Of a DNA stretch of 64,000 nucleotides, positions 1 through 64,000 are shown piece after piece. Below the pieces are notes generated by a model. It saw only the letters and a program-made list of their open reading frames with translations. It did not search any database and was not told the DNA's origin. The translations under genes and the position numbers were made by a program. The stretch lies in contig NZ_NBZV01000002.1 in NCBI RefSeq assembly GCF_002379095.1, forward strand, positions 62,001 to 126,000, given 5' to 3'. Position 1 is the first letter of the stretch, and the number at the start of each line of letters is the position of its first letter. Source of the stretch: Polaromonas sp. AER18D-145. Its GTDB lineage: Bacteria; Pseudomonadota; Gammaproteobacteria; Burkholderiales; Burkholderiaceae_C.

Positions 1-132
1 TGGCTGGAAGAAACCCCGGGCGCCGCCTTTCGCAGTTCCGTGGGTCGCAAGGTGCAGGCCGGCAAGCGGGCCAGCCTAGCCCTCATTGAAAAACGCTGGC
101 TGGGCGAGGTCGAGTACCTGTTCGAAGACTAG
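1..132 (+). CDS. C-terminal end of an unidentified protein (partial)
   Basis: The window opens inside an open frame that runs 43 codons to a TAG at 130-132. The tail is basic then acidic and ends in VEYLFED. I do not recognise the family. The 5' part lies outside the window, so neither length nor start can be judged. It converges with the sensor kinase that ends at 146, leaving only 13 bp between the stop codons. Confidence 0.6.
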   Translation, partial: WLEETPGAAFRSSVGRKVQAGKRASLALIEKRWLGEVEYLFED

Positions 133-145
133 AACACACTCACAC

Positions 146-2110
146 TCACACTGGCGCCGGCTCCAGCGTAAAGCGGAAAATCACGCCCTGTCCGGGCGCC
201 GACTCAGCCCACACCGTGCCTCCGTGGCGGCCGATGATCCGGCGCACACTGGCCAGCACAACGTCCGCACGTGGCAGCTCTGTCGGCCCCTGCGGCGTCT
301 CGCACTCGTCCGGCACCGTCCCGGCAGCCCTGGATTTAACTCCGGAGCCGTTGTCCCTGACAAAGTAAACCGCCTGCCCTTGTGCCGATGGCGCCATGCC
401 GACGACGATTTCAGCCTCCGGATTACGGACGGTGTGTTTCCATGCGCTGCCAATCAGGTTCGCCATGACGGTGGCAATCAGCCGCGCATCCCCTTGCCCG
501 ACCAGCGAACTTTCAACCACGGCCTGGACCCTGCGCTGGGGGTCGCGCTGCCGGCAGGCTGACAACGCCTTGTCGGCGATCGCGGACAGGTCCAGGGTCT
601 GCATTTTCATGGGCGCACGGGACACGTGGGCGAGTTCGAGGAGTGCATCGATCATGTCCGCCATGCGGTCCACGCCGGCCTGGATGCGGTTCAGGTAGTG
701 CTTCTGCTTGTCGTCCATGGACGCGCCGCCATTGCGCTTGAGCAGATCGGCGAAGCCCTCGATCGCCACCAGCGGAGAGCGCAGGTCATGCGCCATCACG
801 TGCGAGAAATGTTCGAGGTCCTCGTTGGCCGCCTGAAGTTCTGCCGTGCGATCACGCACGCGCTGCTCCAGCGTCGCGTTGAGGTTGAGGATTTCTTCTT
901 CCGCCTTTTTTCTCTCGGTGATGTCGCGAACAAAGGTGCTGCTCATCTGCCGGTGCCGGCTGTCCGTGTACGTGGTGGAAGAAAGCTCAGCCAGAAAAGT
1001 GCTCCCGTCTGCACGCCGCAGAATCAGCTCCCCCCGGACAAAGCCGGTCCTGGCGCGCTCCTCCAGGAAGCCTGCCAGCCGGGGATCGCGGGTCACATCG
1101 TTGCGCCCAATCCGCCACAGGTCCTGCAGTGCGATGCCTAACATGGCGGAGGCTGCCGGATTCGCGGTGTGGAAGGAGCCGTCCGCGTTGGCCATCAGGT
1201 AGGCATCCGGGCTGTTTTCAAACAGCAGCCGGTACTTTTCCTCGCTTTCCACCAGATCTGCACGTGCACTTTCCAGTTGCCGGTAAGGCCCCTCCATGAA
1301 CTCGACGAAGATGGCCCGGAAAATAAAGAGATAGGCCTCCACCTTGATGACATGGCCCAAGATCAAGTACTGGTCGTGGAAGGTCGAATACAGGGTAAAA
1401 CACAGCTCCGACAGGGCCATCAGGCAGGCGGCGGCAAAAAGCGGAACCAGCGGATAGGGCTGCGGCTCGCGCATGCGCAGGTAGAAGCCGGCGGCCGCCG
1501 CGAGATTAAGAACGATGACCAGGTATTCCACCGCTATCTTGGTACGCGTGAGCCCCGAACCGGGCACAAAAAACCAGGTCATGATGGCCGGCTCGACCAG
1601 CCCGTAGACCGAGACCCCCAGCGCAAAAATCAGGCTCAGGCCGAGCAGCCAGTGACGCTCCTTGTTTTCGATGCGGCGGTTCCAGGGCTGGAACGCAATC
1701 GCCAGCAAGGCGCCGGCCACCATCAGGCGGGCCGCCAGGAAAAACGAGATTGCCTTGCCGTCTTTGGCCGGGATGAGGAACGCCGGCATGCCGTCGTAGG
1801 ACAGCAGGTGGACAAAATCAAGAATGGCCACGCCGAAGAAGACGGTACAAAGCAGCGCCACATTGCTGCGGCCCTCCCGCGAAAAGGTGACCCAGCCAGC
1901 GGAAAACACCAGCATGGAGACAATGATGGACACCGTCTCGAACAGGGTGTGCAAATTCGTGTGGACTGCGGCCGGCAGCTCAAAATGCAGCGAGGGGACC
2001 AGCACAAATGCAAGATGCACCGCGGCGTTGACCAGCCACACGCCGGAAACCAGCATCAATGGCCGACGGTATTGAGCGTGGACAGTGATCAAGAACCAGA
2101 CTCCATGCAA
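146..2110 (-). CDS. MASE3-PAS sensor histidine kinase with atypical ATPase domain
   Basis: Predicted inner-membrane sensor kinase of 654 aa. Residues ~20-275 hold about seven hydrophobic helices of the MASE3 type (HTLFETVSIIVSMLVFS and ILDFVHLLSYDGMPAF are typical). A PAS domain follows at ~290-400, a short coiled coil (LNATLEQRVRDRTAELQAAN), then an H box with H441 in MAHDLRSP. The ATPase domain has an N box at N551 and a G1 box DNGSG at 586-590. The stretch that should hold the F box and the GTGIGL G2 box instead reads as an unrelated acidic/proline segment before the conserved RRIIGRHGG. ATP binding may therefore be impaired. No response regulator gene is adjacent, so its partner is unknown. 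MASE3 kinases often resemble phytochrome-type kinases; the signal is not known. Confidence 0.88.
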   Translation of the reverse strand: MHGVWFLITVHAQYRRPLMLVSGVWLVNAAVHLAFVLVPSLHFELPAAVHTNLHTLFETVSIIVSMLVFSAGWVTFSREGRSNVALLCTVFFGVAILDFVHLLSYDGMPAFLIPAKDGKAISFFLAARLMVAGALLAIAFQPWNRRIENKERHWLLGLSLIFALGVSVYGLVEPAIMTWFFVPGSGLTRTKIAVEYLVIVLNLAAAAGFYLRMREPQPYPLVPLFAAACLMALSELCFTLYSTFHDQYLILGHVIKVEAYLFIFRAIFVEFMEGPYRQLESARADLVESEEKYRLLFENSPDAYLMANADGSFHTANPAASAMLGIALQDLWRIGRNDVTRDPRLAGFLEERARTGFVRGELILRRADGSTFLAELSSTTYTDSRHRQMSSTFVRDITERKKAEEEILNLNATLEQRVRDRTAELQAANEDLEHFSHVMAHDLRSPLVAIEGFADLLKRNGGASMDDKQKHYLNRIQAGVDRMADMIDALLELAHVSRAPMKMQTLDLSAIADKALSACRQRDPQRRVQAVVESSLVGQGDARLIATVMANLIGSAWKHTVRNPEAEIVVGMAPSAQGQAVYFVRDNGSGVKSRAAGTVPDECETPQGPTELPRADVVLASVRRIIGRHGGTVWAESAPGQGVIFRFTLEPAPV

Positions 2111-2212
2111 CCACGCCTTTTTACAGTAAGAAGCGTCAGTTTAAGGCACGGCAGACCATCTTTCGGGCTGCGGGCGAAGCAATGAAAACCGTGCACGACA
2201 CGGCTCCCGGCA

Positions 2213-2896
2213 TCACAGCGGGCTGTTCTGCACCGCCGAACTGGCCGGCGGCCCTGCCCGCAGAACTTCCCCGGGGAACAACACCTCCACGGTGTAGCCC
2301 GGTTCGCGTGACCACTTCTGCTCCTTGATCAGCCACTGCATGACAAACTCCCGGACCGTCTGGCGCGCCGGCTCGACCACCAGTTGCTGGTAGCCTGCCG
2401 ACAGCGCACGTTTTTCCAGCTCGGGCGTCATCGACCGCGCCAGTGCCGCCAGATTGTCCTGCTTGTTCAGGCGCGCCCAGCCGTTGTGGGTGTACATCTG
2501 CATGGCCGAGGTGTCGAAGGCCACGGGCAGGCTGGGCTTGATGGCGGGCGCCTGGACAATACAGGTCTTGCCGCGGATCACCACATGCCACTCTTTGGCG
2601 AGCGCGATGTGGTAACGGTAATGCACGGGTGCCTGGATGTGCGACACCGTCGTACCAAGGTGAATGCCCCAGAACTCCCGGGTGTCCGACCGGGTGAAAC
2701 GCTCCTGCGCGATCACGGTGGCCACCTCCAGCAAACCGCCCTCGGTGCGGATGACCACCGGCACCTCGGGCGCCACCACCGTGGTTTCGATGCGGGTCGT
2801 TGTTGCAGGATAGAAGTGCCAGCCGGCCCAGGCCATCAGCGCCGCCACAACCACGATGAGCAAGGCGGCACCGGGAAGGCGAATGTGGGTTGGCAT
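2213..2896 (-). CDS. Membrane-anchored hypothetical protein
   Basis: A 227-aa protein with one N-terminal hydrophobic helix at about residues 8-27 and a periplasmic remainder, so probably a signal anchor. The body is mixed alpha/beta with no motif I can name. Its layout (anchor, then a short beta domain, then a C-terminal helix with EFVMQWLIKEQKW) is reminiscent of DUF4230-like proteins, but that is a guess. It stands alone, about 100 bp upstream of the sensor kinase on the same strand, and could share a transcript with it. Between 2897 and 3176 I see no gene. Confidence 0.6.
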   Translation of the reverse strand: MPTHIRLPGAALLIVVVAALMAWAGWHFYPATTTRIETTVVAPEVPVVIRTEGGLLEVATVIAQERFTRSDTREFWGIHLGTTVSHIQAPVHYRYHIALAKEWHVVIRGKTCIVQAPAIKPSLPVAFDTSAMQMYTHNGWARLNKQDNLAALARSMTPELEKRALSAGYQQLVVEPARQTVREFVMQWLIKEQKWSREPGYTVEVLFPGEVLRAGPPASSAVQNSPL

Positions 2897-3176
2897 GGTT
2901 TCGGACTTTCTTGCGGACGCTGCGAATGAAATTCAATTATGGGCCGCATCCGGCAGGCCAGGCACCCCGGGCTCCCGGACCCGACAATAACGGGCACGCT
3001 CAAGCAGGCTCAAGAGTCGCTTCAAGGCTGCCGCGCCGGTGAAAATCCCAGCCCCACCGCCCCCGTCTCCCTTTGCCCCCTTGTCACGCAGGAGACGACT
3101 TTAGGGAAGTCTCCCTCTGTGAAGCCAGCCCGCCGCCCCAATACTGGAGCGGTCAGGAACAACACCTCCAAAACCA

Positions 3177-4025
3177 ATGACCCGCCCCATGACGCCACAC
3201 TCACCCCTGTCTCCCGTGCGAAAAAGCCAACCCGAACAAGCGCAGCAAAGCCCGCATGACGGCCCTGCGCCCAGCGCCTGGCTGCTGGCGCTGGAGTTTC
3301 GCGCCTTCTGGGAGTTTGGCGCGCTGCTGCCCGCGTGGCCCCTGCTGGCCCGCGCCCCCAAAGGCGACCAGCACAGCGTGGTGGTGTTTCCCGGCCTGTC
3401 GGCCAGCGACGGTTCGACCATGCCGCTGCGCCGCTACCTCGATTCGCTGGGCTACCAGACCAGCGGCTGGGAACAGGGCTTCAACTTCGGTCCGCGCGCC
3501 GGCGTGCTGGAGGCGGCACGCGCCCAGGTGCGGCGCGCGTTCGAAGGCAGCGGCGGCAAGGTCAGCCTGATCGGCTGGAGCCTGGGCGGGGTGTACGCGC
3601 GCGAACTGGCCAAGGAGCTGCCGCACATGGTGCGCAGCGTGATCACGCTGGGCACGCCGTTTTCCGGCTCGCACCGCTCCACCAACGCCTGGCGCATCTA
3701 CGAGCTGGCCAGCGGGCGCAAGGTGGCGCGTGAAACCGAGAACTACGACCTGCCCGCCGCGCCGCCAGTGCCCACCACCAGCATTTACTCACGCAGCGAC
3801 GGCATCGTGGCCTGGCAAGGCAGCATCCAGAAACCGTCGCCGGACAACCTGCAGACAGAAAACGTCGAGGTGGTGGCCAGCCACGTCGGCCTGGGCCTGA
3901 ACCCGAGCGCCTGGTGGGCCGTGGCCGACCGGCTGGCGCAACCCGAAGGCGGCTGGCAAGCGTTTGAGCGCAAGGGCACGTTCTGGCACGGGCTGATTTT
4001 TCCGGACCCGGCCCGCGCAGCCTGA
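3177..4025 (+). CDS. Alpha/beta-hydrolase, PGAP1/lipase-like
   Basis: A 282-aa alpha/beta-hydrolase. The nucleophile elbow GWSLGG places the catalytic serine at S135. The Asp is probably in YSRSDGIVAW and the His in VVASHVGLG, in the right order and spacing for the fold. The first ~30 residues are proline/glutamine rich and not conserved-looking, so the true start could lie a little further in. No signal peptide or lipobox is seen. The closest general class is the cytosolic triacylglycerol-lipase-like or PGAP1-like esterases; the substrate cannot be told from sequence. It ends 20 bp before a strong bidirectional terminator shared with the convergent ppa gene. Confidence 0.8.
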   Translation: MTRPMTPHSPLSPVRKSQPEQAQQSPHDGPAPSAWLLALEFRAFWEFGALLPAWPLLARAPKGDQHSVVVFPGLSASDGSTMPLRRYLDSLGYQTSGWEQGFNFGPRAGVLEAARAQVRRAFEGSGGKVSLIGWSLGGVYARELAKELPHMVRSVITLGTPFSGSHRSTNAWRIYELASGRKVARETENYDLPAAPPVPTTSIYSRSDGIVAWQGSIQKPSPDNLQTENVEVVASHVGLGLNPSAWWAVADRLAQPEGGWQAFERKGTFWHGLIFPDPARAA

Positions 4026-4035
4026 ACGCTGCCCA

Positions 4036-4082
4036 TAAAAAAAAAGAGCGCCTGCAGCGTGAACTGCAGGCGCTCTGTTTTT
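4036..4082. terminator. Bidirectional intrinsic terminator between hydrolase gene and ppa
   Basis: A perfect 12-bp stem (GAGCGCCTGCAG at 4046-4057, its complement at 4064-4075) closes a 6-nt loop. It is flanked by a run of ten A on the left and a T-rich run on the right, so it can stop transcription from both convergent genes. Confidence 0.9.
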
Positions 4083-4135
4083 GATAGCTAATCGCGCTTG
4101 AATGACAAGGGCTGGAGGCCTAAAGTGCTTGAAAA
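4079..4135 (+). repeat. Interspersed ~60-bp repeat, copy R1 (intergenic)
   Basis: This copy carries the family landmarks in order: TTGATAGCT, GCGC, then AAGGGCTGGAGGCC, then an AAAA end. It begins in the T-run of the preceding terminator and ends at the stop codon of ppa. Other copies are at 10326, 16811, 37249, 45224, 46718, 47286 and 49701. Confidence 0.7.
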
Positions 4136-4681
4136 TCAGGCGGCGCTGGATTGCTCTTTCTGGTAGTTGGCAATGCCGTCGGTGATTTCCTTGCGTGCCG
4201 CGTCCGGACCTTCCCAGCCCTGGATCTTGACCCACTTGCCATCTTCGAGGTCCTTGTAGTGCTCAAAGAAGTGGGCGATGGTTTTCAGGCGCAGCGGGTT
4301 CATGTCCTCGGGCTTTTGCCACTGGGTGTACAGCGAGCACTTCTTGTCCACGGGCACGGCCAGCACCTTGCCGTCTTCGCCGGCCTCGTCGGTCATTTTC
4401 AGGATGCCAATCGCGCGGCAGGTCACCACCACCCCGGGGATCAGGGGCACCGGCGTGATCACCAGCACATCGACCGGATCGCCGTCGCCGCTGAGGGTCT
4501 TGGGCACATAGCCGTAGTTGGTCGGGTAATGCATGGACGTGCTCATGAAGCGGTCCACAAAAATCGCACCGGACTCCTTGTCCACCTCGTACTTGACCGG
4601 GTCGGCATTCATCGGGATTTCGATGATCACGTTGAAAGCGTCGGGAGCGTTTTTACCGGGGGTAACTTTATCGAGGGACAT
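4136..4681 (-). CDS. ppa: Soluble inorganic pyrophosphatase
   Basis: Family I cytosolic pyrophosphatase, 181 aa, close to the usual bacterial length. It hydrolyses diphosphate from biosynthesis to two phosphates. The signature DGDPVDVLV is at 66-74 with metal-binding D66, D68 and D71; other conserved blocks are [14 protein letters not shown] and [10 protein letters not shown]. It is transcribed divergently from hppA, the membrane pyrophosphatase, across a 232-bp spacer, so the two enzymes that consume diphosphate sit back to back. Confidence 0.97.
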
Positions 4682-4855
4682 GGTCTCTTTGTGTTGAAGT
4701 AATGAAAAGGTGGATGGCTCAGTCAGTATTTACCCTCATTTTACTGATTCGGACCTGACGCTTCGCGAACTTGTCACGTTTTGGCGTTAAATTTCAAAGG
4801 TTGGCCAATCGTCTTGTCTCTACGTCGGACACGAGCAACGAGGAAGCAACGCAGC

Positions 4856-4881
4856 GGAGGCACCGCTAGCGTGGCGCCTCC
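4856..4881 (+). promoter_or_regulatory. Hairpin in the hppA leader
   Basis: GGAGGC at 4856-4861 pairs with GCCTCC at 4876-4881. An inner CCGC/GTGG stem with a TAGC loop lies inside, separated by one A/C mismatch. It lies 32 nt upstream of the hppA start and just before its strong ribosome site (AGGAGA at about 4900). No T-run follows, so it is more likely a leader element than a terminator. Its function is unknown. Confidence 0.4.
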
Positions 4882-4913
4882 TCCAAGCGAAAAACAACGT
4901 AGGAGATCTCTCT

Positions 4914-7133
4914 ATGACAGGCAACTCAGCGCTTATTCTTACGCTCGTCTGCGGACTGGCCGCCGTGGCTTACGGCTTCTGGGCCCGCAGCTGGATTCTT
5001 TCCCAGGACGCAGGCAACGCGCGCATGCAGGAAATTGCAGCCGCGATTCAAACCGGCGCCGCCGCCTACCTGGCGCGCCAATACAAAACCATTGCCATCG
5101 TCGGCGTCGTGCTGGCCATCCTGATTGGCATCTTTCTCGATGTGCCCAGCGCCATCGGTTTTGTAGTCGGCGCCGTGCTTTCGGGCGCTTGCGGCTTCAT
5201 CGGCATGAACGTCTCGGTGCGTGCCAACGTGCGCACCGCACAGGCGGCCACCCGCGGCATTGGCCCCGCCCTTGATGTCGCCTTCCGCGGCGGCGCGATC
5301 ACCGGCATGCTGGTGGTTGGCCTGGGCCTGCTGGGCGTTACGGCCTTCTACTGGTTTCTGGTGGGCAACGGCAACTACACGCCCAGTGCCAACCTGGCCA
5401 ACCTGCTCAATCCGCTGATCGGTTTTGCCTTTGGCTCCTCGCTGATTTCCATCTTCGCCCGCCTGGGCGGCGGCATTTTCACCAAGGGCGCTGACGTCGG
5501 CGCCGACTTGGTGGGCAAGGTCGAGGCCGGCATCCCGGAGGACGATCCGCGCAACCCGGCGGTGATCGCCGACAACGTCGGCGACAACGTGGGCGACTGC
5601 GCCGGCATGGCCGCCGACCTGTTTGAAACCTACGCGGTGACGCTGATCGCCACCATGGTGCTGGGCGCCCTGCTCGTCACCAACGCCGGTACCAGCGCGG
5701 TGGTTTATCCGCTGGCGCTCGGTGCGGTGTCCATCATCGCGTCCATCATCGGCTGCTTCTTTGTCAAGGCCTCGCCCGGCATGACCAACGTGATGCCGGC
5801 GCTGTACAAGGGCCTGGCGGTTGCCGGCGGCCTGTCGCTGATCGCCTTCTACTTTGTGACCACCTGGCTGATGCCCGACAACGCCATCAAGGCAGCAGGC
5901 ACGCAGATGGCCCTGTTCGGCGCCTGCGCCGTGGGCCTGGTGCTGACCGGCGCGCTGGTCTGGATCACCGAGTACTACACCGGCACGCAGTACGCCCCGG
6001 TGCGCCATATTGCGCAAGCCTCCACCACCGGCCACGGCACCAACATCATTGCCGGCCTCGGCGTGTCCATGCGTTCGACCGCCTGGCCCGTGATCTGTGT
6101 CTGCATCGCGATCTGGGTCTCGTTCCAGCTGGCCGGCCTGTACGGCATTGCGATTGCCGCGACCTCCATGCTGAGCATGGCCGGCATCGTGGTGGCACTG
6201 GACGCCTACGGCCCGATCACCGACAACGCCGGCGGCATTGCCGAAATGGCGGACATGCCACCCGAAGTGCGAGCCGTTACCGACCCGCTGGACGCGGTGG
6301 GCAACACCACCAAGGCCGTGACCAAGGGTTACGCCATCGGCTCCGCCGGCCTGGCCGCACTGGTGCTGTTTGCCGACTACACGCACAAACTCGAAGCCTA
6401 CGGCAAGGCCATCAGCTTTGACCTGAGCGACCCGATGGTGATCATCGGCTTGTTCATCGGCGGGCTGATTCCCTACCTGTTCGGTGCCATGGCCATGGAA
6501 GCCGTGGGCCGCGCCGCCGGCGCGGTGGTGGTCGAGGTACGCCGCCAGTTCCGCGAGATCAAGGGCATCATGGAAGGCACGGCCAAGCCCGAATACGGCA
6601 AGGCGGTGGACATGCTGACGACGGCCGCCATCAAGGAAATGATGATCCCGTCGCTGCTGCCGGTGGTGGTGCCGATTCTGGTCGGCCTGCTGCTGGGCCC
6701 CGCCGCGCTGGGCGGCCTGCTGATGGGCACCATCGTGACCGGCCTGTTCGTGGCAATCTCCATGTGTACCGGCGGCGGTGCCTGGGACAACGCCAAGAAA
6801 TACATTGAAGACGGCAACCATGGCGGCAAGGGCTCCGAGACCCACAAGGCCGCCGTGACCGGCGACACCGTGGGCGACCCCTACAAGGACACCGCCGGCC
6901 CGGCCATCAACCCGCTGATCAAGATCATCAATATCGTGGCGCTGCTGATTGTGCCGCTGATGATGAAGTTCCATGGCGGCAACGCCAATGCAGCGCCGGC
7001 CACCCCGGTGGCCGCTCCAGCGGCAGTGAGCGCGCCGGCCGCCCCGGCGGTCACGCCCACCGCGCCCGGCATGCCCGCTCCCGCGCCTACCCAGGCACCG
7101 GGTGCCGCGGCCACGCCGACGCCAGCGAAATAA
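4914..7133 (+). CDS. hppA: K+-independent H+-translocating membrane pyrophosphatase
   Basis: Polytopic inner-membrane pump of 739 aa that couples diphosphate hydrolysis to proton export. The catalytic block is clear: [20 protein letters not shown], then [20 protein letters not shown]. The segment [10 protein letters not shown] has lysine at the site that separates the two classes (lysine in K+-independent H+ pumps, alanine in K+-dependent ones), so this is called the K+-independent type. A ribosome site (AGGAGA) precedes the ATG. The last ~50 residues form a low-complexity Ala/Pro tail after the final helix, unusual compared with the compact ends of the family. A strong terminator follows. 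The gene is divergent from ppa. Confidence 0.96.
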
Positions 7134-7167
7134 AAGAAAAAAGAAGAAAAAGCCACGCTTTACTTCG

Positions 7168-7189
7168 GCCCGCTTCGGCGGGCTTTTTT
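7168..7189 (+). terminator. Intrinsic terminator after hppA
   Basis: GCCCGC (7168-7173), a TTCG tetraloop, GCGGGC (7178-7183), then six T. It lies 35 nt past the hppA stop and 7 bp before the end of the convergent tetR gene. Confidence 0.9.
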
Positions 7190-7195
7190 GTGTCT

Positions 7196-7810
7196 TCAGC
7201 GCGGTACGGCCAGCACAGCGCGCACCAGCGCACTGCACGGGCCGGTCAGCGCCTGCAAATCGGCCGTTCGGTTGTTTTCGATGGCCTGCAACACCAATTC
7301 GTTGATGCCACCGATGACGGCCATGGCCAGGGTCGCGGTCAGCGCATCGTCCTGCGGCGTTTGCGGATGGCCGGCGTTGACCACCTGGACCACAAAGTCG
7401 GCCATTTCCTGGTTCATCTGGCGCCGCACCTGCAGGCCCTCGGGGCCCAGGCTGAGGATGTCGATGAACAGCGTGCGCAGCAGCGCCGGGTTGCCGGCCA
7501 GACAGGCCAGGTACGCGCCCATCGCGTGCTCGACCTGGGTCTTCCAGTCGCGGCCGGGGTCAATGGCACCTTTGAGCACCTTGAGCCCGCCATGACTGGC
7601 CGCCACATAAAGCGCGATCAGGCAATCCTTCTTGGTGGCAAAACACTCGTAAAACGTGCGTTTGGACACGCCCGCCTCGCGCACGATATCGGCCACCGTC
7701 GTGTCGGCGTAACCCTTGAGCGCCACGCTGTGCGCCATGCCTTCGAGCAGGCGCGAACGGTAGGCCCTGGCCGTTTCCATGCTGGCGGCGGAGATGTCCT
7801 CGGAATACAT
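7196..7810 (-). CDS. TetR-family transcriptional repressor
   Basis: A 204-aa regulator with an N-terminal TetR helix-turn-helix (TTVADIVREAGVSKRTFYECF at ~37-57) and a helical ligand domain. It is divergent from a hydrolase / aldehyde dehydrogenase / SDR operon. The spacer holds two GGTAC-type palindromes that bracket the operon promoter, so it most likely represses that operon and perhaps itself. An aldehyde, alcohol or lipid-like inducer would fit the enzymes, but the ligand is not readable from sequence. Confidence 0.9.
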   Translation of the reverse strand: MYSEDISAASMETARAYRSRLLEGMAHSVALKGYADTTVADIVREAGVSKRTFYECFATKKDCLIALYVAASHGGLKVLKGAIDPGRDWKTQVEHAMGAYLACLAGNPALLRTLFIDILSLGPEGLQVRRQMNQEMADFVVQVVNAGHPQTPQDDALTATLAMAVIGGINELVLQAIENNRTADLQALTGPCSALVRAVLAVPR

Positions 7811-7847
7811 GGGTCAGCCATCCTCAATGCAAAGTTAAAACCATGAC

Positions 7848-7908
7848 GGTACTTGACAGTACCACAGCGTCACCCTATAGTTTCCCTTACTGGTACCCGC
7901 GGGTACCA
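7848..7908 (+). promoter_or_regulatory. Promoter with two palindromic TetR operators
   Basis: A TTGACA box at 7853-7858 and TATAGT at 7876-7881 are 17 bp apart, close to the sigma-70 consensus. Operator 1, GGTACT-TGAC-AGTACC (7848-7863), covers the -35. Operator 2, TGGTACCCGCGGGTACCA (7891-7908), is a perfect 18-bp palindrome just past the expected start site. Both share GGTAC half-sites, as expected for a dimeric TetR repressor encoded next door. Confidence 0.8.
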
Positions 7909-7930
7909 AATTATTTCCATGGGAGAAAAC

Positions 7931-8749
7931 ATGAGTGAACTGGTTGTACGCCGCCTGCTGATTGACCTTGAGACGCCCCTGCCGAGGCACTGGTGTGCCG
8001 GCGATGCATTTCGCACGGCTTTTTTCAACGCACTGTCCATGAGTTTTCCGGTCGGCGAACAGTTCTTCATTGATTCGGTGCGCAACGGCCTGAAAGCCCT
8101 GCCGCCTCCCTTGCAGGACCAGTACAAGGCCGAGGTCCAGGGGTTTATCGGGCAGGAGGCCACGCATCGCCGCGTTCACAGCCTCTTCAACAGCCATCTG
8201 GAAAAACAGGGCCTGGTCAACGACTGGGCGCCGCGTGCTGAAAAAAACATGCAGCTGCTGGCCGGCACCAACCCGCGCCACGCGCTGGCCATTACTGCGG
8301 CCAATGAACACTTCACCGCGATTTTTGCGGAGTGGATGCTGCGCAACCATGACCTGCTTGACGGCTGCGAGCCGCGCCTGAAAACCATGTGGCTGTGGCA
8401 CAGTGCCGAAGAGTCGGAGCACAAGAACACCGCCTTTGACCTGTATGTCGCGCTCGGTGGTAGCCAGGAATGGCGCATCAAGTGGTTCCGCCGCATCACT
8501 TTTGTGTTTTTGACCGACACCCTGCGCCAGACCGTCAACAACCTGTATCACGACGGTACCTTGTGGAAGTGGCGCACCTGGAAAAGCGCCGCCAGCTACC
8601 TGTTCGGTCAGCGCGGACTGATCCGCCAGACCTTCAAACCCTGGCGCGAGTATCTGCGTACGGACTTTCACCCCAACCAGCAGAGCAGCGACCTGTCGGC
8701 GCGCTGGCTGGCCAGCAACACCAGCGCCTACACCCCCGTCGGGGCATAG
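7931..8749 (+). CDS. Predicted metal-dependent hydrolase (PF10118-like)
   Basis: A 272-aa helical protein. Conserved E/H clusters (GQEATHRRVH, NEHFTAIFAEW, WHSAEESEHKNTAFD) look like the metal ligands of the predicted metal-dependent hydrolase family PF10118. The ATG at 7931 is chosen because GGGAGA lies just upstream and because the longer frame would start inside operator 1. It is the first gene of the TetR-controlled operon, followed by aldehyde dehydrogenase and SDR genes. The reaction is not established for the family; context suggests catabolism or detoxification of an alcohol, aldehyde or lipid. Confidence 0.82.
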   Translation: MSELVVRRLLIDLETPLPRHWCAGDAFRTAFFNALSMSFPVGEQFFIDSVRNGLKALPPPLQDQYKAEVQGFIGQEATHRRVHSLFNSHLEKQGLVNDWAPRAEKNMQLLAGTNPRHALAITAANEHFTAIFAEWMLRNHDLLDGCEPRLKTMWLWHSAEESEHKNTAFDLYVALGGSQEWRIKWFRRITFVFLTDTLRQTVNNLYHDGTLWKWRTWKSAASYLFGQRGLIRQTFKPWREYLRTDFHPNQQSSDLSARWLASNTSAYTPVGA

Positions 8750-8769
8750 TCTCGAGCCGACTGGCTCGG

Positions 8770-8789
8770 CTGCTATTCATTTCATAGCG
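8770..8789 (+). repeat. Fragment resembling the 5' part of the ~60-bp repeat
   Basis: CTGCTATTCATTTCATAGCG has the GCTAT...ATAGC inverted end seen in full copies of the interspersed repeat but lacks the GGGCTGGAGGCC part. It lies in the 122-bp gap between the hydrolase and aldehyde dehydrogenase genes. Confidence 0.35.
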
Positions 8790-8871
8790 TATCCCCCTCC
8801 TGAAAAAGGGGCGGCGGCCCGATCCGGCCGGATTTTTTGCGAACCCTGCGTTTTCGCGGAAAATCATATGC

Positions 8872-10305
8872 ATGCAACTCAATTACATCGCCAACGCACC
8901 GGTCCGCTCCGCCTCGGGTAAAACCATTCCTGTGATCGACCCGTCCGACGGACAGGTTTTCGAAGACATCCAGCGCAGCAACGCGCAGGACATTGACACG
9001 GCGGTTCAGGCGGCGCACGACTGCCTGCACACCGTCTGGCACAAGGTCAGTGCCGCCGAGCGTGGTCGCCTGCTGATGGCGCTGTCGCGCAAGGTGGCCG
9101 AACATGCCGAGGAGCTGGCCCTGATCGAGCAGCGCGACTGCGGCAAACCCACCAAGCAGGCCAGGGCTGATGCGGCCGCGCTGGTGCGTTATTTCGAGTT
9201 TTACGCCGGCGCCTGCGACAAGCTGCACGGCGAGACCCTGCCCTACCTGGACGGCTACAGCGTGATGACCTGGCGCGAGCCGCACGGCGTGACCGGCCAC
9301 ATCATTCCGTGGAACTACCCGATGCAGATTTTCGGCCGCAGCGTCGGCGGCGCATTGGCCGCCGGCAACGTCTGCGTGGTCAAGCCCGCCGAAGACGCCT
9401 GCCTGTCGCTGATCCGCGTGGCGCAGCTCGCCGCCGAGGTCGGTTTTCCGGCCGGTGCCATCAACCTCGTGACCGGTTACGGCCACGAGGTCGGCGACGC
9501 CCTGGCCCGCCACAAGGGCATCCACCACATCAGCTTCACCGGCAGCCCGACGGTGGGCACCCTGATCCAGCAGGTGGCGGCCGAGCGCCATTGCCCGGTG
9601 ACGCTGGAGCTGGGCGGCAAAAGCCCGCAAATCGTTTTTGCCGACGCCGACCTGGAGCAAGCCATTCCGGCGCTCGTCAACGCCATCGTGCAAAACGCCG
9701 GCCAGACCTGCTCGGCCGGCTCGCGCCTGCTGGTGGATCAACAGATTTATGAACCGCTGCTGGAGCGCCTGGGCCAGGCCTTCGAGAAGCTGCGCGTCGG
9801 TCCCGCCACGATGGACCTGGACGTGGGACCGCTGATCCGCCAGACCCAGCAGCAGCGCGTCTGGGACTTTCTGAGCGATGCGCAGGTCGCCGGCATCCCC
9901 ATGGTGGCGCAAGGCCAGATCGTCGACGAAGCGCCGGACACCGGCTTTTACCAGGCGCCCACCTTGCTGCGCGACGTGCCGGTGATGCACCGCCTGGCGC
10001 AGGAAGAAGTGTTCGGCCCGGTGCTCTGCGCCATGAGTTTCGAGGGCGAGGACCACGCGATCGAACTCGCCAACGCCACGCAGTTCGGCCTGGTGGCCGG
10101 CATCTGGACCCGCGACGGCGGCCGCCAGTTCCGCATGGCCAAACGTGTCCAGAGCGGCCAGGTCTTCATCAACAACTACGGCGCCGGCGGCGGCGTGGAG
10201 TTGCCCTTCGGCGGCGTCAAGTCGTCGGGTTACGGGCGCGAAAAAGGCTTTGAAGCGCTGTACGGCTTCACCACGCTGAAGACCGTCGCCATCCGGCACG
10301 GCTGA
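8872..10305 (+). CDS. Aldehyde dehydrogenase (NAD(P)+)
   Basis: A full-length 477-aa ALDH-superfamily enzyme that oxidises an aldehyde to the acid. Visible are the oxyanion/cofactor residue N148 (IPWNYP), K171 in VVKPAED, the general base E246 in LELGGKSP and the nucleophile C280 in NAGQTCSAGSR. The C-terminal GGVKSSGYGREKG is typical of betaine-aldehyde / gamma-aminobutyraldehyde-like dehydrogenases. It is cytosolic. It lies in the TetR-controlled operon, and the SDR gene downstream could supply the aldehyde from an alcohol. Substrate unknown. Confidence 0.93.
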   Translation: MQLNYIANAPVRSASGKTIPVIDPSDGQVFEDIQRSNAQDIDTAVQAAHDCLHTVWHKVSAAERGRLLMALSRKVAEHAEELALIEQRDCGKPTKQARADAAALVRYFEFYAGACDKLHGETLPYLDGYSVMTWREPHGVTGHIIPWNYPMQIFGRSVGGALAAGNVCVVKPAEDACLSLIRVAQLAAEVGFPAGAINLVTGYGHEVGDALARHKGIHHISFTGSPTVGTLIQQVAAERHCPVTLELGGKSPQIVFADADLEQAIPALVNAIVQNAGQTCSAGSRLLVDQQIYEPLLERLGQAFEKLRVGPATMDLDVGPLIRQTQQQRVWDFLSDAQVAGIPMVAQGQIVDEAPDTGFYQAPTLLRDVPVMHRLAQEEVFGPVLCAMSFEGEDHAIELANATQFGLVAGIWTRDGGRQFRMAKRVQSGQVFINNYGAGGGVELPFGGVKSSGYGREKGFEALYGFTTLKTVAIRHG

Positions 10306-10325
10306 ACCCGCCCTTCATTTTTCAA

Positions 10326-10383
10326 GAAAAAACAGGCTGCAGCCCTTTCCATTCGGGCGCTAGCAGCTATAACTTTTATAGCA
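10326..10383 (-). repeat. Interspersed ~60-bp repeat, copy R2 (intergenic)
   Basis: Read on the minus strand it begins GCTATAAAAGTTATAGCTGC, then GCGCCC, then AAGGGCTGCAGCC, ending in TTTTTT. It fills most of the gap between the aldehyde dehydrogenase and SDR genes, ending 14 bp before the SDR start. Confidence 0.75.
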
Positions 10384-10397
10384 CCCAAGGAAACACC

Positions 10398-11171
10398 ATG
10401 CGACTCCAGGACAAATCCATCATCGTCACAGGCTCGGGCGGCGGCATCGGCGAAGGCATTGCCAAACGCCTGGCCGCTGAAGGCGCGAAAGTCATCGTCA
10501 ACGACATCAACACCGTCCTTGGCGAAAAAGTTGTGGCCGACATCGTGAAAGCCGGCGGCACCGCCTCCTTCTTTGCGGCCGACGTGACCAAAACCGCCGA
10601 GGTCAAGGCGCTGGTGGCTGCGGCCGTGCAGCGTTACGGCAAGCTCGACGTGATGGTCAACAACGCTGGCTGGACGCACCGCAACCAGCCCGCGCTGGAA
10701 ACCACCGAGGAAGAATTCGACCGCTGCTACGCGATCAACGTCAAAAGCATTTACCTCTCGACCATCCACGCCACGCCGGTGTTCCGCGCGCAGGGCAGCG
10801 GCAGCTTCATCAACATCGCGTCCACCGCCGGCGTGCGCCCGCGCCCCGGCCTGACCTGGTACAACGGCTCGAAGGGTGCCGTCATCACGACCTCGAAGTC
10901 GCTGGCCGCCGAACTCGGCCCGGACAACATCCGCGTGAACTGCATCAACCCGGTGTTCAACCCCGACACCGCGCTGTCCACCCAGTTTGCCGGCGGCACG
11001 GTCACCGGCCCCGAAGGCGAAGCGCGCCGCGCCAAATTCCTGTCCAGCATTCCGCTCGGACGTTTTTCGACAGCGCTCGACGTGGCCAACGCCGCGCTCT
11101 ACCTGGCCAGCGACGAAGCGGCTTTCATCAGCGGTGTGTGTCTCGAGGTGGACGGCGGGCGCTGCGTCTGA
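10398..11171 (+). CDS. Short-chain dehydrogenase/reductase
   Basis: Classical SDR of 257 aa, of the glucose-1-dehydrogenase / 3-ketoacyl reductase type. The cofactor motif TGSGGGIGEG is at 11-20 and NNAG at 88-91. The catalytic set is S142, Y155 and K159 (YNGSK). D36 after the second strand suggests NAD preference, but that is inference. It is the third gene of the TetR-controlled operon. A ribosome site is weak (AAGGAAAC). The substrate is probably an alcohol or ketone related to the aldehyde dehydrogenase upstream. Confidence 0.92.
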   Translation: MRLQDKSIIVTGSGGGIGEGIAKRLAAEGAKVIVNDINTVLGEKVVADIVKAGGTASFFAADVTKTAEVKALVAAAVQRYGKLDVMVNNAGWTHRNQPALETTEEEFDRCYAINVKSIYLSTIHATPVFRAQGSGSFINIASTAGVRPRPGLTWYNGSKGAVITTSKSLAAELGPDNIRVNCINPVFNPDTALSTQFAGGTVTGPEGEARRAKFLSSIPLGRFSTALDVANAALYLASDEAAFISGVCLEVDGGRCV

Positions 11172-11216
11172 CCCGTCCATGGCCCGGCAGACAGGTGCTG
11201 CCGGTGTTCGGCCGGA

Positions 11217-11810
11217 TCAGCCCTTGATCTGCGCCGTTTTCACGACACTTTCAGCCTTGGGCAGCAGGCGCGGGAAAAAGGACAGCCGCGGCGCGACAAA
11301 AGTCGCGGCAAACAGCTCGTTTTTCTTCACCGCCACCCAGCCGACGCCACGCAGTTGCACATCATCGCTCTTGCGGGTGACGGCAAACTCGAAACGCACA
11401 CCCTTCTCGCCGGCAAACACGGCCGGCTCGACCTTGTTCATCGTGACGATGGATCCGTCAGCGGCATACAGGTTCTCGAACAGGCTGACCAGCTGGTCGG
11501 ACTGCATGCCGGCCACATAGGTCGGCAAGCGGGCGGCCTTTCCGCCTTGCGGCACGCTGGCACCCGGCGGGCGCTTCATCATTTCCTGGTTGTTGCCAAC
11601 CGCTGCCCAGAAACGCAGGTGGTCAATCGTCAGGCCTTCCTGGGTCCACACATCAAAGGGTTGCTTGTTGCCCGGCAGGTCCACCTTGTTCCAGGCATCG
11701 GTGAGCTTGACGGCCATGCGGTTGTTGATGACCTGGTCACCTTCGACCTTGACGATGGAGGTACACGCAGCGAGCAGCGAGACCAGCAACAGGGCAAGTA
11801 TTTTTTTCAT
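11217..11810 (-). CDS. Hypothetical lipoprotein
   Basis: A 197-aa protein whose signal sequence ends in the lipobox LLAAC (lipidated C16), so it should be anchored in the cell envelope. No family motif is recognised. Its start codon overlaps the stop of the upstream M48 protease gene (ATGA), so the two are translationally coupled; the three genes 13722-11217 form one tight operon. A role with the protease in outer-membrane or lipoprotein quality control is plausible but unproven. Confidence 0.8.
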   Translation of the reverse strand: MKKILALLLVSLLAACTSIVKVEGDQVINNRMAVKLTDAWNKVDLPGNKQPFDVWTQEGLTIDHLRFWAAVGNNQEMMKRPPGASVPQGGKAARLPTYVAGMQSDQLVSLFENLYAADGSIVTMNKVEPAVFAGEKGVRFEFAVTRKSDDVQLRGVGWVAVKKNELFAATFVAPRLSFFPRLLPKAESVVKTAQIKG

Positions 11811-13015
11811 GGTTTGAGTTCCGCGATGTAGTTTCTGATCAGCCCGGCATCCGGCGCATCGGGCGCCGCCGCCAGGTATTTTTCGAAGGATTGAAAAGCC
11901 GAATCGTTGTCGGCTCGCTGCTTGTGCACCAGGCCCAGGGCACGAAATGCTTCGGCTGGCGGGTTCGCCTGCGTGGTTGCCCCCGTCAGGCTCTCCAGCG
12001 CATGCTGCTGGTCGTCTTTTCCGGCGCGCAGGCGGTAGACCTCGCCACGCGCATACAACAGCTGCGCATCGGCCTTGTCCTGGTTGATCAGGCGATCAAA
12101 CAGCACCAGGCTTTCCTCGAACTGGCCGCGCTTGATTTCGTCGTGGATCCAGCCCAGGCGGTGCGGCGCCATGGCCTGCCTGAATTCCGGGCCTCCGGTG
12201 TTGCCCGGCATGCTGCCTGCCAGCTTGAGCAGGTCGTCGCGCCGGGTTTCAACCGGCGGATGGGTGGCCATCATGGGGCTTTGCAATCCGACCCTGTCGC
12301 CGCCCTTGATCCTGAGCTCTCCCAGCAGGTTGTCCCACACCTGCGCCGCCTGTTTGCCGTCGTACCCGGCGCCCTGCATCAGTCGCATGCCGATGCGGTC
12401 GGCGCTGCTTTCCTGTTCGCGTGAAAATGAAAACATGCTGGCCAGCACGCCGAGCTGGCCGATCGCGCCCACCAGGCCGAACAGGCCAACGAACTGGGCA
12501 AAGGCCGCCTTGCTCTTGGCGTCGCGCAAGCGCTCCAGCGTGTGCCGCTCCAGGTAGTGACCCAGCTCATGGCCCAGCACAGCCGCGAGCTGCGCTTCGT
12601 TTTCCACGCGCAGCAACAGGCCACTCCAGACCTGCATCATGCCGTTGGGCGCCATGCTGGCATTGAACAGCGGCGTGCGCACCAGGTGGATACGAATGTC
12701 AGCGCAATGGTCCTGGGTCAGGCGGCAGACCACGTCCTGGACATATTTTCCCAGCGCGGCATCGCGCATCACAAAAGGGCTTCGGCGCAAGCGGGCTTCT
12801 TCGCGGTCCATCAGGCCCCAGAGCCCGCCCTCCTCGCTGTCAAGCGCCGGTCGCGTCAAACGCTGCGGCATGGCAGCCAGGCCGGCACTGGGGGTTGCTG
12901 CGGCGACCTTGTCCTGGGCAAGCAAAGGCAGGCTGGAGGCCAGCCCGGCAAAACCCAGGCAGTGCCGACAAGCCGAGCGCAGCAGGCCACGTCGGGTGAA
13001 GGGCGGCGCCGTCAT
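11807..13015 (-). CDS. M48-family metalloprotease with TPR-like tail (BepA-like)
   Basis: A 402-aa zinc protease. The catalytic HELGH puts zinc ligands at H149 and H153 with E150 as base; the third ligand probably lies in REQESSADRIG. The N-terminus has a twin-arginine-like motif (TRRGLLRSA) and a hydrophobic stretch, suggesting export to the periplasm. The C-terminal ~130 residues are helical and TPR-like (YARGEVYRLRAGK, AFRALGLVHKQRADNDSAFQSFEKYLAA). This is the BepA/YfgC architecture, which clears misassembled outer-membrane proteins. It overlaps its neighbours on both sides by 4 bp. Confidence 0.9.
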   Translation of the reverse strand: MTAPPFTRRGLLRSACRHCLGFAGLASSLPLLAQDKVAAATPSAGLAAMPQRLTRPALDSEEGGLWGLMDREEARLRRSPFVMRDAALGKYVQDVVCRLTQDHCADIRIHLVRTPLFNASMAPNGMMQVWSGLLLRVENEAQLAAVLGHELGHYLERHTLERLRDAKSKAAFAQFVGLFGLVGAIGQLGVLASMFSFSREQESSADRIGMRLMQGAGYDGKQAAQVWDNLLGELRIKGGDRVGLQSPMMATHPPVETRRDDLLKLAGSMPGNTGGPEFRQAMAPHRLGWIHDEIKRGQFEESLVLFDRLINQDKADAQLLYARGEVYRLRAGKDDQQHALESLTGATTQANPPAEAFRALGLVHKQRADNDSAFQSFEKYLAAAPDAPDAGLIRNYIAELKP

Positions 13016-13722
13016 CTGGCCGCCGGAAATCCCTTGAGCAGGGTTTCAACGGTTTCCTGTGCCGACTCCGGCTCGCGCAGGTCCCCGCTGGCCCGCCGCA
13101 AATCGTTGAACCAGACAATGCGCCCGTTGTTCAGGTCCACCAGCGAGGCATAACCGACCTGGGCGCCGCCGGCAATGCCAACGCCGAGCAAGGCCATCAT
13201 CACGATGGCGGCCTTGCGCTCCGAGCTGGCGTAGCTGTCGCGTATCCAGGTGAAAAGCGCATAGTCTGCCCCCGTCTTGTCCTTGAGCAGCTTCACCGAG
13301 TCGCCCATGGACCAGTCCAGCACGCCCGCCTTGGTCGGCAGCTTGGCAACGCCCAGCATGTGATGAAGAAAAACAGACTGCGCCACCGCGCCGTGCAGGG
13401 CATTGATTTCGGCCAGTTCATCCAGGTCTTTTTCTTCAAGCTGGACAATGTTCGCGCCCAGCAGTGTCTTGCGGCCGTCGAGCCCGGTCTTGAAGTTTTT
13501 GACGGCGGACTCGGTCCAGTCGGCCTTGGGCTCCTGAACGCCCCCGGCACTGATGGAGTAGAGCTCCATGTCGACCGGCAGGATCAGCAGCTTCGATGCT
13601 GCCGTCCGTTGGGTGAATCCGGGCGCCAGGTTTCTGGAGTCCTGGGCATGGGCCAGTGCGCCAAGCCCGAGGAAAAAAACAAGCAGCAGGCGAAGCGCTG
13701 TGCGGGCCGATGAAGCAATCAT
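13012..13722 (-). CDS. Exported hypothetical protein
   Basis: A 236-aa protein with a clear signal peptide ending in ALAHAQ. The mature part includes one further hydrophobic segment (IVMMALLGVGIAGGAQVGYASLVDL) that could be a membrane helix or a buried strand. The tail (GRIVWFNDLRRASGDLRE) resembles the strand patterns of envelope lipoprotein-like proteins. No named family recognised. It is the first gene of the operon with the M48 protease and the lipoprotein, overlapping the protease gene by ATGA. Confidence 0.75.
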   Translation of the reverse strand: MIASSARTALRLLLVFFLGLGALAHAQDSRNLAPGFTQRTAASKLLILPVDMELYSISAGGVQEPKADWTESAVKNFKTGLDGRKTLLGANIVQLEEKDLDELAEINALHGAVAQSVFLHHMLGVAKLPTKAGVLDWSMGDSVKLLKDKTGADYALFTWIRDSYASSERKAAIVMMALLGVGIAGGAQVGYASLVDLNNGRIVWFNDLRRASGDLREPESAQETVETLLKGFPAAR

Positions 13723-13909
13723 GGTTCCCCTCCATTTTTTGTTGCGAAATTATAGGAGAAGCATCTACGTCAACTTTCTACTTACGTCCCCTGGACGTCG
13801 ATGGTTCCCGCCGTGCCGGGGCAGGCAAGCCGGTTGTTTCAAGGGTCAAAGTCCCGGGAGATACCCTGCCTCAGGGTCTATGGAGTAAATTCTCCCCCAA
13901 GGCACCCAC

Positions 13910-15040
13910 ATGACCGACAAAATCATTCCCATCGCAGACATCCGCTACGCCGCGCGCGTGCCGCACATCCCTGCGCAGCTGCAGGCGCCCACCGGCCTGC
14001 TGGCCGACACGCTGGCCCGGCCCTTGCACGACCTGCGCATCAGCGTGACCGACCGCTGCAACTTCCGCTGCAGCTACTGCATGCCCAGCGAAGTCTTCAA
14101 CAAGGACTATGCGTTTTTGCCGCAGACTTCGCTGCTCAGTTTTGAAGAGATCACGCGCCTGACGAAAATTTTCGTCGCGCACGGCGTCGAAAAAATCCGG
14201 CTGACCGGCGGCGAACCCCTGTTGCGCAAGCACCTGGAAGTGCTGATCGAGATGCTGGCCCGGCTCCAGACGCCGCAGGGCAAGCCGCTGGACATCACCC
14301 TGACGACCAACGGCTCGCTGCTGGTCAAAAAGGCCCAGGCCCTGAAGGACGCCGGCCTGCAGCGCGTCACCGTGAGCCTGGACGGGCTGGACGACGCGGT
14401 GTTCCGGCGCATGAACGACGTGGATTTTCCGGTCGCCGACGTGCTCAGGGGCATTGAGGTCGCGCACAAGGTTGGCCTGGCGCCCATCAAGGTCAACATG
14501 GTGGTCAAACGCGGCACCAACGATGCCGAGATCCTGCCCATGGCCAGGCACTTCCGCAACACGGGCGTGGTGCTGCGCTTTATCGAATACATGGACGTCG
14601 GCGCCACCAACGGCTGGCGCATGGACGAGGTGATGCCCTCGGCCGAGGTCATCCAGCGCCTGCAGCAGGAGTTTGCGCTCGACGCCATCGATCCCAACTA
14701 CCTGGGGGAAACGGCCGAACGCTGGCGTTATGCCGACGGCGGCGGCGAAATCGGCGTGATCAGCAGCGTGACCAAGGCCTTTTGCGGCGACTGCAACCGG
14801 GCACGCCTGTCCACGGAGGGCAAGCTGTTTTTATGCCTGTTCGCCCACCAGGGCCACGACCTGCGCGCCCTGCTGCGCGACAGCAACTATTCGGACGAGC
14901 AGATCTCTGGCGCCGTCGCCCACATCTGGCAGCGCCGCGACGACCGGTATTCGGAACTGCGCGCCGCGCTGCCGCCGGATGTGGCCGTGCCGGGCGCCGA
15001 CGGAAACAAGCGCGTTGAGATGAGTTACATAGGCGGCTAG
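13910..15040 (+). CDS. moaA: GTP 3',8-cyclase, molybdenum cofactor biosynthesis
   Basis: Radical-SAM enzyme (376 aa) that starts molybdopterin synthesis by converting GTP to the 3',8-cyclo product. The N-terminal 4Fe-4S site is C50, C54, C57 ([10 protein letters not shown]). The C-terminal cluster is C292, C295 and C309, with the CxxC-x13-C spacing of MoaA. The protein ends in GG, needed for activity in the family. The N-terminal ~40 residues are longer than in E. coli. It heads moaA-mobA-moeA, though a 232-bp repeat-rich gap separates it from mobA. I found no convincing Moco riboswitch in 13723-13909. Confidence 0.97.
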
Positions 15041-15045
15041 ACATG

Positions 15046-15222
15046 GCCCCCACGTTTGTCACTTCGTGTACTGCACGAGGCCTTGCAGGCCGCGGCTCGC
15101 GGGGACGCTTCGCCTCTGTCGCCTGTCCAAACCTGCGCAGGCAGGTTTGGAGCCGCAGGCTCCAGCCCCTCGGGGACGCTGCGCCTGCGGCCCGGCAAAG
15201 CCGGTTCCGCGGCCCCGGCTGG
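15046..15222 (+). repeat. GC-rich extragenic repeat, copy B (expanded)
   Basis: It begins GCCCCCACG at 15046 and ends with the block CGCTGCGCCTGCGGCCCGG through GCGGCCCCGGCT, shared with copies near 33820, 36219 and 63391. The centre is expanded by two hairpins: an 11-bp stem with GCAG loop at 15126-15151, and GGAGCC-GCA-GGCTCC at 15149-15163. No T-run follows either, so I do not call a terminator. It fills the moaA-mobA gap. Confidence 0.75.
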
Positions 15223-15272
15223 CAAGGGATATCCGTGGTTATTGAACTGCTCGCTATGAAGATTGGAACCAC

Positions 15273-15905
15273 ATGATTGACACGATAGACGGCGCAGAAA
15301 TCACCGGCATCATCCTTGCCGGCGGACGCGGCTCACGCATGGGCGGCGCCGACAAGGGCCTGCAAAGCTTCAATGGCGTGCCGCTGGCCCTGCACACCCT
15401 GCTGCGGCTGTCGCCGCAGGTCGGCGAGGTGATGGTCAATGCCAACCGCAACCTCGCGGCCTACGAATCGTTTGGCGTGCCGGTCTGGCCCGATGCGGCC
15501 GGGCTCGGCGAGTTTTCGGGCCCGCTGGCCGGCTTTCTGACCGGGCTGGAGCGCTGCGAGACGCCCTACCTGGTGACCGTGCCCTGCGACACCCCGCTGT
15601 TCAGCGAAGAGCTGGTCGCCCGCCTTGCCGAGGCGATGGTGCGCGAAGATGCCGATATCGCCGTGGTGGCCGCCCCCGAAGAAGACGGCCAGTTGCGCGC
15701 GCAGCCGGTCTTCTGCCTGCTGCGCACCCGCCTGCTGGAAAGCCTGATGCTGTTCACCACCAGCGGCGGCCGCAAGATCGATGCGTGGACGGCGCAGCAC
15801 AAAACCGTGCTCGTGCCCTTCAACCTGCCGGGCGACGACCCGCGCGCTTTCTTCAACGCCAACACGCTGGCCGAGTTGCACCAGCTCGAAGCCCTGCGCC
15901 CGTGA
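15273..15905 (+). CDS. mobA: Molybdenum cofactor guanylyltransferase
   Basis: A 210-aa nucleotidyltransferase that attaches GMP to molybdopterin to make the bis-MGD cofactor. The GTP loop is [15 protein letters not shown] (~16-30) and the metal-binding motif is PCDTP (~108). Its stop overlaps the moeA start (GTGA), so the two are translationally coupled. Presence of mobA implies bis-MGD enzymes such as nitrate reductase or formate dehydrogenase elsewhere in the genome. Confidence 0.95.
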
Positions 15906-17236
15906 AGTCCATCGCCCAGATCGCCGCCGAACTGCAGGGCTACGATCCGCAGGCCCTGTCCGCCGCGGATGTGCTGCGGTTTTTGTCCCGGCTGGTGGAA
16001 CCGGTGCAGGACGTCGTGGAACTGCCGCTGTTCGAGGCGCTGGGACGCGTGCTGGCGGCAGACGTGGTGTCGCCGTTTGACGTGCCGCCCCACGACAACT
16101 CGGCCATGGATGGCTATGCCTTCGCTGGCGCCCAGCTTGCAGCGGGAACGGCACTGCCCCTGAAAGTCGTGGGCACGGCGCTGGCCGGCAAAGCCTGGCA
16201 GGGCACGGTCGGGGCCGGCGAGTGCGTGAAGATCATGACCGGTGCCATCATGCCGGCCGGGCTGGACACCGTGGTGCCGCAGGAATTTGCCAGCGTTCAG
16301 GGCGACAGCATCACCCTGCCCGCGCAACTGCTGAGCCCCGGCGACAACCGCCGCCTGCGTGGCGAAGACCTCATGCAGGGCCGGCCGGCGCTATCAAAAG
16401 GTGAGCTTCTGACACCCGCCCGCCTTGGGCTGGTGGCCTCTTTGGGCTTGAAAACCGTGGCCACCCGGCGGGCCCTGCGCGTGGCCTACTTTTCCACCGG
16501 CGATGAAATCCTGTCGCTGGGCGAGGCGCCGCGCGAAGGTGCGGTCTACGACAGCAACCGCTACACGGTGTTCGGCATGCTCAGGCGGCTGGGCTGCGAG
16601 GTGATCGACATGGGCGTGGTGCGCGACGACCCGGCCCTGCTGGAAGCGGCCTTCACACGCGCCGCGGCGCAGGCCGATGCCATCATCACTTCCGGCGGTG
16701 TCAGTGTCGGCGAGGCCGACTACACCAAGGCCATGATGAAAAAACTCGGCGACGTGGCCTTCTGGAAAATTGCCATGCGCCCCGGGCGGCCCATGGCGGT
16801 GGGCCGAATCTCTCAAGCAAAATCAGCCTCCAGCCCAATGGATGCGGGCGCAAGCAGCTCCCAAAACAATAGCAATCCGAATGGCGCCATCCTGTTTGGC
16901 CTACCCGGCAACCCGGTCGCGGTGATGGTCACCTTTCTGGCTTTTGTGCGTCCGGCCCTGTTGCAGATGATGGGCAGCACGGCCCCGGCCGCTCCGCTGC
17001 TCAGGGCCCGCAGCCTGGAGCCCATGCGCAAGAAACCGGGCCGCACCGAGTACCAGCGCGGCTGGGTGTCCACCGCCGCCGACGGTTCCCTGCAGGTCAA
17101 GACGACCGGCAACCAGGGCTCGGGTGTGCTCAGTTCCATGGCCCAGGCCAATGGCCTGATCGTGCTGCACCATGCGCAGGGCAGCGTGGCCGTGGGTGAG
17201 GACGTCGACGTGATGATGTTCGAGGGCGCGATCTAA
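15902..17236 (+). CDS. moeA: Molybdopterin molybdenumtransferase with repeat-derived insertion
   Basis: Inserts molybdate into adenylated molybdopterin. A GTG start at 15902 is chosen: it overlaps the mobA stop as GTGA and begins at conserved sequence ([14 protein letters not shown]), giving 444 aa. Conserved MoeA blocks are present: [49 protein letters not shown] and [15 protein letters not shown]. Between RPMAVGRI and [11 protein letters not shown] there are ~21 extra residues (~304-324, Ser/Ala/Asn rich). These are encoded by repeat copy R3 and interrupt the loop just before the active-site PGNP motif. The frame is kept, so the gene is probably functional. Confidence 0.95.
16811..16873 (-). 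repeat. Interspersed ~60-bp repeat, copy R3 (inside moeA)
   Basis: Read on the minus strand: GCTATTGTTTTGGGAGCTGC, then GCGCCCGC, then CATTGGGCTGGAGGCTG, then ATTTTGCTTGAGA. It matches the intergenic copies landmark by landmark but is translated in frame within moeA (residues ~304-324). Confidence 0.85.
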
Positions 17237-17315
17237 TCCGAACGGCGTCAAGCGGGGGACGCGCCATTCGCATCCGGCCCCGGGGCTTGAGAGACCCGCC
17301 CTGTCCCTCTTGTCT

Positions 17316-18302
17316 TTACTGAGCCCGTGCGACCGACTGCAACGCCCGCTTTTCCAGGGTCCACTGGTGCATGGAGCCGTCATACAGCCTGGCCTGCTTG
17401 TTACCCAGAACTTCAGACAGCACGAACCAGGTACTGGATGCCAGATTGCCGGTATTGCAGTAGGCAATGACAGGCGCCTGCGGATCAACGCCGCTCATCG
17501 TGAAGACATCCCGGTAGGTGTCCCTGGCCAGCACGCGAGTGGCATCGCCACCTTCGGTGGTCAGCAGCTCAAACGACACATTCTTCGCGCCCGGAACGTG
17601 ACCATAGGCACTGACGCTGCTGCTTTTACTCAACCCCAGGTACATGGACGCATTGCGCGCATCGACCAATTGCGTCGCCTTGGTGTTCATGGCTTTTTCG
17701 ACGTCTTCGGAGCTGGCCGAGAGTTCGGCCGTACGGTCGGCCCTGGCGGCCCAGTTGCCTTCACTCACCTTGGCCGGCGCAATGCTGACCTCGCGGCCTT
17801 CGGCCAGCCAGGCGGCCATGCCGCCGTTCGCGATAGCCACGTTGTCTTCACCGTAGACCTTGAACTGCCAGTACAGGCGCGCGGCGTCGTTGAAGTCCAC
17901 CGGTTCCATGCCGGCGGCGACGATGACGATGGGCCGGCCGGCCTGCACGCCCCACTGGCGCGCCAGCTTCTCGAAATCGGCGCGCTCGGGAATCATGGCG
18001 CTGAGCTTGTTGCCGCCGATCACGCGATTCACACGCACTTTCTTGTTGTCCACCGGCGTGGCATCCGCAATGTGGCCGCCCAGTTCGACCAGGAATTTTT
18101 TGCCGGTCTTCTTGTCGGTCTCGAACTGCGGCGCGAGCGTGAAGGATTTCTGGCTCGGACGCACATCGAGCACCGTGACTTCCGCCTTGTTCTTGGCCAG
18201 CCACTCGCCATCGACCACCGGGCCGGGAACCTGCAGGGCCCAGCTCCATGGGGCCAGCCCGAGCAGGGCCAGGCCCGCCAGGTAACGAATTTGCGTTTTC
18301 AT
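17316..18302 (-). CDS. Periplasmic rhodanese-type sulfurtransferase
   Basis: A 328-aa protein with a signal peptide (cleavage near SWALQ) and two rhodanese domains. The first (VTVLDVRPS ... IVIVAAGMEPVDF) lacks a cysteine at the active position. The second has C282 in the loop AYCNTGNLAS, so only it should be catalytic, as in SseA/TST enzymes. It should move sulfane sulfur in the periplasm. It ends the operon that begins with two YeeE/YedE permeases, whose relatives import thiosulfate, and includes the NPCA-repeat protein. Confidence 0.9.
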   Translation of the reverse strand: MKTQIRYLAGLALLGLAPWSWALQVPGPVVDGEWLAKNKAEVTVLDVRPSQKSFTLAPQFETDKKTGKKFLVELGGHIADATPVDNKKVRVNRVIGGNKLSAMIPERADFEKLARQWGVQAGRPIVIVAAGMEPVDFNDAARLYWQFKVYGEDNVAIANGGMAAWLAEGREVSIAPAKVSEGNWAARADRTAELSASSEDVEKAMNTKATQLVDARNASMYLGLSKSSSVSAYGHVPGAKNVSFELLTTEGGDATRVLARDTYRDVFTMSGVDPQAPVIAYCNTGNLASSTWFVLSEVLGNKQARLYDGSMHQWTLEKRALQSVARAQ

Positions 18303-18313
18303 CTTGATCTCCT

Positions 18314-18967
18314 TCAGTTGTGTTGACTTGAAATCTGGCCTTGCAGCTCGACTGCATCCTGCGGCCAGTCAATGGGAAACGAACTCCATACGGCGATCTG
18401 CCGGTCATCCCAGGCAGCCTTTCGGCTGACCTGCTGATGCGCGCAATGCCTGACAAGGCCTTCATCACGGGCCAGCAGCATGTCGTGCAAGGGGGCTGCA
18501 TAGACCCGCACCATGTCGGCCAGCCAAAGCGCCACCCCGGCCAGCGGGCCGCGCAGACGCAACTGCAGGTCGCTCAGGCCTTGCGCCAGCTGGCGCGCAG
18601 CCATCCAGCGCTCGCCGGTGACCCACTGGTTGGTGGCAAACCAGGTCAGGGGCGTGCCACGGGCATCGAGTGACAGTCCGGCCAGATGCGAAAGCTGCCC
18701 TTGCGGATCGCGCCGGAACAGGTGAATGTGCCCATGCTCCTGGGGATGACGGGCGCCACCTTCCCGACTGTCGTCATGCGCATGGTAGTAAAACTGCCAG
18801 CGCCCGGTGTCATCCATGGCGTCGTTGACAGGGTAGTGCCGCCAGGCTTCAAAGCGCTGGCTACGCCCAATGAAAGGGTGCAGGATGGAACGACCCCGGC
18901 GTGCCAGATCCAACTGGCGGACCAAAGCGGACCGGGCCGCTTCCCGCCTGACGTCCCCTGCTCGCAT
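18314..18967 (-). CDS. Hypothetical protein of the sulfur operon
   Basis: A 217-aa protein without signal peptide, rich in Trp, His and Arg. The block HYPVNDAMDDTGRWQFYYHAHDD followed by HPQEHGHIHLFRR looks conserved and metal- or haem-site-like. I believe it belongs to an uncharacterised conserved family (DUF6969-like), but I am not sure. The frame stays open upstream to an ATG at 19042, which would overlap the NPCA-protein gene by 61 bp. The ATG at 18967 leaves a 14-bp gap and is preferred, though no strong ribosome site marks it. It ends 11 bp before the rhodanese start. Confidence 0.7.
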   Translation of the reverse strand: MRAGDVRREAARSALVRQLDLARRGRSILHPFIGRSQRFEAWRHYPVNDAMDDTGRWQFYYHAHDDSREGGARHPQEHGHIHLFRRDPQGQLSHLAGLSLDARGTPLTWFATNQWVTGERWMAARQLAQGLSDLQLRLRGPLAGVALWLADMVRVYAAPLHDMLLARDEGLVRHCAHQQVSRKAAWDDRQIAVWSSFPIDWPQDAVELQGQISSQHN

Positions 18968-18981
18968 GCCGGCCTGGCTGA

Positions 18982-19287
18982 TTATTTGCTTGTTCCAGCG
19001 CAGGGGTTGGCACTGCTCTTCCTGCGGCTGCTGCCAGCGCACGGGTTGGCATCATCCTTGTTGGCACGCCTGCGCTTGGCCGCACACGGGTTGCCGGCGC
19101 AGGGGTTGTCCGCCTTGCCTGCGCGCTTTTTGGCGGCACAGGGATTGGCAGCGGCACAGGGCGCGGAAGCCGCCCTGGCAGGCGCGTCGGCCGCCGCCAG
19201 TGCAGCCGGAGCCACCGGCACGGTCAGCAGGGTCATGGCCAGGGCCGACACCAGCGAGCCCAGATTGGCGCGAGAACTTTTCATCAT
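18982..19287 (-). CDS. Small exported NPCA-repeat cysteine protein
   Basis: About 101 aa. The start at 19287 is chosen because AAGGAG sits 4-7 nt upstream of two consecutive ATGs; the open frame extends 7 codons further up without a ribosome site. A signal peptide (VSALAMTLLTVPVAPAALA) precedes a low-complexity mature part with five NPCA(A/G) units separated by basic linkers (KKRAGKAD, KRRRANKDD, SSRRKSS). That gives six cysteines in ~60 residues. The repeat could bind metal or carry persulfide sulfur between the YeeE permeases and the rhodanese; this is inference. I know of no characterised function. Confidence 0.78.
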   Translation of the reverse strand: MMKSSRANLGSLVSALAMTLLTVPVAPAALAAADAPARAASAPCAAANPCAAKKRAGKADNPCAGNPCAAKRRRANKDDANPCAGSSRRKSSANPCAGTSK

Positions 19288-19323
19288 CAAACTCCTTGAA
19301 AAAAACAATGGCGTGACGTGGGG

Positions 19324-19902
19324 TCAGGCCGCGCCGCGTTGCCGCGCCCGGCGCTCAAACCAGCCACCGAGAAAAAATACGCCGACCGCAGCAGCCACCA
19401 GAACCGCCAGCACCAGCCATTCTGGAACCCCCAGCGCCTCCGGCAGGCGATCGCCCTTGGTCAATTCACCGGCGGTGGTGAGCGGGTCCAGCCATGGAAA
19501 CAGGCTGGCGAACGCAAACGTGCCGATCAGAATTCCCCCAAAAAACACCAGGGCATCGATCCGGCCCGTCATCACCCCCACCGCCGAGGTGCCCGGGCAA
19601 TAGCCGCCCACGGCAAAACCCGCGCCGATCAATGCGCCACCTGCAGCAACAGCCCACAGGTAGGGAGCCGGAACATAGATGGAAGCAGCCTCTACCCAGC
19701 CAGCCAGCTCGAGCAGGTAAATGCCGACCGCCGCAAAAACAATGGCGGTGAACATGACCTTGAACACGGACCAGTCGGTCAGGCGAAATTGCGCCGTCAG
19801 CTTGCAGCCGCTTCCAAAACCGGCACGCTCCAGCACAAACCCAAAACCAAAGCCAAGCAACACGCCCACCAGGGGACCACTTGCGGCCATCAGAGCATTC
19901 AT
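19324..19902 (-). CDS. YeeE/YedE-family permease, half-size (second of pair)
   Basis: A 192-aa polytopic membrane protein of the YeeE/YedE (sulfur transport, TsuA-related) family, with about five helices. Conserved cysteines are in GFGSGCKLTA and GGYCPGTSAVG, the motifs that pass thiosulfate along the channel in TsuA. The ATG at 19902 overlaps the stop of the first half-size gene (ATGA). The pair probably forms one full-size pore, since the family exists both as one ~350-aa protein and as two halves. The upstream open frame belongs to another reading of the first gene. Confidence 0.9.
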   Translation of the reverse strand: MNALMAASGPLVGVLLGFGFGFVLERAGFGSGCKLTAQFRLTDWSVFKVMFTAIVFAAVGIYLLELAGWVEAASIYVPAPYLWAVAAGGALIGAGFAVGGYCPGTSAVGVMTGRIDALVFFGGILIGTFAFASLFPWLDPLTTAGELTKGDRLPEALGVPEWLVLAVLVAAAVGVFFLGGWFERRARQRGAA

Positions 19903-20432
19903 TTCACACCTCCACCGGTCAGGCGCGAGACAATCAGACCGGTCACAAAAAATGCACCAAGAAATACAAACCCTGCCACCCCCAGCACAGCCGAGCCGGA
20001 CAAGCCCAACCCACTGGTGCACCCGGCCGCAATGCGCGCACCGAAACCGGCGAGAATGCCGCCCGCCAGTGCCTTGAACAGGCGTCCGCTTCGTCCCGAA
20101 GAACCGGCACCCTCGATCCGCAAGGCCACACGTCCGGCCAGAACCGCGGAAACCAGCGCGCCGATGAACACCCCCAGCATCTGCCATGTGATCCAGGATG
20201 ACAGCACCGGGCCTCCTTCCAGCATGGGGCCCAGGTAATCGTTGGCCTGCGTCCAGCCAGGCACGACAGCATCGCCCAGCCAAGCGCTCAGCCGCGTCGT
20301 GAAACCAGTTGCCCCCAAGCCATGCCCGGTCAGGACAAAAGTCATCAGCAGCACAACCCCGAGTGCCAGCCCTGCGGCCCAGGCCGGCCAGTAGGGCCGC
20401 TGGGGGAGTTCACATTCGTTCATGATTTGCAT
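19899..20432 (-). CDS. YeeE/YedE-family permease, half-size (first of pair)
   Basis: A 177-aa membrane protein with four to five hydrophobic helices. The family motif GFGARIAAGCTSGLGLSG contains the conserved cysteine. The start is supported by AGGAGG 8 nt upstream. It is the first gene of a five-gene operon running down to the rhodanese at 17316. Likely role: import of thiosulfate or another sulfur compound, by analogy with TsuA. Confidence 0.9.
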   Translation of the reverse strand: MQIMNECELPQRPYWPAWAAGLALGVVLLMTFVLTGHGLGATGFTTRLSAWLGDAVVPGWTQANDYLGPMLEGGPVLSSWITWQMLGVFIGALVSAVLAGRVALRIEGAGSSGRSGRLFKALAGGILAGFGARIAAGCTSGLGLSGSAVLGVAGFVFLGAFFVTGLIVSRLTGGGVK

Positions 20433-20633
20433 TGATTATTCCTCCTATATTTATTCCTGATTACCGATCTGAGGCGCTGGCTGCACTGTAGCCAAAGCTT
20501 GAGAAAGATCAAGTTCAATTGAGCTTCACACGCTCAAACTCATTGCTAATATAAGTGAAAACTGAATAAAGGTGTGAAACCGAACAAAGGTGTGTTGATA
20601 ATTTCGCCTTGCTGGTGCGGAACACTGTCACGC

Positions 20634-21092
20634 ATGGAGTTCACACCAGCCCAATTCGCTCAGACCGAGCATTGCCTGCCCCTTCAGCGGGGCAACGTCA
20701 GCTTGCCGAATCTGAATGTGTTAAACACGCAATCCTGTATGTCACCAAGCATGGGGGCAAGTGGCGTGGATTGCCCAAGCGCTTCGGCTACTGGCACACG
20801 ATCTATACGCGCATGAGCCGCTGGCCCAAAAGCGGTGTGCTGGACCGGGTGTTCGCAGGGCTACAACAGGCCCATGTCGTGCGCATCAAGATCGAAGCCG
20901 TGTCGCGGGACAGCACCATCGTGAAAGTGCATCCGGATGGCACGGGTGCGTTAAAAAAAAGGTCCGCAATCCATTGGCAAGTCCCGAGGCGGCTGGACCA
21001 CCAAGGTTCATATGGTTGCCGCGGATGCTCGAACGGCCGTGACGTTTGACGTTCTCGCTGTCGCTGGGCCAGGCGCATGATGCGCCGGCAGG
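20634..21092 (+). pseudogene. Degraded IS5-family transposase
   Basis: Translation gives pieces of an IS5-type transposase in shifting frames: MEFTPAQFAQTEHCLPL, then AILYVTKHGGKWRGLPKRF, YWHTIYTRM and DSTIVKVHPDGTGALKK, then GPQSIGKSRGGWTTKVHM, then SLGQAHDAPAG. Frame breaks occur near 20725, at a run of eight A (20953-20960) and near 21045 (a short direct duplication around ACGTT). Similarity stops near 21092, where a yeeE remnant begins. The 3' half of the transposase is missing, so the element is dead. Confidence 0.85.
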
Positions 21093-21631
21093 ATCATGAC
21101 CCGGGGCTGCGCCAGTCGCCCGCTGATTCTGCCGGCCAATGGCAATGGGTGGGCGGCATCGGCACGGGTCTGATGATTGCAGTGGGCTGGGGCTATACCC
21201 ACCTCGTGTCGGCCAACTCTCTTCAGGTGGTTCAGGTCCAGGGCCTGACCTTCAGCGGTCCTTCCGCGAAATGGTTGATGCGGGTGCTGTCTTCGCCTGC
21301 CCCGGCCATCGGGTTTGACTTTGGTCTGCTGCCCGGCGTATTCCTGGGCTCATTCATCGGCGCCTGGATCGGCAAGGACCTCAAGCTCGAAGGATTCGCC
21401 AACGGCGACGGCATGCCGCGCTACATCGCAGGAGCCATTCTCATGGGCTTTGGCTCCATGCTGGCGGGTGGCTGCGCCGTAGGTGCGGGAATCACTGGCG
21501 GAGCCATCTTCGCCTTGACGGCCTGACTCGCGTTGGTCGGCATGTGGTCGGGAGCAGGCCTGACGGACCGCCTGCTTGACGGTAAACCGGTCGGGCAACT
21601 CATGGCGCGCCCCGCCATGACGGCGCCATGA
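21093..21631 (+). pseudogene. Truncated YeeE/YedE permease remnant
   Basis: The readable product begins near GGIGTGLMIAVGWGYTHLV and includes the family motif GFGSMLAGGCAVGAGITGG. A TGA at 21524-21526 interrupts it, after which the same frame reads on (LALVGMWSGAGL...RPAMTAP) to a TGA at 21629-21631. The N-terminal half of a full-size permease is absent and the IS5 remnant abuts the break. This is probably a third YeeE gene destroyed by IS activity. Confidence 0.75.
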
Positions 21632-21672
21632 AGCGACAGCAAGCTGCGCGTGTTTACCCGCAGGCCATGGCA

Positions 21673-24600
21673 TCAAACTTGATGCAGATTTGATTTACCC
21701 GCAATTTGCGTCCCCGCGGGCACCTCTTTGGCCTCGGCCTTGTTGGCGCCCGGGATTTTCTTGCGGGCGAACAGCGCGTACATGGTCGGCACCACGAACA
21801 CGGTGAGCAGCGTGCCCAGCGACATGCCACCCACAATCACCCAGCCGATCTGGATGCGGCTTTCGGCGCCGGCACCGGTGGCCAGCGCCAGCGGCAAGGC
21901 ACCCAGCACCATGGCGCCGGTGGTCATCAGGATGGGGCGCAGGCGCTGCGCGGACGCCTTGACCAGCGCCTCCAGCATGTCCATGCCCTGCCCGCGCAGC
22001 TGGTTCGTGAACTCGACGATCAGGATGCCGTGTTTGGTGATCAGACCGACCAGCGTGATCAGCCCGATCTGCGAATAGACGTTGAGGGAGCCGCCTGACA
22101 GCTTGAGCGCCACCAGCGCACCAATCATCGACAGCGGCACCGACAGCATGATCACCAGCGGGTCGATGAAACTTTCAAACTGCGCGGCCAGCACCAGGAA
22201 AATGAAGACCAGCGCCAGCACAAACACAATGGCCAAGGCACCCTGGGAATTCCTGAACTCGCGCGAAGTGCCGTTCAGGTCGGTGCTGTAGCCGGGCTTG
22301 AGCACCTTGGCCGAGGTCTCGTTCATGAAGGTCAGCGCCTGGCCCAGCGAATAATCGGGGGCCAGGTTGGCCGTGATGGAGGCAGCCCGCCGCTGGCCGA
22401 AGTGGTTGAGTTCGCGCGGCGACACCGCCTCGCGCACCGTGACCAGGCTGGACAGCGGAATCATCGCGTCGCTGCGGCCGCGCACATAAATGCCCTCGAT
22501 GTCTTCCGGCGTGCTGCGGCCGCTGGCCTCGGTCTGCACGATCACGTCGTACTGCTCGGCGTCGCGTTTGTAACGCGTCACGTTGCGCCCGCCCAGCATG
22601 GTTTCAATCGCCTTGGCCACCACTTCCACGCTGACGCCCAGGTCGGCGGCCTTGTCGCGGTTGACGTCGATGCGCAACTCGGGCTTGTTCAGGCGCAGGT
22701 CCGACACCGGCGACTGGATGCCCGGGTTTTTGGCGACCTCCGCGAGTATCTGCTCCACCACCCGGTCCAGGTTTTCGTAGCTGTCCGAGGTCTGGATCAC
22801 AAAATTGAGCGGTCGCTCGCGAAAACCCTGACCCAGCGAGGGCGGCGTGATCGGAAACGCAGTGACGCCCGGCAGGCTGGCGAACTTGGGCTGCAGTTCG
22901 CGCGCCATCTCCAGCGTGCTGCGCTTGCGCTCATCCCAGTCCACCGTGCGGTAGATGACGCTGGCCTGCGACACGGTGGGGTTGCCGATGCTGGCAAAAA
23001 TCCGGTCGAACTCCTTGTAGGGCTGGCCCATTTTTTCCAGCGCCTGCGCATAACGGTTGGTGTAGTCCAGCGTGGCGCCGTCGGGCGCATTGATAGTGGC
23101 CAGGATGGTGCCCCGGTCTTCCAGCGGCGACAGCTCCTGCTTCATGGTTGGAAAGATCAGCAGGATGGCCAGCGCACTGGCCAGCATGACACCCACCACG
23201 ATCCAGCGCGCCTGCAGCACCAACGCCCTGACCTTCCCGCCCGCTGCAGCCGGACCGGGCACCGGCTGGTAACGCCGGGTGAGCACCCAGCGCAGCGCAC
23301 TGGCGTAGCGGTCGGAGACCGCGTTGAGGAAGCGCTCCATGCCGCGATCAAAGACATTCGGTGTCGGGTTGTGTTTGAGCAGCTTGGCGCACAGCATGGG
23401 CGTCAGGGTCAGCGCCACAAAGCCCGACACGACCACCGCGCCGGCCAGCGCCAGCGCAAACTCGACAAACAGCCGGCCGGTCCGCCCCGGGGTGAAGGCC
23501 AGAGGCGCGTAAACGGCCACCAGCGTCGCCGTCATGGTGATCACGGCAAAACCGATTTCCCGCGCGCCCTTGATGGCCGCCGAAAACGGATCCAGCCCTT
23601 CTTCGATGTGGCGGAAAATGTTTTCCAGCATCACGATGGCATCGTCCACCACCAGCCCGATGGCCAGCACCAGCGCCAGCAGGGTCAGGGTATTGATGGT
23701 GAAGCCCGCCAACGCCATCAGCGCAAAGGTGCCGATCAGGCTCACCGGGATGGTGATGATGGGAATGATGGACGCGCGGAAGGTGCGCAGGAACACAAAA
23801 ATCACGAGCGCCACCAGCGCCACCGCTTCGGCAATGGTCTGGTAGACGTTCCTGACCGAACGGTCGATGAACACCGAGTTGTCGTTGGCGATGTCGATGT
23901 TGACTTCCGGCGGCAGGTCGGCCTTGAGCTGCGGAATCATGTTGCGCACGCCCTGCGACAGCTCCAGCGGGTTGGCCGTGGCCTGGCGGATCACGCCAGC
24001 CCCGATGGCCGCCCGGCCATTGAGACGCACGCCGCTGCGCTCATCGGCGGCCCCTTCCTCGACACGCGCCACATCGCGCACCTTGACCGGGAAGCCGTTG
24101 ACACTGCGGATCACCACCTCCCCGAACTGCTCGGGACGCACCAGGCCGGTCTCGGACGTCACGCTGAACTCGCGTTGCTGCGATTCAATGCGGCCGGCGG
24201 GAACCTCCAGGTTGCTGCGGCGTATGGCGTCCTCGATGTCCTGCGTCGTGAGGCGGTAGGCTGCCATTTTCCGGGGATCGAGCCAGACACGCATCGCGTA
24301 TTTGCGTTCACCGAAGATGCGCACATCGGCCACGCCGGTCACGGTTTGCAGGCGCGGCTTGACGATGCGGTTGACTAGGTCGTTGATCTGCAGCCGAGTC
24401 AGGCTGTCGCTGGTGAAGGCCAGCCAGATCACGGGAAACGCATCGGCCTCGACCTTGGCAATCACCGGCTCCTCAATCGATTGCGGCAACCTGTTGCGCA
24501 CGCGCGAGGTGCGGTCGCGCACCTCGGCGGCCGCGGCGTCGGCGTCTTTCTCGAGCCGGAACCGCACGGAAATCTGGCTCTGGTCGGCGCGGCTGATCGA

Positions 24601-24843
24601 GGTCAGCACATCCACCGCGTCGATGCCGGCGATCGAGTCCTCGAGCGGCTTGGTCACCTGAGACTCGATCACCTCGGCCGAGGCACCGGGGTAACGCACG
24701 CTGACCGTCACCACCGGCTCATCGATCTTCGGGTACTCGCGCACCGTCAGGCGCTGGAAACTGACCACACCGATCAGCACGATCAGCAGGGACAGCACGG
24801 TGGCAAACACCGGGCGGCGTATCGAGACTTCAGCCAGTTGCAT
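21673..24843 (-). CDS. RND multidrug efflux permease (AcrB/MexB class)
   Basis: A 1056-aa proton-driven inner-membrane pump. The N-terminus (SIRRPVFATVLSLLIVLIG), the docking/porter blocks (YPGASAEVIESQVTKPLED) and the proton-relay helix with VDDAIVMLEN (two adjacent Asp) mark the HAE1 drug-efflux class rather than the metal class. An ~18-residue Pro/Gly/Ala stretch (YQPVPGPAAAGGKV) before helix 7 is a local addition. It is encoded 32 bp downstream of its adaptor gene. No outer-membrane factor is encoded here, so it must borrow one from elsewhere. Confidence 0.95.
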   Translation of the reverse strand: MQLAEVSIRRPVFATVLSLLIVLIGVVSFQRLTVREYPKIDEPVVTVSVRYPGASAEVIESQVTKPLEDSIAGIDAVDVLTSISRADQSQISVRFRLEKDADAAAAEVRDRTSRVRNRLPQSIEEPVIAKVEADAFPVIWLAFTSDSLTRLQINDLVNRIVKPRLQTVTGVADVRIFGERKYAMRVWLDPRKMAAYRLTTQDIEDAIRRSNLEVPAGRIESQQREFSVTSETGLVRPEQFGEVVIRSVNGFPVKVRDVARVEEGAADERSGVRLNGRAAIGAGVIRQATANPLELSQGVRNMIPQLKADLPPEVNIDIANDNSVFIDRSVRNVYQTIAEAVALVALVIFVFLRTFRASIIPIITIPVSLIGTFALMALAGFTINTLTLLALVLAIGLVVDDAIVMLENIFRHIEEGLDPFSAAIKGAREIGFAVITMTATLVAVYAPLAFTPGRTGRLFVEFALALAGAVVVSGFVALTLTPMLCAKLLKHNPTPNVFDRGMERFLNAVSDRYASALRWVLTRRYQPVPGPAAAGGKVRALVLQARWIVVGVMLASALAILLIFPTMKQELSPLEDRGTILATINAPDGATLDYTNRYAQALEKMGQPYKEFDRIFASIGNPTVSQASVIYRTVDWDERKRSTLEMARELQPKFASLPGVTAFPITPPSLGQGFRERPLNFVIQTSDSYENLDRVVEQILAEVAKNPGIQSPVSDLRLNKPELRIDVNRDKAADLGVSVEVVAKAIETMLGGRNVTRYKRDAEQYDVIVQTEASGRSTPEDIEGIYVRGRSDAMIPLSSLVTVREAVSPRELNHFGQRRAASITANLAPDYSLGQALTFMNETSAKVLKPGYSTDLNGTSREFRNSQGALAIVFVLALVFIFLVLAAQFESFIDPLVIMLSVPLSMIGALVALKLSGGSLNVYSQIGLITLVGLITKHGILIVEFTNQLRGQGMDMLEALVKASAQRLRPILMTTGAMVLGALPLALATGAGAESRIQIGWVIVGGMSLGTLLTVFVVPTMYALFARKKIPGANKAEAKEVPAGTQIAGKSNLHQV

Positions 24844-24875
24844 CAGAGGGGTCCAGTCAGGGGATGGCTTGGTGC

Positions 24876-26219
24876 TCAGGCCGGCTTGCGTGTCGCCCGG
24901 GCCCGGGCTTCAGGCATGGCTTCGGTCGGAGCCGGTGCCGGAGCACTGCCGCGTGTCGCTCCGGACACCGCAGGCGCGGGACCCGCCTCACGCATGCCTA
25001 CCAGGCAGGGATTGGCGCCACCCATGGGTTTTTCCGCCAGCGCACTTGCAGCCTCGGGCGCCGCCGCCACCGGCGCGGCGGCAGACGCACCATCGGCCGG
25101 CCGTGCGGCAGCGGGCGGGCTCAGATCCACCACCCGCACGGTCATGCCGTCGCGCTGAAGGCGTTGCTGGCCGGTGGTGACCACCATGTCGCCAGACTCC
25201 AGCCCACTGGTGATTTCCGCCTGGCCAGGCCACCGGATCCCCACCTGCACCGCCACCCGCCGGGCAATCCAGGTCTGTGCTTCCGGCCCCGGTACGAGCT
25301 TGATGACAAACTGCCTGTCCCCCTGCGGCACCAGCGCCTCTTCCGGAATGACCCTGGCGTTGTCCCGCTCGCCGAACACCGCGTTGACACGGGCAAACAT
25401 GCCGGGGCGCAACTGCAGCTGACGGTTGTCAATGCAGGCCCGCACCGCCACCGAGCGCCCGTTGGCGTCGATCAGCGGATCGATCGCCTGCACCACCGCC
25501 GTGTATTTGCGGCCCGGCAGCGCATCCATGTCCACCACGGCGGTCTGGCCGCGCTTGAGCTTGTTCTGAAAGCGCTCGGGCAGGCGGAAGTCGACAAACA
25601 CGGCGTCGATGTCTTCAATATTGACAATGTCGGCCCCGTCCTTGAGGTAGTCCCCGGGATTGACCAGGCGGATGCCGGCAATGCCGTCGAAGGGTGCGAC
25701 GATTTTCAGCCTGGCCGCGGTGGCCCTGGCCAGCGACAGCCTGGCCTGCGCCACCTGCAGATTGGCCGCGCTTTCATCGAGGGAGCGCTGGCTGACAAAG
25801 TTCTGCGCGACCAGTTCCTGGTTGCGCTTCTGGTTGGCCTGGGCGATCGACAACTCGGCCTGGCTTTGCTGCACCTGCGCCAGCGGCAACTGGTCGTCAA
25901 ACTGCACCAGCACCTGCCCCTTGCGCACGCGCTGGCCGTCGGTGAAATTGAGCTGGGTGATGCGGCCGCTGACCTCGGGGCGGAGCACCACGCTGCGGCG
26001 TGAACGCAGGCTGCCGACGGCCTGGGCGTCATCCACGAGTTTCACGACTTTCACCCTGGCGGCTTCAACCGTCGGTCGCGCCCCGGCTGCCGGCTGAGAC
26101 GGCCCCGCCGACGCAGCCTTGGCCGGGCCGCTGGCCTTGTTCTGGTACCACCATGCGGCACCGGACAGGCCGGCAATGCCGAGCACCGCGACGACAGAAT
26201 AAATTGCTTTTGAGGCCAT
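24876..26219 (-). CDS. RND periplasmic adaptor (membrane fusion protein)
   Basis: About 447 aa, with an N-terminal anchor helix (SVVAVLGIAGLSGAAWWY), a lipoyl/hairpin core (VRKGQVLVQFDDQLPLAQVQQSQAELSIAQ), a beta-barrel and a C-terminal extension rich in Ala/Pro. The ATG at 26219 is used; the longer frame starts at a TTG (26243). Neither has a good ribosome site. It links the RND permease encoded just downstream to an outer-membrane channel. Confidence 0.92.
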   Translation of the reverse strand: MASKAIYSVVAVLGIAGLSGAAWWYQNKASGPAKAASAGPSQPAAGARPTVEAARVKVVKLVDDAQAVGSLRSRRSVVLRPEVSGRITQLNFTDGQRVRKGQVLVQFDDQLPLAQVQQSQAELSIAQANQKRNQELVAQNFVSQRSLDESAANLQVAQARLSLARATAARLKIVAPFDGIAGIRLVNPGDYLKDGADIVNIEDIDAVFVDFRLPERFQNKLKRGQTAVVDMDALPGRKYTAVVQAIDPLIDANGRSVAVRACIDNRQLQLRPGMFARVNAVFGERDNARVIPEEALVPQGDRQFVIKLVPGPEAQTWIARRVAVQVGIRWPGQAEITSGLESGDMVVTTGQQRLQRDGMTVRVVDLSPPAAARPADGASAAAPVAAAPEAASALAEKPMGGANPCLVGMREAGPAPAVSGATRGSAPAPAPTEAMPEARARATRKPA

Positions 26220-26373
26220 GGGGGAACGGTTGATTGAGGTCAAAACTTTGACAATGGATCAATGTAACAGCAGGTTGCGCCACCTGCGTCACCGGGGTGA
26301 AATCCCGAGCAAAATCGGGGCCAGATTTACGCCGGCTTTACATTGACACCGCCAACCGCCGCCGCCGGCAGGG

Positions 26374-26847
26374 TCAGCCCCTGGACAGCGCCAGAACCAC
26401 ACCCTTGTTGGCCAGGGCATCGGCGCGTTCGTTGCCCGGATCGCCGGCATGGCCCTTGACCCAGCGCCACTCGATGGTGTGGCCGCTGCTGCTGATCAGG
26501 TTGTCGAGTTTTTGCCAGAGATCGATGTTTTTCACCGGCTGTTTGGCGGCGGTGCGCCAGCCGCGTGCTTTCCAGCCGCTGATCCATTCGGTGATGCCCT
26601 TGCGCACGTATTCACTGTCCAGGTACAGCGTGACGCGGCAGGGACGCTTGAGCGCGGCCAGCGCTTCGATGACCGCCGTCATCTCCATACGGTTGTTGGT
26701 CGTGCCCATCTCGCCGCCAAACAGCTCCTTGACCGTGTCACCGCTGGTCAGCATCGCGCCCCAGCCGCCGGGGCCAGGGTTGCCCTTGCAGGCGCCGTCG
26801 GTATAAATCACCACATGTTGTGCTGTGGTTGGCGGAAGATCGGTCAT
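26374..26847 (-). CDS. rnhA: Ribonuclease HI
   Basis: A 157-aa cytosolic enzyme that cuts RNA in RNA-DNA hybrids. The catalytic set is visible: D17 ([16 protein letters not shown]), E55 (NRMEM), D77 (YLDSEY), H133 and D143 ([15 protein letters not shown]). The ATG at 26847 is chosen from the family start ([19 protein letters not shown]); the longer frame upstream overlaps the methyltransferase gene and is not conserved-looking. Confidence 0.96.
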
Positions 26848-26893
26848 GCGTTCGGGAAGTCCATGGTTGTTGTTCTGGGAAAAGAGGAAGTGC

Positions 26894-27721
26894 TCAAAAG
26901 GATTCCGGGCGGCGCACCTGGTTGGCAATGACCACCGGGGCCTGGGCGGTGGCCTTCTGCGTTTTCCAGTTGGGTTCGAGCAGGCGCATGCCGCGCACGC
27001 GCTTGACGGCGACCAGGAAATACATCGCACCGAAAATCGGCCACCAGCGTTCGCCGGCCTTGTCCATCCAGGCAAAACGCTCCAGCGATGCGAGCCGGCT
27101 CACGGCGGGCCGGTAGCAGCCGAACCGGCCGGACTCGACCTCAAAACTGAGCAGGCGCAGCCAGTCGCGCAGGCGCCAGTAGCCAATGAACTCGCCGGCT
27201 TCGGGCAAAAAAAGTTCGCCGTAACCGAGGCGCCGGTAAAAGTGCGCACGCCGCTGGCGCAGGCCCCACAGGCTGGCCGGGTTCAGGCCGCTGATCACCA
27301 CGCGTCCCTCGGGCACCAGCACACGTTCGACTTCGCGCAAGGTGGCATGGGGGTCGCTGCTGAGTTCCAGCGTGTGCGGCAACAGCACCAGGTCCAGGCT
27401 GTTCTCGGGAAAGGGCAAGGCGGCCGGATGGGTCAGCAGGGCCACACGCGGGGAACTTGCCGCAGTTGCGGGGATCGGACTGCCGTCACTGCTTCCGCTG
27501 GGTCCGGCAAGAAGTTCTGACTCGGTGCCCTGCAGTGCCAGCCATTTGTGCGGCATGCGGTTGCTGCGCAGCGCGTCGAGTTCGGGCAGGCCCAGTTGCA
27601 ACGCGTGGTAGCCAAACATGTCGGCCACGGCCTCGTCGAATCGCTCACGCTCCCACGCCAGCAAATACTCGCCGGGCGGGGTTTTGAACCAGTTTGTGAA
27701 ACCTATAATTTGAGAGCCCAT
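26894..27721 (-). CDS. SAM-dependent methyltransferase (class I, type 11)
   Basis: A 275-aa protein. The methyltransferase core is recognisable in [46 protein letters not shown]. The glycine-rich SAM loop is poorly conserved. The start at 27721 ([12 protein letters not shown]) is only 12 bp from the divergent gloB start. The arrangement gloB / methyltransferase / rnhA is common in Betaproteobacteria. The substrate is unknown. Confidence 0.88.
27704..27709 (+). promoter_or_regulatory. Probable -10 box for gloB
   Basis: A perfect TATAAT lies 24 bp upstream of the gloB start, inside the first codons of the divergent methyltransferase gene. A weak -35 candidate (GTTTTG, 27681-27686) is 17 bp upstream. 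It would give a leader of only ~18 nt. Confidence 0.45.
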
Positions 27722-27733
27722 CGAGACCGCTGC

Positions 27734-28504
27734 ATGTACCTGATTCCCATCCCTGCTTTTGACGACAACTACCTCTGGCTGCTGCACGACGGCCGGCGCG
27801 CAGTCGTGGTCGATCCGGGCGACGCGCAGCCGGTGCTTTGCATGTTGCAGGACAGGCAACTGCAATTAGAGTCGATTTTAGTCACGCACCACCACCCCGA
27901 TCACACCGGGGGCGTCGATGCGCTGCGCGAGGCCACCGGCGCGAAGGTGTTCGGCCCGGCCCGCGAGCGCATCCCCCCGCCCTTCACCCCCCTCCAGGAC
28001 GGCGACACGGTGCGGGCACTGGACCTTGATTTCCACGTGATCGACGTGCCGGGCCACACCGCCGGCCATATTGCGTTTTACTGTCCCCTTGTGGACGGAC
28101 GACCCCTGCTGTTTTGCGGCGACACGCTGTTTTCCGGCGGTTGCGGCCGTCTTTTCGAGGGCACACCGGCGCAGATGCTGGCTTCGCTGGACCGTCTCGC
28201 CGCCCTCCCCGGCGACACCCGCGTCTGCTGCACGCATGAATACACGATGGGCAATCTGCGTTTTGCGCTGGCGGTGGAACCTGACAACCGCGAGCTGATT
28301 GGTTACCATGCACGCTGTGCTGCTTTGAGAGACGACGGTGAGCCCACCTTGCCTACCTCGATTGCCCAGGAGTTGCTGATCAACCCCTTTTTGCGTACCC
28401 GACAGGCCACGGTCATGGCTGCCGCCCGGCGCTTTGATCCGGCGGCGCATGACGACAACACCGTATTTGCCGCCATCAGGCAGTGGAAGAACCAATTCAA
28501 ATGA
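27734..28504 (+). CDS. gloB: Hydroxyacylglutathione hydrolase (glyoxalase II)
   Basis: A 256-aa metallo-beta-lactamase-fold enzyme that releases lactate and glutathione from S-lactoylglutathione in methylglyoxal detoxification. The metal motif THHHPDHTGG is at ~51-60; further ligands are in PGHTAGHIAFY, FCGDTLFSGGCGRLFEG and THEYTMGNLRFA. The start at 27734 is the family start (MYLIPIPAFDDNY). The gene overlaps mltD by ATGA. Confidence 0.96.
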   Translation: MYLIPIPAFDDNYLWLLHDGRRAVVVDPGDAQPVLCMLQDRQLQLESILVTHHHPDHTGGVDALREATGAKVFGPARERIPPPFTPLQDGDTVRALDLDFHVIDVPGHTAGHIAFYCPLVDGRPLLFCGDTLFSGGCGRLFEGTPAQMLASLDRLAALPGDTRVCCTHEYTMGNLRFALAVEPDNRELIGYHARCAALRDDGEPTLPTSIAQELLINPFLRTRQATVMAAARRFDPAAHDDNTVFAAIRQWKNQFK

Positions 28505-30084
28505 CCGAGCCGCAGCCAGCGTTTTTCAAACCCTCCCCCGTTTCCCCGGCTTCTTTCCCGGCTTTCCCTGACCGTCTTGCACGGCTGCTTTCCCCCCTCA
28601 GAACCTTCGCCGTCTCCCTCGCCGTGGTCGTGCTCGCCGGCTGTGCCAGCAGCAACAGCAAGCTCGGCATGCCCGGCGATCCGGTCCTGAGCACCTCCCC
28701 ATCTTCGACCCAGCCGGTCTACCCCAACGGCCCCCTGTCGCCCATCCATTCGGCGCAGACCCCCTCCAGCGCCGTGGCCAGCCTGCAGCCGCCGGCCGAT
28801 TTGTGGGAGCGCATCCGCCGCGGCTTCGCCATGCCCAACCTCGAAAGCGAGCTGGTGACCGACCGCGAGCAGTGGTATGCCAGCCGGCCGGACTACATCC
28901 AGCGCATGACGGAGCGCTCGAGCAAATACCTGTTCCACATCGTCGAAGAGCTTGAGCGCCGCAACATGCCGACCGAGCTTGCGCTGCTGCCCTATATTGA
29001 AAGCGCCTTCAATCCACAGGCCGTCTCCAGCGCCAAGGCCGCCGGCATGTGGCAGTTCATGCCGGCCACCGGCAAGTACTTCGACCTGAAACAGAACGCC
29101 TTCCGCGACGACCGCCGCGATGTGTTGGCCTCGACGCGTGCCGCGCTCGACTACCTGCAGAAACTTCACGGCATGTTTGGCGACTGGCATCTGGCACTGG
29201 CCGCCTACAACTGGGGCGAAGGCAGTGTGGGCCGCGCCATCGCCAGAAACAAGAAGGATGGCCTGGGCACCGGCTACCTGGACCTGCGCATGCCCGATGA
29301 GACGCGCCTGTATGTGCCCAAGCTCCAGGCGGTCAAGAACATCGTGGCCAACCCGCAGAACTTCCGCGCCGAGCTGCCACTGATTGAAAACCATCCCTAC
29401 TTCCAGCAGGTCCAGATCACCCGTGACATTGATGTGGCGCTGGCTGCCAAGCTGGCCGACGTGGAAATCAGCAACTTCAAGGCCCTCAACCCATCGGCCC
29501 ATCGCCCCGTGATTCTGGCAGCCGGTATGCCCCACATCCTGCTACCCTGGGACAATGCCAAGATCTTCCAGCGCAATTTCGAGGCCTACTCCCAGGGGCA
29601 ATACGCCAGCTGGACGGCCTGGACCGCCCCCGCGACGCTGAGCGTCAGCGACGCCGCCAGGCGCGTCGGCATGAGCGAGACCGACCTGCGCGGTGTCAAC
29701 AACATTCCACCACGCATGCTGATCAAGGGGGGGTCGACCCTGATGGTGTCACGCAGCGCCAAAATGGACAACGACGTGACCAGCCATGTCGCCGACACCG
29801 CGCAGATGACGCTGGCGCCGGAAATCGTCACGCGCAGGAGCACCGTCAAGGCGCGCAAGGGCGAAACCGTGGCCAGCATTGCCAGGCGCTACGGCCTGAG
29901 CGCGGAGGCCGTTGCCGATTGGAACAAGGTCGGTACTTCAGCGGCTTTCAAGCTCGGGCACCAGGTGGTGGTGTTCCTGCCGGTCAAGGCCGTCAGTGCG
30001 GCCAGGCCCAAGGCGGGCAAGGCCGGGGTCCAGGCGGTCAGGCGTGCGCCGGGCAAAACGGTGATCAAGACCAAAAAGCGCTAG
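28501..30084 (+). CDS. mltD: Membrane-bound lytic murein transglycosylase D
   Basis: A 527-aa lipoprotein that cleaves peptidoglycan glycan strands. The ATG at 28501 overlaps the gloB stop. The lipobox is LAGC with C48. The SLT domain has catalytic E167 in YIESAFNPQAVS, followed by AAGMWQFMPATGKYF and the YNWGEG motif. The C-terminal third holds one degenerate LysM-like stretch (SVSDAARRVGMSETDLRGVNNI) and one good LysM (VKARKGETVASIARRYGLSAEAVADWN), then a basic tail. gloB-mltD pairing is widespread in Proteobacteria. Confidence 0.94.
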   Translation: MTEPQPAFFKPSPVSPASFPAFPDRLARLLSPLRTFAVSLAVVVLAGCASSNSKLGMPGDPVLSTSPSSTQPVYPNGPLSPIHSAQTPSSAVASLQPPADLWERIRRGFAMPNLESELVTDREQWYASRPDYIQRMTERSSKYLFHIVEELERRNMPTELALLPYIESAFNPQAVSSAKAAGMWQFMPATGKYFDLKQNAFRDDRRDVLASTRAALDYLQKLHGMFGDWHLALAAYNWGEGSVGRAIARNKKDGLGTGYLDLRMPDETRLYVPKLQAVKNIVANPQNFRAELPLIENHPYFQQVQITRDIDVALAAKLADVEISNFKALNPSAHRPVILAAGMPHILLPWDNAKIFQRNFEAYSQGQYASWTAWTAPATLSVSDAARRVGMSETDLRGVNNIPPRMLIKGGSTLMVSRSAKMDNDVTSHVADTAQMTLAPEIVTRRSTVKARKGETVASIARRYGLSAEAVADWNKVGTSAAFKLGHQVVVFLPVKAVSAARPKAGKAGVQAVRRAPGKTVIKTKKR

Positions 30085-30167
30085 GAGCGCTCGGGAAATG
30101 GCGCCATGATCCACTTCCGCCTGTGCCTGCAGCCATTGGCCAAGTAGCCCCTCGGATCACACGCGCC

Positions 30168-31028
30168 ATGGCCGTCAGCAAGCCCGGAACGCCAGTCAAG
30201 CCCAGCGCGGTCTTTCGCTTTTTTTTCGGCATCGGACTGCTGGCCGTCGCCATCGGCATGACGCTGCTGGTGATGTCCCTGAAGGAACGGGCCTTGCTAC
30301 CTGCGGGAGCAGCGGCCCTGCTGCTCGGAGTCGTCCTGGTGGGCAGTTATCTGACCGACCGGCTCCATGCGGAAGTGTATGTGGACCCGCTGGCGTTCGA
30401 GCCGCCCTGGAGCAAGCTGGCAAGGGGCGCGGGGCCGCCACGGCTGCCCGCTCCCGGCAAGCTTGCCGTCGCCCCCGGCACGGCCTTTGCCCTCGACAAG
30501 CTGATTGATTTCCCCGCCGCCGCAACAGCCGGCAGACCCGCCCCATCAACGCAGCCAGCCCGCAGCGTGCCAGCGCCGGCGCCTGTGGCGCAGCCCTCAT
30601 GGACGCCGGCCCTGTTTGACCAGGTGTCGGCGCAGCAGTTTGACGCGGTGTGTGAAGCGCTGTTTGCGCAGGGCGGCTTTGAGATCCGGGGCCAGTCGCA
30701 TGGCACCGCCGGCGGCGTGACCTTATGGCTTTACTCGCGCCATGCGCAACAGGGCAAGGACAGCCCGGCGGCAGTGGCCTGGTGCAAGCAGTGGTCGGGC
30801 CAGCCGGTCGGCGTGCGCGAGCTGCACCCCCTGCTCGATCTGATGCGCTCGCGCCAGCTCAAGCGCGGCACCTGCGCGACGTCGTCGGTCTGCAGCGAGA
30901 ATGCGCGCAAGTTTGCGAAGGACAACGGCATCAACCTGCTGGACCGCACCGGTCTGCTGACGCTGATTGCCGGACGTACCCCGGTCCAGCAACAGGCCCT
31001 GCTGGCGCTGGCGCTGGGTAAACGCTGA
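30168..31028 (+). CDS. Membrane protein with restriction-endonuclease-like domain
   Basis: About 286 aa. Two hydrophobic helices (residues ~14-62) anchor it, followed by a Pro/Ala-rich linker (~85-140). The cytoplasmic domain contains FDAVCEALFAQGGFEI, GGVTLWLYS, VGVRELHPLLDLM and FAKDNGINLLDRTGL, which follow the order of the Mrr/RecB-like endonuclease fold. The usual D-x(n)-ExK acidic residues are not evident, so it may be a non-catalytic relative. The ATG at 30168 is the first sensible start; the frame stays open upstream over the mltD end. Confidence 0.7.
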   Translation: MAVSKPGTPVKPSAVFRFFFGIGLLAVAIGMTLLVMSLKERALLPAGAAALLLGVVLVGSYLTDRLHAEVYVDPLAFEPPWSKLARGAGPPRLPAPGKLAVAPGTAFALDKLIDFPAAATAGRPAPSTQPARSVPAPAPVAQPSWTPALFDQVSAQQFDAVCEALFAQGGFEIRGQSHGTAGGVTLWLYSRHAQQGKDSPAAVAWCKQWSGQPVGVRELHPLLDLMRSRQLKRGTCATSSVCSENARKFAKDNGINLLDRTGLLTLIAGRTPVQQQALLALALGKR

Positions 31029-31059
31029 AGAGCCGAAGCGCCTTCTGCCGCGCAGACTC

Positions 31060-31212
31060 CTAGAGCTTGAGCGAACCGGTGCCGAACAGACCGAGCAGGC
31101 CAATGATGATCAGGTAAATCGCAACGATGAAGTTGAGCAGGCGCGGCATGATCAGAATCAGGATGCCTGCAACCAGGGAGACGACGGGGCCGATGCTGAG
31201 ATGGAGATTCAT
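31060..31212 (-). CDS. DUF3096 small membrane protein
   Basis: A 50-aa protein. It reads MNLHLSIGPVVSLVAGI, then LILIMPRLLNFIVAIYLII, then GLLGLFGTGSLKL. Two hydrophobic helices joined at MPRLLN match the short DUF3096 family of inner-membrane proteins, function unknown. A ribosome site (AAGGAA) lies 6-7 nt upstream. It converges with the endonuclease-like gene. Confidence 0.85.
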   Translation of the reverse strand: MNLHLSIGPVVSLVAGILILIMPRLLNFIVAIYLIIIGLLGLFGTGSLKL

Positions 31213-31341
31213 GGGGGATTCCTTGCGGGAGTGAATGGATGCCGCCAGCCTGAAGGCACGGCGGCGTGGCTGGCACCAATGTAGCCACCGGCCTGCCGCG
31301 TGTATGTAGGACGAAACGACCAGATGGAAGAATCAGGACCA

Positions 31342-32061
31342 TCAGGCCCGTTCGACCGGTGCCATTGGTGGAGACGACGGCAGCATCGCCGCCAGAAAAC
31401 CCGGCAGCGGCCGGCCCTGCGACTGCAGGTAGGCCGCCATCGCGCCGGCCACCTGGCGCACGGCCGGCCGCCGTGAAAGCCGCTCGCGCCAGGCCAGCAG
31501 GCGCGGCGTGCGTCCATCCATCGCGGCACCCATGCGTTCGCCGAACAACTGCGCCATGTAAAACGCAATATCTGCAAAGGAATACGCGCCGGCCAGGTAG
31601 TCGCGGCCGGCCAGCAGGCTGTCCATCTTCAGGTAAAAAAGTGCGGACGTCTCACGCGCGGCAACAGCCACCGGGTCCTGCAGCTGATCCTGCAGGCTCA
31701 TCAGCCGGACAACGGGCGGGAAATAGACCTCGTCCGACTGGTGCTCGAACAGGCGCGCCCGGGCTTTTGCCGCAGCCCCTGCCGGCCACAGTGCGGGTTC
31801 GGGCTGCAGCTCTTCGAAGTATTCAAAAATCTGGGTCGAGTCGAACAACTCCAGCGCCCCATGGACCAGCACCGGCACCTGCTGCCTGGGGTTGATGCGC
31901 ACCACCTCGGGATGTTTGGGCTGGTACAGGCGCTGCATGTCAAAGGGCACCATGACCAGTTCGAAGTCCAGCCCTTTTTCCAGGGCGGCGATCTGCACCT
32001 TGGCTCCGAACATGCTCAGGGGCCCGGAGTACAGACGTATCGGCGCAGAAAAATGTTCCAT
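31342..32061 (-). CDS. Glutathione S-transferase-like protein
   Basis: A 239-aa cytosolic GST. The thioredoxin-like N-terminal domain (IRLYSGPLSMFGAKVQIAALEKG) has the cis-Pro motif QQVPVLV and the glutathione-site ELFDSTQIFEYFEE. The helical C-terminal domain contains AGAYSFADIAFYMAQ. It overlaps the stop of the ABC permease gene by one base, so it is the last gene of the ABC transporter operon. It may act on the imported compound. Confidence 0.88.
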   Translation of the reverse strand: MEHFSAPIRLYSGPLSMFGAKVQIAALEKGLDFELVMVPFDMQRLYQPKHPEVVRINPRQQVPVLVHGALELFDSTQIFEYFEELQPEPALWPAGAAAKARARLFEHQSDEVYFPPVVRLMSLQDQLQDPVAVAARETSALFYLKMDSLLAGRDYLAGAYSFADIAFYMAQLFGERMGAAMDGRTPRLLAWRERLSRRPAVRQVAGAMAAYLQSQGRPLPGFLAAMLPSSPPMAPVERA

Positions 32062-32900
32062 CAGAGTTTCTCCGTCTCTCCGGTGCGCGGTTGCCACTTC
32101 ATGAGCTTGCGTTCAATGCGGCCGACGATTCCGTCGAGCACCAGCGCAAACGCCGTCAGCACCACGATCCCGGCAAACACGGTGTTGACGTCGAAGGTGC
32201 CTTCGGCCTGCAGGATCAGGTAACCGACGCCGCGCGCCGACCCCAGGTACTCGCCCACCACGGCACCGACAAAGGCCAGGCCAACCGAGGTGTGCAGGCT
32301 GGAAAACACCCAGCTGGTGGCGCTGGGCAGGTAAACGGTGCGCAGCAGTTGCCGCTGGTTCGCGCCCAGCATCCTCGCATTGGCCAGCACCACCGGGCTG
32401 ACCTCCTTGACGCCCTGGTAGACATTGAAAAACACAATGAAGAACACCAGCGTGACCGCCAGCGCCACCTTGCTCCAGATGCCCAGGCCGAACCACATCG
32501 CAAAAATCGGCGCGAGGATCACGCGCGGCATCGAGTTGGCAGCCTTGATGTAGGGATCCATGATCGCACTGGCCATGGGCGCCAGTGCCAGCCACAGGCC
32601 GCAGGCCAGGCCCAGCACGGTGCCGATGCCGAAGGCCAGCACGGTCTCGAGAAGCGTCGTGCCCAGGTGCAGGTAAATATCGGCGTTGCCCGGCAGGCCG
32701 TCGGGGAACAGCAGGCTGGGGCCGAAGCCAAAAGGCATAAACCAGGACCAGACCCGGCCCGCCACCTTGACGGGTTCGCCCAGGAAAAAGGCCAACTGCT
32801 GGTCACGTGAGGCAAGCTGCCACAGGCCCAGGAACACAACCAGCATGCCGATTTGCCAAACACGCAGGTTTTTGTGAGAGGGTTTGAGAACGGACCACAT
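32061..32900 (-). CDS. ABC transporter permease (SsuC/TauC/NrtB family)
   Basis: A 279-aa inner-membrane protein with about six helices. The cytoplasmic EAA-type coupling loop is around VVLANARMLGANQRQLLRTVYLPSA. It belongs to the permeases for sulfonates, nitrate, taurine or thiamine-precursor uptake. It lies 5 bp after the ATPase gene; the substrate-binding protein is encoded upstream. Substrate specificity cannot be read from this subunit. Confidence 0.92.
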   Translation of the reverse strand: MWSVLKPSHKNLRVWQIGMLVVFLGLWQLASRDQQLAFFLGEPVKVAGRVWSWFMPFGFGPSLLFPDGLPGNADIYLHLGTTLLETVLAFGIGTVLGLACGLWLALAPMASAIMDPYIKAANSMPRVILAPIFAMWFGLGIWSKVALAVTLVFFIVFFNVYQGVKEVSPVVLANARMLGANQRQLLRTVYLPSATSWVFSSLHTSVGLAFVGAVVGEYLGSARGVGYLILQAEGTFDVNTVFAGIVVLTAFALVLDGIVGRIERKLMKWQPRTGETEKL

Positions 32901-32905
32901 GCAGT

Positions 32906-33742
32906 TCAGACCTTGCGGAGCTGCTGAGCGTAGCCCTTGAGCACCTCGTCGCGCAGCACGTCCCAGATCTGCGTGTGCAGCTCGATGAAACGCGGCTGGG
33001 TGCGCACCTCGGCGACGTTGCGCGGGCGCGGCAGGTCAATCACGAACTCGCCCATGGGAACCGTGGCCGGGCCGGCCGACAGCACCACCACGCGGTCGCT
33101 CATGGCAATGGCTTCATCGAGGTCGTGGGTGATGAACAGCACCGCCTTCTTTTTGGCCGCCCACAAGTCCAGCACCTCGTTTTCCATGAGCTGGCGGGTC
33201 TGGATGTCGAGCGCCGAAAAAGGCTCGTCCATCAGGATGATGTCGGGATCCAGCGCCAGCACCTGCGCCAGCGCGGTGCGCTTGCGCATGCCGCCCGAGA
33301 GCTGGTGCGGATAACGGTCGCCGAAGCCGCTCAGGCCGACCCGCTCCAGCCAGGCCTGTGCCTGCGCACGCGCCTCGGCATCGGGCACGCCGCGGTATTG
33401 CAGGCCGACCATGACGTTGTCGATCGCGCTGCGCCAGGGCATCAGCGCCTCGGTCTGGAACATGTAGCCGGCGCGGGTGTTGATGCCCGCCAGGGGCTGG
33501 CCGAAAACCTTCACCGTGCCGGAGGTGGGCGGCAGCAGGCCCGCACCGATGTTGAGCAAGGTGGACTTGCCGCAGCCGGTCGGGCCGACCACGGAGACGA
33601 ACTCGCCGGCGCGTATGCACAGCGTGGTTTCGCCGACAGCGGTGTATCCCGGCCCCGCGTCACCCGGTGAGCGAAAGGTGCAACTGATGTCAAGCAGCTC
33701 AAGCGCGTAATTGCTGGCGTGATTTTCGGCTGGGTCCGTCAT
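32906..33742 (-). CDS. ABC transporter ATP-binding protein (SsuB/TauB/NrtD family)
   Basis: A 278-aa ATPase. The Walker A motif is GPTGCGKST (53-61), the Q-loop lies in MFQTEALMPWR, the signature is LSGGM, Walker B is IILMDEPFSALD and the switch is THDLDEA. It is typical of the nitrate/sulfonate importer branch. It is co-transcribed with the permease and GST genes. A 175-bp gap with a GC-rich repeat separates it from the binding-protein gene. Confidence 0.95.
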   Translation of the reverse strand: MTDPAENHASNYALELLDISCTFRSPGDAGPGYTAVGETTLCIRAGEFVSVVGPTGCGKSTLLNIGAGLLPPTSGTVKVFGQPLAGINTRAGYMFQTEALMPWRSAIDNVMVGLQYRGVPDAEARAQAQAWLERVGLSGFGDRYPHQLSGGMRKRTALAQVLALDPDIILMDEPFSALDIQTRQLMENEVLDLWAAKKKAVLFITHDLDEAIAMSDRVVVLSAGPATVPMGEFVIDLPRPRNVAEVRTQPRFIELHTQIWDVLRDEVLKGYAQQLRKV

Positions 33743-33819
33743 GGAGGCATTGTCGCCGCGAACCGGGCTGCTTAGACAGAGGCGAACGACAAGTGAAGTG
33801 GCTGTGGGAGTTCCATATC

Positions 33820-33882
33820 AGCCGGGGCCGCGGAACCGGCTTCGCCGGGCCGCAGGCGCAGCGGCCCCCTCGGGGGCAGCGC
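33820..33882 (-). repeat. GC-rich extragenic repeat, copy C
   Basis: The reverse complement of the block in copies A and B: AGCCGGGGCCGCGGAACCGG, then CTTCGCCGGGCCGCAGGCGCAG, then the CCCCCTCGGGGG core. It lies between the ABC substrate-binding and ATPase genes, so it is transcribed with them. Confidence 0.8.
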
Positions 33883-33916
33883 ATTACATGAAATAAAAAG
33901 CGTGGAGGCCTACTGG

Positions 33917-34963
33917 TTATGCCTTGAATTTGTCCTTGGCGCGCCGGGCAAACTCATTGGTGTAGGTCTTGTCCAGAACAATCCTGTCGGCCTTGATGCT
34001 GGGGTCAAAACTGGCCAGGGCCCTGAGCGCCGTCCTGGCACCTTCTTCAGGAATGATGCCGTCCAGCGCGATCGCGTCACGCACCTTGTTGAAGGACGCC
34101 AGATACAGCCCGCGGTCACCGAGCAGGTAGTTGTCGGGCACGGTCTTGATGATGTCGCCGGGCCCGGCCGTTTGCAGCCACTTCAGGCCATGCACGATGG
34201 CATTGGCCAGCGCCTGGCAGGTGTTGGGATTTTTCTGGATGAAGTCCAGGGGCGCGTACAGGCAGGCCGCTGGCATGGGACCGCCAAACACGTCAATCGT
34301 GCCTTTGAGTGTGCGCGTGTCCGAGATGATTTTTACCTCGCCTTTTTGCTCCAGCATGGTCATCACCGGGTCGGTATTGCTCATGGCGTCGATCTGGCCA
34401 GAACGCAGGGCCGCCAGCGCACCGGCCGCGGTGCCGACACCGATGAAACTCACATCGCTGGCCTTGAGCCCGACGCGCGACAGCACCAGGTTGGCCATCA
34501 TGTTGGTGGACGAGCCCGGTGCGGACACACCTATTTTTTTACCCCTGAGGTCGGCCACCGACTTGTAGTTGGGCATGTTTTTGGTGGACACGCCAAAGGC
34601 AATCTGCGGCGCCCGGCCCTGCAGCACAAAGGCCTGGAACATCTGGTTCTTCGACTGCAGGTTGATGGTGTGCTCGTAGGCACCCGACACCACATCGGCC
34701 GAGCCGCCCACCACGGCCTGCAGCGCCCGTGCACCGCCGGCAAAGTCGCTGATCTCCACATCCAGGCCTTCAGCCTTGAAGTAGCCCAGCTGCTCGCTGA
34801 TGGTCAGCGGCAGGTAATAAAACGCAGCCTTGCCGCCAACAGCCAGCGCGATTTTTGTTTTCTCCAGCTTGCCTTGCGCGCGCAGGACCGGAAAGGCCAG
34901 GGAGGCGGCACCGAGTGCGGCCGCACTGGCGAAAGTCCTGCGGTTGACGGTGAGATGGTTCAT
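33917..34963 (-). CDS. ABC transporter substrate-binding protein (NMT1/SsuA-like)
   Basis: A 348-aa periplasmic binding protein. The N-terminus (NRRTFASAAALGAASLAFP) has a twin-arginine-like signal. The mature part follows the NMT1/SsuA/TauA fold: LPLTISEQLGYFKAEGLDVEI, DLRGKKIGVSAPGSSTN and ALRSGQIDAMSNTDPV. It is upstream of the matching ATPase and permease. Candidates include sulfonates, taurine, nitrate or aromatic carboxylates; none can be preferred from sequence. Confidence 0.92.
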   Translation of the reverse strand: MNHLTVNRRTFASAAALGAASLAFPVLRAQGKLEKTKIALAVGGKAAFYYLPLTISEQLGYFKAEGLDVEISDFAGGARALQAVVGGSADVVSGAYEHTINLQSKNQMFQAFVLQGRAPQIAFGVSTKNMPNYKSVADLRGKKIGVSAPGSSTNMMANLVLSRVGLKASDVSFIGVGTAAGALAALRSGQIDAMSNTDPVMTMLEQKGEVKIISDTRTLKGTIDVFGGPMPAACLYAPLDFIQKNPNTCQALANAIVHGLKWLQTAGPGDIIKTVPDNYLLGDRGLYLASFNKVRDAIALDGIIPEEGARTALRALASFDPSIKADRIVLDKTYTNEFARRAKDKFKA

Positions 34964-35081
34964 GGGGCGTGTTCTCTCTCTGATTTTTTTGGCTTCGGAA
35001 AGAGCTTAGCCAGCGCGCAAAAAAACCGCATCGGTATCATCCCGTGCGGGTTTGTACGGAACGGTTTCTGGTTACCAGACG

Positions 35082-35495
35082 TTACCGATAGCCCAGAAAA
35101 AGAATGCCGATGTTGACCAGCAGCGCGAGGAACCAGATCACGCTGCGGCTTTTGGCCATGTCGGCCACGTACATCATGACGTAGGCGATGCGCAGCACGA
35201 CAAATACGAACGCAAACACGTCGAGCCGCACCTGCGACGCCTGCAGCTGGTGCGCAATGATCACGGCGGCAAAGAAGAAAGGCAAGGCTTCGAACGTGTT
35301 GGCTTGTGCATGGTTGGCACGCGCGCGCCAGTCGGTCTGGCGCGCCAGCCAGGCACGCGGGTTGTGGTTGTCGAAGCCGCCCCTGTTCACCGGGGTCGTC
35401 ATCGTGCCCCACTTGGCCAGCGCCGCGCAGGCGATCGGCAACAAGGCGGCGGCCAGCAGGCACCAGTAGGCCACGGTGAAACGTGCGTAAGTCAT
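35082..35495 (-). CDS. MAPEG-family membrane protein
   Basis: A 137-aa protein with four helices. The motif NHNPRAWLARQTDWRARANHAQANTFEALPFF is typical of bacterial MAPEG proteins, relatives of microsomal glutathione transferase. It stands alone, between the binding-protein gene and recR. Enzyme activity is unknown. Confidence 0.88.
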   Translation of the reverse strand: MTYARFTVAYWCLLAAALLPIACAALAKWGTMTTPVNRGGFDNHNPRAWLARQTDWRARANHAQANTFEALPFFFAAVIIAHQLQASQVRLDVFAFVFVVLRIAYVMMYVADMAKSRSVIWFLALLVNIGILFLGYR

Positions 35496-35541
35496 GGTGA
35501 AGTGCCTTTCTGGCTTGCAGTCATGGAGGGGTGGGCGCAGT

Positions 35542-35576
35542 CAGCTATAAAAACAGTAGCGATTGAAAGGGGGCGC
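35542..35576 (+). repeat. Fragment resembling the ~60-bp repeat
   Basis: AGCTATAAAAACAGTAGC followed by a GGGCGC stretch resembles the inverted 5' end of the family. The GGGCTGGAGGCC part is absent. It lies just downstream of recR. Confidence 0.35.
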
Positions 35577-35583
35577 AGCCGCG

Positions 35584-36210
35584 CTAGCGGCGATCCACCA
35601 GCGCATGGGCAATCGTGCCGAGGTCCACGTACTCGAGCTCGCTGCCCACCGGCACCCCCCGCGCCAGGCGGGTGACCTGCACGCCGCGGCTTTTGAGCGC
35701 CTGCGCAATCACATGCGCGGTGGCCTCGCCCTCGGCGGTGAAGTTGGTGGCCAGGATGACTTCCTGCACCTCGCGTTCCGCGGCAGCGGGAGGATCACCC
35801 TGCGCGTCTCTGGGCAACACGCGATCGAACAGCTTTTGCAGGCCGATGTCGTGCGGGCCGATGCCGTCGAGCGGGCTGAGCTTGCCCATCAGCACAAAGT
35901 ACAGGCCGCGGTAGGCCAGCGTGCGCTCCAGCGCCGCCTGGTCGGCCGGGGTTTCCACCACACACAGCTTGCCGCGGTCGCGCGCCGGGTTGGCGCAGGT
36001 GCTGCAGATGTCGAGCTCTGTCAGCGTGTTGCACAGCGCGCAGTGTTTGACGCTTTGCACCGCATGTTCGAGCGCCCGTGCAATCTGAAGGGCACCGGGC
36101 TTGTCATGCTGCAGCAGATGAAACGCCATGCGCGCGGCCGACTTCGCGCCCACACCCGGCAGGCGCCGAAGCGCCTGGGTCAGGCCCTCGAGGGCGTTGG
36201 AATCAGCCAT
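35584..36210 (-). CDS. recR: Recombination mediator protein
   Basis: A 208-aa RecR that works with RecF/RecO to load RecA on gapped DNA. The helix-hairpin-helix [17 protein letters not shown] is at the N-terminus. The zinc finger is C57, C60, C69 and C72. A Toprim domain follows ([21 protein letters not shown]). The ATG at 36210 is used because the family starts there; the frame extends nine codons upstream. It belongs to the conserved dnaX-ybaB-recR cluster but is separated from ybaB by a GC-rich repeat. Confidence 0.96.
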
Positions 36211-36218
36211 GTATTGTG

Positions 36219-36311
36219 AGCCCCCACGTTCGCTCACTGCGTGTAGCTCTCTGCCCCCCGAGGGGGCGCTGCGCCTGCGGGCCGGCAGAGCCGGACCCGC
36301 GGCCCCTGCTT
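36219..36311 (+). repeat. GC-rich extragenic repeat, copy A (complete)
   Basis: The most complete copy. It opens CCCCCACGTTCGCTCACTGC, continues GTGTAGCTCTCTGCCCC, the palindromic CCCCGAGGGGG core and CGCTGCGCCTGCGGGCCGG, and ends GCGGCCCCTGCTTG. It lies between ybaB and recR, directly upstream of the recR start, and would be in the recR leader if the genes are co-transcribed. Confidence 0.85.
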
Positions 36312-36330
36312 GTGAATGCGAAGACCAAAG

Positions 36331-36663
36331 CTAGAAGGGCAGTTTCATCCCACCAGGGAGACCGGGCATCCCAGCTGTGAGCTTGCCCATTTTTTCCTGG
36401 CTCAGGTCTTCGGCCTTGCGCACGGCGGCGTTGAAGGCAGCCGCCACCAGGTCTTCGAGCATGTCCTTGTCGTCGGTCAGCAGGCTGGGGTCGATCTCGA
36501 CACGCTTGACGTCGTGCTTGCAGGTCATGGTGACCTTGACCATGCCGTTGCCGGACTCCGCCGTGACTTCAATGAACGCCAGCTCGTCCTGGGCCTTTTT
36601 CAGGTTGTCCTGCATGGCCTGCGCCTGCTTCATCAGGCCGGCGAGTTGTCCTTTGTTGAACAT
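36331..36663 (-). CDS. ybaB: YbaB/EbfC nucleoid-associated protein
   Basis: A 110-aa DNA-binding protein of the YbaB/EbfC family. It has the [25 protein letters not shown] helix and the strand [23 protein letters not shown]. The end is Gly/Met-rich ([13 protein letters not shown]). It lies 29 bp after dnaX and upstream of recR, an order conserved across bacteria. Confidence 0.95.
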
Positions 36664-36692
36664 GTCTTTTTTCCTTTAAAACTTGGTAGCAA

Positions 36693-38594
36693 TCATATCG
36701 GCTTGCCCGCCACCGGGGCGAGCGGTTTGATGCTGCCCGGCACAATTCTGGCACCCCAGTCGCGCATCATGTCCTGCACAAACGGGTCGTTGTGAATGGT
36801 TTCCTCGGCCAGGCGTTGCCGCTCCTGCGCGGCGGCGGCATTGCGCCGGGCCGGCGAGTCGCCGACCGGGCCGAGTTCGACCACGAGGGTCGGCGCCTGG
36901 CCGCTGTCGGGCAGCGCGGCCTGCAGGGCCAGCTGGAGTTTTTCACGCGCGGCGGCCTGGTTCAGCGACTCGCGCTCCACGCGCAGGGTCCAGACCCCGT
37001 CGGCCTGCGTGCGCAGCTCGGACTGCAGCGCCAGTTCGCGCGCCAGCGCACCTATCGTTTCGGCAGCCACCATGCGGTTGACCAGCGCCGTCCAGACGTC
37101 GCCGAGCGGGCTGTTCGTGACCAGGGCTGCGGCAGGGGGCAACACAGGGGCTGCAGTTGGCGCAGGCGATGGGGCCGGTGCCGGCGCCGCAGGCAAGGCC
37201 GAAGCCGGAATGGGCAAGGCGTCTTCCCATGGCAAGGGCTCCCTCGATGCTACAAAATCAGGAGCGGGTGGCGCCCGCTGCACAAGGGCAGAAGGCCGAT
37301 TTTCCTCCAGGTTTTGGCGAGCCGGCGGTGCGGCCACCGGGGGGCGAACCGGCGCCGGGGGCGCGACAGACGCCGCGACGGGACGGGCGGCCACGGCGGT
37401 GGCCGGCACACTCTCAGGCTGCGGCTTTTTTGGGGGCTCGACGGCGCCCCCCTGTGCGGCGGCCGCCGTCGTCTTCGTCGTCGCACCCGGGGGTTTGAAG
37501 GCCAGCAGACGCAGCAGCACCATGGTCAGCGCCGCGTAGTCGTCGGGTGCCAGCCCCAGCTCGGCGCGGCCATGCAGGCACAGGCTGTACAGCAGCTGCG
37601 TCTCGTCGGCCGGCATGGTTTGCGCCAGGCGCGCCGTGGCGGCGACCTCGGGGTCGGCATCGTCGTCCCCCGCATCCATGCCGGGCACCGCCTGCAGCAC
37701 CGCCATGCGCTGCAGCACGGTGGCCATTTCCTCGAGCGTGGAGGCGGCGCTCAGGCCGTTCAGGCGCAGCACTTCGGAGGTCTCGACCACACTTTTGCCG
37801 TCGCCGCGCGCCAGCGCATCGAGCAGCTGGAACACATAGCTGCGGTCCACGCTGCCCAGCATCTGGCGCACGCTGGCTTCCTGCAGCTGGCCCGAGCCGA
37901 AGGCAATCGCCTGATCGGTCAGCGACAGCGCGTCGCGCATGGAGCCGCGTGCGGCGCGTGCCAGCAGGCGCAGGGCCTGCGGTTCCGACTCGATGTTTTC
38001 GGCCCGCAGCACCTGCACCAGGTGCTCCAGAATGGTTTCCGGCGCCATCGGCCGCAGGTTGAACTGCAGGCAGCGCGACAGCACCGTGGCCGGCACTTTC
38101 TGCGGGTCCGTCGTGGCCAGCACGAACTTGAGGTACTCGGGCGGCTCTTCCAGCGTCTTGAGCATGGCGTTGAAGGCCGTGTTCGTCAGCATGTGCACCT
38201 CGTCGATCATGAAGACCTTGAAGCGCCCCACCACCGGCTTGTAGACCGCCTGTTCGAGCAACTGGGCAATCTCGTCAACCCCGCGGTTGGAGGCCGCGTC
38301 GAGCTCGGTGTAATCGACAAAACGGCCGCTGTCGATGTCGGTGCAGGCCTGGCAGACGCCACACGGCGTGGCGGTGATGCCGCCCTGCCCGTCCACACCC
38401 AGGCAATTGAGCGATTTGGCGAGGATGCGCGAGATCGTGGTCTTGCCCACGCCGCGCGTGCCGGTGAACAGGTAGGCATGGTGCAGCCGCTGCGTGACCA
38501 GTGCGTTGCTGAGCGCCTGCACCACATGCGACTGCCCGACCATTTCAGAAAAATTCCGGGGGCGGTATTTGCGAGCAAGGACGAGGTAGGACAT
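36693..38594 (-). CDS. dnaX: DNA polymerase III subunit tau (and gamma by frameshift)
   Basis: A 633-aa clamp-loader subunit. Walker A is GTRGVGKT (45-52). A four-Cys zinc module follows (CLGVDG...CGVCQAC), then FMIDEVHML (Walker B) and the sensor-1 region. After residue ~365 comes a long Pro/Ala linker and then the tau C-terminal domain (~510-633). At codons 388-390 the coding strand reads CCA AAA AAG, an in-phase A AAA AAG slip heptamer like that of E. coli dnaX. A -1 slip adds three Ala and stops at TGA, giving a gamma of ~393 aa. Repeat copy R4 encodes residues ~431-449 of the linker. Confidence 0.96.
   Translation of the reverse strand: MSYLVLARKYRPRNFSEMVGQSHVVQALSNALVTQRLHHAYLFTGTRGVGKTTISRILAKSLNCLGVDGQGGITATPCGVCQACTDIDSGRFVDYTELDAASNRGVDEIAQLLEQAVYKPVVGRFKVFMIDEVHMLTNTAFNAMLKTLEEPPEYLKFVLATTDPQKVPATVLSRCLQFNLRPMAPETILEHLVQVLRAENIESEPQALRLLARAARGSMRDALSLTDQAIAFGSGQLQEASVRQMLGSVDRSYVFQLLDALARGDGKSVVETSEVLRLNGLSAASTLEEMATVLQRMAVLQAVPGMDAGDDDADPEVAATARLAQTMPADETQLLYSLCLHGRAELGLAPDDYAALTMVLLRLLAFKPPGATTKTTAAAAQGGAVEPPKKPQPESVPATAVAARPVAASVAPPAPVRPPVAAPPARQNLEENRPSALVQRAPPAPDFVASREPLPWEDALPIPASALPAAPAPAPSPAPTAAPVLPPAAALVTNSPLGDVWTALVNRMVAAETIGALARELALQSELRTQADGVWTLRVERESLNQAAAREKLQLALQAALPDSGQAPTLVVELGPVGDSPARRNAAAAQERQRLAEETIHNDPFVQDMMRDWGARIVPGSIKPLAPVAGKPI
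37249..37305 (+). repeat. Interspersed ~60-bp repeat, copy R4 (inside dnaX)
   Basis: GCTACAAAATCAGGAGC, then GGCGCCCGC, then CAAGGGCAGAAGGCC, then GATTTTCC. It matches the family landmarks and is translated antisense-oriented, in frame, within the tau linker of dnaX. Confidence 0.75.
37388..37431 (-). promoter_or_regulatory. Programmed -1 frameshift site in dnaX
   Basis: On the minus strand the heptamer A AAA AAG occupies 37431-37425 in the zero frame. Nineteen nucleotides downstream is a 7-bp hairpin CGGCCAC-CGCC-GTGGCCG (37405-37388). Upstream, AGGGGGG (37453-37447) lies 15 nt before the heptamer and could act as an internal Shine-Dalgarno. The -1 frame ends after GCC GCA GCC at TGA. The spacings are looser than in E. 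coli, so efficiency is uncertain. Confidence 0.65.
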
Positions 38595-38624
38595 TCCCTG
38601 ATTCTACGGTTGCGCCAGAGCCCC

Positions 38625-40616
38625 TCAGCGCTGGTAATCGGCCGAACCCGGCGCAAAACTGATGCGCCGCGTCTCCACCAGGCGCCCGGCGCTGCCGGGG
38701 GCCGTCAATATCCGGCCTTCCACCAGTTCATAACCCAGCAAGGCAAAGACCCGGTTGCGCAGAAAAATCGGGCGGGCATTGCCATACCAGTCGGTGCAGG
38801 AGGCGCGGCAGCCGTCGTCCCTGCCGACACCCGGCCGCGACGCGAGGCTGCCGATGCCGGACAGCTTCAGGCTGCTGTTGCGCAGGTACAGCATGCCGGC
38901 GGGCTCGTCCCACAGCTGGCGGTAGCCGCCCTGCCCCGCACCGCGCACCGGCAGGCCCACCACCCCGGAGGTGGCGTCATCGGGCTTGTAGAAAAACCCG
39001 TGGCTGCGCGTCTCGCCCTGCGCGGCATGCGCCTGCACATAACGCCCGGCCACGCGGGCCCGGGGTGCCAGCTGCACGCTGGAAAAATGCAGATCCTGCC
39101 CGTCCGTGCCCACCGCAATCGCGTCGGCGCCCAGCGCCTCGATGCGGTCCACGCCGTGCGGCAGCGTCAGTGTTTCGGTTCTGGCGCGGTCGGCCACATG
39201 CACCACCTGCAACTGGCCCAGCGTGCCCGGCGCGGGCCGGCGCCAGCCACTGCCCGCACCGTACAGCAGGCGCTGGCCGACAAAACGGTTCTGCAGGCTG
39301 CCGTCCCCGGCGGCCGGCAAACGTGTGTAGGCCTGCTCGCCGGCACGGGTCTGGCCATCGCCAAAATCACGCACCGGCACACGCAGCAGGGACAGGTTGC
39401 CGCCGCTGCCTTCGCCGCGCCACATGCCGTCTCCGTTGCCGTTGGCGCGCAGCAGCACGTTCAGGTAACCGTCGTCGCCCTCCAGAAACGACATCTGGTC
39501 GATCGGGCTGCCCTGCGTTTTGAGCATGCTGGGCGCCGCGCCGTCGAGCGGCAGGCGAAACACCGCCGAATGCGATGCGACACGCCCGCTGGCGGCGTCG
39601 CGCTGGTTGCGCGTGGTCCACACATACACCGCCCGGCTCGAGACATAAAACACCCGACCGGCCGGTCCCAGCACGGCGCTGGACCGGCAATCCAGTTCAG
39701 GCCGGGCCAGGTCGCAGCGCACGATGGTGTGCAGGGTGATGCCTTCCTGCGGGTTCAGCGGCTCGTCCGTGCGGTAAATACGTGTCGCGTCGGCTATGCG
39801 TTTGAAGTCAGCGGGTGTCGCGCCCGGCTGCCAGTGCCGCGTAGCGGGCAGGCGTGCCACCGGATCGGCATGCCAGACGTTCAGAGGGATGGGGGTGTAC
39901 AGGATGAGCTCGCTGCCAATCAGGCGGCTGGCGTAGTTGCGCGAGGAGTAATAGTCGCTGGAGCGCAGATGCCAGGTGGCGCGGTAGCTGAGCTTGCCCG
40001 CGTCATCGATGTTGAACAGGCCAAGCTCCGTCCCGCCGCGCGCATAGCTGTAGCCGATCACGGCCACCGTGTTGCCGGACACCATCATCTCGTCATACCA
40101 GGCGCCCGACGGATTCACATCCGGCGCGTAGGCGTTGATGGACGACACCGGCAGCAGCTGGTAGCGCTCCACGTCGACCGTGAACAATCGCCCCCTGCGC
40201 AGGATGACCAGGTGTTTGCCATGCACCTTGACAATACCGCCCTCATCCACGCCGGCCGTCTGGTTGTTGGTGATGGACTCGCTGGCGGCGGCCGCGGCAG
40301 GCGCCGGTGCGGGCGCGGCCATGGCGGTCGGGGCGGGAGGGTTCGGCCGGGAGGCCCAGGTCTTGCCCGGGTTCTCGGCCTCCCATTTTTTCCGGACTTC
40401 TTCCTGGCGCAGCCGGCGTTCCTCTTCCTGCCTGCGGCGTTCTTCCTCGCGGCGCCGGCGCTCCGCCACAAAGGGTTCGAACCAGGCCTGCAACGCAGCC
40501 TCGTCGGCAAAGGCTGTGAGGTTTTTGGCCGGGGTGAAGGCCTCACCCTGCGCCTGCGCAACAAGCCCAGCACCACACATCGCCACACCCGCGAGGGCCT
40601 TCAGCAACCAGGACAT
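38625..40616 (-). CDS. Exported beta-propeller domain protein (PF09826-like)
   Basis: A 663-aa protein. The ATG at 40616 has AAGGA 8-10 nt upstream and starts a signal peptide (LLKALAGVAMCGAGLVAQAQ). A highly charged helix follows (RRREEERRRQEEERRLRQEE, ~60-80), then an Ala/Pro linker. The domain begins at NNQTAGVDEGGIVKVHGKHLVILRRGRLF, the marker of the bacterial beta-propeller family PF09826. It was probably inserted between dnaX and the 4.5S RNA gene, which are often neighbours. Function unknown. Confidence 0.82.
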   Translation of the reverse strand: MSWLLKALAGVAMCGAGLVAQAQGEAFTPAKNLTAFADEAALQAWFEPFVAERRRREEERRRQEEERRLRQEEVRKKWEAENPGKTWASRPNPPAPTAMAAPAPAPAAAAASESITNNQTAGVDEGGIVKVHGKHLVILRRGRLFTVDVERYQLLPVSSINAYAPDVNPSGAWYDEMMVSGNTVAVIGYSYARGGTELGLFNIDDAGKLSYRATWHLRSSDYYSSRNYASRLIGSELILYTPIPLNVWHADPVARLPATRHWQPGATPADFKRIADATRIYRTDEPLNPQEGITLHTIVRCDLARPELDCRSSAVLGPAGRVFYVSSRAVYVWTTRNQRDAASGRVASHSAVFRLPLDGAAPSMLKTQGSPIDQMSFLEGDDGYLNVLLRANGNGDGMWRGEGSGGNLSLLRVPVRDFGDGQTRAGEQAYTRLPAAGDGSLQNRFVGQRLLYGAGSGWRRPAPGTLGQLQVVHVADRARTETLTLPHGVDRIEALGADAIAVGTDGQDLHFSSVQLAPRARVAGRYVQAHAAQGETRSHGFFYKPDDATSGVVGLPVRGAGQGGYRQLWDEPAGMLYLRNSSLKLSGIGSLASRPGVGRDDGCRASCTDWYGNARPIFLRNRVFALLGYELVEGRILTAPGSAGRLVETRRISFAPGSADYQR

Positions 40617-40701
40617 GTATTTTTCCTTGAAAGGCCAGACTATTTTTAAGCTATTCGATGATATTCGGGCCGGAGGCGCCGCGCCTCGCATAAAATAGTG
40701 A

Positions 40702-40801
40702 GTGACGGGCCTTCCCGCATGGTGAAGCGGCCAACCGGGTCAGATGGGGAACCAAGCAGCCCTAACTGCGGAGCCAGTGCCGGGGTCGAGGCTCGTCACC
40801 T
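40702..40801 (+). ncRNA. ffs: 4.5S RNA (signal recognition particle RNA)
   Basis: The segment folds as a long hairpin: 40702-40712 pairs with 40789-40799 (11 bp, one G-T). The tip has the SRP core GGTCAG (40738-40743), a GGGGAACC apical loop and AAGCAGCC (40754-40761), the Ffh-binding motif. A -10-like TAAAAT at 40691-40696 sits 6 bp upstream; no good -35 is seen. It lies near dnaX-ybaB-recR, as in many bacteria. Ends are approximate. Confidence 0.88.
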
Positions 40802-40890
40802 TATTCAACTCAACGTGGCCTGAGAGCCTGGATCAGGACTTGCGCGATAGCCGCCATGGAATCCAGCCTGGACCGACTCGCATCAATGCC

Positions 40891-41286
40891 ATGACATCAC
40901 CCGACCACCCGACCGTGTCTGCCCTGGTGGTAGAAGATGACGAGCACATCGCCCAGTTGCTCAAATTCATCCTTGAGCGAGAGCGCTTCGTGGTGCATCT
41001 GGCGCGCGATGGGCGGGAGGCCAAGGCGTTCATCGAGCAGAACCCGCCGCCAGCCATTGTCCTGCTGGATGTCATGCTGCCCTTCTTCGACGGCTTTGCA
41101 CTGGTCACCATCCTGCGTGCCCAACCCGCCTGGAAGATTGTCCCGGTCATCATGCTGACGGCCAAGACTCAGGAGAAGGATATCGTCCGGGCACTCGACG
41201 CAGGTGCCAGCGACTATATTGTCAAGCCGTTCCAGCCCGCTGAACTTCTCGCCCGCATCAAGCGCTTCTCCTCGCGCAGGGCATGA
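40891..41286 (+). CDS. Single-domain response regulator
   Basis: A 131-aa CheY-like receiver with no output domain. The phosphorylation site is D60 (LLDVMLP), with acidic D16/D17, T90 and K112 (VKPFQ). It is the first gene of a four-gene set with a YaiO-type barrel, a HEAT protein and a GT2 glycosyltransferase, and probably controls that set by protein contact. The ATG at 40891 begins at the receiver; the frame is open upstream into the 4.5S RNA and is not used. Confidence 0.9.
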   Translation: MTSPDHPTVSALVVEDDEHIAQLLKFILERERFVVHLARDGREAKAFIEQNPPPAIVLLDVMLPFFDGFALVTILRAQPAWKIVPVIMLTAKTQEKDIVRALDAGASDYIVKPFQPAELLARIKRFSSRRA

Positions 41287-41293
41287 CCCGTTG

Positions 41294-42070
41294 ATGAGAA
41301 ATACAACCCTCCGAATTTCCAGCGTTGTTCTGGCCCACGTCCTGGCCAGCCCGGTATGGGCGGATGCAGCGGCCCCTGGCAGCCCCACCATGCAGGTTGA
41401 GCTGGGTGCGGAAACCAGCAGCCTGAGCAACGGCAGCCCGGACTGGCGCGAGACATCGCTGCGCCTGACCAGCCAGCCCGAAAAACGCAGCGTCAGATCC
41501 CTCGGCCTCAGGCAGACCAGCCGCTTTGGGCTGGACGACCACGAAATCAGTGGCCAGCTGACCACGCCTTTGTCGGACCGGCTGACGGCCACCGTGGGAG
41601 GCAGTCTCAGCCCGACGCATCGGGTGCTGCCCAGGCAGGGCCTGGAAGGTGCGCTGCAATACGAGTTTGCACCCGCCTGGCTGATGCATGGCGGGCTGAG
41701 CAACCGGCGTTATGACACCACCCATGTGGATCAGGCCACCCTGATGCTGGAGCACTATTTTTCCTCTTTCAGCGCCTCTTTCGCCTGGAAGCCCGTGCGG
41801 GCGTCTGGCGTCAGCTCCAGCAGCACCGAGTTGCGGACCTCCTACTATTACGGCGACGCCAGCTTCACTGGTTTGATCTTCAGCAAGGGGAAAGAGGCCA
41901 CTACCCTGGCACCCGGCCTGGTGGTGCTGGCCGACGTCAGGTCAACGGCCTGGTGGGGCCGCCATTGGCTGACCCGGCAATGGGCCGTGAACTATGCCCT
42001 GACCCACACCCGACAAGGGACTTTCTACAACAGAAACAGCGTGCGCATTGGTGCTGAATACGCTTTCTGA
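41294..42070 (+). CDS. YaiO-family outer-membrane beta-barrel protein
   Basis: A 258-aa protein with a signal peptide (VVLAHVLASPVWADA) and alternating amphipathic strands ending in VRIGAEYAF, with a C-terminal Phe typical of outer-membrane barrels. The pattern matches the YaiO family, found beside glycosyltransferases in exopolysaccharide loci. It starts 7 bp after the receiver gene and overlaps the HEAT gene by ~20 bp. Confidence 0.82.
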   Translation: MRNTTLRISSVVLAHVLASPVWADAAAPGSPTMQVELGAETSSLSNGSPDWRETSLRLTSQPEKRSVRSLGLRQTSRFGLDDHEISGQLTTPLSDRLTATVGGSLSPTHRVLPRQGLEGALQYEFAPAWLMHGGLSNRRYDTTHVDQATLMLEHYFSSFSASFAWKPVRASGVSSSSTELRTSYYYGDASFTGLIFSKGKEATTLAPGLVVLADVRSTAWWGRHWLTRQWAVNYALTHTRQGTFYNRNSVRIGAEYAF

Positions 42071-43121
42071 CCCTTACCTGAAGTTTGCCTTCGGAGTCGG
42101 TATTTCCGCCATCGGACTGACGGCGCTGCTGGTCCTGGTGATCGTGAGCCTGCGACTGAGCCTGCGCAGAAGCGCGCAACGTGAAACTGCATTCATTGCC
42201 GTCTGGCGCCCTGTCCTGCTGGAGGTGGTCAGCGACGGTACCCCGCACATTCCTGCCGCGCTGCACAAACGTGACCTTCTGTATTTCCTGAAATTGTGGA
42301 ACTACCTGCAGGAATCCCTGAGGGGACCGGCTGGCGACCGGCTCAATGCACTGGCGCGTCAACTCCACTGCGATGAAGCCGTGCGTACCCTGCTCAGGAA
42401 AGGCGATCGGGCGGAGCGCCTGCTGGCCCTGTTGACGCTGGGCCATCTTCGCGAGGCCTCCGCATGGGATGAGCTCGCCCAGCAGGCCACAGGCGCGGAC
42501 AGCCTCGCGTCCATCCACGCGGCGGGGGCGCTGATCAAGATTGACCCCTTGCGAGGTACCGAACTTCTCCTGCCCCTGATCCTCAGGCGGCGTGATTGGG
42601 ATGTCGCGCAAATCGCCAATTTCCTGGGTGAGGCCAACCAGGCATTCTGGCTCCATCTTTCCAAGAATATCCTCACCATTGACACACAGCACTGGGCGCG
42701 AGCGCTTCAACTGGCCGATGCGCTGCACCTGCAACTGCCCCTGCCGTCCATGCAGTACATCCTGACCCATGCCCCCTCGATAGACACGCTGGTCGCTGCG
42801 CTGCACATGGCCTCGGGTCCGACACTGCTGCCGGCTGCGCGTGGTTTCCTGCACCACCCCGACTGGAGGGTGCGGGTCGAGTCAGCCCGGTTTCTTGGCC
42901 AGTTCGGCGACGCCGAAGACCTGGTCCCCCTGCAATCACTGCTGCAGGATACGCAGTGGTGGGTGCGCTACCGTGCAGCGCAGGCTCTGGCCGACATGCC
43001 TTTTTATGGCACCCAAAAACTCAACCAGCTGCGCAGCCAGGCCACGGAGGCGCCGGTGAGAGACATGCTCGACCACGTGCTGGCCGAGCATGGCGCCGGC
43101 GCAGAGCCCGGGGCGGTGTGA
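42048..43121 (+). CDS. Membrane-anchored HEAT-repeat protein
   Basis: Up to 357 aa, with one N-terminal helix (FGVGISAIGLTALLVLVIVSL) followed by alpha-solenoid HEAT units, clearest at PDWRVRVESARFLGQFGD and TQWWVRYRAAQALADM. The first candidate start is TTG (42048) with a GTG next to it; both overlap the barrel gene, so coupling is likely. HEAT solenoids are protein docking platforms, here perhaps for the receiver or the glycosyltransferase. Confidence 0.82.
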   Translation: MVLNTLSDPYLKFAFGVGISAIGLTALLVLVIVSLRLSLRRSAQRETAFIAVWRPVLLEVVSDGTPHIPAALHKRDLLYFLKLWNYLQESLRGPAGDRLNALARQLHCDEAVRTLLRKGDRAERLLALLTLGHLREASAWDELAQQATGADSLASIHAAGALIKIDPLRGTELLLPLILRRRDWDVAQIANFLGEANQAFWLHLSKNILTIDTQHWARALQLADALHLQLPLPSMQYILTHAPSIDTLVAALHMASGPTLLPAARGFLHHPDWRVRVESARFLGQFGDAEDLVPLQSLLQDTQWWVRYRAAQALADMPFYGTQKLNQLRSQATEAPVRDMLDHVLAEHGAGAEPGAV

Positions 43122-43125
43122 CACC

Positions 43126-44526
43126 ATGACCGAATTGATCACCTGGCTCATCCTTGGCTACTTCATCCTGCTCAACGGGAGTTACCTGGCACTCAATCTC
43201 CTGTCGGTCTTTGCGCTCCATCGCAACAACCAGGAAAAGTTGTTGGACGCACTGCCCCAGGTATTCACCGGTCTGGAGCCGGGCATCAGCCTTCTTGTGC
43301 CCGCCTACAACGAAGAGGCGACCATCACCGCCTCGGTTCGTTCCATGTTCCAGCTCAGCTATTCCGATTTCGAGGTCGTTGTCATCAACGACGGCTCCCG
43401 GGACAACACCCTAGAGGTGCTCAAGCGGGAGTTTTCGCTTCTCCCCTTCCCCGAGGCGCCGCGCGACGGTCTGGCCACCAAGCCGGTGCGCGGCATCTAC
43501 CGTTCGATGACCTACCCCAACCTGCGCGTGATTGACAAGGAAAACGGCGGCAAGGCGGACTCGCTGAACGCCGGCATCAACGCCGCGCACCACCCCCTGT
43601 TCTGCGGTGTCGATGCCGACTCCATCCTGTCACGGGACAGCCTGCAGCGCGTTGCCAAGCCCTTTTTGATGCACCCTGACACGGTGGCCACCGGAGGAAC
43701 GGTCCGGGTGGCCAATGGTTGCGAAGTGATCGACGGATTCCTGACCAAGGTCGGCTTGCCCACCAACATCTGGGCCCTTTTTCAGGTGGTGGAGTATCTG
43801 CGGGCTTTTCTGTTCGGCCGACTGGGCTGGTCCAGGCTCAACGCGATGCTGATCATCTCGGGGGCTTTTGGGCTTTTCAGGACCGATGTCGTGATTGCCG
43901 TTGGCGGCTACCGCGCGAACACCATTGGGGAAGACATGGAACTGGTGGTCCGCATGCACCGCATGCTGCGTCAGCAGGGAAAGCCCTACCGGATCGAGTT
44001 CGTGCCCGAACCGGTGTGCTGGACCGAGGCCCCCGAAGACCGGAAAACATTGAAGAACCAGCGGGTACGCTGGCAACGCGGCCTGTCCGAAAGCCTGACC
44101 AGCAATTGGGGGCTGATGTTCAGCCGCAACGGCGGAACGCCCGGCTGGCTGGCTTTTCCCTTCATGATCCTGTTTGAATGGCTGGGCCCGCTGGTCGAGC
44201 TGGGGGGCTACCTCTTCATGCTCTACGCCTACGCCTTTGGGCTGGTCTCCTGGCAGGCGTTTTCCGTGTTCCTGTTCATGGCCATCGGGCTGGGCATCCT
44301 GCTGTCGGTGTCCGGACTGTTGCTGGAAGAAATTTCGTTTCGCATGTACCCGAAATTCCGCCAGCTCGCCGTGCTTGCGCTGGTGGTGGTCCTTGAGAAT
44401 TTCGGTTACCGCCAGCTCAACTCGTGGTGGCGGCTGCTGGGGTTGTACCGTTGGGCGGCACAACGCGAAGCAAAATGGGGCGAGATGAAACGCAAGGGCC
44501 TGGGCCAGCCACAAACACCGCTATAA
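43126..44526 (+). CDS. Family 2 membrane glycosyltransferase (PgaC/YaiP-like)
   Basis: A 466-aa processive-type glycosyltransferase. The N-terminal helix is followed by the GT-A domain: VPAYNEE, D89 (INDGSRDN), the DxD-like VDADS (~163-167), GED and the acceptor-site QRVRW. About four helices at the C-terminus form the export channel. This is the layout of PNAG, hyaluronan and cellulose-type synthases. It lies 4 bp after the HEAT gene. The polymer made is unknown. Confidence 0.92.
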   Translation: MTELITWLILGYFILLNGSYLALNLLSVFALHRNNQEKLLDALPQVFTGLEPGISLLVPAYNEEATITASVRSMFQLSYSDFEVVVINDGSRDNTLEVLKREFSLLPFPEAPRDGLATKPVRGIYRSMTYPNLRVIDKENGGKADSLNAGINAAHHPLFCGVDADSILSRDSLQRVAKPFLMHPDTVATGGTVRVANGCEVIDGFLTKVGLPTNIWALFQVVEYLRAFLFGRLGWSRLNAMLIISGAFGLFRTDVVIAVGGYRANTIGEDMELVVRMHRMLRQQGKPYRIEFVPEPVCWTEAPEDRKTLKNQRVRWQRGLSESLTSNWGLMFSRNGGTPGWLAFPFMILFEWLGPLVELGGYLFMLYAYAFGLVSWQAFSVFLFMAIGLGILLSVSGLLLEEISFRMYPKFRQLAVLALVVVLENFGYRQLNSWWRLLGLYRWAAQREAKWGEMKRKGLGQPQTPL

Positions 44527-44694
44527 CCTGCACGCACCAGGGCCTGCGGCGCGAAAACCATACCGGGCAGCGCCTCGTTTGGCGGAAAAAATTCACACAA
44601 ATCAGACGCCTAGCCAAATTCCTACAAACGGATGCGGTGCCTGCCTGCCGTTTTGGGCTTTCTCCATCGCAGACTTTTCCCTAGAATTTTCTGC

Positions 44695-44901
44695 ATGGAA
44701 ACATTTGAAAAACCAACCCACGAGGAACTGGCCCGCTACCTGAAAGCACTGGGCCGGCTGATCAAGGCGGAGTCACAACGGCTGGAGGCCATCTACGAGT
44801 TGTCGAAGGTGGGGCCGGACGACTTCCTGCGGCTGCATGTCGAGTCGGAACGGCTGAACGCCTGGAGCAACTACTTCGAGCGGCGCGAGGGCGTGATCTA
44901 G
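44695..44901 (+). CDS. Small hypothetical protein
   Basis: A 68-aa acidic, helical protein (ELARYLKALGRLIKAESQRLEAIYELSKV). No signal or known motif. The ATG at 44695 is the first in a plausible context. It converges with the next small gene across 4 bp. Confidence 0.55.
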   Translation: METFEKPTHEELARYLKALGRLIKAESQRLEAIYELSKVGPDDFLRLHVESERLNAWSNYFERREGVI

Positions 44902-44905
44902 GCGA

Positions 44906-45190
44906 TCAGCCCTCCAGAACCTCTTCAATCGCCGCCGTGGTCTGCAGCGCATGTTCGGCAATCTGCGCCGACACCAGCGCCAAGGAAGCCAGCGCGTAAG
45001 TGCCGCTGATGATGCCCTTGTAGGCCACTTCGGCAGCGATGGCGTCCTGCCCCAGCCCTTCGGTGGCGGCCACGATGCAGGCCTCGATGCCGTCCAGCCC
45101 GGCGTCACTGTAGAGGTCCTCGCCTTCGTAGCTGACGCGGTATTCGTACTGGTCCTGTTCCATCAGGTCAATGTGGAAACGCACGATCAT
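44906..45190 (-). CDS. Small hypothetical protein
   Basis: A 94-aa protein that starts with a strand-rich part (VRFHIDLMEQDQYEYRVSYEG) and ends in an Ala-rich helix. No family recognised. It is divergent from nothing and follows the flavoprotein on the same strand after a 73-bp gap containing repeat copy R5. Confidence 0.6.
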   Translation of the reverse strand: MIVRFHIDLMEQDQYEYRVSYEGEDLYSDAGLDGIEACIVAATEGLGQDAIAAEVAYKGIISGTYALASLALVSAQIAEHALQTTAAIEEVLEG

Positions 45191-45223
45191 GGCAACACCT
45201 CTTCAAAAATAAACACTGGATAC

Positions 45224-45286
45224 GCTATCAAATCAATAGCTGTCTTCGTCCGCATGGTAAGGGCTATAACCCGAAATGGCTTAAAA
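45224..45286 (+). repeat. Interspersed ~60-bp repeat, copy R5 (overlaps a stop codon)
   Basis: GCTATCAAATCAATAGCTG, then GTCCGCATGG, then TAAGGGCTATAACCC, then GGCTTAAAA. The final codons and the TAG stop (45264-45266) of the flavoprotein gene lie within it, so this copy supplies the protein's last ~7 residues. Confidence 0.75.
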
Positions 45287-46658
45287 CGCCCTGCCCGGCC
45301 ACGCGGCCGCTGGCAAAACAGGCGCTCAGCAGGTAGCCGCCGGTAGGCGCTTCCCAGTCGAGCATTTCACCGGCGCAAAACACCGGCTGCGCCACGCCCT
45401 GCAGCGTCTGCAGGTGCAGCTGGCCATCCATGGCGTCAAAGCGCACGCCGCCGGCGCTGCTGATCGCTTCGTCGATGGGCCGGGCCGCCACCAGCCTGAC
45501 CGGCAGGGCCTTGATCGCATGGGCCAGTTGCACCGGGTCGCTGATGGCGTCCTTGCCCAGCAGCTCGTACAACATCGCGGCCTTGATGCCGTCGAGATTC
45601 AGCCGGCTTTTGAGGTGGCTGGACAGCGAACGCGAGCCGCGCGGATGCCGCACTTCGACCAGCACCTGCTCGGGCGACTTGTCGGGCAGCAGGTCCAGCA
45701 GGAAAGTCGCGCTGCCCTTCAGTGCAATTTCATCGCGCAGCAGAGGGGAGGCGGCGTAGATCAGGCTGCCTTCGACGCCAGTGGCGGTGGCCACGAATTC
45801 GCCCTTGCGGTGGAAGCTGCGGCCGTGCGAATCGGTCAAATGGATGGCGACCGACTTGAAGGGCTGGCCGGCAAAACGGCTGGAGAAATGTTCGGTCCAG
45901 CCGGCCTGGCGCGCCGGGCTCTGGCCGATCAGCTCCTTGAAGAACTCACGCCGGGTTTCGCCGGCATCCGCCACGGCCTCGGCCAGCTGCGCCGGGCTGT
46001 CGGGCCGCGCGGCCACGTCAAAGCCGCAGTTCGAGGGCTGCAGCGGCACCACCGCCACGCCGCGGGCGGCCAGCAGCGGCACCCAGGCGCCGTCCGAACC
46101 GAGCCGCGCCCAGCTGCCGCCGCCCAGGGCCAGCACCACGGCGTCGGCCTGCACCTGCACCGGGCCGCCGGGTGTTGAAAACGTCAGCGAACCGTCGTCG
46201 GTCCAGCCCAGCCAGCGGTGCCGCATGGAAAACTTCACGCCCGCGGCGCGCAGGCGCTGCAGCCAGGCGCGCAGCAGCGGCGCGGCCTTCATGTCCTGGG
46301 GAAACACGCGGCCCGAGCTGCCGACAAAGGTCTCCACCCCCAGGGCCTGGGCCCAGGCGCGCAGCTCGGCAGGCCCGAAGGCGGCCAGCAGCGGCTGCAG
46401 CTGGGCGCTGCGCTCGCCGTAACGGCTGAGAAAAGGTTCGGCGGCTTCGGAATGGGTGAGGTTCAGCCCGCCCTTGCCGGCCAGCAGAAACTTGCGGCCC
46501 ACCGAAGGCATGGCGTCGTACACCTGCACGGACAGGGCCGCGCCGGCACCGGCCAGCACCTCGGCGGCCATGAGGCCGGCGGGGCCGCCGCCGATGATGG
46601 CCACACGCCGTGGCTGGGCAGGAGAAGTTGAATCGTTCAAGGAAATGTCCGTCTGCAC
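45264..46658 (-). CDS. FAD-dependent oxidoreductase, HI0933/TIGR03862-like flavoprotein
   Basis: A 464-aa flavoprotein. The dinucleotide-binding motif IIGGGPAGLMAAE starts at ~21, followed by GRKFLLAGKGGLNLTHSE, typical of HI0933-like proteins. The C-terminal FAD segment is FCAGEMLDWEAPTGGYLLSACFASG. It is cytosolic; physiological substrate unknown (some relatives handle tRNA or quinones). The extreme C-terminus is encoded by repeat copy R5. Confidence 0.9.
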   Translation of the reverse strand: MQTDISLNDSTSPAQPRRVAIIGGGPAGLMAAEVLAGAGAALSVQVYDAMPSVGRKFLLAGKGGLNLTHSEAAEPFLSRYGERSAQLQPLLAAFGPAELRAWAQALGVETFVGSSGRVFPQDMKAAPLLRAWLQRLRAAGVKFSMRHRWLGWTDDGSLTFSTPGGPVQVQADAVVLALGGGSWARLGSDGAWVPLLAARGVAVVPLQPSNCGFDVAARPDSPAQLAEAVADAGETRREFFKELIGQSPARQAGWTEHFSSRFAGQPFKSVAIHLTDSHGRSFHRKGEFVATATGVEGSLIYAASPLLRDEIALKGSATFLLDLLPDKSPEQVLVEVRHPRGSRSLSSHLKSRLNLDGIKAAMLYELLGKDAISDPVQLAHAIKALPVRLVAARPIDEAISSAGGVRFDAMDGQLHLQTLQGVAQPVFCAGEMLDWEAPTGGYLLSACFASGRVAGQGVLSHFGL

Positions 46659-46717
46659 GTGATGGCAATGTGAAAAGGCACAGGAAGCAGGGCCTCCCGG
46701 CGCGGCCGGTTTGCTTT

Positions 46718-46774
46718 GTTTTTTATAGCTGGCAGCGCCCGTCCCTCAAGGGCTGCAATGCAAAAAGACCTGAA
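46718..46774 (+). repeat. Interspersed ~60-bp repeat, copy R6 (intergenic)
   Basis: TTTTTTATAGCTGGCAGCG, then CCCGTCC, then CAAGGGCTGCAATGC, then AAAAAGACC. It lies in the 161-bp gap between the flavoprotein and the AddA-like gene. Confidence 0.7.
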
Positions 46775-46819
46775 ACCCGGCAAAGGTGCCGGCGCCAGGC
46801 CGATTCGCTGATGCCCTGA

Positions 46820-49800
46820 TTATTGCAGTTCGCCGGAAAGCGCCACCAGGCGGCCTTGGGCCGTCAGAAAAGCTGCCTTGACCGTCTGCCCGCCATACAT
46901 CGCCTGCACCGCCGCGCGGTAGGTCTGCATCTGGGCCAGCAGCGCCGGCTGCTCCTGCGGCGCGCTGGGGGACTTGTAGTCAAGCACCCACCAGTGGCCG
47001 GCATGACCGGCATCCCTGCGCTGCACCAGCCGGTCCAGCCTCAGGGTCTGGCCCTGGTACACCAGCTCGACCTCGTTGCCCTGCCAGGCCACCACCGCGG
47101 CATCCCAGGCCCAGGCGCCCTCGCCCTGCAGAATGCGCTGCGCCATGTCGGCCGCGTCCCGCCCCTGCGCCGCGTCCAGGCGGAACTCGCGCTGCACCGC
47201 GCGCACACGCGCCGGCGAGACACCGCCCCACTCCAGCAGGCGGTGCATGGCCTTGCCGATGCGGGCCACCAGCGCATCTTCGTCTGCTACCGTTTCAATA
47301 GCTGTCGGCGCAGTCAGGACGGGGGCTTGCGGCAATTCCGGCAATAAAAAACGGGTGTCGTCCCCGGACCGGGCCGGATCCAGGACAGGGGCCGGCAGCG
47401 GCGCGGGCAGCTCGCCCACGTGCGCGGCCAGCCGCTGCCACCAGCTGGCCGGCGCCTCGCGGTGCGGCGTGATCGATGACAGCACCAGCGTGCCGCGGGC
47501 GCGGGTCAGCGCCACGTACAGCGCGTTGAGCTCCTCGCGCTGGCGCGCCTCCTGCTCGGCGGCCAGGGCATCGACGGCGCAGGCGGGCGGACGGCTTTCG
47601 CTGACCAGAAAAACAAACTTCTGCGGCGCGGCGGCAGCGCCCGGCCAGTCCACCAGCACGCCCATGCTGTCGGCGTTGCGCTCCACGGTGTCGGTGTCCA
47701 GCAGCAGCACGGCGTCGGCTTCCAGGCCCTTGGCGCCGTGGATGGTCAGCAGGCGCACCGCGGCACTGTCCACCGTCGCGGGCGCCTGCAGGCCGCCGGC
47801 CTTGAGCGCGCGCACGAAGGCGTAAGGCGTGGCATAACGGCCGCCGTCGAGCTGCAGGGCGACCGTCAGCAGCGCGCGCAAATTGGCCAGCACGCCGGCG
47901 CGTTGCGCGGCGGGCGCGGCGGCGGCAAAACGCGCCAGCACGTCGCCGTGGTGGTAAATCGCCTGCAGCGCGTCGTGCGGCGGCAGGCTGCCCAGCCACC
48001 CCTGGTATTGCAGCAAAACCGGCACCAGCGCCTTGATGGCGGGCGGCAGCTGGTCCGATTTTTGTAGCACCTCGAACCACGGCAGGCGCAGCGCCTGGCG
48101 CTCCAGCGCGATCTGCACCAGCGCGTCGTCACCGAGGCCGAACAGCGGCGAACGCAAGGCGCGGGCCAGCGACAGGTCGTGCTCGGGCGAGACCAGCACA
48201 TCGAGCAGCGCCACGATGTCGAGCACCTCGCAGCAGTCGATCAGCGCGGTTTTCTCGCCGACCAGCGCCGGAATGTGCAACGCCCGCAGCTCGTCCTGCA
48301 GCGGCAGCAGGCCGGCGCGTTTGCGCGAGAGCACCATGATGTCGGCGGGCTGCAGGCCTTGCGCCACTTGCTGCGATATCCAGGCTGCGGCCTGGCGCGC
48401 TTCCAGCGTGCGCAAGGTTTCCTCAGGGATCTCGCGCGGCGTGGTCAGGCTGTCGCGCCAGCCGTCCAGCGCGCCGCTGTCCGTCTCTGCGTCCCTGCGC
48501 GGGATGGCCGGCAGGCGGCCGACCGCACCTTCTTCGCCGGAGCCGGTTGTGTGTTCGCGAAAGCCGTCGTAGCCGTCGTTCTCGCGCGCCGCGCTCATCA
48601 CGGCGTTGACGGTGCGTATCACCCCCTGGGCGTTGCGCCGCGTGTGGTCGCAGCTGAGCAGCTCGCCGTCCAGGCCCTGGCGAACAAACTGCTGCGCGGC
48701 CTTGAACACCTGCGGCTCGGCGCGCCGGAAGCGGTAAATGCTCTGCTTGGGGTCGCCCACAATGAACACGCTGGGCGCATTGCCGGCGCCGCCGTAGGCA
48801 CTGAGCCAGGACCACAGCGCCTGCCACTGCAAGGGGTTGGTGTCCTGGAACTCGTCGATCAGCAGATGCCGGATGCGCGCATCCAGCCGCTCCTGCACCC
48901 AGCCCGAGAGCAGCTCGTCGCCGAGCAGCACCAGCGCGACACGTTCGATGTCGTTCATGTCGACCCAGCCGCGCTCGCGCTTGAGGGCGGTGAACTCGGC
49001 GATCAGCAGGCGTGCGAGCCGCGCCATGCGCTGCTGGTAGGCCCAAGCCTCATGCTGCTGGCGTGCAGCCAGCACGCGCGCCACCAGGTCCTGCGCGGTG
49101 CGCACCTGGTCGATGCCGATGATTTTTTCGCCGAACTTGCGCGGCGTGCCTTTCTCGGTCAGCAAGGCGCCGAACACGGCCTGCAGGTTGCCGGTGCCCA
49201 GCGCCTGTTCCAGCTCCACGCCCTTGGCGACAAAGGTCGGTGCACTTGCCCGCGCCAGCGCCACGGCGGCGTCGGCCAAGGTCTGGCGGTGCAGGCGGTT
49301 GCTCGTGAGCAGCTCTTCCGGTTCGGCCAGTCCCTCAAACCCGGCAAACTGCACGGTGAAATGCTGCACCGACGCATCGACCACGCCGCTGGCATCGGCC
49401 AGTGCAAACTCGGTGCGTTTGTCGAGGGCGGCCTGCAGGGCCTTGTCGGTCTGGAAGCGCCCGTGCGCGAGCACCACCGCCTCGAAGTCCGCCTTCAGCT
49501 CCGGCAGTTTCAGCAGCGCCGCGTAAAACCGCCGCCAGACCAGCGCCCGGGCCGGTGCATCGTCTTCAAGCAACTCGTAGTTCAGCGGCAGGCCCTGCTG
49601 CTGCAACACCGCCAGCGGTGCGCTGCGCAGCAAGGCGGCAAACCAGCTGTGGAAGGTGCGTATCTGCACCGCACGGCCGGTGGCCAGAATGCGCTGGTAC
49701 AAATTTGATAGCTGCTCACGTCCGTCTGGCGGTGGCTGCGGGCCTTTTTCGTAGTCAAACCCGCGCATCGCCAGCTCGCGCATCAGGGTTGCGTCGTCGG

Positions 49801-50056
49801 CATGGGCAAACTGCGTCAGCCATTCGTAAAGCCGTTCGCGCATCTCGCCGGCCGCCCGTTTGGTGAAGGTTATCGCCAGGATCTCGTGCGGCTGCGCGCC
49901 CGCCAACAGCGCCCGCACAATGCGCGACACCAGCATCCAGGTCTTGCCGGCACCGGCGCAGGCCTCCACCGCCACATTGCGCCGCGGATCGCAGGCGATT
50001 GCGTAAAAGGCTTCGGCGGAAACCGGCTGGCCGTTGTGTTCGTAAGCGGCGTTCAT
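46820..50056 (-). CDS. UvrD-type helicase / exonuclease, AddA-like
   Basis: A 1078-aa protein. The ATG at 50056 overlaps the stop of the upstream nuclease gene (ATGA). Superfamily I motifs are clear: Walker A VEACAGAGKTWML (~35), ITFTKRAAGEMRER, DEFQDTNPLQW, VGDPKQSIYRFRRAEP and LLTIHGAKGLEADAV. The C-terminal RecB-like nuclease has WWVLDYKSPS. With its neighbour it forms an AddAB-type double-strand-break resection pair. Two in-frame repeat copies encode residues ~100-119 (R8) and ~903-924 (R7). Confidence 0.92.
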   Translation of the reverse strand: MNAAYEHNGQPVSAEAFYAIACDPRRNVAVEACAGAGKTWMLVSRIVRALLAGAQPHEILAITFTKRAAGEMRERLYEWLTQFAHADDATLMRELAMRGFDYEKGPQPPPDGREQLSNLYQRILATGRAVQIRTFHSWFAALLRSAPLAVLQQQGLPLNYELLEDDAPARALVWRRFYAALLKLPELKADFEAVVLAHGRFQTDKALQAALDKRTEFALADASGVVDASVQHFTVQFAGFEGLAEPEELLTSNRLHRQTLADAAVALARASAPTFVAKGVELEQALGTGNLQAVFGALLTEKGTPRKFGEKIIGIDQVRTAQDLVARVLAARQQHEAWAYQQRMARLARLLIAEFTALKRERGWVDMNDIERVALVLLGDELLSGWVQERLDARIRHLLIDEFQDTNPLQWQALWSWLSAYGGAGNAPSVFIVGDPKQSIYRFRRAEPQVFKAAQQFVRQGLDGELLSCDHTRRNAQGVIRTVNAVMSAARENDGYDGFREHTTGSGEEGAVGRLPAIPRRDAETDSGALDGWRDSLTTPREIPEETLRTLEARQAAAWISQQVAQGLQPADIMVLSRKRAGLLPLQDELRALHIPALVGEKTALIDCCEVLDIVALLDVLVSPEHDLSLARALRSPLFGLGDDALVQIALERQALRLPWFEVLQKSDQLPPAIKALVPVLLQYQGWLGSLPPHDALQAIYHHGDVLARFAAAAPAAQRAGVLANLRALLTVALQLDGGRYATPYAFVRALKAGGLQAPATVDSAAVRLLTIHGAKGLEADAVLLLDTDTVERNADSMGVLVDWPGAAAAPQKFVFLVSESRPPACAVDALAAEQEARQREELNALYVALTRARGTLVLSSITPHREAPASWWQRLAAHVGELPAPLPAPVLDPARSGDDTRFLLPELPQAPVLTAPTAIETVADEDALVARIGKAMHRLLEWGGVSPARVRAVQREFRLDAAQGRDAADMAQRILQGEGAWAWDAAVVAWQGNEVELVYQGQTLRLDRLVQRRDAGHAGHWWVLDYKSPSAPQEQPALLAQMQTYRAAVQAMYGGQTVKAAFLTAQGRLVALSGELQ
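47286..47351 (+). repeat. Interspersed ~60-bp repeat, copy R7 (inside AddA-like gene)
   Basis: GCTACCGTTTCAATAGCTG, then GGCGCAGTC, then GGGGGCTTGCGGC, then AATAAAAAA. It is degenerate but in the family order. It encodes the linker LPQAPVLTAPTAIETVA just ahead of the nuclease domain. Confidence 0.65.
49701..49759 (+). repeat. Interspersed ~60-bp repeat, copy R8 (inside AddA-like gene)
   Basis: AAATTTGATAGCTGCTCACG, then TCCGTC, then GGTGGCTGCGGGCC, then TTTTTCG. It encodes the low-complexity loop EKGPQPPPDGREQLSN between helicase motifs Ia and the following helix. Confidence 0.7.
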
Positions 50057-52566
50057 GACCAGAAGTCTTTCCGGCACAGGCCGCGTGCAGCGCAATAGTC
50101 GCAGGCCTTGCCTTCGCCGAGTGCCGGCAGCGGTGTGCCGCGTGCCACACGCGCCATGTCGGTCAGGATGCTGCCCAGCAACTCGTCGCGCAGCGCCACG
50201 ATGTCGGGCTGGGCGTAGGTTTTGGTGGCTTCCTTTTCGCCGAGGTTCACGTAGGCGGCGGCCAGCGTGTCGTCTTCCAGCAGCCCGGCGTAAAACGCCA
50301 GCTGGGTGTCTTCCTGCGGCTGCTTCAGGCGCTCGGCGGTGGTGGTGCGGTTTTCCGTCTTGTAGTCCATCACCAGCGAGCTGCCATCGGCGAGTTTGTC
50401 GATGCGGTCTATCTTGCCGATCAGCGTCAGGCTTCCGAGCGGCACCTCTTTCGCCACTTCGGCCGCCTCGAACACCGCGCCCTCGGCCTCGTGGCCGGCC
50501 AGCCAGTCCAGATAGCCTTCGCGCACGCGCGGCCAGCTCGCGGCAAAGGGCAGAAATTCGCTGTCGCTCAGGGCCAGTTCCCGGGCCGCCTGCGTGGCGG
50601 CCGCGTCCATCAGGGCCCGGCGTGCCGGCAGCTCCGGCGTCGGCGCCTGTTGCAGCGCTTCATGAAAAATCTTCAGCAGCGTGTGCAGCCAGTTGCCTAA
50701 GTCGCGCTTGCCGAGTTCGGTGTCGAGCTCGTCGGCCTCCTGCAGCCGGAGCTGGCGCAGGGCAAAAAAGCGGTAGGGGCAACGCCGCAAGTCCTCATAC
50801 GCGCTGGCCGACAGGCGCTGCACCGGCAGGGCTTCACCGGTCGGCATCGGGTGCGGGGTGGGCTGGGCCGCCAGCAGCCGCGGCTCGCGCGGATCGGGCG
50901 CCAGGACCGGCGAAAACTGAAGCAGCAGCTCCTGCACAAAACCGCTGGGCATCAGCCGCTCGCCGCCTTCGCTTTCGCGCCAGAGCACGTCCAGGTGCGG
51001 GAAACACAGGGCGTGTTGCCAGGCCGCGCGCTGGTCGGCCGCCAGGGTCTCGCGCGAGGGCAACCCCAGCAATTCGCGCTGGGCCGGCGTCCACAGGCCG
51101 GCAGGTTCGGGCGAGACCGGCAGGTGCAGCTCGTCACAGCCCGGCAGCACCACCGCCTGCGGCGTGCGGCCCAGCAGCTGGCTCAGCGGCAGCAGGATGA
51201 CCTGCGCCTCGGGCGGGTGCACCGGCGTGAAACTCGCCGCCTCCAGCGCCTGGTTGACCCAGCTGCTGAAATCGGCGAGGCCCATACGTCCGTCGGCATC
51301 GGCAAACTCCAGCTCCGCACCCTCGTGCAGACGCAAGGCATCGAGCACGGCCTGCCCGGCCACGTCACGCACCAGGCCGTCCCATTGCCCGCTGGTCTGC
51401 AGGGCGCCGCGCAAATCGCGCAGCCAGATGGCCAGCGGCCGCGAGCGCTGCAGCGCATCACGCAGCGCCTGCAGCCGGGCCGCGATGGCGCTGCTGGCGA
51501 GCAGCGTATCGCCCACCGCACGCCACTCGCGCACGCCAGCCTGGCGCAACTCCTTCTCGGACGCGGCCACGGTCGCCGCGTCAAAAGCCGGGGCATTTTT
51601 CAGCCAGTCCAGCACCGCGTCGGTGCTCGCATTCCAGCCCAGAGCGCGCAGCAGGCCCATCAGCGTGGCGGCGGCGCGTGTGGTGGAGAGTTTCCAGCCG
51701 GTTTCGTCGCGCAGTGCCACGCCGCGCTCGCCCAGCATGGCGCGGATGCGGCGTGTCAGCTCGCGGTCCTGGGCAATCAGCGCGACCGGGCTGCGGCCCT
51801 GGGCCAGATGCGCCAGCACACAGGCGGCAGCGCGCCCGGCCTCGTCTTCCGTGTCCTGCGCTGCATGCAGCGCCGGTAGCAAAGGCTCCCCGGGCAGGTT
51901 GAGGTTCAGCGTCACGGCACGCTCACCGAAGTGGGCCTGGAAGGTTGCAGTCAGCGCTTCGGTCTGGAAACCCTCGACCAGCACCAGCAGGTCCACATCG
52001 GCGCGCTCCAGAAACAGCGCGTCCGACGGGTAGGCGGACGAGACCACCCAGGCCAATGCAATCTGGCCCAGTGCCGACTCGAGCTGCAACACCGGCGACT
52101 CCAGCCCGGCGCCCAGCAGGGCACCCATGCGCGCGCCCCAGGCCAGCCGCTGCGCCGGCGGCACGGCGGCGGCCAGCCGGGCCAGCGAACCGGCTGCCTC
52201 GACCAGGCGCGGGGCCAGCAGGTCCTGCTGCGCGGCCAGGCCGGTGCGCGCCAGCAGCGAGGCGGCCGTCAGCACGTCACAGGCGGCATCGAGCCGGATG
52301 TCCCCGGCGCCCGGCTCCCAGCCGCCCAGGCTGGCAGCCCAGTTCATGGTGGTTTCAAAACGCGGCACAAAATGCGTGTCGCCTGCGGCGGCGGCCCACG
52401 CGGTTTTCGCCTGCTGCATCAGCTGTGCATAGGGCAGCAGCACCAACGCCCGCGCGGGATGCACGTCCCGCTCGCGCAACAGCGCCGCCACCCGGGCTGT
52501 CGCCTGCTGCCAGCAAAACTCGCCGGGGCCGGCCGCCGGGGCGTCGGCATGGACTATCACGCTCAT
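50053..52566 (-). CDS. PD-(D/E)XK nuclease, AddB-like
   Basis: An 837-aa protein with an inactivated-helicase N-terminal part and a C-terminal RecB-like nuclease (LIGKIDRIDKLADGSSLVMDYKTE). The Cys pattern for an AddB 4Fe-4S cluster is visible: one Cys in LRRCPYRFFALRQLRL and three at the end in CDYCAARGLC. The start at 52566 (MSVIVHADAP) is preferred over longer frames that read into the trxA promoter region. It is translationally coupled to the helicase gene. Confidence 0.9.
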   Translation of the reverse strand: MSVIVHADAPAAGPGEFCWQQATARVAALLRERDVHPARALVLLPYAQLMQQAKTAWAAAAGDTHFVPRFETTMNWAASLGGWEPGAGDIRLDAACDVLTAASLLARTGLAAQQDLLAPRLVEAAGSLARLAAAVPPAQRLAWGARMGALLGAGLESPVLQLESALGQIALAWVVSSAYPSDALFLERADVDLLVLVEGFQTEALTATFQAHFGERAVTLNLNLPGEPLLPALHAAQDTEDEAGRAAACVLAHLAQGRSPVALIAQDRELTRRIRAMLGERGVALRDETGWKLSTTRAAATLMGLLRALGWNASTDAVLDWLKNAPAFDAATVAASEKELRQAGVREWRAVGDTLLASSAIAARLQALRDALQRSRPLAIWLRDLRGALQTSGQWDGLVRDVAGQAVLDALRLHEGAELEFADADGRMGLADFSSWVNQALEAASFTPVHPPEAQVILLPLSQLLGRTPQAVVLPGCDELHLPVSPEPAGLWTPAQRELLGLPSRETLAADQRAAWQHALCFPHLDVLWRESEGGERLMPSGFVQELLLQFSPVLAPDPREPRLLAAQPTPHPMPTGEALPVQRLSASAYEDLRRCPYRFFALRQLRLQEADELDTELGKRDLGNWLHTLLKIFHEALQQAPTPELPARRALMDAAATQAARELALSDSEFLPFAASWPRVREGYLDWLAGHEAEGAVFEAAEVAKEVPLGSLTLIGKIDRIDKLADGSSLVMDYKTENRTTTAERLKQPQEDTQLAFYAGLLEDDTLAAAYVNLGEKEATKTYAQPDIVALRDELLGSILTDMARVARGTPLPALGEGKACDYCAARGLCRKDFWS

Positions 52567-52675
52567 AGGGAACACCTGACTGGACGTCCGACGGGGGGAC
52601 TTGGTTTCTGCCACAATGCCTGCAACTTGAGTCCCTGACATAAAAATTTCTGAACCCTCTTCCAAAGGACATGCC

Positions 52676-53008
52676 ATGGCCAGCGAACTGATCAAACATA
52701 CCACCGATGCCACCTTCGAAGCCGACGTGTTGCAGGCCTCCAAACCCGTGCTGGTCGACTACTGGGCCGAATGGTGCGGCCCCTGCAAGATGATTGCCCC
52801 GATTCTGGACGAAGTCGCCACCGGTTACGACGGCCGCCTGCAGATCGCCAAGATGAATGTGGACGAAAACCGCGACATTCCCGCCAAGTTCGGCATCCGC
52901 GGCATCCCGACGCTGATGCTGTTCAAGGACGGCCAGCTCGCCGCCACCAAGGTCGGCGCCATGAGCAAGGCCCAGCTGACCGCCTTCATCGACCAGCAAC
53001 TGGCCTGA
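52676..53008 (+). CDS. trxA: Thioredoxin 1
   Basis: A 110-aa cytosolic disulfide reductase. The active site WCGPCK has C34 and C37; the cis-Pro loop is [14 protein letters not shown] gives the ribosome site. It lies upstream of rho, as in many Proteobacteria, and is divergent from the AddB-like gene. Confidence 0.98.
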
Positions 53009-53240
53009 ACGGCCTTGTCCCCAGCCACCGGCACGCTGTCCCTGCACAGCCTGCTGGTGCGCCATCCGGCATGAAGCGGATCGGCAGGACCTGCTCCCGC
53101 GCCCCCATCGCCCCGATAGATCCCCCGAATTTCCTGTCATAATGGCCCTGTTCGCTGACCGGCTGCTGCCGGCCGGTTCGAGTTCCCGGTTTGTGAAGCG
53201 CCTCTAGCTTCCTTTCAGACCTCCCCCGTTTTTTTATCTG

Positions 53241-53256
53241 AACTCCGCGAGGAGTT
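53241..53256 (+). promoter_or_regulatory. GNRA hairpin in the rho leader
   Basis: AACTCC-GCGA-GGAGTT forms a 6-bp stem with a GNRA tetraloop 21 nt before the rho ATG and just ahead of its ribosome site (AAGG at 53267). Preceded by CCCCCGTTTTTTT (53224-53236). It may belong to Rho autoregulation, which acts in the leader in other bacteria. Confidence 0.4.
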
Positions 53257-53277
53257 GACTTCACGCAAGGTTTCCCC

Positions 53278-54540
53278 ATGCACTTAAACGAACTCAAGGC
53301 ACTGCACGTGTCCGAAGTCCTCAAGCAGGCCGAAGAGCTTGAGATCGAAAACACCGGCCGCATGCGCAAGCAGGAGCTGATGTTCGCGATCATCAAGAAA
53401 CGCTCCAAAACGGGTGAAACCATCGTCGCCGACGGCGTGCTCGAAGTGCTGCCCGACGGCTTCGGCTTCCTGCGCGCGCCGGACTCCAGCTACACCGCGT
53501 CCACCGACGACATCTACATCAGCCCGAGCCAGATCCGCCGCTTCAACCTGCACACCGGCGACATGATCGAAGGCGAAGTGCGCACCCCGAAAGACGGCGA
53601 GCGCTACTTTGCACTGAACAAGCTCGACAAGGTCAACGACGGCGCACCGGAAGCGAACAAGCACAAGGTGATGTTCGAGAACCTGACGCCGCTGTTCCCG
53701 CGCGAGCAGTTCAAGCTCGAGCGCGACATCAAGGGCGAGGAAAACCTGACCAGCCGCATCATCGACATCATCGCCCCGATCGGCAAGGGCCAGCGCGCCC
53801 TGCTGGTGGCGCCGCCCAAGTCCGGCAAGACCGTGATGATGCAGAACATCGCCCACGCCATCACCGCCAACTACCCCGAAGTGGTCATGATGGTGCTGCT
53901 GGTCGACGAGCGCCCCGAAGAGGTCACCGAGATGCAGCGCAGCGTGCGCGGCGAAGTGATTTCCTCGACCTTTGACGAACCCGCCGCGCGCCACGTGCAC
54001 GTGGCCGAAATGGTGATCGAGCGCGCCAAGCGCCTGGTCGAACTCGGCAAGGACGTCGTGATCCTGCTGGACTCCATCACCCGCCTGGCCCGCGCCTACA
54101 ACAACGTGTTGCCCTCGTCGGGCAAGGTGCTGACCGGCGGTGTCGATGCCAACGCGCTGCAGCGCCCGAAACGTTTCTTCGGCGCCGCGCGCAAGATCGA
54201 GGAAGGCGGCAGCCTGACCATCATCGGCACCGCACTGGTTGATACCGGCAGCCGCATGGACGAGGTGATCTTTGAAGAGTTCAAGGGCACCGGCAACTGC
54301 GAGATCCACCTGGACCGCCGCCTCTACGAAAAACGCGTGTTCCCGGCGATTCACCTGAACCGCAGCGGCACCCGCAAGGAAGAGCTGCTGCTGGCCCCGG
54401 AAATCCTGCAGAAGTCGCGCATCCTGCGTCAATTCATGTACAACATGGACGAAATCGAGTCCATGGAGCTGATGCTCAAAAACATGAAGGCCACAAAGAA
54501 CAACCACGAGTTCTTCGACATGATGCGTCGAGGCGGCTAA
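53278..54540 (+). CDS. rho: Transcription termination factor Rho
   Basis: A 420-aa hexameric RNA helicase. The N-terminal domain ([19 protein letters not shown]), the cold-shock-like RNA-binding domain with GFGFLRAP, Walker [11 protein letters not shown], Walker [17 protein letters not shown] and the R-loop region are all present at standard length. In relatives rpmE follows directly; here rpmE is 9 kb away (63553), with a metal island and a split repeat in between. Confidence 0.99.
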
Positions 54541-54559
54541 AGCCGTCTCGCCAACTATT

Positions 54560-54602
54560 GCCCCCACGGTCGCTCACTGCATGTAGCTCCCTGCCCCCTC
54601 GG
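54560..54602 (+). repeat. GC-rich extragenic repeat, left half of a split copy (D)
   Basis: GCCCCCACGGTCGCTCACTG, then CATGTAGCTCCCTGCCCC and TCGG. It matches the first half of copy A and stops at the central palindrome. The second half resumes at 63391, across the metal island. Confidence 0.8.
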
Positions 54603-54910
54603 AGCTTGGGCACCAGGAAAGCAATTTAACCGCTCTACCGGCAGCGGGCGTTAGGCGATACAGATGGATGGCTGAAAGCTACTTCGCCCCCCACCCCGCG
54701 CAATTGCAACTGTTGCCCAACGCGCTCCAAGACTGCCGCTGCCGCAAGGGCACTTGGCGTAATTCATTGACGACACCTTAAACAGCCTGGATCTATCAGT
54801 CTTTCACGCGCGCTGCGCCATGGGTGGCCCGCGCACGGCTGGTACAATCAAGTCCTGTAAGGACTGCTTAAAGCCGTCACCCTTGCTCGGAATTTTCGGG
54901 GACGGCCCTG

Positions 54911-56233
54911 TCAGGAAGGCCAGCGCTGGTGTTCGTCATCGATGACATAGGCATGGGAATGTCTGCGGTCGGCGGACGCTGCATCGGCTTCACCGGCCAG
55001 GTGGGGATGCTCCGGTACAAGGTCGTCGTGCCGATGCGAGAGTGCAAGCGGATCTGCTGCGGGCCAAAGGCGCATCGAGAGCAGCAACGCCGCACTGGCG
55101 ACTACCCCCAGCGTAACAAAACTGGCGGTCAAGCCGAATTTGGCGCCCAACCACCCTGCCAGGGGGTAAGTGATCAGCCAGCAAGCATGAGACAAGGCGA
55201 ACTGTGCGGCAAAGAGTGCCGGACGGTCTGTATCGCTAGAAGAGCGGCGGAGAAGCCGCCCCGATGGCGTCTGCGCTAGCGAATAGCCGAGGCCCAGCAC
55301 AAACCACAGCGGCAGCAACACGGCGTAGCGAGAGGCTAGCGCAGCACCCACGAGAAGGCCGATGGCAATCACGCTAGCACCCACCAGCATCGCGCGCCGT
55401 TCCGGCACGCGGGTGAGCACTTTGGGCAGCACCAATGCAATCAGCATCGAACCCGCTCCGAAGCAGGCCAAAGCGATGGCGGTTGCGGTCTGCGTCAGGC
55501 CAAAACCAGCTTGAACCAGCACCACGGTATTTACAATGACCATCGCACTGCCCGAGGCGATCGCGAGGTTAAGGGCGAGAAGGCCCCGCAGACGCGGTGT
55601 GGCAAGGTAGATGCGTGTCCCGCGGGTGGTTCGCTCATAAATGCTGCGCTTCGGCGGGATCTTGGGTCGGGGCAGAACGGCTGAAACGACGAGCGCTGCG
55701 GAGGCGAGAAAGCCAAAAACGGTACCGCCGAAGAGGCTGTGATAGCTGACTACGGTCAAAAGCAAGGCGGCCAGCATCGGGCTGACCAGGCTTTCGAGGT
55801 CGTAAGCCAGTCGCGACAGGGACAAGGCCTTGGTGTAGGCGTTCTCTCCGGGCAAAACGTCCGGAATTGTTGCCTGGAAGGTGGGTGTAAATGCGGCGGA
55901 AGCCGATTGCAGTACAAAGATCAATGCATAGATCTCCCAGATCTGCGTCACAAAGGGCAGGATCAACGCCACAGCGGCTCGAACCAGATCCAGCGCCACC
56001 AGCACCGCGCGACGCGGAAGGCGCTCGGCCAGGGCCGATGCAATGGGGGCAACGCCGATGTAGGCCAGCATTTTGATGGCCAGTGCGGTTCCCAGGACGG
56101 CTCCAGCGTTTGCACCGGCCAGGTCGAAAGCCAGCAGGCCCAAGGCGACGGTGGCCAAGCCGGTTCCCAAGAGCGCGATGACCTGCGCGAGGAACAGGTG
56201 CCGGTAGGTTCTGTTGGCGAGGACTTCAAGCAT
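54911..56233 (-). CDS. MFS exporter with His-rich tail (NreB/NrsD-like nickel efflux)
   Basis: A 440-aa major-facilitator protein with twelve helices. The MFS loop motif appears as ALAERLPRRAVL. The C-terminal ~40 residues are His/Asp rich (SHRHDDLVPEHPHL, DRRHSHAYVIDDEHQRW), a feature of NreB and NrsD nickel exporters. GAGGG precedes the ATG. It is divergent from a CsoR-type sensor whose predicted operator lies between the two promoters. Nickel is the likely substrate; cobalt is possible. Confidence 0.85.
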   Translation of the reverse strand: MLEVLANRTYRHLFLAQVIALLGTGLATVALGLLAFDLAGANAGAVLGTALAIKMLAYIGVAPIASALAERLPRRAVLVALDLVRAAVALILPFVTQIWEIYALIFVLQSASAAFTPTFQATIPDVLPGENAYTKALSLSRLAYDLESLVSPMLAALLLTVVSYHSLFGGTVFGFLASAALVVSAVLPRPKIPPKRSIYERTTRGTRIYLATPRLRGLLALNLAIASGSAMVIVNTVVLVQAGFGLTQTATAIALACFGAGSMLIALVLPKVLTRVPERRAMLVGASVIAIGLLVGAALASRYAVLLPLWFVLGLGYSLAQTPSGRLLRRSSSDTDRPALFAAQFALSHACWLITYPLAGWLGAKFGLTASFVTLGVVASAALLLSMRLWPAADPLALSHRHDDLVPEHPHLAGEADAASADRRHSHAYVIDDEHQRWPS

Positions 56234-56307
56234 GTTTTGGTTCCCTCAAAAGGCTCGAAAATGCCGACATGGCCTGCCAAATGAGCCTCATCTGTGACGG
56301 TGATGAC

Positions 56308-56338
56308 TTGACTTTAACCTATCCTGGGGGGTAGGATA
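56308..56338. promoter_or_regulatory. Divergent promoters with nickel-type operator
   Basis: TTGACT (56308-56313) and TAGGAT (56332-56337) are 18 bp apart and read toward the sensor gene. The operator TATCCT-GGGGGGT-AGGATA (56320-56338) fills the spacer and -10. It keeps the T-G6-N-A core known for RcnR sites. The sensor mRNA would start ~2 nt before its ATG, so it may be nearly leaderless. On the minus strand a weaker pair (TTGTAG, TAGGTT) reads toward the MFS gene over the same operator. Confidence 0.72.
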
Positions 56339-56345
56339 CCTACAA

Positions 56346-56624
56346 ATGTCCGAAAACCATCTTCATACGGCTCATCCTGATGTGGTCAAGCGCCTGAAGC
56401 GGGCGCATGGGCATCTGAAAAATGTCATTGCCATGATCGAGGAAGAGCGATCGTGCATTGACATTGCCCAACAACTTCACGCGGTGGAGCGCGCCATCGG
56501 TGCGGCAAAGAAGTTGGTGATTCACGACCACCTGGATTACTGCCTTGAAGAGGTCGCAGGGGCAGGTCCTGCCGCAATGCGTTCTTCCATTGCGGAGTTC
56601 AAGGACATTACCAAGTATCTGTAA
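56346..56624 (+). CDS. CsoR/RcnR-family metal sensor, InrS-like
   Basis: A 92-aa all-helical repressor. Candidate ligands are H5, C37, H62 and C66, with gaps of 32, 25 and 4 residues. These are the gaps of the His-Cys-His-Cys nickel site of InrS, and of the equivalent positions in RcnR. CsoR copper sensors lack the first His, and formaldehyde FrmR proteins differ at the last position. A nickel-responsive repressor is therefore favoured. It is divergent from the MFS exporter and its stop abuts the next gene. Confidence 0.88.
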   Translation: MSENHLHTAHPDVVKRLKRAHGHLKNVIAMIEEERSCIDIAQQLHAVERAIGAAKKLVIHDHLDYCLEEVAGAGPAAMRSSIAEFKDITKYL

Positions 56625-57002
56625 ATGCGCAGAGCTACTCGAACCATTCTGTCGTTGTTGATGCTGGTCTTCCTGCTGACGAGCATAGGTGCACGCGGAT
56701 TCCATTCGAAAGAATTTGTCCACGATTTGGACCATCACGGTCAACCAAGCGTTGCAACTCTGGACAGCGCCCACACAAGTGCGCTTGAGTCTGACGAAGA
56801 GCCAAAGGCAGAACCGCTCGATGAATTTGAGCACCAGCTGTTTCACACTGTCAGTACGCTGTACATGCTGGCGAGTGCTACTGCAAGTTTTTCCTGGGAT
56901 GCTTCAGCCCAGATATTGGTGCCTGCCTCAAGTTCCCCTAGTCTGCCAGTAGCGGAGCTTGAACCTCCCTTCCGACCTCCCCGAAGCTCCGCCTTCATCT
57001 AA
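56625..57002 (+). CDS. Small exported His-containing protein (CzcI-like position)
   Basis: A 125-aa protein with an N-terminal signal (TILSLLMLVFLLTSIGA) and a His/acidic mature start (FHSKEFVHDLDHHG, EFEHQLFHTV). It ends Pro-rich (LPVAELEPPFRPPRSS). Its ATG directly follows the sensor stop. Size, export and His content fit the CzcI-like small proteins that precede czc/cnr genes, but I see no firm family match. Confidence 0.65.
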   Translation: MRRATRTILSLLMLVFLLTSIGARGFHSKEFVHDLDHHGQPSVATLDSAHTSALESDEEPKAEPLDEFEHQLFHTVSTLYMLASATASFSWDASAQILVPASSSPSLPVAELEPPFRPPRSSAFI

Positions 57003-57102
57003 CTCCGCCTGCGCCGCGGAGTCCCACGCGCTTTTATTCTCCCGGCTCATTGAGCGGCGTAGCCATGCCTGGCACGTTTCCAGACATTACTTGAGATTAG
57101 TC

Positions 57103-58233
57103 ATGAACATAAATAATCCGTCCTTCCAGGCGCGCGTATGCGCCTGTGCCGCCGCGGCGCTGTACTCCTTCGCATTGACTGCACAGGCGACAGATCGGCC
57201 GGCGAAATTTGCTGTTGCCAGCAGCCAAGTGCAGGCATTGGGCATCAGGACTGCGCCATTGCAAAACCAGGCAGAGTCGGTGCGAACCAGTTTTCCAGCG
57301 CAGGTCGTGATCCCACCAAATGCGGAGCAGGTCATCAGTTCGCCGGTAACGGGCCTGATCTCTCAGTTGCTGGTGCAGCCAAACCAGATGGTGCGAGCAG
57401 GTGCGCCCTTGGTTCGCATTGCCAGCCAGGAACTCGGTCAGCTGCAGTTACAACTGCTACAGGCGAACGCACGTGCAACACTGGCAAGGCAGGCGGCCAA
57501 GCGTGAGCAGGATCTCTTTGGCGAGGGCCTGATTGCGCAGCGCCGCGTGCAAGAGGCTCAAGCTGCCTTGCAGGAAGCCGAGGCGACATTGAAACAGGCC
57601 AAAACAGCATTGCGCCTGAGCGGTATGTCTATGGCGGCCATCGACAAGGTTGCCGCCTCAGGAAATCCCCAAGACAGTTTGGTGCTGGGCGCAACGCAGG
57701 CGGGGATCGTGACGGAGATCAAGGCCAAGCCAGGCCAACGGGTCGACTCGACCACGCCTCTCATGCATCTGGCCCAGACCGGTACGCTTTGGCTCGAAAT
57801 CCAGGTGCCAGTTGCCGAAAGCACGAGTTGGGCACCAGGCAGCAAGCTGAAAGTTCAAGGGCGCGACATCACGGCGCAGATCATGAGTAGCAGCGCCATG
57901 GTGGCATCCGGCAGTCAGATGGTGGTGATGCGAGCCCTTGTTCAGGGCAAAGCAGGCCAGTTACGCCCCGGCGAGTTGTTGACCGTCGAACTGCCGGTAG
58001 CTGCCACGGCAGGCGCATGGGATCTTCCCCTGTCATCCGTAGCGCATGACGGCGATCAGGCCTACGTGTTTGTGCGCACACCGGACGGATTTGAAGCGAG
58101 ACCCGTCAAAGTTTCGGCCAGCTCCGGTCAGCGGGTCCGGATTCAGGGTCCGGTCAAAGCGGGCGAGGACGTCGCGGTCAGTGGCGTAGTGGCACTCAAA
58201 GGCGCATGGCTTAATGAAAAGGGGAGCAAGTAA
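57103..58233 (+). CDS. Metal RND periplasmic adaptor (CzcB/CnrB-like)
   Basis: A 376-aa membrane fusion protein with an export signal (AAAALYSFALTAQATD). It has the lipoyl split (SSPVTGLISQLLVQPNQMVRAGAPLVRI) and a helical hairpin (QLLQANARATLARQAAKREQDLFGEGLIAQRRVQEAQAAL). The ATG at 57103 is used; the frame is open upstream. It overlaps the RND permease start by one base (TAATG). Confidence 0.9.
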   Translation: MNINNPSFQARVCACAAAALYSFALTAQATDRPAKFAVASSQVQALGIRTAPLQNQAESVRTSFPAQVVIPPNAEQVISSPVTGLISQLLVQPNQMVRAGAPLVRIASQELGQLQLQLLQANARATLARQAAKREQDLFGEGLIAQRRVQEAQAALQEAEATLKQAKTALRLSGMSMAAIDKVAASGNPQDSLVLGATQAGIVTEIKAKPGQRVDSTTPLMHLAQTGTLWLEIQVPVAESTSWAPGSKLKVQGRDITAQIMSSSAMVASGSQMVVMRALVQGKAGQLRPGELLTVELPVAATAGAWDLPLSSVAHDGDQAYVFVRTPDGFEARPVKVSASSGQRVRIQGPVKAGEDVAVSGVVALKGAWLNEKGSK

Positions 58234-61200
58234 TGCTTTCCCGCCTCGTTCAATTTTCCCTGGCGCAACGTCTGTTTGTGCTGATGGCGACCTTGATGGT
58301 GGCCGGTGCGGGTTGGTACGCCTTGCGCGGCTTGCCGATCGACGCCTTCCCTGACGTATCCAGTACGCAAGTCAAAATCATCATGAAAGCGCCCGGGATG
58401 ACCCCGGAAGAAGTCGAGAGCCGCATCGCGGTGCCGATTGAAGTCGAGATGCTCGGCATTCCGAAAACAAAAATTCTGCGCTCGGTCACCAAGTACGGCC
58501 TGGTCGATGTCACGATTGACTTCGAGGACGGTACTGACATTTACTGGGCGCGCCAGCAGGTGAGCGAACGCCTGGGCGGCCTGACAGAAAACCTGCCGAC
58601 CGGCATCTCCGGTGGTATGGCCCCTGTCACCACTCCGCTCGGAGAAATGTACATGTTCACGGTGGAGGGCGAGTCGCTGTCACTGGCGGAAAGGCGCAGC
58701 GTACTCGACTGGGTCATCCGTCCCGCACTGAGGACCGTGCCGGGCGTTGCAGACGTGAATGCGCTAGGGGGAGTTGTCAGAGCCTTTGAAGTAGTGCCCG
58801 ATCAGGCCAGCATGGCGGCCAGTGGCGTAACAATCGCCCAGCTGAAAGAAGCGATCGGGGCGAACAATCGCAACGATGGCGCGGGCAGGCTCGGTGAAGG
58901 CGATGAAGTCTTGCTGGTCCGCAGTGAGGGCAGCATCACCAGCCTGGAAGATCTGCGCGCCATCGTAGTAACCATAAAGGACGGCTCCCCTGTTCGCCTG
59001 GGCAACCTTGCCGAGGTCAAGATCGGCACCGTGACCCGCTACGGTGTCGTCACGCAGAGCGGACGCGGCGAGGCCGTGCAAGGTCTGGTACTGGGCCTGG
59101 CCGGCGCCAACGCGAAGATGGTGGTGGAGGGTGTGCGCAAGAAGCTGGCAGAACTCCAGCCGACCTTGCCGGCAGGCGTCGAGATCAAGACCTTCTATGA
59201 CCGCGCCTCGCTGGTTTCCAAGGCGGTTAACGCCGTCTCGGCCGCACTGATCGAAGCGACCGTGCTGGTCATCGTGCTGCTCGGTTTGTTTCTGGGCAAC
59301 ATCCGTGCGGCGCTGACAGTGGCCATGGTGCTCCCCCTGGCGGCACTGATCACTTTCATCCTGATGCGCGCCTTCGGCATGTCGGCCAACCTGATGAGCC
59401 TGGGCGGCCTGGCCATCGCGATCGGCATGCTGGTTGATGCCGCCGTGGTCGTTGTGGAAAACATCGTGCAGCGTCTGGCGACCGATCCCACCGCCGGCAA
59501 ACTCCCCCGGTTACACACCATTTACCGGGCAGTGCGTGAAGTAGCGGTTCCGGTCACGGCCGGGATTTTGATCATCATCACCGTCTTTCTTCCGCTGCTC
59601 ACTCTGCAAGGCCTGGAAGGCAAGTACTTTGTGCCGGTGGCGCTGACCATCGTCTTCGCCTTGGCCGGTTCGTTGGTGTTGTCGCTGACCATCATTCCGG
59701 TGTTGGCGTCTTACCTGCTGCGCGAAGTCAAACACGAAGACCCGTGGCTGCCGCGCAAGCTCCTGAAGCTCTATGAACCAGCGCTGGTCTGGGGCCTGCA
59801 ACGGCAGCGTGTCGTTGCGACGGTGGCGGCTGTCATGCTGTTGGCGGCCGGGTTGATTTACACCCAGGTTGGCAAGACCTTCATGCCGACAATGGACGAA
59901 GGTGACTTGATCGTCGGCATCGAGAAACTGCCTTCTGTCAGCCTGGAGCAAAGCGCTGCGCTTGACCTGAAAATCCATCGCGCCATCATGCAGGCCATCC
60001 CGGAAGTGCATGGCATCGTCGCCCGTGCCGGCTCCGATGAAATCGGCCTAGACCCGATGGGGCTGAACCAGACCGATACCTACTTGCTGCTGAAACCACA
60101 AGGCGAGTGGCGCATGAAATCCAAAGAAGCGCTGATGGACGAGGTGCGCAAGGTGCTTGATCCCATGCCCGGTATCGAATACAGCTTCACGCAACCTATC
60201 GAAATGCGGGTTTCGGAAATGATCATCGGCGTGCGCGGCGACCTGGCAGTCAAGATTTTCGGCCCCGATCTGGACAAGCTAAACCAGTATGCGAATCAGG
60301 TAGAGACGCTGCTCAAGACCGTTTCTGGAAATCAGGACGTGTACACGGTGCAGAACGACGGGGTGCAGTACCTGCGGGTAGCGGTGGATCGTTTGCAGGC
60401 CGGACGGCTGGGCTTGAGCGTCGAGGAAATCCAAGACGCCTTGCGTACGCAGATTGAAGGCCAGCGAGCGGGCGTTGTTATTGAGGGTAACCGCCGCACG
60501 CCCATCGTCTTGCGTGGTGCTGAAAGCGTCCGGATATCGCCAGCCGATTTCGCTGCCATGCGTATCACGACCAAGGATGGCAATACAGTCCCCTTGACCA
60601 GCGTCGCAAAACTAGAACGAGCAGCGGGCCCGGTCAAGATTGACCGGGAAATGGGGAGCCGTTACAGCGTGGTCATTGCCAACGTAGCCGGCCGAGACCT
60701 GGTGGGGTTTGTCGAAGAGGCGAGGACGCTGGTGACCCAGAAGGTGCCGCTGGACACGGGTTACCGTATCAGTTGGGGCGGCCAGTTTGAGAATCAGCAG
60801 CGCGCGGCGGCCCGGCTTACTGTTGTTGTGCCGGTTGCGCTCGGATTGATTTTTGTGTTGCTGTTTTCAACCTTCCGATCCGTGCGCCAGGCCCTGCTCA
60901 TTTTGAGCATCATCCCGTTTGCGCTGGTGGGGGGAATCGTCGCTTTGTGGGTAACCGGCGAATACCTGTCGGTGCCGGCATCGGTGGGCTTCATCGCTCT
61001 GCTGGGCATCACCGTCCTCAATGGGGTGGTCCTGGTGAGTTATTTCAATCAGCTGCAAAGCGAGGGAATGAGACTGAGTGAGGTCGTTTTGCAGGGAGCG
61101 AAGCGCCGGCTGCGGCCGGTGCTGATGACAGCCTCCATTACCGCCTTCGGTTTGATCCCGCTGCTGTTCGCAACTGGGCCAGGGTCCGAAATACAACGCC

Positions 61201-61316
61201 CGTTAGCCATCGTCGTGATCGGCGGGTTGATCACGGCCACAGCCCTGACTTTGATGTGGTTGCCCATCCTGTATTTACGCTTTGCGTTTCCGAAACGAAA
61301 GGTTTCCGATGTCTGA
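58233..61316 (+). CDS. Heavy-metal RND efflux permease (HME-RND, CzcA-like)
   Basis: A 1027-aa proton-driven pump. The N-terminus (LPIDAFPDVSSTQVKI) and GVTRYGVVTQ-type blocks are those of HME pumps. The helix-4 signature reads AIGMLVDAAVVVVEN. It has the A-x-G-x-x-VDA form rather than the DFG start of Czc/Cnr zinc/cobalt pumps, so the metal cannot be assigned from this motif alone. The gene neighbourhood favours nickel. It is translationally coupled to adaptor, DUF3240 and TolC-like genes. Confidence 0.93.
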   Translation: MLSRLVQFSLAQRLFVLMATLMVAGAGWYALRGLPIDAFPDVSSTQVKIIMKAPGMTPEEVESRIAVPIEVEMLGIPKTKILRSVTKYGLVDVTIDFEDGTDIYWARQQVSERLGGLTENLPTGISGGMAPVTTPLGEMYMFTVEGESLSLAERRSVLDWVIRPALRTVPGVADVNALGGVVRAFEVVPDQASMAASGVTIAQLKEAIGANNRNDGAGRLGEGDEVLLVRSEGSITSLEDLRAIVVTIKDGSPVRLGNLAEVKIGTVTRYGVVTQSGRGEAVQGLVLGLAGANAKMVVEGVRKKLAELQPTLPAGVEIKTFYDRASLVSKAVNAVSAALIEATVLVIVLLGLFLGNIRAALTVAMVLPLAALITFILMRAFGMSANLMSLGGLAIAIGMLVDAAVVVVENIVQRLATDPTAGKLPRLHTIYRAVREVAVPVTAGILIIITVFLPLLTLQGLEGKYFVPVALTIVFALAGSLVLSLTIIPVLASYLLREVKHEDPWLPRKLLKLYEPALVWGLQRQRVVATVAAVMLLAAGLIYTQVGKTFMPTMDEGDLIVGIEKLPSVSLEQSAALDLKIHRAIMQAIPEVHGIVARAGSDEIGLDPMGLNQTDTYLLLKPQGEWRMKSKEALMDEVRKVLDPMPGIEYSFTQPIEMRVSEMIIGVRGDLAVKIFGPDLDKLNQYANQVETLLKTVSGNQDVYTVQNDGVQYLRVAVDRLQAGRLGLSVEEIQDALRTQIEGQRAGVVIEGNRRTPIVLRGAESVRISPADFAAMRITTKDGNTVPLTSVAKLERAAGPVKIDREMGSRYSVVIANVAGRDLVGFVEEARTLVTQKVPLDTGYRISWGGQFENQQRAAARLTVVVPVALGLIFVLLFSTFRSVRQALLILSIIPFALVGGIVALWVTGEYLSVPASVGFIALLGITVLNGVVLVSYFNQLQSEGMRLSEVVLQGAKRRLRPVLMTASITAFGLIPLLFATGPGSEIQRPLAIVVIGGLITATALTLMWLPILYLRFAFPKRKVSDV

Positions 61317-61611
61317 ACTTTGCTTGACCATCCTTTGCCCGCCGGCCGTCGAGGAAAAACTGCTCGACCTGCTCCTTTTGTCGCCCAACGCGGCCGTATT
61401 TACAAGTGCGCCGACGGCCGCTCATGGCCTGGCTTTCGGCAGCCTTAACCAGACCGAGCAGGTGCTTGGCCGCGCTTTTGCGACCCAAGTGCAAGTTGTT
61501 ATTCCTGAAGCCGACCGGCACGCTCTGCTGGGCGACATCCAGGAGCAATTTTCTGGTGCTGGCCTGCGCTACTGGATAACGCCAGTCATCGAGTCGGGAG
61601 AAATAGCATGA
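61309..61611 (+). CDS. DUF3240 PII-like protein
   Basis: A 100-aa cytosolic protein (CLTILCPPAVEEKLLDLLL ... TQVQVVIPEADRHALL) of the DUF3240 type, a PII-like ferredoxin-fold family often encoded with HME-RND pumps. It overlaps the pump gene by 8 bp and the TolC-like gene by 4 bp. It may bind metal or regulate the pump; this is not established. Confidence 0.82.
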   Translation: MSELCLTILCPPAVEEKLLDLLLLSPNAAVFTSAPTAAHGLAFGSLNQTEQVLGRAFATQVQVVIPEADRHALLGDIQEQFSGAGLRYWITPVIESGEIA

Positions 61612-62846
61612 TGATTCGACTGCTCTTGGCATCCCTGATCATGGTGGCTGGTTCTGCCTACGCACTACAAGCACCGAATGTCCCCGGGCTGTTGCCTACA
61701 GAGATCGCACGTCCTCTACTGGAGCAAGACCCGCGTGTCGCTGCGGCGCGCGCAGGTTTGGAGGTTGCAAGGCAAGAGGCCAGCATTCTTGACAAGTCAC
61801 CTTACGAATGGACTGGCAAAGCGCTGGGGCAGCGGCGGTCTCTCGACACCGGGCCACGCTATCGCGAGTGGAATGTCGGCATTGAGCGGACCATCAGACT
61901 CCCAGGCAAGGGCTCGGCTGACCGCAACATCGGCAAGGCCACCATCGAGGAGTCCGAGGCACGGTATGGTGAAGCATTGCATGAATCAGCTCGGGAGCTG
62001 GTGTCACTTTGGGTGGATTGGCTAGCTACGGAACGTGGGCGCGAACTGGCTGCAGTAAATCTCCAGGCGGTGCAGGAAAATCTGAAATCCGTAGACAAGC
62101 GCAACCGCGCTGGTGACGCGTCGAAACTGGATATCAACCTCGCCGGGGCCGAGTTGGCAGAGCAAAAACGTATGGACAACGATGCTCGGACACAAGCATC
62201 GGCTGCTTGGGCTCGACTGTCGGCTCGCTTCCCGGGCATCAACCGCCAAAGCGTGCTTCTGCCTTCCCCGGTGTTGATTGCTGAGGATGAGGCCCTGTGG
62301 CGTGATCGAATCATTTCCGAAAGCGACGAGTTCAAGGTCGTGCAGACCCAGTTGCGCATAGCGCAAGCCCAAGCCGACCGTGCGCAGGCTGACCGGGTTC
62401 CCGATCCGACCTTCGGCGTTTACACAGCCTCTGAGGTCGGTGGCCGCGAACGGATTTCCGGCATCACCATCAGCATTCCTCTGCCTGGCGGCTTGCGCGA
62501 TTCACGCAGCGCCAAAGCCCTTGCGGCGGTTGAAGTGGCCCGTAATGCCGTTGACCTCAAGAAACGTGAACTCGAAACCGAGATCGCCTCGGCATTAGTC
62601 ACTGCCCGGGGAACATATGAAAGCCTGCAGATTGCCAACGAGGGCGCGCTCGCCGTGCAGGAAAACGCCAAGCTGGTGCAACGCGCTTACGCGCTCGGTG
62701 AGGGAGATTTGCAAACTTTGTTGCTCGCGCGCCGGCAGGTCACCGCTGCGATGAATAGCGCATTACTCGTACAAACGAACGCGTTGAAGGTTTATTACGG
62801 TCTGCTTATCGACGCGCATTTTGTTTGGGGACTGGAAAATGACTAA
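61608..62846 (+). CDS. Outer-membrane efflux factor (CzcC/TolC family)
   Basis: A 412-aa exported protein with signal peptide (LASLIMVAGSAYA). Two TolC-type repeats of long helices are present (residues ~35-215 and ~250-405), each with the inner strand (WNVGIERTIRLPGK; RISGITISIPLPGG). It forms the outer-membrane exit of the tripartite metal pump encoded just upstream. ATGA overlap with DUF3240. Confidence 0.9.
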   Translation: MMIRLLLASLIMVAGSAYALQAPNVPGLLPTEIARPLLEQDPRVAAARAGLEVARQEASILDKSPYEWTGKALGQRRSLDTGPRYREWNVGIERTIRLPGKGSADRNIGKATIEESEARYGEALHESARELVSLWVDWLATERGRELAAVNLQAVQENLKSVDKRNRAGDASKLDINLAGAELAEQKRMDNDARTQASAAWARLSARFPGINRQSVLLPSPVLIAEDEALWRDRIISESDEFKVVQTQLRIAQAQADRAQADRVPDPTFGVYTASEVGGRERISGITISIPLPGGLRDSRSAKALAAVEVARNAVDLKKRELETEIASALVTARGTYESLQIANEGALAVQENAKLVQRAYALGEGDLQTLLLARRQVTAAMNSALLVQTNALKVYYGLLIDAHFVWGLEND

Positions 62847-63264
62847 CAAAGCGATTTCACAAAGGGTATGTAGATTGCTGCTGGCAATGCCCTTATTGAT
62901 CCTCACCGGTTGTCAGACTATCTATGAAGGTAAGTATGAATGGGACGCGGGTTGGCGTCCTGGCACGGTGCGCTCTGTCGGGTCCGCTGATCAAGTCACC
63001 AAGACACCTTTTCGCGACTGCCGCCTTGCCTTAAGCTCCGCGGAAAAAATTGCGCTTAAATTTGCAGTTGTCTCGTACTCGTTTCTCAATCGTCCGAAAA
63101 ATGCGGTTGTGCCCATTTCACCTGGATCGACGTGGACTGCCGGAAGCCCGGTGTATATCAACGTCACCAACTGCAGGACAGCATTAGAGCCGCGAGTGGT
63201 CCGTGCTGACCCCGGCAATAAGAAGAACGAATTACAACTGAAATTGATCGAACCACATGGTTAG
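62839..63264 (+). CDS. Hypothetical lipoprotein of the metal island
   Basis: A 141-aa protein with lipobox LTGC (C25). No known domain. It overlaps the TolC-like gene by 8 bp and is the last gene of the island operon. Codon use is more AT-rich than in the flanking chromosome. It could be an accessory of the efflux system. Confidence 0.7.
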   Translation: MTNKAISQRVCRLLLAMPLLILTGCQTIYEGKYEWDAGWRPGTVRSVGSADQVTKTPFRDCRLALSSAEKIALKFAVVSYSFLNRPKNAVVPISPGSTWTAGSPVYINVTNCRTALEPRVVRADPGNKKNELQLKLIEPHG

Positions 63265-63390
63265 CCTGATGAAGGCATAAGCACTCTAGGAGCTTTGCGG
63301 CAGAAGGAACGTCGGCTGCAAATCCGGCAAAAACTGTGTTCGCTGGAGCCACTTTTCGCTTCGACGCATTCTGCCGCCCAGACTCCAGAC

Positions 63391-63440
63391 GGGCGCTGCG
63401 CCTGCGGCCCGGCGAAGCCGTTTCCGCGGCCCCGGCTGGC
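63391..63440 (+). repeat. GC-rich extragenic repeat, right half of the split copy (D)
   Basis: GGGCGCTGCGCCTGCGGCCC, then GGCGAAGCCG, then CCGCGGCCCCGGCTGG. It corresponds to the second half of copies A-C, starting at the central palindrome. Joined to 54560-54602 it would rebuild a normal copy between rho and rpmE. Confidence 0.82.
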
Positions 63441-63552
63441 ATAAAACCCTTCGAATCCGCGCTAAGTGCTTGATTTCATGGCATAATGCGAGGCTTCACG
63501 GAAAGTGCCCAGAACTGGTCTGGGTGGCTCCCGAAACGAACAAGGAAAGATC

Positions 63553-63834
63553 ATGAAAGAAGGCATTCACCCCAACTACCGCGAAGTTTGTTTCCTGGAC
63601 ATGTCCAACAACTTCAAGTTTGTGACCCGCTCCTGCGCCAACACCAAAGAAATGGTGAAGATGGAAGACGGCCGCGAACTGCCGCTGTACAAACTCGATA
63701 CGTCGAGCGAATCGCATCCGTTTTACACCGGCACACAGAAATCCGTGGACAACATGGGTGGCCGCGTCGAGAAATTCCGCAACCGTTTTGGCAAGACCGC
63801 TGCCAAAGACGCTGCAGCGCCTGCTGCCGAGTAA
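63553..63834 (+). CDS. rpmE: 50S ribosomal protein L31 (type B-like)
   Basis: A 93-aa L31. [11 protein letters not shown] and [27 protein letters not shown] are diagnostic. The CxxC zinc pairs of type A are missing (only isolated Cys at 13 and 28), so it is the zinc-independent form. The Ala-rich tail ([13 protein letters not shown]) is an extension. A ribosome site (AAGGAAAGATC) precedes the ATG. It normally follows rho. Confidence 0.96.
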
Positions 63835-63863
63835 GCTGCGAAACAGCTTCGGCCACACGAAAA

Positions 63864-63893
63864 AGCAGCCTGAATGTCAGGCTGCTTTTTTTT
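63864..63893 (+). terminator. Intrinsic terminator after rpmE
   Basis: AGCAGCCTGA (63864-63873), a 3-nt loop, its complement TCAGGCTGCT (63877-63886), then seven further T. A short A-run on the other side lets it also serve the convergent partial gene. Confidence 0.93.
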
Positions 63894-63902
63894 GCCCCAA
63901 AA

Positions 63903-64000
63903 TCAGGGCTTCCGCTTCGCCTGACCTCCCTTGAACAAACCCTCGCCAGCCATCATTGCCCAGTCTGCAGTTCGCCGGTTGCCCCGGCTGGCGCTGCTGC
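63903..64000 (-). CDS. C-terminal end of an unidentified protein (partial)
   Basis: On the minus strand an open frame enters from the right edge and ends at TGA (63905-63903). It reads RRTADWAMMAGEGLFKGG then QAKRKP. The basic tail and the position ahead of the bidirectional terminator look like a genuine gene end, but no family can be named from ~30 residues. Confidence 0.45.
   Translation of the reverse strand, partial: SSASRGNRRTADWAMMAGEGLFKGGQAKRKP

Follow-up and report, generated by a model that had tools for sequence, protein, structure and literature searches.

Short bacterial repeats are mostly regarded as relics or as transposase products, and the Rickettsia palindromic elements (RPE) are known from Rickettsia. 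Of the described systems, REP repeats are tagged by GTAG and CGTC and form many short palindromic copies, mostly intergenic with some intragenic, and RPE too have in-frame copies within genes, according to PMC3733652; the main text of that paper makes no mention of Acidovorax, Delftia, Polaromonas or Comamonas. BRE, the Betaproteobacterial repeat (Hot et al. 2011; PMC3110155), is ~90 bp long with 69% GC in Bordetella; genomes of Bordetella and of Comamonadaceae carry it, in some cases within genes.

The ~67-bp interspersed repeat reported here is a genuine family, found in our window (the whole 64,000-nucleotide stretch analysed) and also in related environmental bacteria. A previous sequence-only reading of the window had likened it to RPE, and this is supported by in-frame copies inside unrelated proteins (moeA, dnaX and an AddA-like gene; 15 of 63 copies sampled from the same genome are intragenic), as both elements are short and lie between genes and in frame within such proteins; compared by description, the Comamonadaceae repeat differs in its 67-bp length and in arms that lack compensatory double changes. 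Like REP as described in PMC3733652, it has many short palindromic copies, mostly intergenic and some intragenic, but at the hairpin foot (columns 16-19) the REP tags GTAG/CGTC are replaced by ATAG (237 of 276 copies; GTAG in 19), and copies are not gathered round a Y1 gene. The second stem is mostly preceded by GCTN and mostly followed by TGGA in the same 276 copies. With BRE it shares occurrence in Comamonadaceae genomes, at times within coding sequence, but its 67 columns at 47.7% GC (276 copies) set it apart from the ~90-bp, GC-rich BRE. Another repeat in the window is GC-rich, and by resemblance alone we take it to be BRE-like. Terminal inverted repeats of MITE type were not found, the best 10-base end match being 5.59 against 5.29 after one shuffle of each copy. 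The sequence-only reading knew of no description of the repeat, and we found none in papers, whether by sequence or by subject, nor in Rfam: the subject searches led to the BRE and REP papers, with none on the Comamonadaceae repeat among the matches listed; the SRP RNA was the sole Rfam match in the window at gathering score; and a phage search gave no match to the repeat.

The dispersal of the repeat and its restriction to one family are established. Sampling of 561 kb of its own genome gave 63 copies, or ~540 if scaled to the whole genome, and the core AAGGGCTGGAGGCC with at most one mismatch occurs 77 times in that genome, versus once for the reversed pattern. A family-wide HMM (E 0.01) found 189 matches in 1.48 Mb from nine sequences and 0 in reversed sequence, and 186 of the 189 were without net length change, so spacing is fixed. 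Copies lie on both strands and have an A/T-rich spacer. Among the matches listed in whole genomes, the repeat occurs in 16 of 60 Comamonadaceae and in 0 of 271 genomes outside the family, while counts of GCTAT-N7-ATAGC are high in 22 of the 60 (13-317 copies) and at most 7 in the remaining 38, with a reversed control of at most 5; in one genome, G031, the palindrome is abundant although the tail of the repeat differs. Counts use 276 of 371 ungapped copies, after removal of 95 that came from congeners or were duplicates. Because core patterns supplied the copies that seeded the HMM, conservation of TGGAGGCC between copies is partly by choice; among 60 exact palindromes sampled (7 dropped as unorientable, and 36 from pattern-fetched loci), columns 45-52 still stood at 74-92%.

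Within the window, a covariance model of sequence alone, trained on 23 copies and run with filters off, matched all eight copies placed by the earlier reading, and a ninth, missing from its list, at 35505-35564 (- strand, E 5e-6), between - strand genes 35082-35495 and 35584-36210. Four of the eight went into the alignment behind the model and match by construction: 4069-4136 (+, E 5e-15), flanked by convergent genes whose ends are at 4025 and 4136, and overlapping in its first columns an inverted repeat at ~4046-4082 (second arm and T-run); 10318-10385 (-, E 4e-15), in a 92-bp gap between + strand genes 8872-10305 and 10398-11171; 16809-16877 (-, E 1e-15), in frame and antisense in moeA; and 45219-45287 (+, E 5e-14), overlapping the 3′ end of - strand gene 45264-46604. 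The independent tests of the model are the four listed copies outside the alignment. Two of these are 37246-37308 (+, E 5e-9), in frame and antisense in dnaX (- strand, 36693-38543), and 46709-46758 (+; model match to 46757, E 7e-9), between two - strand genes, with its 5′ part best preserved. The other two are in frame and antisense in the 1078-codon AddA-like gene (46820-50056, - strand; the name is that of the earlier reading): a partial copy at 47284-47333 (+; model match to 47313, E 2e-4), where the window model covers positions 5-34 only and which was not found at that position in the five relatives compared, and a degenerate one at 49698-49755 (+; model match to 49754, E 1e-4), where five relatives carry a version 12 bp longer, among the matches listed. 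Both checks that the earlier reading had proposed favoured it: the family-wide HMM separates the repeat from reversed sequence, as counted above, and moeA orthologues without the segment exist, as described below. An exact GCTAT-N7-ATAGC stands alone at 8772-8788, the rest of the repeat missing, and gives a weak match (E 0.04). A tenth match, at 16388-16453 (+, E 3e-4), is probably due to chance, because the MoeA segment there aligns gaplessly to solved MoeA, and was rejected as a moeA insert; it is lost from the window with the family-wide HMM, and its counterpart in genome G380 scores 23 bits.

All four copies that had been read as in frame do lie inside open frames, and intragenic copies are mostly read in frames without stop codons. 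The suggested placing in loops or linkers fits two of the genes. The moeA copy is a net insertion, adding ~23 residues before FGLPGNPV that have no counterpart in solved E. coli MoeA, and the segment is also lacking in two congeners (L180, L196), so that segment-free orthologues exist; the dnaX copy lies in the proline-rich part of tau. The broader statement that the repeat invades coding sequence stands in so far as in-frame copies exist, and gives way in that copies are depleted in genes (24% intragenic although 89% of the genome sequence is coding) and no recent insertion was seen. With genes called by a codon-usage script of our own rather than a published caller, and distances counted from the own-genome copy list, 30 of the 42 copies adjoining a gene 3′ end are no more than 40 bp from the stop codon, and gaps between convergent genes hold 15 of 48 non-intragenic copies versus 15% of intergenic bases. 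The window copies suggested a preference for antisense orientation, which we dropped on the larger own-genome sample: 13 sense and 14 antisense copies lie between co-directional genes, and inside genes the figures are 10 and 5.

The insertions are old. At least six of the nine window copies have a counterpart at the orthologous position in every one of the four nearest congeners, and were in place before those congeners split. Among congeners with pairable flanks we saw no recent insertion, three matches near the stretch ends lying outside this comparison, and the empty sites among those listed were too diverged to fix the repeat ends or a target-site duplication.

Per-base rates in orthologous copies separate features that copies merely have in common from those selected at each place, and on this measure they point to the palindrome arms, which are constrained in place. 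Taking minimum changes per site over 38 orthologous sets of three to six genomes each, the arms of GCTAT-N7-ATAGC changed at 0.087 (bootstrap 0.050-0.132), about six times more slowly than the adjacent TGCTN at 0.537 (bootstrap 0.432-0.645), with the sets being few and the genomes sharing a tree, so that observations are not independent. The second loop changed at 0.632 and TGGAGGCC at 0.438, while columns 28, 43 and 44 were moderately slow (0.16-0.24). With sets called intragenic left out, the arms stood at 0.067 (27 sets); in the intragenic ones they stood at 0.138 (interval 0.036-0.267), and by eye the palindrome is retained in at least some decayed copies. Nor are the arms a general mutational cold spot, since ATAGC/GCTAT words outside the repeat in intergenic sequence differ at 0.108, 0.162 and 0.136 per site in relatives G357, G364 and G380, against 0.044, 0.059 and 0.065 for the arms in the same relatives, and fourfold sites (0.141-0.238) also change faster. 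This contrast rests on the more distant relatives, because in the nearest, G387, control words (0.033, 60 sites) are as conserved as the arms (0.032, 156 sites).

We regard the repeat, tentatively and as a reading with nearly as much for it as against it, as an ancient family of short interspersed repeats, non-autonomous and belonging to the Comamonadaceae, that is kept as a putative host-protein binding site. On this reading the constraint would reflect protein binding to double-stranded DNA, probably with a nucleoid or gene-end function.

A different account, which we think unlikely, is that the repeat acts in RNA at gene 3′ ends, where transcribed hairpins would shape mRNA ends through stability, processing or attenuation and selection would keep the arms. 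The closeness of copies to stop codons and their frequency in convergent gaps would suit this, as would a palindrome that functions whichever way it is transcribed. Folding is slightly better than shuffled (mean z ~-0.7 for 60 own copies, -1.4 to -1.9 for 60 family copies), stem 1 is 85.8% paired in own-genome copies, and 7 of 24 variable arm pair-sites stay paired via wobble or one-sided change. Against it, however, the other 17 pair-sites have an unpaired member, and none of the 24 (38 sets) shows a compensatory double change that keeps pairing; such compensation would be expected if the palindrome worked as single-stranded DNA or RNA, and it is this lack that favours a double-strand site over a hairpin and counts against stem 1 as an RNA hairpin, though the 7 paired sites and the 85.8% pairing leave the latter some probability. 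Column 8 has a C mismatched with A in 98 of 276 copies, the C not being coupled to G, and two-sided arm changes are no commoner than in shuffles (62 own-genome copies). Sense and antisense copies are equal between co-directional genes, and the arms seem slow in intragenic sets too. Stem 2, in its own-genome register GCCC/GGGC, is 78.5% paired without compensatory changes; columns 30 and 42 share mutual information, which may be a subfamily marker only.

Movement as single-stranded DNA by a host Y1 (RAYT-type) transposase, with the copies as REP-like products, seems to us quite unlikely. Of 16 element-positive genomes searched, 15 have a Y1_Tnp gene, copy number is high without terminal inverted repeats, and the family consensus has a central inverted repeat GCGCTTG/CAAGCGC; but a Y1_Tnp gene is also present in 23 of 33 pattern-negative genomes, and genome G020 has 235 palindromes with no Y1_Tnp among the matches listed. 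In 14 element-positive genomes, 3 had a copy directly beside the Y1 gene, one of these copies being weak, which is about chance level: with 48 non-intragenic copies and 517 called genes, a copy would lie beside about one-fifth of genes by chance, and 14 neighbourhoods of 4.5 kb held 4 copies where own-genome density predicts ~7. The ATAG tag also speaks against this origin. With Y1 genes common in negatives and copies not gathered round the gene, RAYT as mover is unsupported.

It is very unlikely that the repeat is a selfish relic without present function, its apparent constraint an artefact of the small number of sets and the way copies were detected. Such a relic would fit the lack of recent insertions, the drift of the second loop, TGCTN and TGGAGGCC, search patterns that favoured intact-core copies, and the slow control words in G387. 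Yet columns 4-8, outside the HMM-seeding pattern though inside the HMM, are among the slowest; seeding with the top-scoring member should not reduce divergence of its orthologues; and in comparisons with the three better-sampled distant relatives the control words change faster. That the repeat is a DNA-uptake-like sequence, maintained through biased transformation and recombination, is scarcely credible, for despite hundreds of family-specific copies on both strands with an A/T-rich spacer, the unit is 67 bp of fixed spacing and makes a net insertion in moeA.

Under the protein-binding explanation, the repeat would have spread long ago and persisted at the least harmful places: directly downstream of stop codons, in convergent gaps and, as open frames, in protein loops. 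Its present retention would be due to use by a host DNA-binding protein, with the palindrome and its A/T-rich centre as the main contact and with candidate further contacts, chosen on the very data in which those columns proved slow, at CG (columns 27-28), GSGC (41-44) and TTT/AAA (55-57), the contacts lying about two helical turns apart. TTT and AAA swap as blocks at columns 55-57, as might be expected of A-tracts.

The repeat is also present, antisense, in integron cassettes annotated DUF1010, and DUF1010 (PF06231) model positions 1 to ~22 match its antisense strand among the matches listed. The DUF1010 annotation is that of a protein, but the repeat is DNA in which that frame happens to be open, and both the Pfam family and the annotated cassette ‘protein’ seem to consist in part of reverse-strand repeat, which is of practical use. 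By inspection, the attC core sites GTTRRRY/RYYYAAC are absent from the repeat consensus, and in the L322 array GTTAGAC falls outside the repeat copies.

More speculatively, and with rather more doubt than belief, we suggest that a mobile repeat may have become some hundreds of selected sites for one putative family-specific chromosome-organising protein, the palindrome held copy by copy while its surroundings drift, and that it may also have left the family in integron cassettes, its reverse strand catalogued as a protein family. If a protein does bind the palindrome, the Comamonadaceae would have a family-wide system for chromosome organisation or for gene ends, and one that is directly testable.

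All eight places at which the sequence-only reading had seen copies of the repeat were recovered by a covariance model without base pairs, built from 20 exact-core copies (including window copy 4069) and three more window copies, together with a further copy at 35505-35564 on the minus strand. Over the whole Polaromonas genome this model gave at least 150 matches, the 150 scored all having an E value of 1.9e-9 or better, and a core 14-mer (up to one mismatch) was found 77 times in the 4.82 Mb, versus once for its backward reading. With a family-wide HMM, 561,304 bases of the same genome yielded 63 copies, which scales up to a total of about 540, and 26 copies in 220 kb of genome G004; the nine sequences together gave 189 matches, 186 of them free of net length change, and none when reversed. 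The consensus is TTGCTAT-N2-AWT-N2-ATAGCTGCTNGCGCYYGN5-NAAGSGCTGGAGGCCRATTTGRCTTNAAA. A conserved MoeA coding segment at 16388-16453 also resembles the whole repeat (16.8 bits, and 23.4 bits for its counterpart in congener G380); it is no insert, and the likeness is probably due to chance.

The 37-base core pattern, at up to 3 mismatches, occurs in 16 of 60 genomes from the family of the Polaromonas strain (its own genome included; maximum 156 copies), with all reversed controls at 0. Of 274 genomes drawn across the class, two were positive at up to 2 mismatches: the Polaromonas genome and, from its own family, G283. None of the 271 genomes outside the family was positive, and the reversed control matched once among them. 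The 80 named loci listed among the matches belong to Acidovorax, Ottowia, Comamonas, Giesbergeria, Simplicispira, Alicycliphilus and Ramlibacter, which we take to be Comamonadaceae, to Diaphorobacter, whose placement there was checked, and otherwise to metagenome-assembled genomes named to a higher group only. The palindrome GCTAT-N7-ATAGC alone has 13-317 copies in 22 of those 60 genomes, and none of the remaining 38 exceeds 7 (reversed control, at most 5); among the values listed for 117 genomes of the order outside the family, it has 0-10 copies and its controls 0-48. G031 lacks the full pattern and has a subfamily (L315, L318) in which the same palindrome is followed by another, A/T-richer tail, roughly TGCTTAGGCAATAAATACGCCGGCTACAGCC, as judged by eye from few copies.

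Gene calls from our own codon-usage script place 39 of the 63 HMM copies between genes, 9 across a gene end and 15 within genes, in sequence that is 88.7% coding. Forty-two copies adjoin a gene 3′ end, 30 of them no more than 40 bp from the stop codon; convergent genes flank 15 of the 48 copies that are not intragenic. Intragenic copies prefer frames without the TAG that the palindrome would supply, one phase accounting for 8 of 10 sense copies and one for 4 of 5 antisense copies. The moeA copy adds about 23 residues, query 306-330 standing opposite two residues (292-293) of the solved E. coli MoeA 1fc5, and the dnaX copy lies within the proline-rich part of tau.

Thirty moeA loci of the genus were read, the window's among them: the loop is short and free of the repeat in L180 and L196, and L173 has another repeat instead. 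The insertion ends are unreadable because the empty sites, among those listed, are old. Six of the nine window copies (10318, 16809, 37246, 45219, 46709 and 49698) occupy the same place in all four congeners compared (G387, the nearest, G357, G364 and G380), their lengths differing by 0-15 bp; copy 4069 is common to three, its flanks in G387 not pairing, copy 35505 was recognised in G387 and G357 only, and copy 47284 in none. Near 47284 and 49698, in the AddA-like gene (about 47000-50000), identity to the four congeners is 73-78%, compared with 83-88% near 46709 and 84-94% near 37246; this suggests replacement by recombination.

A second, GC-rich interspersed repeat lies at 15174-15224, 36220-36314, 54560-54598 and 63391-63441 in the window. 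We take it to be like the Betaproteobacterial repeat BRE (Hot et al. 2011, PMC3110155) from a resemblance in length and composition alone. In L170, L173 and L177 (twice, in tandem) it occupies the MoeA loop described above, in frame and beside or in place of the studied repeat; L172 has a remnant. At L146 (5197-5263), an Ottowia copy of the studied repeat occupies an intergenic site that holds the GC-rich repeat in Polaromonas.

A Y1 (RAYT-like) transposase gene matched in 15 of 16 element-positive versus 23 of 33 pattern-negative genomes; it is single and common in the family with or without the repeat, and the genes read (L263-L282) are mostly single-copy and well conserved. Of 14 element-positive genomes, 3 have a copy abutting this gene, close to the expectation from general density, and from Y1 presence and neighbourhoods no candidate mover could be named. 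Searches of the open-licence literature showed no published description of the repeat among the entries listed, and an older one may exist.

A consensus of the repeat matched 11 plasmid records, six of which annotate the matched stretch as a 'DUF1010 domain-containing protein', and no phage record. Both plasmid records that were read show the repeat between class 1 integron cassettes, running antisense within the DUF1010 frame; PMC11616780 reports 42 occurrences, among 195, of a DUF1010 cassette of 'uncharacterized protein'. Pfam DUF1010 matched at E 0.1 in 9 of 14 genomes; in 3 the match exceeded the cut-off, and of 14 control genomes, 4 gave matches that fell short of it. At least 8 of the 15 DUF1010 places listed (23 in total) in the Polaromonas genome coincide with repeat copies on the opposite strand, and many weak matches cover roughly the first 22 of the 66 model positions; the opening third of the Pfam model thus resembles the repeat read backwards. 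A tandem array of DUF1010 matches in G010 contains four copies of the repeat, alternating with GTTAGAC sites. At L319, L320 and L322, the Pfam entry looks like repeat plus cassette-end sequence, not a true protein family.

Stable arms beside changing loops were first noticed in 20 orthologous sets, raised to 38 by adding syntenic stretches. Measured as minimum changes per site, the arms (GCTAT and ATAGC) stand at 0.087 and the first loop at 0.305; the other parts are TGCTN (0.537), the second arms (outer 0.217, inner 0.382), the second loop (0.632), TGGAGGCC (0.438), ATTT (0.164) and AAA (0.411), with largely coding flanks at 0.218-0.228. Low rates (0.05-0.13) are seen at columns 27, 41, 42 and 55 too. 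In intergenic copies compared with the four congeners, divergence of the second loop and TGCTN is 0.17-0.38, at or above the fourfold-site yardstick (0.141-0.238 differing). Mutational bias as the cause of the slow arms is countered by ATAGC and GCTAT words that do not belong to the repeat: most comparisons show them changing more quickly than the arms, the exception being intergenic control words against G387, at 0.033 of 60 sites. Among 24 variable arm pair-sites, 7 were kept paired through one-sided changes, 17 have an unpaired member, and none shows a pairing-preserving double change. We read this pattern as selection on a double-stranded site with a putative protein binder, a hairpin being a possible alternative.
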